Assembly (NCBI GenBank): GCA_022376925.1
Contig: JAIOJX010000032.1
Location: 99,068,794 to 99,132,793 of the forward strand
Origin: Tragulus kanchil
Lineage: Eukaryota; Chordata; Mammalia; Artiodactyla; Tragulidae
Direction of reading: 5' to 3'
Length of the DNA: 64,000 nt
In this document: piece by piece, positions 1 through 64,000 of the stretch
Numbering within the stretch: position 1 is the stretch's first letter
Layout of the letters: every line of letters starts with the position of its first letter
Position numbers and translations under genes: made by a program
Notes under the pieces: model-generated
Seen by the model: only the letters and a program-made list of their open reading frames with translations
Told to the model about the DNA's origin: nothing
The model's database searches: none

Positions 1-1212
1 TGATCTGAAGCAAGGAAGGTGAAGTCAGGAGGCGAAAACCAGCCACAATCCTCAAGATCAACAGCATATCACAAAGGGCTGAACAGCCAATGGGTGTCAT
101 CATGATTTCTTGAATGTGTCATCAGTTTCTTGCTGGGACCCTGAGAGAGACACCTGGTGATCTGTAAATGTTTCCCCGACTTAATACATTTTATCTGTGG
201 TGATCAGGCCTGATACATTCCCTTCGTTTAACACAGATTCTTTCTTTCTGAGTCATACTATTCAGACGAATACGAGAAAAATCCACTTCATCTTTGGGGG
301 TTAGAGTCATGAAGCCAAAATGACCCATCCTGTAATCTTGGATTAGACCATGGCCAAGTGCCCCATGGACAGAGAAGCCTGGTGGGCTACAGTCCATAGC
401 ATTGAAAAGAGTCAGATACAGCTGAGGTGACTTAGCATGCAGGCACACAAGTGCCTTAACTTTGTGATATTTCACTTTCCACCTGATATTGAATATTTTA
501 AAATGGAATTTGTATGAGCAATATAGACTGGTGCATAGTAGGCACTTTGCAAATATTAATTTATACTCTTTCCTCTTCACCTTTATGCCTTTGCTTTCCT
601 AGTTTTATATTTTTCTTTTTCTGCTTCATTTTGATTAATGTAATACCTTAAACTTCAGTGAAGTTGGTAGAGTAGCACAGCATGTAATTTGCAGTCAGAT
701 AATTTCCTCATCAGTGGGAGTTGCGCTGGTGCTAATTTGGGCTGTATCCTCTATTTCAGTCCTTTGTCTCATTTGTAAAGAGCATTCTGTATTGTTCCAA
801 CTTCTACAGTGTTCTGTATGAGATTCTACATCGTGACTGAAAGTGAGACTAGAAAATCCATTCCACCCTCAGACTCTTTGATTGCAGGGCACGTGTATAA
901 AATGCATCCTTATTAGGGAAAAATCTAAGTGCACCAATTTCTGAATACAAGGGTCTTTCTCTGTTCTTGGGAAGAGCCTTGATTTGTGCTCAGTGGAGTC
1001 ATCCTGGGAAGGATACTGGACGGAGGTTAAGTGGAATCCCCAATTCCATGACCTCCTGGGATGAAGCACTAGTTTATACTGAGCTGTACCCATTAGGCCT
1101 GCTCAGAGGTGTGGTTTAAAGAAGGAGATGGATGATCTGAAGCAAGAGAGGTGAAATCAGGAGGGCGAAAACCAGCCACAATCCTCAAGATCAACAGCAT
1201 ATCACAAAGGCT
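1..1212. repeat. Direct duplication D1 (left unit cut by window start)
   Basis: Bases 1-80 recur at 1133-1212 with a few indels, an offset of about 1132. Position 1 is therefore the tail of a left unit that begins outside the window, and about 80-1212 is the complete right unit. After base 80 and after base 1212 the sequences diverge, as expected for a unit end. Only the 80-bp tail can be compared here. Confidence 0.8.
358..452 (+). mobile_element. Bov-A2 SINE, 3' fragment
   Basis: The stretch reads as the conserved Bov-A 3' half: a gacagagaagcctggtggg segment, then gctacagtccat, then aaagagtcagataca, ending in a degraded acttagcatgcaggcaca tail. The tRNA-like head is missing, so this is a 5'-truncated or decayed copy. 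Bov-A sequences are specific to ruminants and support the assignment of the window. Confidence 0.75.
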
Positions 1213-1512
1213 ACAAGCTAGAACACCAAGTGCCAGAGGTCAAGCTGGAGGTTTTTGTAGACCAGATTATATAAGATAAAGGTCAAGAGCATAGAAATAT
1301 TTTCAAACATAGAGAAGACAGTAGCAGCATAAGGTGTGGATATAAGCAAGATCCACCTGGGAACAAATTGTCTGAACAGTCACTGTGCCTCTCTAAGGAA
1401 AGGCTTGGCATGGTCCCACCAAGTCTGAGACCAGGATAAAATGAGAAAATAGGTGTGAAAGCATTTCATAAACCACAAAGCACTACGCAAAAGTGAGGAT
1501 CCAGCAGATATT
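453..1512. other. Non-coding stretch, no recognisable gene
   Basis: A+T-rich sequence with stops in all frames. The longest open frames are under 80 codons, with no domain I recognise. The 1133-1212 tail belongs to D1. I see no clear repeat family, splice-site series or RNA gene. Confidence 0.6.
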
Positions 1513-1638
1513 TCACCATGCAGAGCCTGACTCTAAGAGGTCTATACCTGGTCAACTGGAGACAGACCAATCTCAAAGTCCACCTCCATGAAGAATACAT
1601 TCATTGAAAGAGAAACGATGCTCAAAGAAATTGAAACA

Positions 1639-1932
1639 AAAAAGGCAATTAGGGCTTCCCTGGTGGTCCAGTGGGTAGAGAGTCTGCCTTGCAGTGCAAG
1701 GGACACTCGTTCAGTCCGTGGCCCAGGAGGATCCCACGTGCCATGGATCGGCTGGACCGGTGTGTCCAATTACCAGCCGGCACTCTGGAGCGCATGCGCT
1801 CAGGGCCGGTGCTCTGCAATGGGAGAGACCATTGCACTGGGAGGCCCACATATGCCAAAGAATAAAAGATGAATGGAAATAAATACAAAAAAATTTAAAA
1901 ATAAAAGAAATAATCATTTGAAAAAGCCAATT
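1639..1932 (+). mobile_element. tRNA-derived SINE (Bov-tA/CHR-type) with target-site duplication, copy 1
   Basis: The element starts agggcttccctggtggtcc at 1651, has a decayed tRNA-like B-box region, the gagcgcatgcgctcagggcc block, and an A-rich tail. It is flanked by near-identical 12-mers, aaaaaggcaatt (1639-1650) and aaaaagccaatt (1921-1932), one mismatch apart, which is a target-site duplication made at L1-type insertion. Open frames across it are non-functional translations of the SINE. Confidence 0.85.
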
Positions 1933-2722
1933 AAAGGCAAATTGCAGGAAGGTTGTGTTTGCTGGGCTTTAGGATGAGAGGAACCTGGACCTCAAATACA
2001 AACCAACCTTGCTCCTTGTGGACTTCCTACTTCTTCCTTTGATTCAGTTTCATCAGGCTCCTATCACAGCCCAACCTTCTCTTTGAGGCTGAAACCTGGT
2101 CACGGCAACTCCCCATGGATGCTGCCATTTCCCAGCATCATCATCCTAGAGGAGTGGACCTTCTTCCCACATTTCCATTTCCAAAAAGCCCTGAGAGAAC
2201 TTTTGCAGGCTTGGGTACATGTCCATTTTATGACCAGGGCAAAGGGCACTGTGATTCGTCCTTCAACATATTTTGAATCAAAGAAGAAGTCATTGTTCAG
2301 TTATTCCTAGAAGGGAGGGTGTTACAAGGATATACAAACAGACAACCACTCCAAACATCTAATTAACATGGCATTCTAGAAACTACATTTTGGAGACTGA
2401 AATATCTGAACTTTTAGAAGAGGCCTCTCCTCTCATTGGAAGCACATCAGGACGAGGCTTGATAGTCAGTCTGTGCCCTCGCACAGGGCATGGTATATTC
2501 AGAAGGAGGATCTTGTGTCGCTTTAGAGAAGGGTCTACTGACAGAGATGTAGGAAGGCTGAAAAGCCAGAAAGGATGGTGAAGTATCCAAAGTGAGGTCA
2601 CCATGCAGAGCCTGACTCTAAGAGGTCTATACCTGGTCAACTGGAGACAGACCAATCTCAAAGTCCACCTCCATGAAGAATACATTCATTGAAAGAGAAA
2701 CGATGCTCAAAGAAATTGAAAC

Positions 2723-3015
2723 AAAAAGGCAATTAGGGCTTCCTGGTGGTCCAGTGGGTAGAGAGTCTGCCTTGCAGTGCAAGGGACACTCGTTCAGTCC
2801 GTGGCCCAGGAGGATCCCACGTGCCATGGATCGGCTGGACCGGTGTGTCCAATTACCAGCCGGCACTCTGGAGCGCATGCGCTCAGGGCCGGTGCTCTGC
2901 AATGGGAGAGACCATTGCACTGGGAGGCCCACATATGCCAAAGAATAAAAGATGAATGGAAATAAATACAAAAAAATTTAAAAATAAAAGAAATAATCAT
3001 TTGAAAAAGCCAATT
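2723..3015 (+). mobile_element. tRNA-derived SINE, copy 2 (inside D2 right unit)
   Basis: This is the same insertion as the one at 1639-1932, with the same target-site 12-mers at 2723-2734 and 3004-3015. It was therefore copied with its flanks, not inserted independently. It has one A and one C fewer near its 5' end than the left copy. Confidence 0.88.
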
Positions 3016-3681
3016 AAAGGCAAATTGCAGGAAGGTTGTGTTTGCTGGGCTTTAGGATGAGAGGAACCTGGACCTCAAATACAAACCAACCTTGCTCCTT
3101 GTGGACTTCCTACTTCTTCCTTTGATTCAGTTTCATCAGGCTCCTATCACAGCCCAACCTTCTCTTTGAGGCTGAAACCTGGTCACGGCAACTCCCCATG
3201 GATGCTGCCATTTCCCAGCATCATCATCCTAGAGGAGTGGACCTTCTTCCCACATTTCCATTTCCAAAAAGCCCTGAGAGAACTTTTGCAGGCTTGGGTA
3301 CATGTCCATTTTATGACCAGGGCAAAGGGCACTGTGATTCGTCCTTCAACATATTTTGAATCAAAGAAGAAGTCATTGTTCAGTTATTCCTAGAAGGGAG
3401 GGTGTTACAAGGATATACAAATAGACAACCACTCCAAACATCTAATTAACATGGCATTCTAGAAACTACATTTTGGAGACTGAAATATCTGAACTTTTTA
3501 GAAGAGGCCTCTCTCCTCTCATTGGAAGCACATCAGGACGAGGCTTGATAGTCAGTCTGTGCCCTCGCACAGGGCATGGTATATTCAGAAGGAGGATCTT
3601 GTGTCGCTTTAGAGAAGGGTCTACTGACAGAGATGTAGGAAGGCTGAAAAAAAGCCAGAAAGGATGGTGAAGTATCCAAAG

Positions 3682-4384
3682 GCTGTCACCATTACAAAAC
3701 CATTTCCGTTCTTGGCCTTAAAGGGGAGAGGTGAGACGAGGGGAGCCTGAACCCCCTGAGATGGGTAGCTTAGGGAAGGAAGGGTCAACAGAGAAGAGCT
3801 GTAGCCCTCAGCACAGGGACCCCGCTGTTCCTGGTAGACAAGTTGGGAAGAAACAGGGAATTTAACTACCTTGCTCTCCTTCCAGCTGTCCTTTCCCTGC
3901 TGTGTACCTCTTTGGCCAGTCCAAACTAGAAGTTAGAAGTCAAGGCACTCAACTTGACACAGTCCTTAACAGATCCCAGGGCAAGGCGGAAAAAGATGGT
4001 AGGTAGCCTGGAGGAACATGGGAAGTACACCTAGTAGAGGGACACATCTTTGGCCCAGGAGAAGTCTACTTTGTAAAATGGACCAGTTTTAAAAGAGCCA
4101 TGGGATTTTAGGGCCAAGAAGGGCTGTGAGGCTCATTCAGACCTAAAGTCCCAGACCTGGCTGTATCTAGCCTTCAGATTGTTCTGTGCACCTGACACAA
4201 CTTTAAAGCCAAAACAAGCCAACATGTTCAAACCTTCAAACCAGCATCCTTAAGGTAAGGACGTACCTTCCAGCTCCCCACAGTCATTGCCATTCCCAGC
4301 TGTCTACTGCCTGCCACTTTTCTCATGTTTCCTGAAATATTTGATTTGAGGACCTGTGATTAGAAGAATCATATTTCTTTATTT
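3682..4384. other. Non-coding stretch, no recognisable gene
   Basis: Single-copy sequence between D2 and a MIR relic. No open frame above about 60 codons begins with ATG here, and I recognise no repeat family. Confidence 0.55.
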
Positions 4385-4450
4385 TTCTGATAGAGAAACT
4401 AGGCCTAAAAAGGAAAGGTAGTTTGCCCATAGCTACACAGCCTTGGTAGG
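4385..4450 (-). mobile_element. MIR SINE relic
   Basis: The order gatagagaaactaggcc, then gtagtttgcccatagc, then tacacagccttggtagg matches the MIR core in reverse orientation (gaggaaactgaggc ... gacttgcccaaggtcacacagc). It is strongly diverged, as usual for this ancient mammalian SINE. Confidence 0.6.
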
Positions 4451-4544
4451 AATTCTGTCTGAACACACGAAAATAGGGCTATGTAAATAGGAGTGAATGG
4501 AAGAGTGGTCCATATCCATTAAATAGTGTGTCCGAAATTCAGCC

Positions 4545-4965
4545 TCTGTACACTGGTGCCAAATTGAATCTCAGAGACAGAGTTTTGGGTGAAGTAGGAA
4601 AGAATAGCTTTTATTGCTTTGGCAGGGAAAGAGGGCCGTAGTAGGCTAATGCCTTCAAGATGGTGTGTCTCAACATGGAGGGAGTAATGAGGATTTAGAG
4701 TAATGGTTCAAAAAGGAGGGTGTGATCAGCTTATAAACATACTTCTGATTGGTTGGTGGTGAGGTAATTGGGAGTCAGCATTTGAAACTTTCTATTCCAA
4801 CTAGTCTGGGCTCTCTGTGCTTGTGAAAAGCATACAGTTAATGTCTTCCATCTTCAGGGGATTTCAGTATCTGAAAAACAACTCAAAGATATTGTTAGGT
4901 GTATCCCTTGAGGAGAAACCAGGACCTGCCCCAGGCTGAGCTATGATTTCATGACTACCTATCCC
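4545..4965 (-). mobile_element. Probable endogenous-retrovirus-type solo LTR (BTLTR1-like)
   Basis: The stretch resembles a common ruminant LTR: ggtgccaaattgaatctcag at one end, an AATAAA-type signal on the minus strand (tttattgctttggcaggg at about 4610), and then cttctgattggttggtgg near 4741. No internal coding region is visible on either side, which suggests a solo or fragmentary LTR. The family name rests on memory of the consensus and should be tested by masking. Confidence 0.5.
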
Positions 4966-5017
4966 TCATATGTACATTTCTCTCCTTCCCTGAGTAATAA
5001 CTGTTTGAACTTCTCTT

Positions 5018-5226
5018 GGGCTTCCAAGGTGGCTCTGTGGTGAAGAATCTGCCTGCCAATGCAGGAAATGCAGGTTTGATTCCTGAGTCAGGAAGATTCC
5101 CTGGAGAAGGAAATGGCTACCCGCTTGAGTATTCTTGCCTAGAAAATCACATAGACATAGGAACTTTGTGGGCTATGGTCCTGGGGTCCCAAAGAGTCAG
5201 GTACAACTTAGCAACTGAGCATGCAT
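5018..5226 (+). mobile_element. Bov-A2 SINE, nearly full length
   Basis: It runs from a tRNA-like head (gggcttccaaggtggctctg, then tctgcctgccaatgcagg, then a decayed B box) through tccctggagaaggaaatgg and attcttgcctagaaaatc to the aagagtcaggtacaactt tail. Divergence from the Bov-A2 pattern is moderate. An 85-codon frame across it is an accidental translation. Confidence 0.9.
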
Positions 5227-5582
5227 GTAAACAAAATTGCCCTTTGGAACTCAGGATTGCTCTCGCAGGCTAAATGAAACCTATTTCCTATAAGCAATAG
5301 AAGGGGGACACAGAAAGACTTTTGTGTCCAGGAGCCTCACAAGGTCCTGCTAGGTCTGAGTGGGAACTACCCTCACACATGGAAGCATGGATAAACAAAG
5401 ATTCTACTCACACCCTGTGGTGGCAGGAGGTAGAGAGCCAGGACAGTAGGGTGATGATGGTCAGTGCAGATCAGAGCTTGCAGAGGGCTCTTCAGAATGG
5501 ACTGTGCTGTCTTTCTTCATTCTGATTTCCCATCTGTGCAGATGGTCCATGAATAGAAGTGGACTGCCTCTTGGTGAGGACA
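5227..5582. other. Non-coding stretch, no recognisable gene
   Basis: Single-copy sequence before D3. It has a short 67-codon frame (5322-5525) with no recognisable domain, and nothing else identifiable. Confidence 0.5.
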
Positions 5583-7758
5583 TGTTGGACTCAGTTCTCT
5601 GAGTTCCCATCCTACTCTCTGAATTGAGCTGATGCTGAGTTGAATTGGAATGAGAGGAATGTGTCTACTTGACTTTTTTTCCTGAATTATCTTTAATTTG
5701 ATTCCATTCTTTTTTGGTGGCCTGTGGGTGGGGAAGCTTTATTTCACCCTCAATTCAAAATTCCTAGCCTTCCTCCTTTCCCTTCTATGTGAAGGTAGAC
5801 ATGAACCTGAATGTGTGGGGACAGAGCAGACTGGTCTGGGTGGCGAAGAGGGTGAGTACTGAATACAGATGAGGGGAGGATACGGGCTTCTAGGTTCTAC
5901 TTACACAGATATCCCCAAGCTGTGGTTAGTTAGGACACTGGTTTAGTTGTAATAAAAGAGGTCACATGGTGGTGACTTAACAGGAAGAGAGATGCGCTGC
6001 TCTCACGCATAGTACGGGAGCTGTTGGGCTGTCCAAACGGGAAGGGTGGCTGTGTTCCACAAGGTCGCCGGAGCCTAGGTCCTTCTGTCCTGTTGTTTTC
6101 CCATCTCTGATTGTCTGCAAAAATGTTCAAAACTGACTTTCCTCTACCACACACCAATGCCGGTTCTCACACAGGAGGAAGAAGCCTTATAGTACAAGCA
6201 AATTCAGCTTAGAAAGTGGTGCACAGCTACTTCCTTTCATGCCCCATCATTCGTAACTTACTCATGTGGCCATGCCTAGTCAGAGGGAAGGCAGGAAATA
6301 GAGTCCAAATAGAGTTTCTAGTTGGACAGCCATATGCCTAGTTAAATAAAGGAAGAGGTCCTTTATTCGTTAAAAGAAGTCAGAATGAATAAATGTTGGG
6401 AGCCTGTTAGCACATTCAAGATATATTTTCTAAACAGGATTGTCCTCCTTTTGTCCTCAGTGAACACAAAACTCATCATCTTTCAAATGCAAGTTTAAAT
6501 CTGCCTGCTTTTAAAGCTCTCCCAAGAAAACCATCTTCAAGTTTGTCTTCAGTGTTCTAAGAAAATCAAGCTAATATTATGCCTGCACCCAAGGAATACA
6601 TGAAATTTTGATTCAGATGCAAGCCCTACCATCACCACTTCCAATATTATCCCTAGTTCAACGAAGGTGTTGGACTCAGTTCTCTGAGTTCCCATCCTAC
6701 TCTCTGAATTGAGCTGATGCTGAGTTGAATTGGAATGAGAGGAATGTGTCTACTTGACTTTTTTTCCTGAATTATCTTTAATTTGATTCCATTCTTTTTT
6801 GGTGGCCTGTGGGTGGGGAAGCTTTATTTCACCCTCAATTCAAAATTCCTAGCCTTCCTCCTTTCCCTTCTATGTGAAGGTAGACATGAACCTGAATGTG
6901 TGGGGACAGAGCAGACTGGTCTGGGTGGCGAAGAGGGTGAGTACTGAATACAGATGAGGGGAGGATACGGGCTTCTAGGTTCTACTTACACAGATATCCC
7001 CAAGCTGTGGTTAGTTAGGACACTGGTTTAGTTGTAATAAAAGAGGTCACATGGTGGTGACTTAACAGGAAGAGAGATGCGCTGCTCTCACGCATAGTAC
7101 GGGAGCTGTTGGGCTGTCCAAACGGGAAGGGTGGCTGTGTTCCACAAGGTCGCCGGGAGCCTAGGTCCTTCTGTCCTGTTGTTTTCCCATCTCTGATTGT
7201 CTGCAAAAATGTTCAAAACTGACTTTCCTCTACCACACACCAATGCCGGTTCTCACACAGGAGGAAGAAGCCTTATAGTACAAGCAAATTCAGCTTAGAA
7301 AGTGGTGCACAGCTACTTCCTTTCATGCCCCATCATTCGTAACTTACTCATGTGGCCATGCCTAGTCAGAGGGAAGGCAGGAAATAGAGTCCAAATAGAG
7401 TTTCTAGTTGGACAGCCATATGCCTAGTTAAATAAAGGAAGAGGTCCTTTATTCGTTAAAAGAAGTCAGAATGAATAAATGTTGGGAGCCTGTTAGCACA
7501 TTCAAGATATATTTTCTAAACAGGATTGTCCTCCTTTTGTCCTCAGTGAACACAAAACTCATCATCTTTCAAATGCAAGTTTAAATCTGCCTGCTTTTAA
7601 AGCTCTCCCAAGAAAACCATCTTCAAGTTTGTCTTCAGTGTTCTAAGAAAATCAAGCTAATATTATGCCTGCACCCAAGGAATACATGAAATTTTGATTC
7701 AGATGCAAGCCCTACCACCACCACCACTTCCAATATTATCCCTAGTTCAACGAAGGTG
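5583..7758. repeat. Direct duplication D3, unit about 1085-1090 bp
   Basis: Bases 5583-6667 recur at 6668-7758. Differences are few: one extra G at about 7157, and catcaccact versus caccaccaccact near 7720 (a trinucleotide length change). The left unit ends caacgaaggtg and the right unit continues aggaataatac into unique sequence. The last 320 bp of the unit are shared again with D4, which gives three copies. Confidence 0.95.
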
Positions 7759-7809
7759 AGGAATAATACAACAAGTTAATGTTAAGTGGGTACTGCCTAC
7801 CAAGAATCA

Positions 7810-7985
7810 GTCAATCTGCTGTATGATAAGCATTATTTCATTCAATCATCACAATTGCCCTTTGAATTAGGTACTGTTGTCAGTGGCCAGATAAGGAAAT
7901 TAACACACTGTGAAGTTACTTTCCCCAAATCTCCAGCTACAAAATTCCAGACTCATAATTCAAGCACAAGACCTTCTGACTCCAG
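7810..7985 (-). mobile_element. MIR SINE relic (copy at 8901-9076)
   Basis: The sequence shows the reverse-orientation MIR order: tttcattcaatcatcacaat, a gtactgttgtc segment, ccagataaggaaatta, gaagttactttcccc, and a terminal caagaccttctgactcc. D4 duplicates it at 8901-9076. A 90-codon frame over it is not a gene. Confidence 0.65.
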
Positions 7986-8160
7986 GGTTTATTGTTTTTT
8001 TCATCACACTGCAACTTTCTGTGAAGAGCTTTGCAATAGGGGAGCTTCCAAGAACTGAAACAACTGGGTAACTTTGAATATGATACACGAGGCAAAACAT
8101 TCTAGCCAACTTGTCCATTGTGCTCATTTCACTTTTTAGGTGAATTGTATGTTGCCTCAT

Positions 8161-8378
8161 GTTGTTATTGTTTGTTGTTTAGTCTCAAGTCATATCCAAC
8201 TCTTTTGTGACTGTATGGACTGTAGCCCAAAAGGCTGCTCTGTCCATGGGATTTCCCAGGTAAGAATATTGGAGTGGGCTGCCGTTTCCTTCTCCAGGCA
8301 TCTTCCTGATCCAGGGATGAAACTCACATCTCCTGCTTGGCAGATGGATTCTTTACCACTGTGCCACCTGGGAAGCCC
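8161..8378 (-). mobile_element. Bov-A2 SINE, copy 1
   Basis: Read on the minus strand, the element begins with the tRNA-like head (complement of tgccacctgggaagccc at 8362-8378) and ends in the Bov-A tail, seen on the plus strand as gttgttattgtttgttgttt. The complement of the conserved block ctgtccatgggatttccc is intact. The 128-codon plus-strand frame across it is SINE sequence. Confidence 0.92.
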
Positions 8379-9251
8379 TTTTCTCTGCTACAGAAGACTT
8401 ATTTCTCCCCTCTGTTTTCTTCCTTTCTTGATTCTTCCAATGATTTTTCTCTTGAGGGAAAGGAGCAGATTGAAAACTGTGGTTATATATGTAACCATTA
8501 AAATAGATGCTCTGCCTATAAAATAAAGGAAGAGGTCCTTTATTCGTTAAAAGAAGTCAGAATGAATAAATGTTGGGAGCCTGTTAGCACATTCAAGATA
8601 TATTTTCTAAACAGGATTGTCCTCCTTTTGTCCTCAGTGAACACAAAACTCATCATCTTTCAAATGCAAGTTTAAATCTGCCTGCTTTTAAAGCTCTCCC
8701 AAGAAAACCATCTTCAAGTTTGTCTTCAGTGTTCTAAGAAAATCAAGCTAATATTATGCCTGCACCCAAGGAATACATGAAATTTTGATTCAGATGCAAG
8801 CCCTACCACCACCACCACTTCCAATATTATCCCTAGTTCAACGAAGGTGAGGAATAATACAACAAGTTAATGTTAAGTGGGTACTGCCTACCAAGAATCA
8901 GTCAATCTGCTGTATGATAAGCATTATTTCATTCAATCATCACAATTGCCCTTTGAATTAGGTACTGTTGTCAGTGGCCAGATAAGGAAATTAACACACT
9001 GTGAAGTTACTTTCCCCAAATCTCCAGCTACAAAATCCCAGACTCATAATTCAAGCACAAGACCTTCTGACTCCAGGGTTTATTGTTTTTTTCATCACAC
9101 TGCAACTTTCTGTGAAGAGCTTTGCAATAGGGGAGCTTCCAAGAACTGAAACAACTGGGTAACTTTGAATATGATACACGAGGCAAAACATTCTAGCCAA
9201 CTTGTCCATTGTGCTCATTTCACTTTTTAGGTGAATTGTATGTTGCCTCAT

Positions 9252-9469
9252 GTTGTTATTGTTTGTTGTTTAGTCTCAAGTCATATCCAACTCTTTTGTG
9301 ACTGTATGGACTGTAGCCCAAAAGGCTGCTCTGTCCATGGGATTTCCCAGGTAAGAATATTGGAGTGGGCTGCCGTTTCCTTCTCCAGGCATCTTCCTGA
9401 TCCAGGGATGAAACTCACATCTCCTGCTTGGCAGATGGATTCTTTACCACTGTGCCACCTGGGAAGCCC
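9252..9469 (-). mobile_element. Bov-A2 SINE, copy 2 (D4 right unit and D5 left unit)
   Basis: Same element and flanks as 8161-8378, shifted 1091 bp. The longest open frame in the window (173 codons, 9231-9752) runs through it and into flanking DNA, so it is not a gene. Confidence 0.92.
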
Positions 9470-9949
9470 TTTTCTCTGCTACAGAAGACTTATTTCTCCC
9501 CTCTGTTTTCTTCCTTTCTTGATTCTTCCAATGATTTTTCTCTTGAGGGAAAGGAGCAGATTGAAAACTGTGGTTATATATGTAACCATTAAAATAGATG
9601 CTCTGCCTATAAAAATGAGCTTGTGGCAAGACCTAATACATTATGGGCTAATATGCTGGCTCCCCATTCTGCAAGAGAACTGCAGTAATTCTGATCAGAG
9701 TAACATAATTCCCGCCTTTCCATTTGTTAGTTCCTTAGCCCAGCACAGCTGAGGACTTCATCTGCATTCAGTTCAACATTCTTGAGTACCATAGGGTGCT
9801 TGGTTATAAACTAGGAATTAGAGATGAGAAGTGGGGAAAACACAGGATTTCCCTCAGAGAAGTAAGAATCCACAGGGGGAGAACACAATAAGAAAAACAA
9901 ATAACTAGTGTCATGAGATTTACCCAAGGTGCTGTGGGTTTATAAGAGC

Positions 9950-10260
9950 TTCAGAATTGAAATGAGGAGGGGTCTGAGCTGAATTTTAGAACATAGAACA
10001 TAGTGAGAAGCAGTAAGAGAAAGAACATTCCAAGAGAAAGAGGGAACAGAGTATGCAAAGAAGGCATAAAACACATCATATGAAGCAGGTAGAGAATTTT
10101 GCAGTATAAATTGATCATGTCAATTTAAGGACCTCATTTGATTGATGCAAAGAGTTTTAAGTAGGAAAGTAAAGTGGCAACATCTACATTTTAGACACAT
10201 CCCTCCTTGCAGTATCAAGAGAACTTGGAGAAATCAAGGAGACCTGTTAGAAAGCATGCA
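9950..10260. repeat. Ancient interspersed-repeat relic, family unassigned (copies 11086-11396, part at 12434)
   Basis: The phrase order ctgagctgaattttagaaca, aagaacattccaagag, gggaacagagtatgcaaag, aagagttttaagtaggaaag, then cattttagacacatccc and gagacctgttagaaag follows an old, abundant mammalian repeat that also appears near 34000 and 52300. I cannot name the family safely. D5 and D6 copy it, the last part three times. Confidence 0.45.
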
Positions 10261-10440
10261 AAGTTGTGATGTCTCAAAAGTAAAGCTGGAGAATGGATAT
10301 AGAGTAGCAGCTGACATGTACTAAGGATTTACTAAGTGCTAGTATTATTCTATGCTCTTTGCTATAATAACTTATTTCATCCTCACACCTCTCCAAGGAG
10401 GTAGATACTATTATTTGTTCCTGTTTTACAGATGATGGGC

Positions 10441-10605
10441 TATGGACTGTAGCCCAAAAGGCTGCTCTGTCCATGGGATTTCCCAGGTAAGAATATTGGA
10501 GTGGGCTGCCGTTTCCTTCTCCAGGCATCTTCCTGATCCAGGGATGAAACTCACATCTCCTGCTTGGCAGATGGATTCTTTACCACTGTGCCACCTGGGA
10601 AGCCC
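10441..10605 (-). mobile_element. Bov-A2 SINE, truncated copy 3
   Basis: Only the portion from the tatggactgtagcccaaaag block to the head survives. It starts exactly at the D5 junction, so the truncation comes from the duplication boundary and not from 5' truncation at insertion. On the minus strand it is the 3' tail that is lost, which is unusual for a retroposed SINE. Confidence 0.9.
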
Positions 10606-11599
10606 TTTTCTCTGCTACAGAAGACTTATTTCTCCCCTCTGTTTTCTTCCTTTCTTGATTCTTCCAATGATTTTTCTCTTGAGGGAAAGGAGCAGATTGA
10701 AAACTGTGGTTATATATGTAACCATTAAAATAGATGCTCTGCCTATAAAAATGAGCTTGTGGCAAGACCTAATACATTATGGGCTAATATGCTGGCTCCC
10801 CATTCTGCAAGAGAACTGCAGTAATTCTGATCAGAGTAACATAATTCCCGCCTTTCCATTTGTTAGTTCCTTAGCCCAGCACAGCTGAGGACTTCATCTG
10901 CATTCAGTTCAACATTCTTGAGTACCATAGGGTGCTTGGTTATAAACTAGGAATTAGAGATGAGAAGTGGGGAAAACACAGGATTTCCCTCAGAGAAGTA
11001 AGAATCCACAGGGGGAGAACACAATAAGAAAAACAAATAACTAGTGTCATGAGATTTACCCAAGGTGCTGTGGGTTTATAAGAGCTTCAGAATTGAAATG
11101 AGGAGGGGTCTGAGCTGAATTTTAGAACATAGAACATAGTGAGAAGCAGTAAGAGAAAGAACATTCCAAGAGAAAGAGGGAACAGAGTATGCAAAGAAGG
11201 CATAAAACACATCATATGAAGCAGGTAGAGAATTTTGCAGTATAAATTGATCATGTCAATTTAAGGACCTCATTTGATTGATGCAAAGAGTTTTAAGTAG
11301 GAAAGTAAAGTGGCAACATCTACATTTTAGACACATCCCTCCTTGCAGTATCAAGAGAACTTGGAGAAATCAAGGAGACCTGTTAGAAAGCATGCAAAGT
11401 TGTGATGTCTCAAAAGTAAAGCTGGAGAATGGATATAGAGTAGCAGCTGACATGTACTAAGGATTTACTAAGTGCTAGTATTATTCTATGCTCTTTGCTA
11501 TAATAACTTATTTCATCCTCACACCTCTCCAAGGAGGTAGATACTATTATTGTTCCTGTTTTACAGATGATGAAACTTAGGTATTGAACCCAGCTAAGA

Positions 11600-12245
11600 A
11601 ACTAGTAACATATAATGGCAAATAGATGGGCAAACAATGAAAAGAGTGACAAACTTTATTTTCATTGGTTCCAAAATCACTGTGGATGGTGACTGCAGCC
11701 ATGAAATTAAAAGACTCTTGCTCCTTGGAAGAAAAGCTATGACAAACGTAGACAGCGTATTGAAAAGCAGAGACATCACTTTGCCAACAAAAGTCTGTTA
11801 TAGTCAAAGCCTATGGTTTTCCCAGTAGTCATGTATGAATGTGACAGCTGGACCGTAAAGAAGGCTGAGCGATGAAGAATTGATGTCTTTGAACTGTGGT
11901 GTTAGAGAAAGCTCTTGAGAGTCCCTTGGACTCTCAAGTCAATCCTAAAGGAAATCAACCCTGAATATTCATTGGAAGGACTGGTGCTGAAGCTGAAGCT
12001 CCAGTACTCTGGCCACCTGATGCAAAGAGACAACTCATTGGGAAAGAACCTGATGCTGGGAAAAATAGAAGACAGAAGGAGATGGAGGGGTGACAGAGGA
12101 TGAGATGGTTGGATGGTATCACTCATGTCAATGGACATGAGTTTGAGCTAGCTCTAGGAGATGGTGGAGAACAGGGAAGCCTAGCATGCTGTAGGCCATG
12201 GGGTCACAAAGAGTCAAACATGACTGAGTGACTGAACTGAACTGA
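11600..12245 (+). mobile_element. BovB (RTE-type) LINE, 3' end with RT C-terminus relic, copy 1
   Basis: Two frame-shifted pieces translate to BovB-type protein. One, around 11637-11828, reads FIFIGSKITVDGDCSHEIKR and KAMTNVDSVLKSRDITLPTK. The other, around 11915-12103, reads [20 protein letters not shown] and LMLGKIEDRRR. The 3' end has the cacaaagagtcaaacatgac and actgaactgaactg tail shared with Bov-A SINEs. It is 5'-truncated and inactive: no catalytic palm residues are present and the frame is broken. Confidence 0.92.
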
Positions 12246-12714
12246 AAAAAATGATAGAACCAGGATTTGAACTGGCCTTTCCCCAGAACCTACTCTCTTA
12301 AGGACTGAAGGGGATGTTTTCATTAGATTTTCTTATTGAAATATTAGGCTCCCTAAGTTTATCTTTGAAGGTCGTTAGAACAAAGAGGCTAAACATCATA
12401 GGGCTAGGAATTAGTAAAGTGGCCAAAAAATTTTCTACATTTTAGACACATCCCTCCTTGCAGTATCAAGAGAACTTGGAGAAATCAAGGAGACCTGTTA
12501 GAAAGCATGCAAAGTTGTGATGTCTCAAAAGTAAAGCTGGAGAATGGATATAGAGTAGCAGCTGACATGTACTAAGGATTTACTAAGTGCTAGTATTATT
12601 CTATGCTCTTTGCTATAATAACTTATTTCATCCTCACACCTCTCCAAGGAGGTAGATACTATTATTGTTCCTGTTTTACAGATGATGAAACTTAGGTATT
12701 GAACCCAGCTAAGA

Positions 12715-13357
12715 AACTAGTAACATATAATGGCAAATAGATGGGCAAACAATGAAAAGAGTGACAAACTTTATTTTCATTGGTTCCAAAATCACTGTGG
12801 ATGGTGACTGCAGCCATGAAATTAAAAGACTCTTGCTCCTTGGAAGAAAAGCTATGACAAACGTAGACAGCGTATTGAAAAGCAGAGACATCACTTTGCC
12901 AACAAAAGTCTGTTATAGTCAAAGCCTATGGTTTTCCCAGTAGTCATGTATGAATGTGACAGCTGGACCGTAAAGAAGGCTGAGCGATGAAGAATTGATG
13001 TCTTTGAACTGTGGTGTTAGAGAAAGCTCTTGAGAGTCCCTTGGACTCTCAAGTCAATCCTAAAGGAAATCAACCCTGAATATTCATTGGAAGGACTGGT
13101 GCTGAAGCTGAAGCTCCAGTACTCTGGCCACCTGATGCAAAGAGACAACTCATTGGGAAAGAACCTGATGCTGGGAAAAATAGAAGACAGAAGGAGATGG
13201 AGGGGTGACAGAGGATGAGATGGTTGGATGGTATCACTCATGTCAATGGACATGAGTTTGAGCTAGCTCTAGGAGATGGTGGAGAACAGGGAAGCCTAGC
13301 ATGCTGTAGGCCATGGGGTCACAAAGAGTCAAACATGACTGAGTGACTGAACTGAAA
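12715..13357 (+). mobile_element. BovB LINE 3' end, copy 2
   Basis: This is the D6 right-unit copy of the element at 11600-12245, with the same frame breaks and the same flanking MIR-like bases. Its tail has one ctgaa unit fewer. The shared breaks show a copied locus and not a second insertion. Confidence 0.92.
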
Positions 13358-13540
13358 AAAATGATAGAACCAGGATTTGAACTGGCCTTTCCCCAGAACC
13401 TACTCTCTTAAGGACTGAAGGGGATGTTTTCATTAGATTTTCTTATTGAAATATTAGGCTCCCTAAGTTTATCTTTGAAGGTCGTTAGAAGGGCTATATG
13501 GCAGTGAATTAAGAAGACTAAGAAGTTAACTAGACTGATA

Positions 13541-13680
13541 ACCTTCAAAGCTTGGTAATCTATATCCTCATCTGTGAGGTGGAAATAGTAATATACACTT
13601 CATAGAATTTCTCTCTAGATTCAAGGGACAGTGTAACTATAGTGACTAGCACTTAGAAAACAGTTTTCAAATGCTAGTTT
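13541..13680 (+). mobile_element. MIR SINE relic (copy at 14703-14840)
   Basis: The order tggtaatctatatcctcatc, tgtgaggtggaaatagtaat, ttcatagaatttctctctag and agtgactagcactt follows the MIR 3' half in sense orientation (cctcatctgtaaaatggg..., agcacttag). It is weakly conserved, and D7 duplicates it. Confidence 0.5.
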
Positions 13681-13988
13681 TTTTCTTCCTTCCCCTTGGA
13701 GGATTGTGGCAATTTGAAACTCCTATTAAGGTTCTTCATAAACAGGGATGAAAATTCTTAAAGTGATGAAGATAAATGAACTACCACTACCTTTAACAAC
13801 ATAGATGAGCCTTGGAAAACTAATATTGGATAAGAAAAGCAATTCTCAGAAGACTACATATGGTATTCTATTCTGTGTTTATGAAACCCTAAAGAACAAA
13901 AATCTAAATAATGTACTGTTTAGGGACATGTGGATATGTGGTATTCTTTTTCTTTTGAAAAGAGAAGAGCTGCTTAACACAACATTAA

Positions 13989-14052
13989 ATAGGGTCACAA
14001 AGAGTCAACCATGACTGAGTGACTGAGCACACACACTCACACACACACAAAA
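13989..14052 (+). mobile_element. Bov-A tail fragment with CA-rich end (copy at 15157-15217)
   Basis: The fragment reads agggtcacaaagagtcaacc, then atgactgagtgactgagcac, then a short (CA/CTCA) stretch. This is the terminal 45 bp of a Bov-A or BovB element followed by its simple-sequence tail. The D7 right copy carries a C/T-type difference (gtcgcaaag). Confidence 0.75.
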
Positions 14053-14369
14053 CACAACCTTAAGGATGGTAGTTACCAGAGAGGAAGACAGGGAAATGGG
14101 ATAAAGAAGGACACATGTTTCATGCAGTAGTGAAGACAGCCGTGTTCGTTGTGAGTGCTTGGTTATTATTAATCTCTTGTGGGCATTAAAATTACAAATA
14201 TTTAAACAGATAATGAAGGGAGCGGATTCAAAGGAGGTAGAATAGGCTTCAGGCTTGACTTGACTCAGGATACAAACAAGGACCCAGGGCTCTATTTCTT
14301 GGCTCTGCTTCCTGTAGATTAAAAACTTTCTTAATCTGCACAGATGATGGAGAAGACAGGGAATGGGGT

Positions 14370-14523
14370 ACAGAGGATGAGATGGTTGGATGGTATCACT
14401 CATGTCAATGGACATGAGTTTGAGCTAGCTCTAGGAGATGGTGGAGAACAGGGAAGCCTAGCATGCTGTAGGCCATGGGGTCACAAAGAGTCAAACATGA
14501 CTGAGTGACTGAACTGAACTGAA
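14370..14523 (+). mobile_element. BovB LINE 3' terminus, truncated copy 3
   Basis: Only the last 150 bp of the BovB element, from acagaggatgagatgg to the ctgaactgaactg tail, are present. It starts at the D7 junction, so this third copy was cut by the duplication boundary. It keeps the long ctgaactgaactg tail seen at 12245. Confidence 0.88.
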
Positions 14524-15754
14524 AAAAATGATAGAACCAGGATTTGAACTGGCCTTTCCCCAGAACCTACTCTCTTAAGGACTGAAGGGGATGTTTTCAT
14601 TAGATTTTCTTATTGAAATATTAGGCTCCCTAAGTTTATCTTTGAAGGTCGTTAGAAGGGCTATATGGCAGTGAATTAAGAAGACTAAGAAGTTAACTAG
14701 ACTGATAACCTTCAAAGCTTGGTAATCTATATCCTCATCTGTGAGATGGAAATAGTAATATACACTTCATAGAATTTCTCTCTAGATTCAAGGGACAGTG
14801 TAACTATAGTGACTAGCACTTAGAAAACAGTTTTCAAATGCTAGTTTTTTTCTTCCTTCCCCTTGGAGGATTGTGGCAATTTGAAACTCCTATTAAGGTT
14901 CTTCATAAACAGGGATGAAAATTCTTAAAGTGATGAAGATAAATGAACTACCACTACCTTTAACAACATAGATGAGCCTTGGAAAACTAATATTGGATAA
15001 GAAAAGCAATTCTCAGAAGACTACATATGGTATTCTATTCTGTGTTTATGAAACCCTAAAGAACAAAAATCTAAATAATGTACTGTTTAGGGACATGTGG
15101 ATATGTGGTATTCTTTTTCTTTTGAAAAGAGAAGAGCTGCTTAACACAACATTAAATAGGGTCGCAAAGAGTCAACCATGACTGAGTGACTGAGCACACA
15201 CACTCACACACACACAAAACACAACCTTAAGGATGGTAGTTACCAGAGAGGAAGACAGGGAAATGGGATAAGGAAGGACACATGTTTCATGCAGTAGTGA
15301 AGACAGCAGTGTTCGTTGTGAGTGCTTGGTTATTATTAATCTCTTGTGGGCATTAAAATTACAAATATTTAAACAGATAATGAAGGGAGCAGATTCAAAG
15401 GAGGTAGAATAGGCTTCAGGCTTGACTTGACTCAGGATACAAACAAGGACCCAGGGCTCTATTTCTTGGCTCTGCTTCCTGTAGATTAAAAACTTTCTTA
15501 ATCTGCACAGCGTGGCTTCATTGGCAGCTGCAGAGTTGCATTGTTGTAGCACTCAGTTCAGCAGAAAGCATCTTCTTCTCCATCAGCTCAAGTAAGTGAC
15601 TCAGAACAGAACCTCATCTTTCCTCCTGGCCTCTTGGGTCATGCTCAGTGCTAGAATCAGTCCCTTAGGCTAAGGCTTGCAGTGATTGATTTAGTCAGAG
15701 TCATATGCCAGAATCATGTGTCCTGGACTGGAACTGACTCAAAGCACAATGGTT

Positions 15755-16073
15755 AAGAATGAGGGCAGGGCTCCTCTGGTGGTCCAGTGGGTAAAGAGTC
15801 TACCTTGCAGTGCAAGGGGCTCCAGTTCAATCCCTGGCACTGGAAGATCCCACATGCCACAGAGTGGCTGGGCCCATGTGTCCAATTATGAGCCAGTGCT
15901 CTGGGGTGCATGCGCCCAGAGCCAGTGCTCTGCAACAAGAGACACCACTGCAATGGGAGCCCCACACAGGCCAAAGAATGAAGGATGGGTGAAAATAATA
16001 AATACATTTTTAAAAAAGCTCGTGGTATGAAGTTTAAGTTGAAAAAGGAATTTAAAAAAAAGAATGAGGGTAG
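15755..16073 (+). mobile_element. tRNA-derived SINE (Bov-tA/CHR-type) with 14-bp target-site duplication
   Basis: Flanking 14-mers aagaatgagggcag (15755-15768) and aagaatgagggtag (16060-16073) differ at one base and delimit the insertion. Inside are ctcctctggtggtccagtgg, a gttcaatccctggc B-box-like run, the ggtgcatgcgcccagagcc block and an A-rich tail. The left edge of duplication D8 falls in this tail. Confidence 0.9.
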
Positions 16074-16576
16074 CACTGGCTCCTGCAGAGCCAGATTAGG
16101 ATGTCCATGATGCACCAAGAATGGAGGTTGGTGGTAAACACAGCAAATGGCCAGAGGACCTATTTAAAACACCTGTGATTATATTATGCATGTTTACTAT
16201 AGACTTTTTGCCAAGTTGAGAATATTATAAAGGCTAAAATAGAAGTCACCGGGAATCCCAAAACTCTGAGAAAACCAATGCTACTATTAAAACCAATTTT
16301 CTTCCTGAATTTTTTTTTAAAGTTATTTTGTTGCATTGATGATTGTAAATTCAATTATGTAAATACTCTTCATTTAACAAATATATTTTTGGTGTTTTAT
16401 TAGAATAACACAACTTTATGTGATTCTTTCATTCATTTAGTTTTTATCAGCCACTAGTGAGCCCCTCTTTATTTCCAGGTACTTTAGGAAGTGTTTGGAA
16501 TACTGAAATGATTGTCACATTTCTTGTCTTCAATCTAGTTCATAATCTATTACTCAGTAAGTAGTAATGGGGAAGA

Positions 16577-16610
<34 letters not shown>

Positions 16611-16611
16611 A
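16577..16611. repeat. (AT)n(TG)n microsatellite (copy at 17742-17776)
   Basis: A short AT run passes into 25 nt of pure TG (16586-16610). The D8 copy has the same 25-nt TG tract (17751-17775). Such tracts mutate quickly, so identical length argues that the two copies are the same locus or a very recent copy. Confidence 0.95.
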
Positions 16612-16639
16612 TAGTGGATATGTGTATAGTATAATATAC

Positions 16640-17190
16640 ATATTTTAATATATGTGTCATGTATGTAAACAAATTATGAAAACATTAAGCAAGGCCTCCT
16701 ACCTAAGCAAGGGTTTCCAGCCATATGTCTGGGCTCAGTCTTTAAGTAAGTGTGGGATTTCAGTAAGCCTAGGAAGCAGGTGAGAAGCTGAGGTTGCAGA
16801 GTAAAGGATCCAGGCCAAGATGATAGTGTAAGAAGGACACAGAGGTAAAGGCACCATAGTGTTTCTTGAGCCCAGGGTGCAGGGCACAGAATGAAGAGAG
16901 ATGAAGCTGGAGAGAAGGGAGCTAGAAGTCCTTACACTCCCTGCAGGGGATGCTGGGCTTCTCAGAGGGAGGCCACAGTTTATTCTAGTTCAGGGATGCG
17001 AACAATTCTCCTGCTCAGGACCTACCACGATCAGATCAGAATTGCCTTTCTTGCAGGCTGTCTGTATACCCAGCAGAGTCTTACATGTTCTTTAGGACAA
17101 AGTAATGGACTGCCAACTCCATACATCCTCCTCCCCGCAGCTAAGAGGAAGCTAGCTCCTTCCAGCCTCCACAGCACCACCCTCTCCTCT
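16640..17190. other. Non-coding stretch within D8 (copy 17805-18350)
   Basis: Single-copy-type sequence. Frames of up to 109 codons (16891-17220) have no recognisable domain. Two single-base differences alter their translation in the second copy, and each frame ends at the duplication boundary, which argues against coding. Confidence 0.5.
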
Positions 17191-17741
17191 CTAAGAGGAA
17201 TGTGTCTCGGTATGAATTAAGGAATTAAAAAGAATGAGGTAGCACTGGCTCCTGCAGAGCCAGATTAGGATGTCCATGATGCACCAAGAATGGAGGTTGG
17301 TGGTAAACACAGCAAATGGCCAGAGGACCTATTTAAAACACCTGTGATTATATTATGCATGTTTACTATAGACTTTTTGCCAAGTTGAGAATATTATAAA
17401 GGCTAAAATAGAAGTCACCGAATCCCAAAACTCTGAGAAAACCAATGCTACTATTAAAACCAATTTTCTTCCTGAATTTTTTTAAAGTTATTTTGTTGCA
17501 TTGATGATTGTAAATTCAATTATGTAAATACTCTTCATTTAACAAATATATTTTTGGTGTTTTATTAGAATAACACAACTTTATGTGATTCTTTCATTCA
17601 TTTAGTTTTTATCAGCCACTAGTGAGCCCCTCTTTATTTCCAGGTACTTTAGGAAGTGTTTGGAATACTGAAATGATTGTCACATTTCTTGTCTTCAATC
17701 TAGTTCATAATCTATTACTCAGTAAGTAGTAATGGGGAAGA

Positions 17742-17775
<34 letters not shown>

Positions 17776-18357
17776 ATAGTGGATATGTGTATAGTATAAT
17801 ATACATATTTTAATATATGTGTCATGTATGTAAACAAATTATGAAAACATTAAGCAAGGCCTCCTACCTAAGCAAGGGTTTCCAGCCATATGTCTGGGCT
17901 CAGTCTTTAAGTAAGTGTGGGATTTCAGTAAGCCTAGGAAGCAGGTGAGAAGCTGAGGTTGCAGAGTAAAGGATCCAGGCCAAGATGATAGTGTAAGAAG
18001 GACACAGAGGTAAAGGCACCATAGTGTTTCTTGAGCCCAGGGTGCAGGGCACAGAATGAAGAGAGATGAAGCTGGAGAGAAGGGAGCTAGAAGTCCTTAC
18101 ACTCCCTGCAGGGGATGCTGGGCTTCTCAGAGGGAGGCCACAGTTTATTCTAGTTCAGGGATACGAACCATTCTCCTGCTCAGGACCTACCACGATCAGA
18201 TCAGAATTGCCTTTCTTGCAGGCTGTCTGTATACCCAGCAGAGTCTTACATGTTCTTTAGGACAAAGTAATGGACTGCCAACTCCATACATCCTCCTCCC
18301 CGCAGCTAAGAGGAAGCTAGCTCCTTCCAGCCTCCACAGCACCACCCTCTCCCTCTC

Positions 18358-18889
18358 TGTCATCTTGGCACTTTGATGGTGAATGTGTTAGGGCATGTAG
18401 GAGACTTGGTTCTGTGTACACCTCTAGATTGTCCTCCCTGGATGGAAGGCATGCTCAGGGCCTGGTTGGAATTATCTTTGTGTTTCATGCTCTGTCTGAC
18501 ACATGAAATGTGAGTTAGATAAACACAATGAAATTGAACGACATACCAGGAACTTTCGGCCGAGAGAGATTTTTCCCTCCATGAGACATCTGGTGAGGTT
18601 CAGAAACATCTTTCGTTGTCATGACTGGGGAGGGAGGTGTTACTGGGTATGTAAGTGGGTACACCCAGGGATGCTACTAAATAGTCTACTATGCACAGGA
18701 TAGCCCCTGCAACAAAGAATTTCTAGTCCCAAATACCAATAGTTTTGAGGCCGAGAAACACTGGAATATGCTGAGTGAAATACAGGGTTTATTGGCTGGG
18801 TTGTCCAGAGCACTCATTTTTCATTCTGGCTCTGTAGCTTTTTTCTTAGGTGACTGTTGGGCAAGTATGTGCTCCCTGGGTCTCTAGGC
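18358..18889. other. Non-coding stretch between D8 and D9
   Basis: No gene visible. The sequence includes cataccaggaactttcggcc and gttcagaaacatctttcg, which resemble an old transposon relic I cannot name. Confidence 0.4.
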
Positions 18890-18939
18890 CATCTTTTCTA
18901 GGATGTCTAGTATGGAGACCATAAGCTTGAGTCAGGTAA

Positions 18940-19130
18940 AGGTGAACTCGAACTTTCACTCAGCTCTCTACCCTCTGTGAGGTCCTGGGCAAAAGAGTCT
19001 TTATGTCTTGGTTTCCTCTTTTGTAAACAGGGATTATAGTGCCTATTTTGGAAAAGTAAGAGGAATTGACATAATTTATGTAAACCAAGACCCATAGCAC
19101 TTGACCCATAGAAGATGCTCAGTAATCAAG
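18940..19130 (+). mobile_element. MIR SINE relic (copy at 20069-20259)
   Basis: Sense-orientation MIR order: cactcagctctctaccctct, gtgaggtcctgggcaaaaga, cttggtttcctcttttgtaa, acagggattatagtgcc, and a terminal acttgacccatagaagatgc plus tcagtaat. The order is well preserved although diverged. D9 duplicates it. Confidence 0.7.
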
Positions 19131-19249
19131 ATTGTTATGATATACTAGCATTACTATTTTTTTTTGCCTTTTAATAGTTTATTACATCCTCAAGTATCTC
19201 ATGTGGATGGAATACGAATGGAGAAAGCTGCTCCTCTAAGTTTGATATG

Positions 19250-19700
19250 CAGCAACCAGTTTACAGGCTTTTTTATTTATTTATTTTTGGTGTTCAGTCT
19301 TTTTTTGTTGTTTACTTTTACAGAGTTTTGTTGTTTAAAGCTATGCATAAACCCAAATCAGTCATAGGTATACCCTTGACCCCTCCCACCTGAATCCCCC
19401 TCCCAGTCCCTCCCCATTCCACCCCTCCAGGTTGTTGCGTAGCCCCCATGTAAGCTCCCTTAGTCTTACAGCATGTTCACAATGGTTGTCTCTTTTATAT
19501 ATGATAGTGTAGGTTTCCATGTTACTTTTTCCATACTTCTCGTTCATTCCCTCCCCCCAATGCCCATAAGTCTATTCTCTATGTCTCTTTCTCCACTGCT
19601 TACCATTACTGTTAATCAGATAAAGGATTTGGAAATGGACTCTAGGGTCTTTTCCATCTCTGATAGGTTTTAGAAGACTCCCCCATTTGTTTCTCTGCAT
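19250..19700 (-). mobile_element. L1 LINE 3' region fragment, copy 1
   Basis: Reverse-oriented L1 3'UTR-like sequence: a T-rich opening, aaatcagtcataggtatacc, a cccctcc/ccattccacccc pyrimidine tract, then tgtaggtttccatgttac, ttccatacttctcgttcatt and ataagtctattctctatg. No reverse-transcriptase frame is present. Family assignment is from pattern memory. Confidence 0.65.
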
Positions 19701-19714
19701 GTAAATGTTCAGTG

Positions 19715-20010
19715 CATTTGCTCAGCTGGAGTAAGGGAGATGGCCAGGCATGGGTATCACATGGGGTTTCAGCAAGAGACATATTATGGACTCAAAGTAG
19801 GAAACTTGAGGAACATTTATGAAAGGGATTATTATAAAGATGTAGGCATATTTAAGGAACCAACAAAGAGTAATGCAGGGTTACACTGCCCATCTAAAAG
19901 TCTAAGTAGAAAACATAGTTATCAGGATCTAGAGAAGTTAATTCTGAGGAGAGGGCCCCTTATAGTAGCTACAGTGAAACCTTTAACAGGAATGAAGGTT
20001 CCTCCCCTCT
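19715..20010. repeat. Ancient transposon or LTR relic, family unassigned, copy 1
   Basis: From ctcagctggagtaagggaga the block runs through catggggtttcagcaagaga and ggatctagagaagttaattc to cagtgaaaccttt. It resembles an old mammalian LTR/DNA-transposon relic. Its open frame (96 codons here, 159 codons in the 20813 copy) has no known domain and its end changes with the duplication boundary. Confidence 0.4.
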
Positions 20011-20378
20011 TCTGTCTCCATCTTTTCTAGGATGTCTAGTATGGAGACCATAAGCTTGAGTCAGGTAAAGGTGAACTCGAACTTTCACTCAGCTCTCTAC
20101 CCTCTGTGAGGTCCTGGGCAAAAGAGTCTTTATGTCTTGGTTTCCTCTTTGTAAACAGGGATTATAGTGCCTATTTTGGAAAAGTAAGAGGAATTGACAT
20201 AATTTATGTACACCAAGACCCATAGCACTTGACCCATAGAAGATGCTCAGTAATCAAGATTGTTATGATATACTAGCATTACTATTTTTTTGCCTTTTAA
20301 TAGTTTATTACATCCTCAAGTATCTCATGTGGATGGAATACGAATGGAGAAAGCTGCTCCTCTAAGTTTGATATGCAG

Positions 20379-20829
20379 CAACCAGTTTACAGGCTTTTTT
20401 ATTTATTTATTTTTGGTGTTCAGTCTTTTTTTGTTGTTTACTTTTACAGAGTTTTGTTGTTTAAAGCTATGCATAAACCCAAATCAGTCATAGGTATACC
20501 CTTGACCCCTCCCACCTGAATCCCCCTCCCAGTCCCTCCCCATTCCACCCCTCCAGGTTGTTGCGTAGCCCCCATGTAAGCTCCCTTAGTCTTACAGCAT
20601 GTTCACAATGGTTGTCTCTTTTATATATGATAGTGTAGGTTTCCATGTTACTTTTTCCATACTTCTCGTTCATTCCCTCCCCCCAATGCCCATAAGTCTA
20701 TTCTCTATGTCTCTTTCTCCACTGCTTACCATTACTGTTAATCAGATAAAGGATTTGGAAATGGACTCTAGGGTCTTTTCCATCTCTGATAGGTTTTAGA
20801 AGACTCCCCCATTTGTTTTCTCTGCATGT
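20379..20829 (-). mobile_element. L1 LINE 3' region fragment, copy 2
   Basis: D9 right-unit copy of the fragment at 19250-19700, identical apart from one T inserted in a homopolymer near 20817. Confidence 0.65.
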
Positions 20830-20839
20830 AAATGTTCAG

Positions 20840-21320
20840 TGCATTTGCTCAGCTGGAGTAAGGGAGATGGCCAGGCATGGGTATCACATGGGGTTTCAGC
20901 AAGAGACATATTATGGACTCAAAGTAGGAAACTTGAGGAACATTTATGAAAGGGATTATTATAAAGATGTAGGCATATTTAAGGAACCAACAAAGAGTAA
21001 TGCAGGGTTACACTGCCCATCTAAAAGTCTAAGTAGAAAACATAGTTATCAGGATCTAGAGAAGTTAATTCTGAGGAGAGGGGCCCCTTATAGTAGCTAC
21101 AGTGAAACCTTTGGAGAGAGTCAGGGAATGAATATTAGGCTTCCTCCTCCTCTTCTGTCTCCATCTCTTGCCTGCACCTCCCATTGTCTGAATCCAGTAG
21201 GAAGCCATAGGGCAGAAAGCCTGTTAATGCAGCTGTTCTGTCAATTTTTGAGGACACAGATCCTATCAAAAAGGTGTGGAGAGTGGATCTGAAGAGGCAA
21301 AGAAAGTATCAGTTACAACA
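20840..21320. repeat. Ancient transposon or LTR relic, longest copy
   Basis: The same block as 19715-20010, but it continues through ggagagagtcagggaatgaa, ccattgtctgaatccagtag, aagcctgttaatgcagctg and gagtggatctgaagaggcaa. This is the most complete of three copies; the third starts at 22062. The continuation fits one old repeat and not an exon. Confidence 0.45.
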
Positions 21321-21602
21321 CGGTCTTAGGGTCTGTGAAGTAGCAGCAGTCTGGAGTTTGGGCATCATGACCTGCTGTCAGATCAAAATGTCAGCACTCT
21401 AGTTCTTTATAGGTGAGAGATAGCACCAGGTGTGACCATCTGTCCCACTGTGAGTGCATCTCACTCCCAAGGTTCAAGAGGAAATACAATTCTAATCTGG
21501 TTCTTTGAGTAATGCCTGCTTCAAGAGAAGAAAGACACAGAGCATTTCCATGCTGGAATGTTAAAATGATGACAGCTCCTTTGGGAAGCACCATGACTTG
21601 GT

Positions 21603-21760
21603 GGAACCCTGGGGACCTGTGTCCCAGTTTGGACTCTGTCCCTTGCTGTCTTTGTAATATCTGGGACTCAGGTTTTTCACCTGTTAAATAGAATAGTTGT
21701 CTATAGTTTACACACCTGTTTTGTGGATTAGGAAGACTTGAAGGAGTGAAGAGCCCGTCC
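21603..21760 (+). mobile_element. MIR SINE relic (copy at 22746-22903)
   Basis: Sense MIR order: ggtggaaccctggggacctg, cagtttggactctgtccctt, gctgtctttgtaatatctgg, gactcaggtttttcacctgt, taaatagaatagttgtc, then acctgttttgtggattagg. D10 duplicates it. Confidence 0.6.
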
Positions 21761-21784
21761 TTGGCACCTTATCATGCTAAGACC

Positions 21785-21910
21785 AGGTTTTATTTATCTA
21801 ACATTTATTGAATGACCAGTTACTAGATGCCAATCTTGTGCTTGGAGTAAAATCATGATAGCTAAGGTAAGACCCCAAACTTTAAGAAAATTGCAATCTA
21901 GAATAAGACT
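21785..21910. repeat. Ancient repeat relic, same family as at 34000 (copy at 22928-23053)
   Basis: The phrase series catttattgaatgaccagtt, actagatgccaatcttgtgc and ttaagaaaattgcaatctag follows the family seen at 23945, 33990 and 53245 (tttattgagtgc..., aggcactgtgc..., gagcttacattctag). D10 duplicates it. Family not named. Confidence 0.4.
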
Positions 21911-22061
21911 TTCTATCCTGGGATGGATAAATAGGCTTTGGAGATTTTGTTCTCTTGAAACTGAATGCAGAAAATGGTACATATATGTATGTGCATTTAT
22001 CTAGAAAGATATCATTAGGTTCTCCAAGTTAAGAATCACTCTAGGAAAACTTTTAAAGAAT

Positions 22062-22465
22062 AAAGTAGGAAAAACTTGAGGAACATTTATGAAAGGGATT
22101 ATTATAAAGATGTAGGCATATTTAAGGAACCAACAAAGAGTAATGCAGGGTTACACTGCCCATCTAAAAGTCTAAGTAGAAAACATAGTTATCAGGATCT
22201 AGAGAAGTTAATTCTGAGGAGAGGGGCCCCTTATAGTAGCTACAGTGAAACCTTTGGAGAGAGTCAGGGAATGAATATTAGGCTTCCTCCTCCTCTTCTG
22301 TCTCCATCTCTTGCCTGCACCTCCCATTGTCTGAATCCAGTAGGAAGCCATAGGGCAGAAAGCCTGTTAATGCAGCTGTTCTGTCAATTTTTGAGGACAC
22401 AGATCCTATCAAAAAGGTGTGGAGAGTGGATCTGAAGAGGCAAAGAAAGTATCAGTTACAACACG
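22062..22465. repeat. Ancient transposon or LTR relic, copy 3 (truncated by D10 junction)
   Basis: It begins abruptly at the D10 junction with aaagtaggaaaaacttgagg and then follows the 20921-21320 block without other change. The missing 5' part is due to the duplication boundary. Confidence 0.45.
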
Positions 22466-23204
22466 GTCTTAGGGTCTGTGAAGTAGCAGCAGTCTGGAGT
22501 TTGGGCATCATGACCTGCTGTCAGATCAAAATGTCAGCACTCTAGTTCTTTATAGGTGAGAGATAGCACCAGGTGTGACCATCTGTCCCACTGTGAGTGC
22601 ATCTCACTCCCAAGGTTCAAGAGGAAATACAATTCTAATCTGGTTCTTTGAGTAATGCCTGCTTCAAGAGAAGAAAGACACAGAGCATTTCCATGCTGGA
22701 ATGTTAAAATGATGACAGCTCCTTTGGGAAGCACCATGACTTGGTGGAACCCTGGGGACCTGTGTCCCAGTTTGGACTCTGTCCCTTGCTGTCTTTGTAA
22801 TATCTGGGACTCAGGTTTTTCACCTGTTAAATAGAATAGTTGTCTATAGTTTACACACCTGTTTTGTGGATTAGGAAGACTTGAAGGAGTGAAGAGCCCG
22901 TCCTTGGCACCTTATCATGCTAAGACCAGGTTTTATTTATTTAACATTTATTGAATGACCAGTTACTAGATGCCAATCTTGTGCTTGGAGTAAAATCATG
23001 ATAGCTAAGGTAAGACCCCAAACTTTAAGAAAATTGCAATCTAGAATAAGACTTTCTATCCTGGGATGGATAAATAGGCTTTGGAGATTTTGTTCTCTTG
23101 AAACTGAATGCAGAAAATGGTACATATATGTATGTGCATTTATCTAGAAAGATATCATTAGGTTCTCCAAGTTAAGAATCACTCTAGGAAAACTTTTAAA
23201 GAAT

Positions 23205-24068
23205 TTGCAAGAGAGCAAATTACAAGCCAGTGGAACAATAGTAAAGCAAACAAAAAACCCCGACAGTACTCTGCTGAGAAAATGCAATTAGAAGATGCCT
23301 TCATAATCACCTCACTGTGGCCCTACCTGGAAAACTTTGACTTCAGGATGTAAATTTCAGGAAGGAGATATAAGATCCACATAACAAATTACTTTCCATT
23401 AGTCTGATGTCAGGAAATTGATTGGGAGGATATGACACAGTTAAGAAGATGCTGAAAGATCACTTACAAAGCGTTCTACATTGGAGCATGTGACCTGTAA
23501 GGTGCCTTGCAACTCTCAGGGTTCAATAGCATGTGAAGGTAATGGTGGTGACCTTACAAACCACAGGCACTTAGAAATACATGCCTCTTCTCTTTTGAGG
23601 TGTGTGTTTATCTGTGTTGGTTGTTGTGCTGCTCCATGTGAGGTCTCATGATTGCGTGTAAAGTGAGAAGTAACAAGCTGGAAAGGTGGGTCGCTAATAA
23701 TGTACAGGAAAACAGTTGAGATAGGGCATTTTGGAGTGGCTTGTTGAGTGCACAGGTGTGTCCCTGATGTTATTAGATATTTCCAAGTCAATTGGATAAC
23801 CCTGACTCTGACGAAGACTAGATTACCAGACTAAGTTCCCTGGAAGCTTCTCTTGTGGGAGGTCCCCTAGGTCCAAGGGCTGCGGCCAATGATAAGTAGT
23901 GTCCTTATAGCACCTTTACATCATAAATTCCAAAATCACAGATGACTATCGGTGTATTCACGCATTGGATATTTACTGAGCACATATCATGTTTCATAAA
24001 CTGTACCAAGCATTAGAGGTACAGGTATGGATATGGGGGAAGGATTGAGTTAATTTATTGAATGAAAA
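23205..24068. other. Non-coding stretch between D10 and D11
   Basis: Single copy. It has no open frame above 91 codons and no domain. 23945-24035 carries the ancient relic phrase ggatatttactgagcacata, and gtaccaagcattagagg follows. The rest is unassigned. Confidence 0.5.
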
Positions 24069-26348
24069 TTACTTAATAGTCATTATCTGATTTAATCCAG
24101 ATACTACTCTTGCAAGATGGATAGCACATTCATTTTAGCATTTATTGGAAACAGACTAAGCAGCTCGTCCAAGGTTTTTGACACTGTTAGATGTTAGACT
24201 CAAGGCAGAATCACTCCAAAACCTGTGATTTCCCCCTTCCATTGAGTCTGTGCCTTTAAAATGCTTACAGCATCATGTGGGGTCCACATATATGTAAAGA
24301 AACACCTGCTGGCCATTGGGAAATGTAGAACATGGCAGGTAGACTCAGTGAGGGGCCAGCCAATTCTAATGTTACTCCCATCTCTCAGGCAGAAGCAAGC
24401 TTCCCATGGCAGAACTCTCACTGGCCCTTTCTCTCATTCTGAATGTCTCCTTATAAATCAGGAGAAAATGCCCCAGGGCCCATGCATGGCTCTCTTGTTA
24501 CCGTAAATCTCGCATGTGAGTGTGGTGAATGGGGGCTTTAGGCAATTATATAATATAAAATGGTTCTTGCCTTTCTCAAGTCTAAAGAATTGTTATCTGT
24601 GTATCTCCGTCTGCAATTTATGGCCATTCTGGATGAGTGAGAGCATTCTCACTGCCACTGCCTATAAATTATGTGCTTTCCCACTCGTGAATATTCCTAA
24701 TGGTTAATCACTATTATTTCTATTTCTATAGGCTATACTCATATATACATAATAAATGTAGGCATGTTGGCTGATGCAGGCCAATTTATCATGACTCCTG
24801 ATTTAGAGGCTAGGGCCAGTGAGGGCAGAGACAGAATTTGTGCTTCTCTGAACAGCCTCTTCCAATGGAATAGGGGCCTCTTTCAAGGGGACTTCTGGGA
24901 ACCTTTGTATTCAACACATACCAGCTTACTTCAAGGTGGTTAAGCTGTAAGAGCTCAAATAATAATTGCTTGTGTTGATTTTACCACACAATTAACTGTG
25001 CAATTGGGTTTACTCTTGCATAATACTCTCATTGTTTCTGGATTTTTAATCACAGCATCATTTCCTAAAATGAGAACAATGTCTTCGTGTCTTGTACGTC
25101 AATATTACAAGCTCTTGTTTGGTGCTCTGTAGATACAGTGAAAGGAGTGTTGTTTTTTAGACAGTAGGTTTTCCTTTTGTCCCTGATCAGCGCTTTATTA
25201 GCAGTGTGTTACTTAATAGTCATTATCTGATTTAATCCAGATACTACTCTTGCAAGATGGATAGCACATTCATTTTAGCATTTATTGGAAACAGACTAAG
25301 CAGCTCGTCCAAGGTTTTTGACACTGTTAGATGTTAGACTCAAGGCAGAATCACTCCAAAACCTGTGATTTCCCCCTTCCATTGAGTCTGTGCCTTTAAA
25401 ATGCTTACAGCATCATGTGGGGTCCACATATATGTAAAGAAACACCTGCTGGCCATTGGGAAATGTAGAACATGGCAGGTAGACTCAGTGAGGGGCCAGC
25501 CAATTCTAATGTTACTCCCATCTCTCAGGCAGAAGCAAGCTTCCCATGGCAGAACTCTCACTGGACCTTTCTCTCATTCTGAATGTCTCCTTATAAATCA
25601 GGAGAAAATGCCCCAGGGCCCATGCATGGCTCTCTTGTTACCGTAAATCTCGCATGTGAGTGTGGTGAATGGGGGCTTTAGGTAATTATATAATATAAAA
25701 TGGTTCTTGCCTTTCTCAAGTCTAAAGAATTGTTATCTGTGTATCTCCGTCTGCAATTTATGGCCATTCTGGATGAGTGAGAGCATTCTCACTGCCACTG
25801 CCTATAAATTATGTGCTTTCCCACTCGTGAATATTCCTAATGGTTAATCACTATTATTTCTATTTCTATAGGCTATACTCATATATACATAATAAATGTA
25901 GGCATGTTGGCTGATGCAGGCCAATTTATCATGACTCCTGATTTAGAGGCTAGGGCCAGTGAGGGCAGAGACAGAATTTGTGCTTCTCTGAACAGCCTCT
26001 TCCAATGGAATAGGGGCCTCTTTCAAGGGGACTTCTGGGAACCTTTGTATTCAACACATACCAGCTTACTTCAAGGTGGTTAAGCTGTAAGAGCTCAAAT
26101 AATAATTGCTTGTGTTGATTTTACCACACAATTAACTGTGCAATTGGGTTTACTCTTGCATAATACTCTCATTGTTTCTGGATTTTTAATCACAGCATCA
26201 TTTCCTAAAATGAGAACAATGTCTTCATGTCTTGTACGTCAATATTACAAGCTCTTGTTTGGTGCTCTGTAGATACAGTGAAAGGAGTGTTGTTTTTTAG
26301 ACAGTAGGTTTTCCTTTTGTCCCTGATCAGCGCTTTATTAGCAGTGTG
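24069..26348. repeat. Direct duplication D11, unit 1140 bp
   Basis: Bases 24069-25208 recur at 25209-26348 with no indel that I can find. The few substitutions include ctggcccttt/ctggaccttt, taggcaatta/taggtaatta and cttcgtgtc/cttcatgtc. The junction agtgtgttacttaat is clean, with at most 2 bp shared. The unit holds no gene, and its frames of up to 81 codons lack recognisable domains. Confidence 0.96.
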
Positions 26349-26537
26349 ACCTCCAGCAATTTACTGTATGTCTCTTGGTCACCATCTCTTCATATGTATG
26401 TGAGGATGGCAGGAACCTTTGACTTTGTATTGTTTAACTCTGATGAAGTGTTTGAGAGTGCCTTGTGTGGCAACTGATACTTTATAGATGCCCAATAAAT
26501 GTTTAACGAATGAACAAATGAATGAATGAATGAATGG
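26349..26537 (+). mobile_element. MIR SINE relic ending in (GAAT)n
   Basis: Sense MIR pattern: tgacctccagcaatttactg, catctcttcatatgtatgtg and aggatggcaggaacctt, then a terminal atgcccaataaatgtttaac. A short tetranucleotide run of aatg repeats follows at 26510-26537. Confidence 0.6.
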
Positions 26538-27616
26538 GACATGACTGCAAACTATTTATAGTTTAATATACAACAAATTATATTAGAGTACAGCTAAGCC
26601 CCAGGAACAGTGGCTCAAGCAAGGTAGAACTTTCTCACATAACCAGAGTGACCAGGCAGCTCAAGACAGTAGATCACTTTGTTTTGTGTCACTGAGGACC
26701 ACTATTCCTTCAGTTTCCTTGATCAGCCACTCCTGATAATAATGTTCTCTTCTGCATGGTCAAAGTTGTCTCACTACTTCCACATCCAGTTTCTGGCACA
26801 TGGGAATGAAGAAAGAAAAGATGAAGGGAAGCAGTTTTTTAAAAAAGAATGCAATCTAGAAGATGCATGCATTATTTTTACATTTTTACTGGAAGTAAGT
26901 CTTAAGACCATATTGAGCTGCCACATACCTGGGCAAAGGTATCATAATACCCAGCTGAAGCTTGGGAGAGGTTATTAGTAAATATAAGAGAAAAAGGAAT
27001 ATGGAGATGATTATTACTCTCTGTCCCACATACCTATAATCAGTCCCATTTGAAAGTCTTAACTCTCTACCTGAAGATAGAAGGCTACCTTATATAATCA
27101 GCTGTAGTTTCAAATGTATCTGTCTTATCTCTTCTTTAGATTAAAGATGGCTTGAAGATTTGGATCCTATTTGGTTATCTTTCTGAACTTTAACACAGGA
27201 TCTGACCCATTGTAGCTGTTCCATGTTGGTTGACTGACTAACTGATGGCTTATAGTATGCCCTTGGATGGATGCTAAGTTAACCTACCACACAGCTTGTG
27301 AGGAATGCGTCAGGGGTGTATGTTGACAGTAAGGTAGACTCAGGACCTGGTGCACTCTGGTCTAGAGGAGCCTGGCTGCCAATGAGCTCTTGATTATATA
27401 TTGAGAATATGGGTAACACATATCTACTTTATTGCCTTTGCTCAGAGCAGAGAGAAAACAAAAATGAAAACACATGACCTATTCCATTTTACAGGTGAGA
27501 AAATAGAGATCCTAAATTAAGTGACTTTCCCAAACTTACCTAAAGAGTTAGTGCATCACAAAGATCACTATTCAGTTCTCCAAATTCATCAGTATCCTTT
27601 TTACTACCCCATTAGA
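26538..27616. other. Non-coding stretch with old repeat relics
   Basis: 26560-26900 resembles an unassigned old repeat (caggaacagtggctcaagca, atggtcaaagttgtctcact, ccacatccagtttctggcac). 27100-27245 is an L2-like 3' tail (aacacaggatctgaccca, ccatgttggttgactgac). 27485-27550 is a MIR-like minus-strand piece (ttacaggtgagaaaatag, agtgactttcccaaac). No gene is visible. Confidence 0.45.
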
Positions 27617-27689
27617 TTTCTTCTGTCAGACTAAAAGTCATGTCAACAATAGCTAGTGTTTTGTTCTTTATAATTTCTACCATTTTTCA

Positions 27690-27835
27690 TATCCATGATT
27701 TCATTTGATCCTTATAACAGCTATTGGAGATGGTATTGTTATTAATATCCCTCTTTAACAGATGAGGAAACAGAGACCCAAAGAGGTGAGAAAATATTCT
27801 TTGCCTGTGAGATGCTAGAACCTCAGATTGTTTGT
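27690..27835 (-). mobile_element. MIR SINE relic (copy at 28812-28957)
   Basis: Reverse MIR order: catttgatccttataacagc, ttattaatatccctctttaa, cagatgaggaaacagagacc and caaagaggtgagaaaatatt. The core aligns well by eye. D12 duplicates it. Confidence 0.7.
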
Positions 27836-28611
27836 ATCCCAGTCTTGCTGGGCCTCTTTTCTGTTGATAAACATATAAATGTCCAAGCGCCTTGTAGATT
27901 GTGAAGCATTTCCAGCTGGAGGCACTGTTATTGCTGGGAGACCCAACTCTGCACTTGAGTCCACACTTGAAAACTCTGCAGTATATTTTAATTATAGCCA
28001 GTTGATAATTCTGGGTTGTTGAGGGGAAGGGGAGCTGTCCTCTGTCAAGCCTTAGAGTTCTGATGGAGGGAATGGCTCCAGGTCTATGAATATTCATTGT
28101 TATGCTAAATGACAGGAGTTGCATTTTCCTGTACTCACCATCATGAGAGTCTCATTGTACTTCTAGTCACTTTACAGCCATTAGGCTGATGGGTCAGAAG
28201 CAATTCTGGGATATCCCAGATAGGGTTCTCTCTCCCCATCACATGGTGACTCTATAACCAAAAACTAACATTGGATAAATGTAAAACCACCATGTCCTCA
28301 CAGGAAGGTTGTCAGGCAGCTGTTGACAGAAAGTTTTGCATTTCCCGTAAGGCTTCTCCAATGGGGCATTGCAGGGCTCAGTCCTTTCATTCATCATCTG
28401 TCTTTGGTTTTTACCCTCAGGAGAGAAGGGTGGGGAGAAATCTTACTGTGGGAAGGACCTTGTTACCCAAAAGTGATCCTTGGGACAGTGGCATCAGTAT
28501 CACCTAGGAGCTGGTTAGACAGAATGGCAGACTATACCTTAGACCCACAGAATTAGAATCTGCCTATTACTAAGGTGATTCTTCTGCACAGTGAGTTCAA
28601 AAAGCACTAGG

Positions 28612-28735
28612 CTAGGAGATCAAAGACCTCACCCTCTACTCTGCCTCCTACTGGCTGTGTAACATTGGCCAAGGCACTTAAGCTCTCTGAACCTCTGTGG
28701 CTGCCTTTTTGGTAAAGTGAGAAAGTGAGCCTTAG
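28612..28735 (+). mobile_element. MIR SINE relic (copy at 29734-29850)
   Basis: Sense MIR core: ctgcctcctactggctgtgt, aacattggccaaggcactta and agctctctgaacctctgtgg, then ctgcctttttggtaaagtga. It is one of the best preserved MIRs in the window. The left copy is cut by the D12 junction and the right copy extends slightly further. Confidence 0.78.
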
Positions 28736-29899
28736 GAGTTTCTTCTGTCAGACTAAAAGTCATGTCAACAATAGCTAGTGTTTTGTTCTTTATAATTTCT
28801 ACCATTTTTCATATCCATGATTTCATTTGATCCTTATAACAGCTATTGGAGATGGTATTGTTATTAATATCCCTCTTTAACAGATGAGGAAACAGAGACC
28901 CAAAGAGGTGAGAAAATATTCTTTGCCTGTGAGATGCTAGAACCTCAGATTGTTTGTATCCCAGTCTTGCTGGGCCTCTTTTCTGTTGATAAACATATAA
29001 ATGTCCAAGCGCCTTGTAGATTGTGAAGCATTTCCAGCTGGAGGCACTGTTATTGCTGGGAGACCCAACTCTGCACTTGAGTCCACACTTGAAAACTCTG
29101 CAGTATATTTTAATTATAGCCAGTTGATAATTCTGGGTTGTTGAGGGGAAGGGGAGCTGTCCTCTGTCAAGCCTTAGAGTTCTGATGGAGGGAATGGCTC
29201 CAGGTCTATGAATATTCATTGTTATGCTAAATGACAGGAGTTGCATTTTCCTGTACTCACCATCATGAGAGTCTCATTGTACTTCTAGTCACTTTACAGC
29301 CATTAGGCTGATGGGTCAGAAGCAATTCTGGGATATCCCAGATAGGGTTCTCTCTCCCCATCACATGGTGACTCTATAACCAAAAACTAACATTGGATAA
29401 ATGTAAAACCACCATGTCCTCACAGGAAGGTTGTCAGGCAGCTGTTGACAGAAAGTTTTGCATTCCCCGTAAGGCTTCTCCAATGAGGCATTGCAGGGCT
29501 CAGTCCTTTCATTCATCATCTGTCTTTGGTTTTTACCCTCAGGAGAGAAGGGTGGGGAGAAATCTTACTGTGGGAAGGACCTTGTTACCCAAAAGTGATC
29601 CTTGGGACAGTGGCATCAGTATCACCTAGGAGCTGGTTAGACAGAATGGCAGACTATACCTTAGACCCACAGAATTAGAATCTGCCTATTACTAAGGTGA
29701 TTCTTCTGAACAGTGAGTTCAAAAAGCACTAGGCTAGGAGATCAAAGACCTCACCCTCTACTCTGCCTCCTACTGGCTGTGTAACATTGGCCAAGGCACT
29801 TAAGCTCTCTGAACCTCTGTGGCTGCCTTTTTGGTAAAGTGAGAAAGTAGAGCACAGGGGTTAGGAGTTCTGACTGATTTCCGACAGGTGCTTTCCTCA

Positions 29900-30735
29900 C
29901 AAATCCAGTGTAGTAAATATCAACATCATTTTGCTGACAAAGTCTATAGGGCCAAAGCTGTGGTTTTCCAGTAATCATGTACAGATGTGAGAGCTGCTCC
30001 ATGAAGAAGGTGGAGTGCTGAATAATTGTTTTTGAACTGTGGTGTTGGAGAAGACTCTTGAGAGTCCCTTGGACTGCAAGGATATCATACTAAAGGAAAT
30101 CAACCTTAAATATTCATTGGAAGGACTGTTGCTGAAGTTGAAGTTCCAATACTTTGGTCACCTGATGAGATGACTCATTGGAAAAGACTTTGATGCTGGA
30201 AAGGATTGAAGGCAAAAGGAGGAGGCAGCAGAGGATGAGATGATTAGATAGAATCACCGACTCAAGGCTTCCCCTGGTGGTCCAGTGGGTAAGGACACCG
30301 CCTTGCAGTGCAAGGGGCGCTGGTTTGATCCCTGGCCTGGGAAGATCCCATGTGCCATGGAGCAGCTGGACCAATGTGTCCAATTACTGAGCCGGAGCTC
30401 TGGAGCGCATGTGCCCAGAACCGGTGCTCTGTGACAACAGATGCCACCGCGATGGGAGGCCCACACGGGCCAAGGAACAAAGATGGATGAAACTAGACAA
30501 ATGAAAGACCAGTGGAAGTGGCCTGCCCACCCCCCTCCCACCCCACCCCCGCCAAAATAAATAAATAAATAAATGTTTAAAAAATAAAAATAATAATAAA
30601 AAAGAATCACCGACTCAATGGACATGAGTTTGAGCAAACTCAGAGAGATGGTGGAGGACAGAGAAGCATGGCGTGCTGTAGTGCATGGGGTCCCAAAGAG
30701 TCAGATATGACTTATTGCCTGAACAACAGCAAATA
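29900..30735 (+). mobile_element. BovB LINE 3' end, split by a SINE
   Basis: The BovB pattern runs from caacatcattttgctgacaa through tggttttccagtaatcatgt, gaagactcttgagagtccct and aaatattcattggaaggact to the 3' end cccaaagagtcagatatgac. A SINE with its target duplication (30250-30618) interrupts it between tagatagaatcaccg and gacatgagtttgagc. Frameshifts and 5' truncation make it inactive. It lies outside any duplication. Confidence 0.92.
30250..30618 (+). mobile_element. tRNA-derived SINE inserted in BovB, perfect 16-bp target-site duplication
   Basis: The SINE at 30266-30602 is flanked by agaatcaccgactcaa at 30250-30265 and 30603-30618, identical over 16 bp. It has an intact B-box-like ggtttgatccctggc, the ggagcgcatgtgcccagaac block, a C-rich ccccctcccaccccacccc tract and an (AAAT)n tail. 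The perfect duplication and low divergence suggest a fairly recent insertion. Confidence 0.95.
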
Positions 30736-31384
30736 ACAACAAATGTTCCATCTTCCTTGAAATCTCTAAGACCTTCTCTTTCTGGAAAAATTACTCAGTC
30801 TACAAATTATTTACCTAGTATCAACAGTCTGCAGGCAGCACCACTCTCAACCTCCTGATATTTACTTCCCTGGACTTAGAAAGACTTGCCTTCCTCACTG
30901 GAACTAAGCCCAGAATCTCTTCAGTTTGTGCCTGAAGTTAAACATTTAGCTTTTCCTGAAGTTTTGCGGTCAAATTCTCTACCCTTGAGCTATACCCACT
31001 AGCCTTTCCTGAAGTTTTGAATCCTTCTGTGGACATTTCAATATTTGTCTTCATCATTACTATTGAGAGATCAGTCTTCTTTATAAATAATTGTAATAGT
31101 CCAGCCTTCCATGGGGTTGTGTTAGATTTGCATAAGGTGGATAAAGTTTCTTAAAGTGTGATGTGAGGCTGTTTGTTCATCGAACACTTAATGAAGCCCT
31201 AATGTGCTCTCCAGACAGAGTGCCAGGCGGAGGGGGAGAGAGCCATAAGAAAAGCACAAGCCTGACCCCAGACCTCAGCACAAAAGCTGGGTCTAGTGTT
31301 TACCAGATTACACCAGGCATGTTCCATGGTCTCATGTGGTCCTGCTTTCCACATTTGTACAAGAAGATGATGTAAAAAGAAATA
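30736..31384. other. Non-coding stretch, no recognisable gene
   Basis: Unique sequence with one 70-codon frame (31163-31375) and no domain. 31165-31320 contains weak phrases of the ancient relic family (ttcatcgaacacttaatgaa, gacagagtgccaggcgg). Confidence 0.45.
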
Positions 31385-31510
31385 AAAAGGTGGGAAACTT
31401 CCTTGGTGGTCCAGTGGTTAAGACTTTGCTTCCCACTCCATGTAGAAGGCATGGATTCGATCCCTGGATGGGAAAGGAACTAAAATCCCATATGCCCTGC
31501 AAAGTGGAGT
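31385..31510 (+). mobile_element. tRNA-derived SINE (CHR/Bov-tA type), 3' truncated
   Basis: The head reads gggaaacttccttggtggtc, then cagtggttaagactttgc, a complete ggattcgatccctgg B box, and aactaaaatcccatatgccc. It stops at about 31507. The central and tail modules are missing. Confidence 0.8.
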
Positions 31511-31844
31511 ATTATGATACATTGTGGAGAATAGCACAAATTCACTCAGCATCTTCCAGGAGCTTGCAGCAGGTGGGGAAACAAGACCAGTTGGGGAATA
31601 AGGCTATGAATTCAGCCTTCCCTGACCTGTGCTGTCAAGGTTTCCTGGGAGAAATGACCTCAAGGCTGAGACCCCTAAGGACAAAGAAGAGTTGGTTAGA
31701 TGACAGCAAGAGTGGAGAACAGGTAGGGCAGAAGAGAGACATTTTTCTGAAAGGATGCTCAGCATTTCAAAGTTTTGAAGATGGTGGATTGAGTAGAGAG
31801 AAGTCTCTAAATATACACTTGCCTTGTTAGATCATTTTTATGGG
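31511..31844. other. Non-coding stretch, no recognisable gene
   Basis: Part of a 164-codon frame (31336-31830) that enters from the SINE. It has no recognisable domain and begins inside repeat sequence, so I do not call it coding. Confidence 0.4.
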
Positions 31845-32420
31845 GCACTGATTGCTGTAAATTGAATGCTTGTGGCCCAACAAATTTCTATGTCAAAGCT
31901 TAAATCTCCAGTGTGGCCTTTGGAGGTGTGGCCCATGGGAGGTAATTTGGTTATGACAGTGGAGCCCTCATGAATGAGATTAATGGCCTAATATGGAACT
32001 TCACAGGTGGCTCAGTGGTAAATAATCCACCTGCCAATGAAGGAGACACAGGAGATGTGGGTTCAGGCCCTATGTCAGGAAGATGCCATGGGGAAGGGAA
32101 TGACAACACATTCCAGTATTCTTGCCTGGAGAATCCTTTGGACGAAGGAGCCTGGTGGGCTACAGTCCATGGGATCACAAAGAGGTGGACATGACTGAGC
32201 ATGCAACACTCAAGGGGATGAAGGGACCAGAGCTCCCCCTGTCATGGGAGCATATAAGAGAAGACAGCCATCTGATCATCTGTAAACCAGCAAGAAGGCC
32301 TTGTTCAAAAACCCATCCACACTGGCACCTTAGTCTCGGACTTCCAGCCTCTAGAACGTCAAGAAAGAGCATTGGTGTGTAACACCCAGTCTACCATATT
32401 CTGTTAGACCAACCAATATA
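31845..32420 (+). mobile_element. MaLR-type LTR (MLT1/MST-like), split by Bov-A2
   Basis: Left half: gactgctgtaaattgaatgct-like opening, caaatttctatgtcaaagct, ggaggtgtggcccatgggag and ggagccctcatgaatgagat. After the SINE the right half continues gcatataagagaagacagcc, aagaaggccttgttcaaaa, cttagtctcggacttccagc, cctctagaacgtcaagaaag and cacccagtctaccatattct. The order matches non-coding MaLR LTRs. No internal region is attached. Confidence 0.7.
31996..32208 (+). mobile_element. Bov-A2 SINE nested in the MaLR LTR
   Basis: The element runs ttcacaggtggctcagtggt, ccacctgccaatgaaggaga, cattccagtattcttgcctg, gaaggagcctggtgggctac and aaagaggtggacatgactga. It separates the atgaatgagattaatggcc and catataagagaag halves of the LTR, so it is younger than the LTR. 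I cannot define its target-site duplication confidently. Confidence 0.92.
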
Positions 32421-33989
32421 ACTAATTCACCTTATGATTTATTTATTTGAATAATCCTGTTTGAATACTGAAAAGTGATGAGCAATTAGCGGGCATTGAA
32501 AAGATTTAATAACAATTACTTTGGCCCAGGATTGAGTAAGCAAAGGGAAGCAGGAAGAGGGCAAGCTGGGACCTGCCCTCCGTGTCCCTGGGGCAGGTTA
32601 TTAACCCTTTAGTCACTAGATATGAAGAGGTCCTGGGGAGGGACAGTGTGCACCCCCTTGGCCACTGGGGGCAAGTAGGGGCTTGTGTACGTTCCTGTGG
32701 AATGGATGGTATGGAGATAGTTCAATGTTGGAAGAACCAATGTGATCCTACCAATATTTACTGCCTGGAAATCAGTCCTGATTGTAACTATATTTCACAT
32801 TCTTTTAAATCCCTGTACTGAGCAGGACTTAAATAAAACCCCTTGTCCTGAGAAATTGCTATTATCCTCAAGAATCTCATGAACTAATGAGAGGACAGAT
32901 TTGAGAGCAAACATCTCAGGAGCAATGTGATAATGGAGCGCTTCCCATCTCAGGACCACCGCAGGAAGCGGGTGTACCAAGTGTCGTTTTCCTGATTATT
33001 CAGAAGGAGACAGGGGAAGTTCGGGTGCATCCTGTGCCATGCCTGAAGTTACACAGCCAATAAGGGGTGAAGCCTAAATACCTCTAACTGTAGATTCAGA
33101 GGATACCATGAAAAGGAATGTCTGTGACAGGAGGCGCTGATTAATTCTGCTTAATGACAGCCAGAGGCCCAGACTGTTCTTTGACGTCACAGTCAGCTGG
33201 CACTCACTTTGGAACCATCTGAACAGGAGCTCATCTCTGCCCGTGGGCAATGTCATGCCCAGGTCCCATGGCCACTGAACCAGCTGACCTTGAGGCTTGA
33301 CAGCAGTAGGGAGGGCCCTGGTGTCCTCCTTTCCCAAGAGAGAAGGACATGTGAGAAGGACATCAGACTGGAAAGGGCAGGGCTCGCTCCGTGACATCAG
33401 AAGCCAGTAAGGAGTGGCCACGGAGAAATAGGAGAGGAAGATTTGAATTCTTTGGCCTGGGTACTGACTTGGCCTCAGTATGTTGGCATGATCAGCAACA
33501 GCTTAAACTTCTGTCGCTTAAGCGGCTGGTGTTTTAGGTGGGGATGCTGTCTTGTTCAGAGCACATGGGACTTAAAAGAACTGCACCTCTGATTTCTGCT
33601 CTTATCCCGTTGTTTTTCTAGATCATCCTCCAGGTCTCTGTCTCCAGCCTCTTCTCTTCATCCCCACTTGCCTCCTTTGGTATCTGGATTCCCAGGGGTC
33701 ACCAAAGACTCTGCTGTAGAACCCGATGCCTTGCTGTGGACTTGTGACTTCTAGCCCATTTTCCTCCTCCTCTGATGAGCAGTTTTTCTATTTGTCTTCT
33801 GGTACTAGTGGGATGCTAGCTGGCCCCAGGCTGGATTGAGTTGACAGGTGTAACTGTTTAAATTGACTTCAGGCAAGCCCTCCCCTCATCTCCATTTCCC
33901 CCCACCTCAGCCATCAGAGAGATCATCTAGGAGAGTCACTTTGGGCTCTTTCTCCACGTGGCTGCCCCTATTATCTCACAGTTCCATAA
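32421..33989. other. Repeat-poor non-coding block
   Basis: About 1.5 kb with little recognisable repeat, a MIR-like piece at 33000-33080 (tgaagttacacagccaataa) and otherwise unassigned sequence, GC-richer than most of the window. Frames reach 115 codons (33074-33421, minus) without recognisable domains. It is the longest repeat-poor, unduplicated stretch and the best place to test for conserved non-coding sequence. Confidence 0.5.
33182..33189. promoter_or_regulatory. Full palindromic CRE-type motif
   Basis: The octamer tgacgtca is a perfect cAMP-response-element consensus, bound by CREB/ATF proteins. It contains a CpG in an otherwise CpG-poor region. A single 8-mer can occur by chance, so this is only a candidate site. 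Confidence 0.3.
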
Positions 33990-34665
33990 TTAGTAATATT
34001 TATTTGTACCCTTTCATAAACATTGACCAAATACCAACGAAGTACCAGGCCTGTTTTTAAGCCTGGGAATACTGAGATACTAAGATTGAGGCTTCTTCTC
34101 TCCTGGAATTTACACTGAAGTTAGGCATGGCAGCTATCAGAAAGTAAAAGGAAAAAAATGACTAACTCTACACTGACCACAAAGAAAGGAATTGAGGTGA
34201 TGGAGATGGGAGTAAGCTGGGAGTATTCACCAGGGAGGTTCTTTCTAAAGATATTTGATCCAAGATTGAAAGTGAGAAGGAGCAGCCATGTGAAAACTTA
34301 CAAGAAGTGTATCATGGATGGAGGCAAGAGCCCTGAGGTAGGAGCGGCCTGGGGGAGTCCCAAAGAGAAGGAAGCCAGTGTGGTTGGAGCAAAGGAAATC
34401 AGGAGCAGAGGGAAGGGTGTCAGATGAAACCGGCAGGGTTCACAGGGCCCTGATCATGATGTTGTTTTAGGCCCCTGCAAAGTTTGGATTTTTTTGTAAA
34501 AGCAACTCAAATCCACTACTATATTCCAAGTGGATAGGTGGCGTGATCTACCTTGTAGTGGGATGAAGAAGCAGAGAGAAAAGCAAGAAGACTGGTTGGA
34601 CTCCAGGCCAATGACCTGGGCAAGAACTGATGGTGGCTTGGATTGAGAGAGGCAGGGAAATGGAC
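33990..34665. repeat. Ancient interspersed-repeat relic, family unassigned
   Basis: Phrases follow the order of an old repeat also seen at 9950 and 52300: gtaccaggcctgtttttaag, ttctctcctggaatttacac, gcaagagccctgaggtagga, aagccagtgtggttggagca, gataggtggcgtgatctac and actgatggtggcttggattg. Frames of about 90 codons within it are not genes. Confidence 0.5.
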
Positions 34666-34941
34666 CCACTCAGAATACAGCATGAGTTAAATGTGACTGA
34701 GGCCCAGGTTCCAGCCAGTGATCACAGACGGCAGATCAATTAGCAAACGTGATTACAGCTGTGTGAGCCTTTTTCTCAAGGCTTATTTATTTATTTAAGA
34801 GCTGCTGTCTTCTTTGGAATAAGCTGTCTATAAGACTTTGGATTTCACTATATAGTTGCCTTTGGGATCCTCCAAAACTGTGCCCACTTTTTAGATCAGA
34901 AAACCAAGTTTCAGGATGATTCAGTAACTGCTCCAAGGTCC

Positions 34942-35080
34942 CTTGGTTAGATAGCATCACCGACACAGTGGATGTGAATTTGAACAAACGCAGAGATAGC
35001 AGAGGACAGAGGAGCCTGGCAAGCTGCAGTCCATGAGGTCACAAAGAATCAGACATGATTTAGTGACTGAACAACAACTA
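34942..35080 (+). mobile_element. Bov-A/BovB 3' tail fragment (copy at 36040-36178)
   Basis: The order atagcatcaccgacacagtg, gatgtgaatttgaacaaacg, cagaggacagaggagcctgg, aagctgcagtccatgaggtc and acaaagaatcagacatgatt matches the 3' terminal region shared by BovB and Bov-A, ending in actgaacaacaact. It is 5' truncated and duplicated by D13. Confidence 0.85.
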
Positions 35081-35381
35081 AGTTCACCCTTGAGGAAACA
35101 TATGAAACCTGAAATTAAAAGCAGTTCTTTCAATGATTGAAGCCATATTTTGATTTCTACATGTTCCTTTAACATTACTCTCCATCCACTGTGAAACTTG
35201 AGATCTGTTTGAAGTTTCCTTCTCTGCCTGGCAAGTCAGAGTTAGTACTTAGCATTTCCAGCAGCCTTGGAGAGCCCAATACAGAATCTGCCTAGGGTAG
35301 TTTCTTATGCAGTCTTTTTTTTTTTTTTTTTCTGATGATGATCCATCCGGACTCTGACCTCCTTATTACCCTTGTCATTTA

Positions 35382-35480
35382 GGGCTTCTTTGGTGACTCA
35401 GTGGTAAAGAAAGAACAAGCCAACCAATGCAGAAGACGTAGGTTCGATCCCTGCATTAGGAAGATCCCTTGGAGAAGGTC
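35382..35480 (+). mobile_element. tRNA-like SINE head fragment (copy at 36480-36578)
   Basis: It reads agggcttctttggtgactca, gtggtaaagaaagaacaagc, aaccaatgcagaagacgtag, gttcgatccctgc and atcccttggagaagg, the 5' half of Bov-A2, and then passes directly into MIR-like sequence. The B box is intact and the 3' half is absent. Confidence 0.8.
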
Positions 35481-35504
35481 ATGAACTGTGATAAATAATG
35501 TAGT

Positions 35505-35690
35505 CATTACCTCAATTAATCCTCAGAAGAGCTCCATGATGTATGTATTAGAATCATTATGCCCATTTTACAGATGCAGAAAGTGAGGCTCAGCAAAGTA
35601 ATACAACTTACCAGGAATTATACAGATTGTGATAGAGTCAGGGATCAAATGCAGGCCCCTCTGACTCTATAAGGGATGGTCCTAACCACT
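35505..35690 (-). mobile_element. MIR SINE relic (copy at 36603-36788)
   Basis: Reverse MIR order: tacctcaattaatcctcaga, ttatgcccattttacagatg, cagaaagtgaggctcagcaa and tcaaatgcaggcccctctga. It is one of the clearest MIRs of the window. D13 duplicates it. Confidence 0.8.
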
Positions 35691-37117
35691 GAGCTTTCCT
35701 CCTGCCACATGAGCCTTACCACGCTGCCCTAAGTGCCAGGTGGCCTTGCTAATTGTCCTCTGTGGCAGACATTAGTCAGCATAGGACCTGAAGCTGGTGG
35801 CAGGGGTTGTATGTCTCAATTAGACTGTGAGTTTAACTTCCAGAAAAAGAACAGGAGATTGAGTCTCAGAAGTTGCTAAGTGAATAAAATTGAAACAGTC
35901 AGAAATGACTTGCCTTAGGGGAGAGTGGCTTCTTGGGTCATAGAAATTTTGTTTCCTCTCTGGTAGACTGCTGAGCTAGCAAAAGTCGTACTGCTGAATT
36001 GTTTCAGATGTTTATGATTCAGTAACTGCTCCAAGGTCCCTTGGTTAGATAGCATCACCGACACAGTGGATGTGAATTTGAACAAACGCAGAGATAGCAG
36101 AGGACAGAGGAGCCTGGCAAGCTGCAGTCCATGAGGTCACAAAGAATCAGACATGATTTAGTGACTGAACAACAACTAAGTTCACCCTTGAGGAAACATA
36201 TGAAACCTGAAATTAAAAGCAGTTCTTTCAATGATTGAAGCCATATTTTGATTTCTACATGTTCCTTTAACATTACTCTCCATCCACTGTGAAACTTGAG
36301 ATCTGTTTGAAGTTTCCTTCTCTGCCTGGCAAGTCAGAGTTAGTACTTAGCATTTCCAGCAGCCTTGGAGAGCCCAATACAGAATCTGCCTAGGGTAGTT
36401 TCTTATGCAGTCTTTTTTTTTTTTTTTTTCTGATGATGATCCATCCGGACTCTGACCTCCTTATTACCCTTGTCATTTAGGGCCTCTTTGGTGACTCAGT
36501 GGTAAAGAAAGAACAAGCCAACCAATGCAGAAGACGTAGGTTCGATCCCTGCATTAGGAAGATCCCTTGGAGAAGGTCATGAACTGTGATAAATAATGTA
36601 GTCATTACCTCAATTAATCCTCAGAAGAGCTCCATGATGTATGTATTAGAATCATTATGCCCATTTTACAGATGCAGAAAGTGAGGCTCAGCAAAGTAAT
36701 ACAACTTACCAGGAATTATACAGATTGTGATAGAGTCAGGGATCAAATGCAGGCCCCTCTGACTCTATAAGGGATGGTCCTAACCACTGAGCTTTCCTCC
36801 TGCCACATGAGCCTTACCACGCTGACTTAAGTGCCAGGTGGCCTTGCTAATTGTCCTCTGTGGCAGACATTAGTCAGCATAGGACCTGAAGCTGGTGGCA
36901 GGGGTTGTATGTCTCAATTAGACTGTGAGTTTAACTTCCAGAAAAAGAACAGGAGATTGAGTCTCAGAAGTTGCTAAGTGAATAAAATTGAAACAGTCAG
37001 AAATGACTTGCCTTAGGGGAGAGTGGCTTCTTGGGTCATAGAAATTTTGTTTCCTCTCTCTGGTAGACTGCTGAGCTAGCAAAAGTCGTACTGCTGCCTT
37101 AACAGTTTGTTCAGATG

Positions 37118-37639
37118 GAAACTTTAAAGAAGCTCGGAAATTTTAGCAGAAACAAGAATCCAGCACAGTGTCCTCCATCCCCGTGACCCCAGGGCAGAGT
37201 GAGGCAGTGCTAAGCTCCTAGCATGGGTCTTAGTTAGGTAGATGTGGGTTCCAACCCTCGACCCAAAGTTGCTGGTCTTGAACCAGCCATATTCTTTATC
37301 TGTGAAAAATGGCATTCAAAACTAACTTAGCAAAGCTGTAGAAAAGATTAAGTCAGATTAAGTTAGTAAAGTACTAGGTACTTAGCACATAGTAATCACT
37401 TGATACGTCCTAGTTAGTGGGAATTTATGCATGTAAAGAGCTTAGCAGGGTGTTCTTAGAACATAAGCATATTATATCAGCTATACTTCTAATTATCTTT
37501 GTGCTTTCTACATTGACAGGACATGATTTTCTTCCCCTCTATCTCTCTAGTTCCACACATCCAAAAATAATACAATTAGAAATATAACTCCCTGAGAACT
37601 TCTGGCTCAAAGATGTTTCATTTATTTTCACATAATTTG
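37118..37639. other. Non-coding stretch, no recognisable gene
   Basis: Single copy. 37200-37420 has MIR-like sense phrases (gtagatgtgggttccaaccc, tattctttatctgtgaaaaa, cttagcacatagtaatcact). The rest is unassigned and A+T-rich. Confidence 0.5.
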
Positions 37640-37908
37640 GAATCTTTTAAAAATCCATTTTCTCACAAGATACCACTAGACACCCACCCAAATGGCTAAA
37701 ATTAAAAAGACTGACAACGCCAAATGCTAGCAAGCCTGTGCAGCTACTGCTGCTTGTTGGTGGGAGTGGAAAATGCCACCAAAAGACGGGGAAAAGGGCC
37801 TGTTAGCTTCTTATAACACTGAACACACACTTACCCTGTGACTTAGAAGATATGCAGTTTGCCTATTCCCAAAGAGAACAAAAATAAACATCTGGAAAAG
37901 ACTTTTAT

Positions 37909-38275
37909 AAGAATAGTCATAGCAGGGGCTTCCCCTGGTGGTCCAGTGGGTAAGGACACCGCCTTGCAGTGCAAAGGGCGCCGGTTCGATCACTGGCCTG
38001 GGAAGATCCCACATGCCGTGGAGCGGCTGGACCGATGTGTCCAATAACCGAGCAGGAGCTCTGGAGCGCATGCGCCCAGAGCTGGCGCTCTGCGACAACA
38101 GAGGCCACCGCGATGGGAGTCCCACGCGGGCCAAAGAACAAAGACGGATGAAAATAGAGAATTGAAAGATCAATAGAAGTGGCCCGCCCGCTCCCCTCCC
38201 TCCCCAACCCGACCTCCACCCAAAATAAATAAATAAATAAATAAATCTTAAAAAAAAAAAGAATAGTCATAGCAG
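37909..38275 (+). mobile_element. tRNA-derived SINE a, inserted in L1
   Basis: Target-site copies aagaatagtcatagcag (37909-37925) and (38259-38275) flank the element. It contains cttcccctggtggtccagtg, ggttcgatcactggcc, the gagcgcatgcgcccagagc block, ctctgcgacaacagag, a C-rich gctcccctccctccccaacc tract and an (AAAT)n tail ending cttaaaaaaaaaaa. It lacks the small internal deletion seen in SINEs b and c. Confidence 0.93.
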
Positions 38276-39414
38276 ACTTGTTCATTCTAGCCAAAAATTA
38301 GAAATAGGTGCCCATCAGTGAGAGAATGGATAAGCAAACAGTGGTGTGTTTGTACAAATAAATACTGGTCAGGAATTAAAAGGAACAACTTATTGATACA
38401 TACATTATCATGGGGGAGTCTCAAACACATGCTGAGTGAAAAAGCCTTACACAAGTGTATGTATTCTATGATCCCAGTTGTATGAAGTTCTAGAACAATT
38501 AAAAAGTACTATGGAGGGCTTCCCTGGTGGTCCAGTGGGTAAGGACACCGCCTTGCAGTGCAAGGGGCGCCGGTTCGATCCCTGGCCTGGGAAGATCCCA
38601 TGTGCCGCGGAGTGGCTGGACCAATGTGTCCAATAACCGAGCCGGAGCTCTGGAGCGCATGTGCCCAGAGCCGGTGACAACAGAGGCCACCGCGATGGGA
38701 GGCCCACGCGGGCCAAAGAACAAAGACGGATGAAAATAGAGAAATGAAAGACCAACAGAAGTGGCCCACCCCCTCCCTCCCCAACCCGACCTCCACCCAA
38801 AATAAATAAATAAATAAATAAATCTTAAAAAAAAAAAGAATAGTCATAGCAGACTTGTTCATTCTAGCCAAAAATTAGAAATAGGTGCCCATCAGTGAGA
38901 GAATGGATAAGCAAACAGTGGTGTGTTTGTACAAATAAATACTGGTCAGAAATTAAAAGGAACAACTTATTGATACATACATTATCATGGGGGAGTCTCA
39001 AACACATGCTGAGTGAAAAAGCCTTACACAAGTGTATGTATTCTATGATCCCAGTTGTATGAAGTTCTAGAACAATTAAAAAGTACTATGGAGGGCTTCC
39101 CTGGTGGTCCAGTGGGTAAGGACACCGCCTTGCAGTGCAAGGGGCGCCGGTTCGATCCCTGGCCTGGGAAGATCCCATGTGCCGCGGAGTGGCTGGACCA
39201 ATGTGTCCAATAACCGAGCCGGAGCTCTGGAGCGCATGTGCCCAGAGCCGGTGACAACAGAGGCCACCGCGATGGGAGGCCCACGCGGGCCAAAGAACAA
39301 AGACGGATGAAAATAGAGAAATGAAAGACCAACAGAAGTGGCCCACCCACCCCCTCTCTCCCTCCCCACCCCACCCTCGCCTCACCCCACCCCAAAAATT
39401 AAAAAAAAAAAATT
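38261..39414. repeat. Direct duplication D14, unit 577 bp, SINE-bounded
   Basis: L1 segment 38261-38515 recurs at 38838-39092, and SINE b (38516) recurs as SINE c (39093), offset 577. SINE b has the body of c (both lack about 7 bp in gagccggtgacaac) but the tail of a (ccaacccgacctccaccc and then cttaaaaaaa). The duplication therefore joins c's body to a's tail at about 38760-38785. It is the only unit not close to 1.1 kb. Confidence 0.95.
38516..38837 (+). mobile_element. tRNA-derived SINE b, chimeric
   Basis: The first part, gggcttccctggtggtcc through gagccggtgacaacagagg, is identical to SINE c. The tail from about ctccctccccaacccgacc onward matches SINE a, including the same (AAAT)n and A-run. 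On its left is L1 target aaaaagtactatgga; on its right is the other SINE's target gaatagtcatagcag. The mismatched flanks are diagnostic of recombination or misjoining between two SINEs. Confidence 0.93.
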
Positions 39415-39446
39415 AAAAATCTTAAAAAAAAAAAAAAAGTACTATG
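39078..39446 (+). mobile_element. tRNA-derived SINE c, inserted in L1
   Basis: Target-site copies are aaaagtactatgga at about 39079-39092 and about 39435-39448. The body carries the deletion in gagccggtgacaac, and the tail is a distinct C-rich tract (cccacccaccccctctctcc, then ccaccccaccctcgcctcac) followed by A runs. The flanking L1 sequence is continuous if the element is removed. Confidence 0.9.
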
Positions 39447-39530
39447 GAAAAAAAGAGTGGTTGGTTGCCTCTGGAGTTTGAATGAGAATGGGCTTCTGGG
39501 GTGACTGCAATGTTTCATCTTTCAGTCAAG

Positions 39531-39598
39531 TACAAGTATATGCATTCCTTGGTTGTACAAGCATATGCATTCCTTGGTTGTACAAGTATATGCATTTG
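39531..39598. repeat. 25-bp minisatellite, 2.7 units
   Basis: Units tacaagtatatgcattcc + ttggttg at 39531, tacaagcatatgcattcc + ttggttg at 39556, and a partial tacaagtatatgcatttg at 39581. It lies in the L1 3'UTR and differs by one base between the first two units. Confidence 0.9.
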
Positions 39599-39966
39599 TC
39601 AAAACATATTTAGCAAGAACGTTCATGTAAGATTTGAGTATTTCATTGTATCTAATTTTTCCTTAGGAGAGAAAAAAGCAAATGTTGAGCTAGTTAATGA
39701 TATTCATGCTAAAGTATTTAGGGAGAAAATATACAGATGTCTTCAATTTAATTTGAAATGCATCAAAAAATAAGATTGGTGGTTAGCAATAAGAATGGAT
39801 AGATGGATAGCTAATGTGATAAAATAAGCACAGTAAAATGTTAAGTGGGAAGTACATGGGTGTTCATTTTAAAATTAACCTGTATGTTTGAAAGTTATAA
39901 TATTGTTGGAGAAAAAAAGATCCTTGAACATTTTTTTAGCCTTTCAAATAAAAAGAGAATTCTAAT

Positions 39967-40050
39967 GCTCATGCTGTTGTTTACTCACAAAGCTGTGTTT
40001 GACTCTTTGTGACCTCCTGAACTGCAGCATACCAGGCTTGTCCCTTATGG
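39967..40050 (-). mobile_element. Bov-A tail fragment
   Basis: The plus strand reads catgctgttgtttactcaca, aagctgtgtttgactctttg, tgacctcctgaactgcagca and taccaggcttgtccctta, the complement of the Bov-A/BovB 3' terminus (gactgagcaactgaac..., cacaaagagtcgga). It lies about 40 bp from the oppositely oriented BovB fragment at 40090. Confidence 0.8.
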
Positions 40051-40089
40051 TCATACTGGTAACCCAAAAATGTGTGCACCATTTAAAGG

Positions 40090-40612
40090 AATACTCCTTG
40101 GAAGAAATGCCATGACAAACCAAGACAGAATATTAAAAAGCTGAGACATCACCATAGTCAAAGCTATGGTTTTTCTCATAGTCGTGTATGGATGTGAGAG
40201 TTGGACCATAAAGAAGGCTGAGAGCTGAAGAATTGATGCTTTTGAATTGTGGTGTTGGAGAAGACTCTTGAGAGTCCCTTGGACAGCAAAGTGATAAAAC
40301 CAGTCCTAAAAGAAATATTCCTGAATATCCCTGAATATTCATTGGAAGGACTGATGCTGAAGCTGACTCAGCATCAGTCAGTATTTGGCCACCTGATACA
40401 AAGAGCTGACTCAATGGAAAAGACCCTGATGCTGGGAAATACTAAGGTCAAGAGAAGGAAGCAACAGAGGATGAGATGGTTGGATGGCCTCATCAACTCA
40501 ATGGACATGAGTTCGAGCAAACTCCAGGAGATAGTGAACGACAGGGAAACCTGGTGTGCTGTAGTCTATGGAGTTGCAAAGAGAGGGACACAACTAAGCA
40601 ACTGAACAACAA
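40090..40612 (+). mobile_element. BovB LINE 3' end with RT C-terminus relic, copy 1
   Basis: The translation includes [35 protein letters not shown] and [20 protein letters not shown], ending [12 protein letters not shown] then stop. This is the normal C-terminal end of BovB ORF2. The upstream part is out of frame and 5' truncated, so the element is dead. It ends in caactaagcaactgaacaac. Confidence 0.93.
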
Positions 40613-40744
40613 CCTTTAGGTTTGCTGTTAACTTTGAAATTGGTAAACTCTGATTTACAGGACACTTAAGATCAGAATGAAAGGTCATTTAGTGAAAGAA
40701 TTGAGGTGACACTTCACAATTGTACATTCTGGAACTTCTAGAAA

Positions 40745-41060
40745 AAATTTTAAGACTTTTTTGAGTACTTTATGTCCACAGCAAAATTAAGTGTAAGGTA
40801 CAAAGATTTCCCATATAACCCAAGCTCCACAGATGCATAACCTCCACAATCATCAGCATCACTCTCCTGAGTGGCACATTTGTTGCTTTGATCTACCTCC
40901 ATGGACTCATCATTATCACCTGAAGTCCATAGTATACATTAGGATTCATTCTTGGTGTTGTACATTCTGTGGGTTTGAACAAATGTGTAATGACATATAT
41001 CCACTACTATAATATCATACAGAGTGGTATCACTTCACTAAAGAAATCTTTGCCACTAGT
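40745..41060 (-). mobile_element. L1 LINE 3'UTR fragment (copies at 41833-42148 and, in part, 43119-43260)
   Basis: Phrase order: ggtacaaagatttcccatat, gatgcataacctccacaatc, gtggcacatttgttgctttg, atcattatcacctgaagtcc, tcttggtgttgtacattctg, aacaaatgtgtaatgacata and atcatacagagtggtatcac. It matches an L1M-class 3'UTR in reverse orientation. D15 and D16 multiply it. Confidence 0.7.
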
Positions 41061-41321
41061 TTTCTCCTGTTAAATCAGGAGGGAATCCTGGTAGCTATGG
41101 ATGACTTCTTTAAGCCTGACATTTATAATCCACTTTCCCATATGTAGAGTTATGGAAGGGGGCTGAGACAGTAGCTCTCACCCCACAGGACAGCTGACCT
41201 TTATCCCCATATTTCAGACTCCTCAGGAGAGATTGCTGTGAGCTGTAGAAATTTGTCTTTTATGGAAATGAAAAGAGTCAGTCTTCATGTATAATAAACT
41301 TTCCTGGGTGTGGCTTTGTCC

Positions 41322-41700
41322 CTTGGACAGCAAAGTGATAAAACCAGTTGGTGTTGGAGAAGACTTGAGAACAGCAAAGTGATAAAACCAGTCCTAAAAG
41401 AAATATTCCTGAATATCCCTGAATATTCATTGGAAGGACTGATGCTGAAGCTGACTCAGCATCAGTCAGTATTTGGCCACCTGATACAAAGAGCTGACTC
41501 AATGGAAAAGACCCTGATGCTGGGAAATACTAAGGTCAAGAGAAGGAAGCAACAGAGGATGAGATGGTTGGATGGCCTCATCAACTCAATGGACATGAGT
41601 TCGAGCAAACTCCAGGAGATAGTGAACGACAGGGAAACCTGGTGTGCTGTAGTCTATGGAGTTGCAAAGAGAGGGACACAACTAAGCAACTGAACAACAA
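41322..41700 (+). mobile_element. BovB LINE 3' end, copy 2
   Basis: D15 right-unit copy. A rearranged start puts an unrelated 20-odd codons in frame with the BovB C-terminus, giving an apparent 127-codon frame (41310-41693). The new N-terminus is an accident of the junction and no functional protein is implied. Confidence 0.92.
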
Positions 41701-42439
41701 CCTTTAGGTTTGCTGTTAACTTTGAAATTGGTAAACTCTGATTTACAGGACACTTAAGATCAGAATGAAAGGTCATTTAGTGAAAGAATTGAGGTGACAC
41801 TTCACAATTGTACATTCTGGAACTTCTAGAAAAAATTTTAAGACTTTTTTGAGTACTTTATGTCCACAGCAAAATTAAGTGTAAGGTACAAAGATTTCCC
41901 ATATAACCCAAGCTCCACAGATGCATAACCTCCACAATCATCAGCATCACTCTCCTGAGTGGCACATTTGTTGCTTTGATCTACCTCCATGGACTCATCA
42001 TTATCACCTGAAGTCCATAGTATACATTAGGATTCATTCTTGGTGTTGTACATTCTGTGGGTTTGAACAAATGTGTAATGACATATATCCACTACTATAA
42101 TATCATACAGAGTGGTATCACTTCACTAAAGAAATCTTTGCCACTAGTTTTCTCCTGTTAAATCAGGAGGGAATCCTGGTAGCTATGGATGACTTCTTTA
42201 AGCCTGACATTTATAATCCACTTTCCCATATGTAGAGTTATGGAAGGGGGCTGAGACAGTAGCTCTCACCCCACAGGACAGCTGACCTTTATCCCCATAT
42301 TTCAGACTCCTCAGGAGAGATTGCTGTGAGCTGTAGAAATTTGTCTTTTATGGAAATGAAAAGAGTCAGTCTTCATGTATAATAAGGGTACTTTCCTGGG
42401 TGTGGCGCTTGTTCTGAGTTTCACTTACTGACCACAAGG

Positions 42440-42545
42440 TGGTCATCTTCAATTGCATTTCATGAATAAGAAAACTGGAGATCAGAGAGGTTAATAGTCG
42501 CTTAACTTGTGAGTAGCAAAAGTGGGACTTGAACCCAACCTTCAT
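42440..42545 (-). mobile_element. MIR SINE relic (copy at 43565-43670)
   Basis: Reverse MIR order: tgcatttcatgaataagaaa, actggagatcagagaggtta, atagtcgcttaacttgtgag and tagcaaaagtgggacttgaa, ending cccaacc. The core motif order is clear. D16 duplicates it. Confidence 0.7.
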
Positions 42546-42884
42546 GGCTCCCAAGTTCGTGACCCTTTTTTACTTAAGGTGTTGGGAAAGAAGATGTTTT
42601 CTGGGGGACTTGGAATCCAGAATACATTTTTCTTGAGAAACTATGTGACTAGAGGTGTTTAAGTATAATGCAATAGTGTCTTTAATCCTGTTGTTTTGTT
42701 TGGTGTTTTGATTTTCTGTAATTTGGGGCTAAGTAGGATTCTCTAAGCTTGCCAAGCATGACATTATTTTGAACAGTGTTGGTGTCACAAGATTTCAGCC
42801 TATGATTTACAGACTTTGGAGACAAGGTTTCTATAGTCATAGACCATCAGTAATAGTCACATATTATGCTCATATCTGGCTTTG

Positions 42885-43080
42885 CTATTTGCAAAGTACC
42901 GTCATGTCTGTGTCTCATGTGAGTCTCACATCCATACTATAAGACAGAGAAAAGAAGGATAAGATCATTATTTCCATTTGTTGAGGGCTAGGGAGACCAG
43001 GGGAGAGGTCCAAAAGTTTGCCTAAGGTCACACAGCAGAGTAAGGGTTTGAGCCAAGGTGAGACCCCAAGCCTTTTAACA
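42885..43080 (-). mobile_element. MIR SINE relic (copies at 44010-44205 and 45054-45249)
   Basis: Reverse MIR order: catgtgagtctcacatccat, gataagatcattatttccat, gaggtccaaaagtttgccta and aggtcacacagcagagtaag, then gtttgagcc. Overlap of D16 and D17 gives three copies. Confidence 0.7.
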
Positions 43081-43845
43081 GCTCATTCACTGTCCCTCAC
43101 ACCGCCTCCACTTTATATCCATAAGGACTCATCATTATCACCTGAAGTCCATAGGGATTCATTCTTGGTGTTGTACATTCTGGGGGTTTGAACAAATGTG
43201 TAATGACATATATCCACTACTATAATATCATACAGAGTGGTATCACTTCACTAAAGAAATCTTTGCCACTAGTTTTCTCCTGTTAAATCAGGAGGGAATC
43301 CTGGTAGCTATGGATGACTTCTTTAAGCCTGACATTTATAATCCACTTTCCCATATGTAGAGTTATGGAAGGGGGCTGAGACAGTAGCTCTCACCCCACA
43401 GGACAGCTGACCTTTATCCCCATATTTCAGACTCCTCAGGAGAGATTGCTGTGAGCTGTAGAAATTTGTCTTTTATGGAAATGAAAAGAGTCAGTCTTCA
43501 TGTATAATAAGGGTACTTTCCTGGGTGTGGCGCTTGTTCTGAGTTTCACTTACTGACCACAAGGTGGTCATCTTCAATTGCATTTCATGAATAAGAAAAC
43601 TGGAGATCAGAGAGGTTAATAGTCGCTTAACTTGTGAGTAGCAAAAGTGGGACTTGAACCCAACCTTCATGGCTCCCAAGTTCGTGACCCTTTTTTACTT
43701 AAGGTGTTGGGAAAGAAGATGTTTTCTGGGGGACTTGGAATCCAGAATACATTTTTCTTGAGAAACTATGTGACTAGAGGTGTTTAAGTATAATGCAATA
43801 GTGTCTTTAATCCTGTTGTTTTGTTTGGTGTTTTGATTTTCTGTA

Positions 43846-45951
43846 ATTTGGGGCTAAGTAGGATTCTCTAAGCTTGCCAAGCATGACATTATTTTGAACA
43901 GTGTTGGTGTCACAAGATTTCAGCCTATGATTTACAGACATTGGAGACAAGGTTTCTATAGTCATAGACCATCAGTAATAGTCACATATTATGCTCATAT
44001 CTGGCTTTGCTATTTGCAAAGTACCGTCATGTCTGTGTCTCATGTGAGTCTCACATCCATACTATAAGACAGAGAAAAGAAGGATAAGATCATTATTTCC
44101 ATTTGTTGAGGGCTAGGGAGACCAGGGGAGAGGTCCAAAAGTTTGCCTAAGGTCACACAGCAGAGTAAGGGTTTGAGCCAAGGTGAGACCCCAAGCCTTT
44201 TAACAGCTCATTCACTGTCCCTCACACCGCCTCCACTTTATATCTCATTTTGTCTCCTGAACCCAGGCCAATTTACATGTGAAATCCTGCAAATTCTTGG
44301 TAGGTGACCAATATATAATGTGTAGCTAATGAGATAAAGTACAGTTTCACTTCTGTTACAAAGGAAGAGGAACTCTCAAAGGGATCATAATAATCGAGTC
44401 TTTCTCAGCGGAACTCACAGAGTTTTATGGACCTGGCAAAACGATCCATCCTTTCAATAGACCAGTGTGCTTGGGACCTCCCATTGTCCCCACCATTCTG
44501 CTGAGGAGGGAACAACATTAAGGGATTTGGTCCAGGATCACCGACACCCAGGTCGTCAATCACACATTCTCAGTGGCAGATCAGGGAGTGGACCTGGAAC
44601 TCCGTGTAACCATCCATGAGAATGTGCTCCAGCCAGCACATCGTGTAATGTATTTTTAAATCCCCCAAAGAACTCCTGTCAAGGAGTTTAAATGGACATC
44701 CTATGATAGCCTTGAGACTCATCAGCAAACTCTGTGTCCAAGGTCAAAAGGAAACCAGGGTAGGCCCCAGAGAAACCCCAGACCTCTTTATATCATTACC
44801 ATATAAGCATTTGTGCTTTTTATGATCATGCCATTGCTTAAGACATCTAGCCAAGCACACTCTTTACTTACTCTGTCACCTTAGGTGAGTTTCTTGACAT
44901 TTGGGGCTAAGTAGCTCTAACCCCAAATGACATTATTTTGAACAGTGTTGGTGTCACAAGATTTCAGCCTATGATTTACAGACTTTGGAGACAAGGTTTC
45001 TATAGTCATAGACCATCAGTAATAGTCACATATTATGCTCATATCTGGCTTTGCTATTTGCAAAGTACCGTCATGTCTGTGTCTCATGTGAGTCTCACAT
45101 CCATACTATAAGACAGAGAAAAGAAGGATAAGATCATTATTTCCATTTGTTGAGGGCTAGGGAGACCAGGGGAGAGGTCCAAAAGTTTGCCTAAGGTCAC
45201 ACAGCAGAGTAAGGGTTTGAGCCAAGGTGAGACCCCAAGCCTTTTAACAGCTCATTCACTGTCCCTCACACCGCCTCCACTTTATATCTCATTTTGTCTC
45301 CTGAACCCAGGCCAATTTACATGTGAAATCCTGCAAATTCTTGGTAGGTGACCAATATATAATGTGTAGCTAATGAGATAAAGTACAGTTTCACTTCTGT
45401 TACAAAGGAAGAGGAACTCTCAAAGGGATCATAATAATCGAGTCTTTCTCAGCGGAACTCACAGAGTTTTATGGACCTGGCAAAACGATCCATCCTTTCA
45501 ATAGACCAGTGTGCTTGGGACCTCCCATTGTCCCCACCATTCTGCTGAGGAGGGAACAACATTAAGGGATTTGGTCCAGGGTCACCGACACCCAGGTCGT
45601 CAATCACACATTCTCAGTGGCAGATCAGGGAGTGGACCTGGAACTCCGTGTAACCATCCATGAGAATGTGCTCCAGCCAGCACATCGTGTAATGTATTTT
45701 TAAATCCCCCAAAGAACTCCTGTCAAGGAGTTTAAATGGACATCCCCTATGATAGCCTTGAGACTCATCAGCAAACTCTGTGTCCAAGGTCAAAAGGAAA
45801 CCAGGGTAGGCCCCAGAGAAACCCCAGACCTCTTTATATCATTACCATATAAGCATTTGTGCTTTTTATGATCATGCCATTGCTTAAGACATCTAGCCAA
45901 GCACACTCTTTACTTACTCTGTCACCTTAGGTGAGTTTCTTGACATTTGGG
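43846..45951. repeat. Direct duplication D17, unit about 1053 bp
   Basis: Bases 43846-44898 recur at 44899-45951. The junction is in atttggg, found at the unit start (gtaatttggggctaag) and at the unit end (gacatttgggagcctc): 7 bp of microhomology. The right start has gattctctaagcttgccaag replaced by ctctaacccc. The right unit also carries a small insertion (catcccctatg versus catcctatg). Confidence 0.94.
44244..44895. other. Non-coding stretch (copy at 45289-45945)
   Basis: Unassigned sequence with a weak MIR-like part (gggaacaacattaagggatt, tggtccaggatcaccgacac). No frame above 60 codons has a recognisable domain. Confidence 0.45.
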
Positions 45952-46054
45952 AGCCTCAGTTTATGCCTCTGGAAAGGGACGGTTGGACCAGATGACTATA
46001 TTCTTTAGAACCATAAGGAGAAAACAGTTTTAACCAGAGAGCTTATTTTTCTAG

Positions 46055-46168
46055 TTTGGAACTCTCTGAGAGCCAGGATGCTGTTCTGTTCTCTGTGGCC
46101 CCAGCATTCAACCCCGTTCCTGACACATAAAGGCTGCCTGATGAATGTTGAGTGACTGAATAAAAATG
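46055..46168 (+). mobile_element. L2 LINE 3' tail
   Basis: Phrases aactctctgagagccaggat, gctgttctgttctctgtggc, cccagcattcaaccccgttc, ctgacacataaaggctgcct and gatgaatgttgagtgactga follow the L2 3' end (gagggcagggactgtgtc..., ccccagtgcctagcacagtg..., aataaatgttgaatgaatg). Confidence 0.7.
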
Positions 46169-46439
46169 GCACAGCCCCTTTGCTTAGGATGAGCAATGTT
46201 TCCATAAATTCTGTACATTGTTGGCAGTGTATTTCAAGTGTGACCCATTTCATCTGGAAACACAGCTTGTTAATCATCCGAGAGATGTGTCAGAATATAA
46301 CCACTGACTCCAGAATGTGCTCATGACGCAGAAGGCCAAAGCTTGCTCCTGGTGACTCTAGGGATCTGAACAACGACTCAGAGTGGCTGTGTAACCCAAA
46401 TCGGGGCACAGTTTTCTAATTGTCCCGAAGGGTTGATGT
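46169..46439. other. Non-coding stretch, no recognisable gene
   Basis: Short unique sequence. The 90-codon minus frame (46005-46277) overlaps the L2 tail and has no domain. Confidence 0.45.
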
Positions 46440-46760
46440 TTTTAAATATTTATTTATTTGGCTGCACTGGATTTAGTTGAAGCACTTGAGACCTTTGATC
46501 TTCATTGCAACATGAAATCTCTTAGCTACAGCATGTGGGATCTAGTTCCCTGACCAGAGATTAAACCCAGGCCCCTACACTGGTGGAGAAGGACATGGCA
46601 CCCACTCTCGGATTCTTGCCTGGAGAACCCTGTGGACGAGGAGCCCGGCAGACTACAACCATGGGGGCAAAAGAGTTGGACACAACTTAGCCACTAAACC
46701 CACCATGACCCCTGCATTGGCAACATGGAGTCTCAGCTATTAGACCACTAGGGAAGCTCC
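46440..46760 (-). mobile_element. tRNA-derived SINE (Bov-tA/CHR-type), split by Bov-A2
   Basis: The plus strand shows the complement of the tail (aatatttatttatttggctg), then gcatgtgggatctagttccc and agattaaacccaggcccct. After the insertion come ggcaacatggagtctcagct and gaccactagggaagctcc, the complement of the tRNA-like head. The order matches one minus-strand SINE interrupted at about 46582-46713. Confidence 0.82.
46582..46713 (+). mobile_element. Bov-A2 SINE, 5' truncated, nested in another SINE
   Basis: It starts at gtggagaaggacatggcacc and runs through attcttgcctggagaaccct and gaggagcccggcagactaca to aagagttggacacaacttag. Likely target-site copies, allowing decay, are ggcccctacactgg on the left and gacccctgcattgg on the right. 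It interrupts the minus-strand SINE at 46440-46760. Confidence 0.82.
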
Positions 46761-46989
46761 AGGGTTAATTTTTAAAGTATGGAGGAGAGATTTTGAGGAG
46801 AGGCAGGATGACCACTAGATACTCAGAGAAAACCTTGAATTGATGGTCTCTGTGTTTCCTTCTAGACCCACGATTCTGACTCTCAACCTATTCTCTTTTT
46901 GCATGGAAAGTACACAGATATTTGTTTGAAATAATATGGCTTGGAATCTCATTCTTACACTTATTGATCATATGATTTAAGTTAAATCT
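46761..46989. other. Non-coding stretch, no recognisable gene
   Basis: Short unique sequence between SINEs. I see nothing identifiable in it. Confidence 0.5.
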
Positions 46990-47163
46990 AATACTCCATG
47001 GACTATAACTCATCAGGCTCCTCTGTCCATGGAATTCTCCAGGCAAGGATCCTGGAGTGGGTAGCCTTTTCCTTCTCCAGCAGATCTTCCCAACCGAGGG
47101 ATCGAACCTGCGTCTCCTGCATTATAGACAGATTCTTTACCATCTGAGTCCCCAGGGAAGCCC
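46990..47163 (-). mobile_element. Bov-A2 SINE (truncated copy at 48081-48243)
   Basis: On the plus strand: actccatggactataactca, tcaggctcctctgtccatgg, ccaggcaaggatcctggagt, ccttttccttctccagcaga and gattctttaccatctgagtc, then cccagggaagccc, the complement of the head. The D18 copy begins in the tail with gatacatccatgg. Confidence 0.92.
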
Positions 47164-47811
47164 AGTCTAATACTAACACTCCATAATAACATGAATAAAA
47201 CTTATGATGTTAATATGATCACTGGCATTTAGCTCTACCTGCTGCGAGCTTTGTTGACATTTTTTAACTTTATGTTAACTCACTTAATCCATTTGAAGGA
47301 GGGCTCATTGTTACTATCCATCAGATAAATAAAGCTTGGACACAGAGAATGTAAGGAACTCATGCTCCCAGGTCTCCCAATGAGGAGTGTCAAACCTAGT
47401 GACTCACATTCCTGTCTGTGTGACTCCAGTCTTGGAGCTCTCAATAAGTGAATCTCTGTCCATCAGTTTGTTAGACTATACCACTGATATTGTGATCTCT
47501 CAGCTTTCTTACAGGTACTTAGAAAAATCAAATGAGGTATGTTTCCAATTATTTGATCTTTCATCAGACAAACAATAGTCTGAAGTCAGCTCCTGAAAGT
47601 GTAGAGTTTCTCTGGGTCTCCTTCAAAATGGAGGATTCCTAAACGGCCCTCAGAAATTACTATCAGAATAAGTACATGAATTAATGGAGAGAATAATAAG
47701 AAAATTACGAAGAGTCAAGGTACTCCATAAGGGTTATTTACTTAATTTTTGGTGTTTTGAATTTGTACTCAGCCTTGTTTAACATATTTTTAACTTGTAA
47801 AGTACCCATAG
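47164..47811. other. Non-coding stretch (copy at 48244-48891)
   Basis: Unassigned sequence with weak MIR-like phrases (agataaataaagcttggaca, cagagaatgtaaggaactca). Contains a 63-codon frame with no domain. Confidence 0.45.
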
Positions 47812-48064
47812 AAAGAAAGCTGCTGGATCTCCCCGGTAGCTCAGTTGCTGAGGGCCCACCTGCCAATGCAGGGGACATGGGTTCGATATCTGGTCAGGGA
47901 AGAGCCCACACGCCACAGAGCAACTAAGACTGTGGGCCACAGCTACTGAGCCTGTATGCCCTAGAGCCCATACTCTGCAACAAGAGAAAACACTACAGTG
48001 AGAAGTCTGCACACTGCAGCTGGGGAGTATTGCCTGCTCTCTGCAGCTAAAAAAAAAAAAAAAA
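47812..48064 (+). mobile_element. Bov-tA-type SINE, truncated copy
   Basis: The element starts tctccccggtagctcagttg, has ggttcgatatctggtcaggg, gagcaactaagactgtgggc and cactacagtgagaagtctgc, and is cut at ctgcagcta by the D18 junction, where it runs into an A-run. Compare the intact copy at 48892-49203. Confidence 0.9.
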
Positions 48065-48891
48065 GCAAATGCAACTCTTGATACATCCATGGAAAGGCTC
48101 CTCTGTCCATGGAATTCTCCAGGCAAGGATCCTGGAGTGGGTAGCCTTTTCCTTCTCCAGCAGATCTTCCCAACCGAGGGATCGAACCTGCGTCTCCTGC
48201 ATTATAGACAGATTCTTTACCATCTGAGTCCCCAGGGAAGCCCAGTCTAATACTAACACTCCATAATAACATGAATAAAACTTATGATGTTAATATGATC
48301 ACTGGCATTTAGCTCTACCTGCTGCGAGCTTTGTTGACATTTTTTAACTTTACGTTAACTCACTTAATCCATTTGAAGGAGGGCTCATTGTTACTATCCA
48401 TCAGATAAATAAAGCTTGGACACAGAGAATGTAAGGAACTCATGCTCCCAGGTCTCCCAATGAGGAGTGTCAAACCTAGTGACTCACATTCCTGTCTGTG
48501 TGACTCCAGTCTTGGAGCTCTCAATAAGTGAATCTCTGTCCATCAGTTTGTTAGACTATACCACTGATATTGTGATCTCTCAGCTTTCTTACAGGTACTT
48601 AGAAAAATCAAATGAGGTATGTTTCCAATTATTTGATCTTTCATCAGACAAACAATAGTCTGAAGTCAGCTCCTGAAAGTGTAGAGTTTCTCTGGGTCTC
48701 CTTCAAAATGGAGGATTCCTAAACGGCCCTCAGAAATTACTATCAGAATAAGTACATGAATTAATGGAGAGAATAATAAGAAAATTACGAAGAGTCAAGG
48801 TACTCCATAAGGGTTATTTACTTAATTTTTGGTGTTTTGAATTTGTACTCAGCCTTGTTTAACATATTTTTAACTTGTAAAGTACCCATAG

Positions 48892-49203
48892 AAAGAAAGC
48901 TGCTGGATCTCCCCGGTAGCTCAGTTGCTGAGGGCCCACCTGCCAATGCAGGGGACATGGGTTCGATATCTGGTCAGGGAAGAGCCCACACGCCACAGAG
49001 CAACTAAGACTGTGGGCCACAGCTACTGAGCCTGTATGCCCTAGAGCCCATACTCTGCAACAAGAGAAAACACTACAGTGAGAAGTCTGCACACTGCAGC
49101 TGGGGAGTATTGCCTGCTCTCTGCAGCTAGAGAAAAGCCCGCACAGCCACAAAGACCCAGCACAGCCAAAAATGAATCAATAAAAAATTTAAAAAAGAAA
49201 GCT
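48892..49203 (+). mobile_element. Bov-tA-type SINE, complete, with target-site duplication
   Basis: Target copies aaagaaagct lie at 48892-48901 and 49194-49203. The element adds the true 3' end, agagaaaagcccgcacagcc, acaaagacccagcacagcc and aaaaatgaatcaataaa, which is missing from the left copy. This confirms that the left copy was cut by the junction. Confidence 0.93.
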
Positions 49204-49854
49204 ACTTGTTAGTCCAGTGACTTTAATGCCCAACTGTTTATCCGTTAGGAATATTTCTTTCTGCTTCTTCTCACCTCACTTGAATTGTGTTTGATTTGCA
49301 TTTGATGTAATTTGGAAGTGAAAATTATGACTTGTGTTTGTATGTTCTCCATTCCTACTAAAATTCCATTCCTTGTTTGGGAAGCGTTTATTATTAGTGC
49401 TGTATCTGAGGAAACAGAAGAGTTTAATACTTAATCTATAAAACTTCTCATAATAACTCTGTGAGGTTGATAGTTTAGCCCATTATTCACAGGATGACCC
49501 TGAGATTCAGATTCATTCATTCCTATTGTTCATTTCTTCATCCATTCATCCTCAGAGTCTGCACTAAGGTCCAGGGTTTGTACTGGGTTCTAGTATAATG
49601 AAGTCACTTCAGAGTTATTTTCTGCTCTAAATGAATTTTGTGAAGGACAGCTTAGAGTGAGTGGGCAATTTTTGCATTGTCTCATGAATTGTTGCCGATT
49701 GTAGATCTGGGACTACACACAAGTCTATGGCCTGATGTTTGCAATTGTTGATACCCCCAGGTCACAAGCAGTAAACTAGAGAGGTTTGGTTTTCTTACCC
49801 AATGCTATCAATCTGGTTGTTGTGGGTGTTTGATCACACACAGTCAACCCAATT

Positions 49855-50080
49855 ACAGCTTCGCAGGTGGTGCTAGTGGTAAAAAATCCACCTGCCAATG
49901 TAGGAGGTGCAAGAGACACAGGTTCAATCCTTGGACCAGAAAGATTCTCTGGAATAGAAAATGGCTACTTACTCTAGTGCTCTTGCCTGGAAAATTTCAT
50001 GGGTGCAGGAGCCTGATGGGTTACAGTCCACAGGGCTGCAGAGAGTTGGACATGACCAAGTGACTAAGCACACAACACAG
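49855..50080 (+). mobile_element. Bov-A2 SINE, copy 1
   Basis: Order: cagcttcgcaggtggtgcta, tccacctgccaatgtaggag, gttcaatccttggaccagaa, tcttgcctggaaaatttcat, gcaggagcctgatgggttac, then gagagttggacatgacca and a cacaacaca tail. The 153- and 77-codon frames across it are SINE translations. Confidence 0.9.
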
Positions 50081-50977
50081 CCAACCCATTTAGACAACAC
50101 GTTCACTCATCACTGGAAGATATGCTTCCTCACTCCTACCTCATTTTCAAGCAGAATCTTTCTTCACTCCTGTTTGATAACTGTGGGACATAGCTGTTTC
50201 AGCTTCCATATGCAAAATGGACAGAGGTCCATAAACCTCTCTTGCTCTTCTTGTTCCACTTGCTTATGGACAGAGGAGTTATGCTTCAGGAGATGGGGAC
50301 TGATTGGGCTTGGGACTGGTCTAGGCTTTCAGCCTGAGTCTCTGCTCTCTTTGTTCTCTAAATGTTCTTTTCTCTTTCCATTCAGTCAAGAAAGAAAAAG
50401 GAAGGAAGGGAGGAGGGCATGACGGGGAAAAGGGGCTTAATGCTTGAATGTTTTTTTTGTTTGTATGTTCTCCATTCCTACTAAAATTCCATTCCTTGTT
50501 TGGGAAGCGTTTATTATTAGTGCTGTATCTGAGGAAACAGAAGAGTTTAATACTTAATCTATAAAACTTCTCATAATAACTCTGTGAGGTTGATAGTTTA
50601 GCCCATTATTCACAGGATGACCCTGAGATTCAGATTCATTCATTCCTATTGTTCATTTCTTCATCCATTCATCCTCAGAGTCTGCACTAAGGTCCAGGGT
50701 TTGTACTGGGTTCTAGTATAATGAAGTCACTTCAGAGTTATTTTCTGCTCTAAATGAATTTTGTGAAGGACAGCTTAGAGTGAGTGGGCAATTTTTGCAT
50801 TGTCTCATGAATTGTTGCCGATTGTAGATCTGGGACTACACACAAGTCTATGGCCTGATGTTTGCAATTGTTGATACCCCCAGGTCACAAGCAGTAAACT
50901 AGAGAGGTTTGGTTTTCTTACCCAATGCTATCAATCTGGTTGTTGTGGGTGTTTGATCACACACAGTCAACCCAATT

Positions 50978-51203
50978 ACAGCTTCGCAGGTGGTGCTAGT
51001 GGTAAAAAATCCACCTGCCAATGTAGGAGGTGCAAGAGACACAGGTTCAATCCTTGGACCAGAAAGATTCTCTGGAATAGAAAATGGCTACTTACTCTAG
51101 TGCTCTTGCCTGGAAAATTTCATGGGTGCAGGAGCCTGATGGGTTACAGTCCACAGGGCTGCAGAGAGTTGGACATGACCAAGTGACTAAGCACACAACA
51201 CAG
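50978..51203 (+). mobile_element. Bov-A2 SINE, copy 2
   Basis: D19 right-unit copy of the element at 49855-50080, 1123 bp downstream, with no difference that I can see. Confidence 0.9.
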
Positions 51204-51625
51204 CCAACCCATTTAGACAACACGTTCACTCATCACTGGAAGATATGCTTCCTCACTCCTACCTCATTTTCAAGCAGAATCTTTCTTCACTCCTGTTTGA
51301 TAACTGTGGGACATAGCTGTTTCAGCTTCCATATGCAAAATGGACAGAGGTCCATAAACCTCTCTTGCTCTTCTTGTTCCACTTGCTTATGGACAGAGGA
51401 GTTATGCTTCAGGAGATGGGGACTGATTGGGCTTGGGACTGGTCTAGGCTTTCAGCCTGAGTCTCTGCTCTCTTTGTTCTCTAAATGTTCTTTTCTCTTT
51501 CCATTCAGTCAAGAAAGAAAAAGGAAGGAAGGGAGGGAGGGCATGACGAAGGAAAGGAAAGAAAGGAGTGCTGTAGTCAAATGAAAGCTTGGAACACATA
51601 GATAACAGAGCTCTTCACTGTAGAA

Positions 51626-51964
51626 CTTCTCAGAACTTTAAAGATTTATTTATTTTTGGGCGGGGGTTGGGTTGGTGAGGGAGGGGAGCGGGCGGGCCAC
51701 TTCTATTGGTCTTTCCCTTCTCTGTTTTCATCCGTCTTTGTTCTTTGGCTCCTGTGGGCCTCCCATCGCAGTGGCGTCTGTTGCAGAGTGCCGGCTCTGA
51801 GTGCATGCGCTCCAGAGCTCCGGCTCGGTGATTGGACACATCAGTCCAGCCGCTCCACGGCACGTGGGATCTTCCCAGGCCCGGGATCGAACCGGCGCCC
51901 CTTGCACTGCAAGGCGGTGTCCTTATCCACTGGACCACCAGGGGAAGCCCTTCTCAGAACTTTA
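51626..51964 (-). mobile_element. tRNA-derived SINE with perfect 15-bp target-site duplication
   Basis: Target copies cttctcagaacttta are identical at 51626-51640 and 51950-51964. The plus strand shows the complement of the (AAAT)n tail and C-rich tract (gagggaggggagcgggcggg), then tgcatgcgctccagagctcc, cgggatcgaaccggcgcccc and ggaccaccaggggaagccc. It is young-looking, intact and single copy. Confidence 0.95.
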
Positions 51965-52189
51965 TTATGCTTGTGGGCGGGCATCATTATTTACACAAAG
52001 CATTCATCATGATGTGCGTTTCTCAGCATCTTCTTCATGGAAATTCTTTCATGGGACAAATAAGGCCATTTGTTGGGATGGTAGTTCCTCAGGGCATTAG
52101 GTGACTTCTCCATACAAATGGCTTTCAGACTGGGCACTCTACTCAGCTTCTGATTTTTGTCTTACTCCTTCTTTTTTTCAGCAATTCCT

Positions 52190-52272
52190 GAATATTTTTC
52201 CTTCCTTCCTTTGTTCCTTCCCTTCTTCATACCTCTTTCCCTCACTCTGTCTTTCCCTCTTTCCTTATCTTT
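52190..52272. repeat. Pyrimidine-rich CT/CCTT tract
   Basis: Imperfect ccttcctt, cccttcttc and ccctctttcc runs over about 80 bp with very few purines. Probably a decayed tetranucleotide repeat. Confidence 0.75.
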
Positions 52273-52274
52273 AA

Positions 52275-52640
52275 CTTCAGGCCTAAAATGATTGGCACCA
52301 AGTCTCTGACTTTGAGAGGCTCATAATCAATGAAGGGGACAGACATATAAGGAATGCATGATGTGCATTGTTTGGGATGTTGTAGTACAGGAAAGTGTCG
52401 GGTACAGAGAAAATAGCAGGAGTACATAAAAAGGGGTCATAGGAGGTAATGTTTTAGCTAAGTCTCGAGAAATGAGTAGAGGATATTAAATGGTAATGAG
52501 GGGAAACAAAAAAATGGAAAATCGTGGGTCATAGAACAGCCTGGAATATCTGGAAAGCTGCAAGTTTGACTAGAGTGTAGTGCTCAGGATACAGATGGAG
52601 AAGCAGACTGGTGACAACTTGAGAAGCATGGTGGAAACTT
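52275..52640. repeat. Ancient interspersed-repeat relic (part copied at 53731-53881)
   Basis: Phrases gagaggctcataatcaatga, aatgttttagctaagtctcg and agaaatgagtagaggatatt, then gcctggaatatctggaaagc, follow the same old family as at 9950 and 33990. D20 begins inside it. Confidence 0.4.
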
Positions 52641-54956
52641 CATGTTTTGTGTTTGAAACCACGATTAAGTCCTTTCTCCATGTATCATAACAGAAATTTT
52701 TCTACCTTTGGTCCACACGAAGAAATCAGTATTGCCCATTGATTTTGTCATGGCTAGGTAATAATCTACCCTTCTCCAATATATACTCTGTTGAATACCC
52801 ATCTTGTGAGATGAACCACACCCATGCACCCACACATGCATGCAAACACATATGTATACAATTTATCTGAGAAGAAAATAAATATGGAGAAAGGCCCATT
52901 GGCACATTCAGAATGGAAAGAAATGTTTTACCTTGGAGCTCAATTTTTTTTTTTTTTTTTTTTGAGGAACATATTTTAGTACTGTATAACACACACTTTA
53001 GGAAAATGTTTCTGACACTTCAAAATAGTGACAGTGGTGCCCTGTGACAACCTTCTGAAACCGCCATATGCCAAGAAACCCTGGGCTGGGAGCCGTTACT
53101 GCCATCTGAGGTTAGAGAAGGGAAAAGATCTGGTTGATGTCCTTGGCGACAACTGAGCAAGAACAAGAGTTCAGGGTTTAGGTGTCCTTTTTCTGGTCCA
53201 GTTCTCATTTATTGCGTTCATAAATGGACCCCCTAAAGTCCACAGGCATTTACTAGTGACTCCACGTGTCTACCATTGTGCCCTGTGCTAAGAACGATGT
53301 GGAAATTCTCACTAATGGGAGAGATGATACTACACATAGCCACGTGGGTCTTCAGGGGCTGTGGTAGGGATGCCTACCCTGTTTATGGGGTTTGGGCAAA
53401 GAGTTGGTTTGATCTGAATTAATTTTCTAAGAAGTTCAAATGGGCTCTTTTCTCTGTGGGGGAAGAGACCATAGAGGGGGAACAGAAGCTTGGGACCAGT
53501 GGGGAGGGGAGCACAGAGTCTGATTCTGGTTCCATGTGACAAGTGCAGTGGAGAGAAGTTGTGGATAGTTGGATTTGAGAGGAAGTAGAGACTGACGGCT
53601 CTGAGGGTAGACATGGGGTGGCCGGTTTTGAGACAAGGAGACTGATGTGCTTCTGCTCCCTTGGAACTGGAATTATAATTTAAAATCAGCATCTTTATGG
53701 TATGCTTATTTCTGTTTAGCTAAGCTCAATTTGGTAATGAGGGGAAACAAAAAAATGGAAAATCGTGGGTCATAGAACAGCCTGGAATATCTGGAAAGCT
53801 GCAAGTTTGACTAGAGTGTAGTGCTCAGGATACAGATGGAGAAGCAGACTGGTGACAACTTGAGAAGCATGGTGGAAACTTCATGTTTTGTGTTTGAAAC
53901 CACGATTAAGTCCTTTCTCCATGTATCATAACAGAAATTTTTCTACCTTTGGTCCACACGAAGAAATCAGTATTGCCCATTGATTTTGTCATGGCTAGGT
54001 AATAATCTACCCTTCTCCAATATATACTCTGTTGAATACCCATCTTGTGAGATGAACCACACCCATGCACCCACACATGCATGCAAACACATATGTATAC
54101 AATTTATCTGAGAAGAAAATAAATATGGAAAGAGGCCCATTGGCACATTCAGAATGGAAAGAAATGTTTTACCTTGGAGCTCAATTTTTTTTTTTTTTTT
54201 TTGAGGAACATATTTTAGTACTGTATAACACACACTTTAGGAAAATGTTTCTGACACTTCAAAATAGTGACAGTGGTGCCCTGTGACAACCTTCTGAAAC
54301 CGCCATATGCCAAGAAACCCTGGGCTGGGAGCCGTTACTGCCATCTGAGGTTAGAGAAGGGAAAAGATCTGGTTGATGTCCTTGGCGACAACTGAGCAAG
54401 AACAAGAGTTCAGGGTTTAGGTGTCCTTTTTCTGGTCCAGTTCTCATTTATTGCGTTCATAAATGGACCCCCTAAAGTCCACAGGCATTTACTAGTGACT
54501 CCACGTGTCTACCATTGTGCCCTGTGCTAAGAACGATGTGGAAATTCTCACTAATGGGAGAGATGATACTACACATAGCCACGTGGGTCTTCAGGGGCTG
54601 TGGTAGGGATGCCTACCCTGTTTATGGGGTTTGGGCAAAGAGTTGGTTTGATCTGAATTAATTTTCTAAGAAGTTCAAATGGGCTCTTTTCTCTGTGGGG
54701 GAAGAGACCATAGAGGGGGAACAGAAGCTTGGGACCAGTGGGGAGGGGAGCACAGAGTCTGATTCTGGTTCCATGTGACAAGTGCAGCGGAGAGAAGTTG
54801 TGGATAGTTGGATTTGAGAGGAAGTAGAGACTGACGGCTCTGAGGGTAGACATGGGGTGGCCGGTTTTGAGACAAGGAGACTGATGTGCTTCTGCTCCCT
54901 TGGAACTGGAATTATAATTTAAAATCAGCATCTTTATGGTATGCTTATTTCTGTTT
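52455..54956. repeat. Direct duplication D20, unit about 1241 bp (longest)
   Basis: Bases 52490-53717 recur at 53731-54956. The right start tagctaagctcaatttggt is a shortened form of tagctaagtctcgagaaatg... at 52455. T-run length differs (20 T at 52944-52963, 18 T at 54185-54202), as do ggagaaagg/ggaaagagg and cagtgga/cagcgga. Confidence 0.94.
52944..52963. repeat. Poly-T tract (copy at 54185-54202)
   Basis: 20 consecutive T in the left D20 unit and 18 in the right. It might be the tail of a minus-strand retroposon, but no SINE body adjoins it that I can recognise. Confidence 0.85.
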
Positions 54957-56881
54957 CCTATAAAAGGAACGCTCTACTAGCAAAAAACAATGAAAGCATT
55001 GCAAAATGCATCCAGTTCATTTCCCCTGGTTTCTTTCACAAGAAGCAACCACTGTTACCAATCTCTTGTGTATTTTTCCAGGCAGTCTAAGAGTACACAT
55101 GTGTGTATGCGTGAGCAAATTATACAGTAGTCCAGGTTGTATATCCTGTATGGTAGCTGACTCTTTCCACTAAATAATATATCTTAAAGATTAGTCCATA
55201 CCAGTACTTATAGAAAGAATTCTGTATATTTTAGCAATACAACAATATATTGCAGTATACTGCCATATCATAATATTTAATTAATATTGAGTTAATTCCC
55301 TACTGAAAGACATGGATTTTTTTCCATTTTTCAATTACTAATGATAATGTAATGAATAATGTTATAATAATATCTTTGAACATATTATACACATGTAGAA
55401 GTGGATCTATAGAATAAACCCCTAGGAGGAGAATCTATGGCTCTAAAAGAATGTGTATATTTAAGCATTGGTTGAGGGAACCATTTTGTCCATCGAGAGT
55501 TGTGCTAGTTTATAGTCAGTAACAATGCTTGATGATAACTCCCAAGGTGAAAGCTTTTATGATCATAGTGAAGTTTATGGTGACTCACAAGTGTGTGGCT
55601 TTATATTTGCCAGAAGTGCTTCTTTACCTGTTATTTATTTAGTTACTAAACCCACTCTTGGAAGTAGATCTTTTGTATTCTAGTTTACTAGTGACTCCAC
55701 GTGTCTACCATTGTGCCCTGTGCTAAGAACGATGTGGAAATTCTCACTAATGGGAGAGATGATACTACACATAGCCACGTGGGTCTTCAGGGGCTGTGGT
55801 AGGGATGCCTACCCTGTTTATGGGGTTTGGGCAAAGAGTTGGTTTGATCTGAATTAATTTTCTAAGAAGTTCAAATGGGCTCTTTTCTCTGTGGGGGAAG
55901 AGACCATAGAGGGGGAACAGAAGCTTGGGACCAGTGGGGAGGGGAGCACAGAGTCTGATTCTGGTTCCATGTGACAAGTGCAGCGGAGAGAAGTTGTGGA
56001 TAGTTGGATTTGAGAGGAAGTAGAGACTGACGGCTCTGAGGGTAGACACGGGGTGGCCGGTTTTGAGACAAGGAGACTGATGTGCTTCTGCTCCCTTGGA
56101 ACTGGAATTATAATTTAAAATCAGCATCTTTATGGTATGCTTATTTCTGTTTCCTATAAAAGGAACGCTCTACTAGCAAAAAACAATGAAAGCATTGCAA
56201 AATGCATCCAGTTCATTTCCCCTGGTTTCTTTCACAAGAAGCAACCACTGTTACCAATCTCTTGTGTATTTTTCCAGGCAGTCTAAGAGTACACATGTGT
56301 GTATGCGTGAGCAAATTATACAGTAGTCCAGGTTGTATATCCTGTATGGTAGCTGATTCTTTCCACTAAATAATATATCTTAAAGATTAGTCCATACCAG
56401 TACTTATAGAAAGAATTCTGTATATTTTAGCAATACAACAATATATTGCAGTATACTGCCATATCATAATATTTAATTAATATTGAGTTAATTCCCTACT
56501 GAAAGACATGGATTTTTTTCCATTTTTCAATTACTAATGATAATGTAATGAATAATGTTATAATAATATCTTTGAACATATTATACACATGTAGAAGTGG
56601 ATCTATAGAATAAACCCCTAGGAGGAGAATCTATGGCTCTAAAAGAATGTGTATATTTAAGCATTGGTTGAGGGAACCATTTGTCCATCGAGAGTTGTGC
56701 TAGTTTATAGTCAGTAACAATGCTTGATGATAACTCCCAAGGTGAAAGCTTTTATGATCATAGTGAAGTTTATGGTGACTCACAAGTGTGTGGCTTTATA
56801 TTTGCCAGAAGTGCTTCTTTACCTGTTATTTATTTAGTTACTAAACCCACTCTTGGAAGTAGATCTTTTGTATTCTAGTTT
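54487..56881. repeat. Direct duplication D21, unit 1196 bp, overlapping D20
   Basis: Bases 54487-55682 recur at 55683-56881. The left unit begins within the D20 right unit, so the ctagtgactccacgtg block occurs at 53253, 54492 and 55688. The cagcgga variant is shared by copies 2 and 3, as a chain of overlaps predicts. Differences include gacatgggg/gacacgggg and gctgactc/gctgattc. Confidence 0.95.
55010..55640. mobile_element. L1 LINE fragment (copy at 56206-56836)
   Basis: Phrase order: tttcacaagaagcaaccact, gttaccaatctcttgtgtat, attagtccataccagtactt, aatgataatgtaatgaataa, acacatgtagaagtggatct, aataaacccctaggaggaga and tatttaagcattggttgagg. It follows a diverged L1M-class non-coding segment (aggataaattcctagaagtgg...). 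D21 duplicates it. Confidence 0.6.
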
Positions 56882-57530
56882 TATAAGCGAGGACCTGGAA
56901 CTTGGAGTGACTGATCATTTGCCCTTCCAGTGAATGGCAGGATTGGGATTTGAACCCTCATCTCTCAGACATCCAGGTCCAGACTGCCTCCAGTTTAGTC
57001 TTGCCAGATAAGAGTTTTCCCAAAGCCCACATTTAGATTCCTCTCTCTTACAGACCAAACTCTGCATCCCTAGAAGCATTCACATGTTTGCTGGGTAAGG
57101 CCTGGGAAAAATGCTGTTGAAAGCATTATGGCCTCAGCATGAGGGTCTAAACGTAACCTTCAAGGCCCCTTTCTGCCCCATCAGGTCCATGGACTAAGTT
57201 AGCTCTCCTCTCAGGCTTAATAGCTGCATCAATAAAATGAAAATAATATCACCTGCCTCTAACTGCATTGGAATGTCATAAAGGTAAATCAGAGAGTACA
57301 CCTGAAGCACTTAGAGCAACTTAAGAAAAATAAACTCTATAAATCTGTGTTAGAGAGGCTGCGATGCCATGGAGATTTTAGTCCATCCAGCCTCCCTTGG
57401 GCCTTTATTAGGAGCAAGTTCCCTTAAATGGATTTGTTTTAAATACAAATACAAGTATGCACTTGTGCTCACACTCACACACTGAACAATCTCGTCCAAC
57501 TCCCTGGCACATTGTTAAAGATTCACAGAC
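56882..57530. other. Non-coding stretch with MIR-like pieces
   Basis: 56890-56990 has reverse MIR phrases (aatggcaggattgggatttg, aaccctcatctctcag). 57210-57330 has sense MIR phrases (ctgcatcaataaaatgaaaa, agtacacctgaagcacttag). No gene is visible. Confidence 0.5.
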
Positions 57531-57730
57531 TTTTTTCTTAAATGAAAGTATTGTTGATTTACACTGTTATGTTAGTTTCAGGTACACAGCAAAGTGAATG
57601 TTATACGTATATATATATCCATTCTTTTTCAGATTATTTTCTCATATAGGTTATTGCAAAATATCGAGTATAACTCCCTGTGCTATATTGTACATCCCTG
57701 TTGGTCACAGATCCTTTCATTTTTAACACT
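57531..57730 (-). mobile_element. L1 LINE 3' end fragment
   Basis: The plus strand shows the complement of an L1 3' terminus: gtattgttgatttacactgt, tatgttagtttcaggtacac, agcaaagtgaatgttatacg, attctttttcagattatttt, ctcatataggttattgcaaa and ctccctgtgctatattgtac. It is the same terminal region as the split element at 60757. Confidence 0.8.
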
Positions 57731-57849
57731 CTTCCTAATCTAACATCTAGCTTAGTCCCTAACTTCATTTGAAGCTTAACCATCAAAACAAATTTGTTCA
57801 TTATCTCTTGTAAACATCACTACAATCTGTCAAGTAAAGTGTTTTTAAT

Positions 57850-57950
57850 TATCTCTTTTTTTAGGACAGACACCAAAGCTCAGAGAGGTGACGTTTCTTT
57901 GTCAAGATTACACAGCCAGTGGGGGCCAAGCCAGGATTTATAGCTTTCAT
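57850..57950 (-). mobile_element. MIR SINE relic
   Basis: Reverse MIR core: ggacagacaccaaagctcag, agaggtgacgtttctttgtc, aagattacacagccagtggg and ggccaagccaggatttatag. Confidence 0.72.
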
Positions 57951-57954
57951 TTCC

Positions 57955-58205
57955 CAAGGCTTCACTCAAGCTTTGTCCCCTCTGACCTCTGGGAGGCCAT
58001 CCCTGCCTGCCCTTCACCCCATTTTGTGAATGGTGGCCCCATTCACATGCTTTGCTAGACCTGTTTGCATATCCCATGCTGCCGTGTATGTTCATATAGA
58101 TATGTACATTTCCATAAGCTCCACTGAACTGGGGAGCTCCCAAGAGCAGGGATACTGACTGTTCCATTTCTTAAGTCACCATGCCTGCATACTAAGGAAG
58201 TGCCA
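57955..58205 (+). mobile_element. L2 LINE 3' region (part copied at 59244-59369)
   Basis: Sense L2 phrases: tctgacctctgggaggccat, ccctgcctgcccttcacccc, gctttgctagacctgtttgc, cactgaactggggagctccc, aagagcagggatactgactg and tcaccatgcctgcatactaa. D22 copies the last third. Confidence 0.65.
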
Positions 58206-60406
58206 GTTCTGAATGCCTCTTTGTTTCAGGCATTTTGTGAATATCTTGAACTTTAATTTTCCCAACAAAAAGAGACAGTCCCATCTGTATTTCTCAGCAG
58301 GGGAAATTGAGACTTAGGGAGCAAAGTCACATGTACAGGGATACACAGTGAATGGAAGGACCCCTGGGTCCATTCCAACCGAGGTCTATCTTCCTCCAAG
58401 TCCTGGGCTCTTGCCAACCTACCATCACTCCCCACATCCGCTCCATGTGATTAGCGTGAAGCCTGAAATCAGTTATGGATTGTTTTTGTTTTTGTGTATG
58501 TAACCTTTTACTGGAACATAGCCACATCCACTTGTTTACACATTGTCTATGGCTGCTTTCGTTTATTTTAGAAACAGCTTTATTGAGATATAATTCACAC
58601 AGCACTCAATTCAGCCATTTAAACTGTAAACTCAGTTTTTAGTAATTATATCCCATTCTTTCAGGACAGGATAGAAGGTAGGCAACTGTCTCCCAATGGG
58701 TGTCTTGAGACTGAAGCCATGTCCCCATGCATGTCTCTGGTGCTGAGATGGGACAGAGGGTGTAGGGAAGGAAAGACTGGGCTCAATACAATCGGTTTCA
58801 TTTCAGCCTAGAGACTTTAAGGACAACAGCAGATGAGTTTCCAGAAGTACATGGACAGCTGAATTCAGAGACTCCAAGGCCTCCCTCTTAGAAAGGAAGC
58901 ACACTCACACAAGCCACTTACTTAGGTGCCTGCCTTTTTAATGTGCAGCTGGAAAGGGACTGTGGAGAGAGGAATGGAGGATGTACATAGGCACAGAGAA
59001 GGGAAGAGGAAGTGTTAGTAACACATGCCATGGGAGTTCAAGGAAGAGGTTACTGCACAAGTTGCCAAATCCTTTACAGCTTTTTCTCATTGAACATTTT
59101 TTCTAACTGTATGTGGCAGGACTGTTCTCCTCAGTTTACAGACGAGGACCCTGAAAGAACCCTTCTCTTTCAAAAATTTATGGACACCAAGCCCATAACC
59201 CTGAAGTACTGTCAGTCATACACAGTCCTGCCTTGGGGACCCCTGCCGTGTATGTTCAAATAGATATGTACATTTCCATAAGCCCCCCTGAACTGGGGAG
59301 CTCCCAAGAGCAGGGATACTGACTGTTCCATTTCTTAAGTCACCATGCCTGCATACTAAGGAAGTGCCAGTTCTGAATGCCTCTTTGTTTCAGGCATTTT
59401 GTGAATATCTTGAACTTTAATTTTCCCAACAAAAAGAGACAGTCCCATCTGTATTTCTCAGCAGGGGAAATTGAGACTTAGGGAGCAAAGTCACATGTAC
59501 AGGGATACACAGTGAATGGAAGGACCCCTGGGTCCATTCCAACCGAGGTCTATCTTCCTCCAAGTCCTGGGCTCTTGCCAACCTACCATCACTCCCCACA
59601 TCCGCTCCATGTGATTAGCGTGAAGCCTGAAATCAGTTATGGATTGTTTTTGTTTTTGTGTATGTAACCTTTTACTGGAACATAGCCACATCCACTTGTT
59701 TACACATTGTCTATGGCTGCTTTCGTTTATTTTAGAAACAGCTTTATTGAGATATAATTCACACAGCACTCAATTCAGTCATTTAAACTGTAAACTCAGT
59801 TTTTAGTAATTATATCCCATTCTTTCAGGACAGGATAGAAGGTAGGCAACTGTCTCCCAATGGGTGTCTTGAGACTGAAGCCATGTCCCCATGCATGTCT
59901 CTGGTGCTGAGATGGGACAGAGGGTGTAGGGAAGGAAAGACTGGGCTCAATACAATCGGTTTCATTTCAGCCTAGAGACTTTAAGGACAACAGCAGATGA
60001 GTTTCCAGAAGTACATGGACAGCTGAATTCAGAGACTCCAAGGCCTCCCTCTTAGAAAGGAAGCACACTCACACAAGCCACTTACTTAGGTGCCTGCCTT
60101 TTTAATGTGCAGCTGGAAAGGGACTGTGGAGAGAGGAATGGAGGATGTACATAGGCACAGAGAAGGGAAGAGGAAGTGTTAGTAACACATGCCATGGGAG
60201 TTCAAGGAAGAGGTTACTGCACAAGTTGCCAAATCCTTTACAGCTTTTTCTCATTGAACATTTTTTCTAACTGTATGTGGCAGGACTGTTCTCCTCAGTT
60301 TACAGACGAGGACCCTGAATGAACCCTTCTCTTTCAAAAATTTATGGACACCAAGCCCATAACCCTGAAGTACTGTCAGTCATACACAGTCCTGCCTTGG
60401 GGGCAC
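58078..60406. repeat. Direct duplication D22, unit about 1165 bp
   Basis: Bases 58078-59243 recur at 59244-60406. Differences: ttcatatag/ttcaaatag, agctccac/agcccccc, cagccattt/cagtcattt and ctgaaagaacc/ctgaatgaacc. The junction ggggacccctgccgtg is clean. Confidence 0.94.
58565..58650. mobile_element. L1 LINE 3'UTR fragment (copy at 59729-59814)
   Basis: Phrases agaaacagctttattgagat, ataattcacacagcactcaa and ttcagccatttaaactgtaa, then cagtttttagtaattata, follow a common L1 3'UTR segment (tttattgagatataattcac..., tcagtggtttttagtatatt). Confidence 0.65.
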
Positions 60407-60639
60407 CCTCCTCCATCCAAGGTTGCCCTAGTCTCAGATTTGGCCATGGACCTGGGGACCAACACATATTTATTCAGTGGGGAGGAAGGGGCACAAATGA
60501 GAAGAAAGGAAGTAAGACTGATGCATTTAGAGAAAGTGTTCAGATCAGCCTGATTGGTGGGGACCATGCCTTCTAGAGGTGACTGGGAAGCACAGAGGTT
60601 ACAGATGTGCACGTGTGGGCTTCATGTGGAGTCACACTG

Positions 60640-60755
60640 CCTGGTTCATATTCTGGTTCTCCCACTTATTAGCTGTATAAACTCAGGTGAGTTCCTTGAC
60701 GATTTTATCTGTGCCTCAGCTCCTCATCTGTAAAATGGAGATCGTTATTTTTTCT
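60640..60755 (+). mobile_element. MIR SINE relic (copy at 61745-61860)
   Basis: Sense MIR core: ggttcatattctggttctcc, cacttattagctgtataaac, tcaggtgagttccttgacga, ttttatctgtgcctcagctc and ctcatctgtaaaatggagat. One of the best preserved MIRs here. D23 duplicates it. Confidence 0.82.
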
Positions 60756-60756
60756 T

Positions 60757-60822
60757 ATGTTTTTTTATCATCATATAGTTGATTTACAATGTTGTATTTG
60801 TTTCAAAGGTGATTCAGATAAT
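60757..60822 (-). mobile_element. L1 3' end, outer part of a split element (copy at 61862-61927)
   Basis: The sequence atagttgatttacaatgttg, then atttgtttcaaaggtgattc, is the L1 3' terminus in reverse. It stops where Bov-A2 begins and resumes on its other side at 62143 (gatattcagattcttttcc). Confidence 0.78.
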
Positions 60823-61037
60823 AGAGGGGTGTGTGTGTGTGCTCAGTTGTGTCCAACTCTGTGGACTACAATCTGTCAGGCTCTTCCGTCCATGGGATTT
60901 TCCTGGCAAGAATACTGGAGTGGGTTGCCATTTCCTTCTCCAGGGGATCTTCCCAAGCCGGGGATCAAACTTGAGTCACTTGCATTTCTCGTGTCTCCTG
61001 CTTGGCCAGCAGATCTTTACTGGTGAGCTACCAGGGA
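60823..61037 (-). mobile_element. Bov-A2 SINE nested in L1, copy 1
   Basis: On the plus strand: ggggtgtgtgtgtgtgctca, gttgtgtccaactctgtgga, gggattttcctggcaagaat, actggagtgggttgccattt and ctccaggggatcttcccaag, then gtgagctaccaggga, the complement of the head. The duplication junction at 61034 cuts off its right flank, so the L1 continuation is missing here. Confidence 0.92.
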
Positions 61038-61927
61038 AGGAAAGACTGGGCTCAATACAATCGGTTTCATTTCAGCCTAGAGACTTTAAGGACAACAGCA
61101 GATGAGTTTCCAGAAGTACATGGACAGCTGAATTCAGAGACTCCAAGGCCTCCCTCTTAGAAAGGAAGCACACTCACACAAGCCACTTACTTAGGTGCCT
61201 GCCTTTTTAATGTGCAGCTGGAAAGGGACTGTGGAGAGAGGAATGGAGGATGTACGTAGGCACAGAGAAGGGAAGAGGAAGTGTTAGTAACACATGCCAT
61301 GGGAGTTCAAGGAAGAGGTTACTGCACAAGTTGCCAAATCCTTTACAGCTTTTTCTCATTGAACATTTTTTCTAACTGTATGTGGCAGGACTGTTCTCCT
61401 CAGTTTACAGACGAGGACCCTGAAAGAACCCTTCTCTTTCAAAAATTTATGGACACCAAGCCCATAACCCTGAAGTACTGTCAGTCATACACAGTCCTGC
61501 CTTGGGGGCACCCTCCTCCATCCAAGGTTGCCCTAGTCTCAGATTTGGCCATGGACCTGGGGACCAACACATATTTATTCAGTGGGGAGGAAGGGGCACA
61601 AATGAGAAGAAAGGAAGTAAGACTGATGCATTTAGAGAAAGTGTTCAGATCAGCCTGATTGGTGGGGACCATGCCTTCTAGAGGTGACTGGGAAGCACAG
61701 AGGTTACAGATGTGCACGTGTGGGCTTCATGTGGAGTCACACTGCCTGGTTCATATTCTGGTTCTCCCACTTATTAGCTGTATAAACTCAGGTGAGTTCC
61801 TTGACGATTTTATCTGTGCCTCAGCTCCTCATCTGTAAAATGGAGATCGTTATTTTTTCTTATGTTTTTTTATCATCATATAGTTGATTTACAATGTTGC
61901 ATTTGTTTCAAAGGTGATTCAGATAAT

Positions 61928-62142
61928 AGAGGGGTGTGTGTGTGTGCTCAGTTGTGTCCAACTCTGTGGACTACAATCTGTCAGGCTCTTCTGTCCATGG
62001 GATTTTCCTGGCAAGAATACTGGAGTGGGTTGCCATTTCCTTCTCCAGGGGATCTTCCCAAGCCGGGGATCAAACTTGAGTCACTTGCATTTCTCGTGTC
62101 TCCTGCTTGGCCAGCAGATCTTTACTGGTGAGCTACCAGGGA
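61928..62142 (-). mobile_element. Bov-A2 SINE nested in L1, copy 2 (both flanks present)
   Basis: The complete arrangement: L1 3' end, Bov-A2, then a (GATA)3 run and the rest of the L1 terminus. One substitution (tcttctgtcc) distinguishes it from copy 1. Confidence 0.93.
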
Positions 62143-62290
62143 AACATAGATAGATAGATATTCAGATTCTTTTCCATTTTGGGTTATATAAGATATTAAA
62201 TATCATTCCCTGTATTATATATTATGTCCTTGTTGTTTATCTGTTTTATAAATAGTGGTGTGTATCTGTTCATTATCATGGGGTTATTTT
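62143..62290 (-). mobile_element. L1 3' end, inner part of the split element (copy at 63224-63371)
   Basis: Sequence tattcagattcttttccatt, ttgggttatataagatatta, tcattccctgtattatatat and tccttgttgtttatctgttt, then gtggtgtgtatctgtt, the continuation of the reversed L1 terminus after the SINE. A short (AGAT)n run adjoins it. Confidence 0.78.
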
Positions 62291-63069
62291 GAGAACTAAA
62301 TGAACTACTTTAAAAAAAAAATCCTAAGAATATTGCCTAGTACCTAGTGAGCATTTGAGACAGGTTGATGGCTATTATTATTACACACTGAAAAATAGTG
62401 GTTGAAGCTTGAATATGAAAGTATTTGGATGCCAGACTGTGGCACCTTGATTTTATAGCTCTTGGTTTTTGAACCAGATGAAATTTGGCTTTGGGGAGGT
62501 TTACCTATGTAGCATGAATTCAGGTAGTAGGAAAATTGGAGCTAAGAGACCCACAGAGGTGCTGCAGCCAAGGTCTTTATGGTGATTTCATTGTCTGGGA
62601 GAGAGGCGGGCTGGCCCGCTGACTGCACTTGGGCTTTGTTGATGCCTGTCAGACTGTCTGCTCTGAGGCAGGGCTTTGGCTGTTTTGGTCCTGATTCTGC
62701 TGTCAGGGAGCTCTTTTGCCTGTTACCTTATAGGAGATGGGGATCATTCTCTTTCACCTGCCTGGGGAAGTGACTGCCATTATATATAGCCTTGAGAATG
62801 CAGACTTGTGGTCTCTGTGGAGCTGCCAGCTCAGGAATTCGCAGCAGGCTAGAAGCATTGGCCCTACCAGCAGCTCAACTGAGCTGGACTCTATTTTAAG
62901 GGTGTCAGAGGGTTCACCTAAAATTCTCCTCCTGGGAGACAGCCTAACAGTGTGCCATTATGCTGTTCCTAGGTAATAGTAGGCTCCTAGCTCACCTGCA
63001 GTGAGAGGGTGTCTCTCAAGATCAACTCCTGCACCCTTGCCTTCCTCTCGCATCCTCCCATGACAATAA
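62291..63069. other. Non-coding stretch (copy from 63372 to the window end)
   Basis: 62300-62400 has MIR-like tail phrases (agaatattgcctagtaccta, gtgagcatttgagacagg). 62570-62980 is unassigned, GC-richer sequence with 64-79-codon frames and no recognisable domain. Confidence 0.45.
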
Positions 63070-63222
63070 CTGTCCATGGGATTTTCCTGGCAAGAATACT
63101 GGAGTGGGTTGCCATTTCCTTCTCCAGGGGATCTTCCCAAGCCGGGGATCAAACTTGAGTCACTTGCATTTCTCGTGTCTCCTGCTTGGCCAGCAGATCT
63201 TTACTGGTGAGCTACCAGGGAA
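63070..63222 (-). mobile_element. Bov-A2 SINE, truncated copy 3
   Basis: It starts at ctgtccatgggattttcctg, exactly at the D24 junction, and keeps the head side and its right flank. As at 10441, on the minus strand it is the 3' tail of the SINE that is missing, because a duplication boundary and not reverse transcription made the truncation. Confidence 0.92.
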
Positions 63223-64000
63223 ACATAGATAGATAGATATTCAGATTCTTTTCCATTTTGGGTTATATAAGATATTAAATATCATTCCCTGTATTATATA
63301 TTATGTCCTTGTTGTTTATCTGTTTTATAAATAGTGGTGTGTATCTGTTCATTATCATGGGGTTATTTTGAGAACTAAATGAACTACTTTAAAAAAAAAA
63401 TCCTAAGAATATTGCCTAGTACCTAGTGAGCATTTGAGACAGGTTGATGGCTATTATTATTACACACTGAAAAATAGTGGTTGAAGCTTAAATATGAAAG
63501 TATTTGGATGCCAGACTGTGGCACCTTGATTTTATAGCTCTTGGTTTTTGAACCAGATGAAATTTGGCTTTGGGGAGGTTTACCTATGTAGCATGAATTC
63601 AGGTAGTAGGAAAATTGGAGCTAAGAGACCCACAGAGGTGCTGCAGCCAAGGTCTTTATGGTGATTTCATTGTCTGGGAGAGAGGCGGGCTGGCCCGCTG
63701 ACTGCACTTGGGCTTTGTTGATGCCTGTCAGACCGTCTGCTCTGAGGCAGGGCTTTGGCTGTTTTGGTCCTGATTCTGCTGTCAGGGAGCTCTTTTGCCT
63801 GTTACCTTATAGGAGATGGGGATCATTCTCTTTCACCTGCCTGGGGAAGTGACTGCCATTATATATAGCCTTGAGAATGCAGACTTGTGGTCTCTGTGTG
63901 GAGCTGCCAGCTCAGGAATTCGCAGCAGGCTAGAAGCATTGGCCCCTACCAGCAGCTCAACTGAGCTGGACTCTATTTTAAGGGTGTCAGAGGGTTCACC

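Follow-up and report, generated by a model that had tools for sequence, protein, structure and literature searches.

The tandem duplications of about 1.1 kb in the 64,000-base stretch of DNA analysed here (the window) are very probably an artefact of genome assembly, judging from the sequence itself. We attribute them, with nearly as much confidence, to neighbouring consensus blocks that share about 1.1 kb and appear to have been written end to end with the shared ends left unmerged. The chain of blocks, their constant overlap and their noisy ends can be read directly off the window, and from these we infer the cause. The artefact reading is supported by the errors at the block ends, which are a prediction of unmerged consensus blocks but not of biological duplication.

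Near-identical tandem pairs of constant length

Self-comparison of the window reveals 22 direct, adjacent, near-identical pairs (98.18-99.91% identity), with offsets of 1052-1241 bases (mean 1124.6, SD 44.3, CV 3.9%). Adjacent direct copies of such constant length are what false duplication is expected to produce. The gap between the copies is -20 to +40 bases in 21 of the 22 pairs, whereas the last pair, unit 22, which is cut by the window end, has an apparent gap of 151. In 14 of the 22 cases, the sequence shared at the junction amounts to 0-20 bases (a gap of 0 being counted as none). Among the inverted matches in the window longer than 200 bases, with E up to 1e-10, no near-identical pair was seen, the best such match reaching 90% identity over 310 bases. 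The unit copies occupy 45518 of the 64000 bases (71.1% of the window), and the longest single-copy stretches are 1-1512, 3693-5582, 29870-34907 and 37118-40249. The window contains no N bases, and Tandem Repeats Finder (periods up to 500) reports only five short rows in it.

The preliminary description had counted 23 units of about 1.04-1.24 kb and a 24th of 577 bp, all of them direct, adjacent and nearly identical, and covering the window from edge to edge. The size class, the orientation, the adjacency and the near identity all hold. The number of units is 22 by self-comparison, the 577-bp unit belongs to a separate, diverged array rather than to the series, and the edge-to-edge cover is correct roughly but not strictly, given the single-copy stretches that are left.

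The features are as follows; no strand is assigned to any of them, and percentages denote identity between copies.

Unit 1, 1513..3692: copies 1513-2604 and 2598-3692; 98.9%
Unit 2, 5583..7758: copies 5583-6669 and 6668-7758; 99.5%
Unit 3, 7421..9614: copies 7421-8523 and 8513-9614; 99.7%; three-copy stretch with unit 2
Unit 4, 9305..11572: copies 9305-10437 and 10441-11572; 99.9%; three-copy stretch with unit 3
Unit 5, 11298..13490: copies 11298-12380 and 12405-13490; 98.7%; three-copy stretch with unit 4
Unit 6, 13182..15510: copies 13182-14343 and 14351-15510; 98.5%; three-copy stretch with unit 5
Unit 7, 16045..18358: copies 16045-17192 and 17219-18358; 99.0%
Unit 8, 18889..21166: copies 18889-20023 and 20018-21166; 98.2%
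Unit 9, 20921..23204: copies 20921-22061 and 22062-23204; 99.7%; three-copy stretch with unit 8
Unit 10, 24069..26348: copies 24069-25208 and 25209-26348; 99.7%
Unit 11, 27612..29869: copies 27612-28740 and 28732-29869; 98.9%
Unit 12, 34908..37117: copies 34908-36010 and 36001-37117; 98.3%
Unit 13, 40250..42406: copies 40250-41314 and 41349-42406; 98.6%
Unit 14, 41986..44248: copies 41986-43122 and 43118-44248; 98.8%; three-copy stretch with unit 13
Unit 15, 43834..45951: copies 43834-44905 and 44886-45951; 98.3%; three-copy stretch with unit 14
Unit 16, 47015..49136: copies 47015-48054 and 48095-49136; 99.7%
Unit 17, 49335..51555: copies 49335-50430 and 50458-51555; 99.7%
Unit 18, 52491..54956: copies 52491-53717 and 53732-54956; 99.6%
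Unit 19, 54488..56881: copies 54488-55686 and 55684-56881; 99.75%; three-copy stretch with unit 18
Unit 20, 58079..60408: copies 58079-59242 and 59243-60408; 99.4%
Unit 21, 59928..62143: copies 59928-61038 and 61033-62143; 99.6%; three-copy stretch with unit 20
Unit 22, 61991..64000: copies 61991-62918 (probably to 63069) and 63070-64000 (cut by the window end); 99.5%; three-copy stretch with unit 21
Diverged tandem array, 37926..39440: offsets 590 and 577; 93.6% and 85.9%; outside the artefact

A chain of overlapping blocks

With a block defined as the sequence between successive junctions, the 22 junctions delimit 21 complete blocks, of which 18 are 1775-3557 bases long and the three longer ones measure 4067, 5326 and 7269. 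Each block has about 1.1 kb in common with the next, and the blocks are laid end to end. For 10 of the 21 blocks, the shared sequence at one end extends into that at the other, so that 152-480 bases are present three times. The overlap is 1125 bases and the three-copy stretch 341, and the advance of these 10 blocks with overlapping neighbours is 783 (SD 99). Without the repeats, the window shrinks to about 39258 bases, which corresponds to a 1.63-fold inflation, computed as length only. The start-to-start advances have no significant period (0.458 observed, against a null median of 0.430 and a 90% value of 0.520).

The unmatched bases at the junctions mostly have no source elsewhere in the window. 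Most of the 34 unmatched junction bases at 41315-41348 duplicate the beginning of the next block (31 of them match 40274-40304), making this a small repeat within a noisy block start. A (TG)12.5 microsatellite is of equal length in both copies of unit 7 (16586-16610 and 17751-17775), as expected if one locus was written twice.

Such a chain very probably arose when a long-read assembler called the consensus separately for successive layout blocks that overlap by about 1.1 kb, and the step meant to align and merge the shared ends failed. The blocks would then have been written end to end, and the shared ends would appear twice, or three times where three blocks overlap.

Another assembly step, namely gap filling, or scaffolding in which contigs whose overlaps went unrecognised were joined without N, is an unlikely source of the pattern. 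It, too, would leave near-identical copies next to each other in direct orientation with ends of poor quality, the window is free of N as joining of this kind implies, and the relevant sections of Ko et al. 2022 (PMC9516828) describe false duplications beside gaps and from incorrect gap filling. However, the roughly 39 kb of unique sequence would have to hold more than 20 gaps with nearly equal overlaps, and the running together of the overlaps in 10 of the 21 blocks would have to be explained as well. The sizes and the chaining of the blocks favour unmerged assembler blocks over gap filling.

The homotype false duplication, as presented in the same sections of Ko et al. 2022 (PMC9516828), resembles the unmerged blocks in that one sequence is likewise found twice in a scaffold, an overlap or error not having been collapsed. 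The cases in those sections are mostly gap-separated and scattered, whereas the window has 22 gapless ones in 64 kb, with a fixed overlap. Our literature search found no published description of the unmerged-overlap fault, for wtdbg2 or otherwise.

Differences gather at the block ends

Across the 22 units, the copies differ by 118 events (30 transitions, 21 transversions and 67 indels), 66 of which fall in the first or last 100 columns. When only the 21 complete units are counted, the outermost 100 columns at either unit end, which make up 4200 of 23650 columns (18%), hold 65 of 114 events; in this untrimmed count, 4 of the 21 units lack any difference within 100 columns of either end. Because the extent of alignment extension could itself make the ends noisy, outer columns were dropped and tighter alignments were tried. 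The end events then numbered 43 of 92 (10 columns dropped) and 30 of 79 (20 dropped) in the 21 complete units, and, with the tighter alignments, 52 of 101, 29 of 78 and 23 of 72 (0, 10 and 20 dropped, respectively). The end excess persists in all the trimmed and tighter counts, with p of 2e-4 or less.

The 10 three-copy stretches allow the odd copy to be identified column by column: among 127 columns, it is the left block's end in 45, the right block's start in 75 and the interior block in 7, and 114 of the 120 odd columns of the left and right blocks are within 55 bases of the respective block end. Neighbouring columns are not independent and were therefore merged into events, which yields 10 for the left, 3 for the interior and 15 for the right (n=28; p 0.006), or 8, 3 and 9 with the outer 10 columns dropped (p 0.06). 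This test is weaker at the event level and weaker again after trimming. The differences gather at the ends of the joined blocks, as expected of false duplication by unmerged overlap, and are not spread evenly over all copies, as would be expected of biological duplication (the interior copy is odd in 7 of 127 columns and 3 of 28 events). This polarisation of errors towards block ends lends support to the earlier suggestion of a misassembly signature with a fixed overlap length in assembly or gap filling, which had been offered alongside a very unusual process as the other option.

The ends and interiors also differ in kind. The outermost 60 columns at each end of the units contain 48 indels and 13 substitutions (3 transitions and 10 transversions), and the unit interiors have 19 indels and 38 substitutions (27 transitions and 11 transversions). 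At the left block's end, 22 of 25 indels are bases absent from the left block. Given the end indels and the interior excess of transitions, the unit ends look like poor consensus and the interiors like a pair of good consensus calls from a single locus; some of the interior differences look allelic.

Real tandem duplications in the genome of the animal, whether by slippage, unequal exchange or re-replication, are very unlikely to account for the pattern. Direct and adjacent copies, an interior transition excess of 27:11, which is like real variation, and the short sequences of 0-20 bases shared at 14 of the 22 junctions are compatible with such an origin, but the unit length is constant at unrelated places, the errors are polarised to the unit ends, which are rich in indels, and the one biological-looking array in the window, with offsets of 577-590, has none of these features. 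It is hardly credible that some real process makes tandem copies of one fixed length, about 1.1 kb, at numerous unrelated sites and that its synthesis is error-prone where each copied tract begins and ends.

Duplication of signal chunks by a nanopore basecaller is highly improbable too. A basecaller chunk of 10000 samples taken at 4 kHz, with 450 bases passing per second, corresponds to about 1.1 kb, which matches the unit length. Duplicated chunks, however, would give neither the 152-480 bases that successive units have in three copies nor blocks that are noisy at both ends, and the consensus should vote against such a read-level fault.

A candidate program

If the duplications are an artefact, then the unmerged blocks are probably units of the wtdbg type, with wtdbg or wtdbg2 (Redbean) the most likely program. 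In wtdbg2, the consensus units presumably run from node to node, sharing one node, and the overlap between neighbouring nodes is no more than 256. The layout units would share one 1024-bp graph node. The observed overlap, three-copy stretch and advance of 1125, 341 and 783 compare with 1024+s, 256+s and 768, where s is about 85-100, an agreement that amounts to one check and not three because the advance is the overlap minus the three-copy length. Five of the 10 short advances fall below the floor of 768, the lowest being 637. No 256-base steps in the advances were seen in the period test, and for this reason we can only infer the link to wtdbg, although drift of bins between reads could blur such steps. 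To our knowledge, deer assemblies made with wtdbg tools show no size inflation like the 1.63-fold of the window, which would require the fault to be a local one.

In the passages of the two papers that deal with these parameters, wtdbg2 is described as cutting reads into 1024-bp segments (PMC7730629) and using a bin size of 256 bp (PMC11831799), values consistent with both the overlap and the shortest of the advances measured here; the corresponding passages of PMC12037172 and PMC13201080 add nothing on node size. For simulated reads of mediocre quality, PMC7730629 reports Redbean assemblies significantly larger than the references; with real reads the sizes did not differ significantly, and with low-quality reads they were smaller. 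According to the respective papers, wtdbg v1.2.8 was used for the sika deer assembly (PMC10372904) and WTDBG2 v2.5-1 for the mule deer assembly (PMC9650288). These two papers document only that wtdbg tools have been used on ruminants and do not tie the program to the window.

Implications and coding content

The 1.1-kb duplications very probably carry no biology and are of little biological interest. Left in a public assembly, such stretches would inflate its size (here, about 39.3 kb is written as 64.0 kb), give rise to spurious tandem duplications and structural variants, and impair read mapping; duplication counts at the locus could be misleading. The signature, which consists of a fixed overlap, three-copy stretches and differences at block ends, is detectable from sequence alone and could be used for the screening of assemblies.

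Of 78 stop-to-stop ORFs with a length of 90 aa or more, ten were compared with Pfam and had no match up to E 0.1, and no Rfam family reached the gathering score in the window. For the 10 ORFs checked, this agrees with the initial characterisation of the window as non-coding.

The diverged array and other repeats

The diverged array, which serves as an in-window control for the pattern of differences, has copies starting at about 37926, 38516 and 39093, with pairwise identities of 93.6% and 85.9%. Between the first and second copies there are 12 transitions, 4 transversions and 4 gaps, and the final two tenths of the copy are free of such differences. The array (37926-39440) has the appearance of a genuine, older tandem duplication in which the duplicated sequence includes an interspersed repeat. 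It is related to a repeat at 30266-30595 and, in inverted orientation, to one at 51644-51963. Adjoining it, at 39346-39596, are three successive short tandem rows with periods of 21, 23 and 25, the last comprising 2.7 copies at 95%. A short SINE-like motif, taken here to belong to a ruminant SINE, gave no match in viral contigs or in the texts of papers. It has 9 occurrences in the window, which reduce to 4 sites once the duplicated copies are removed.
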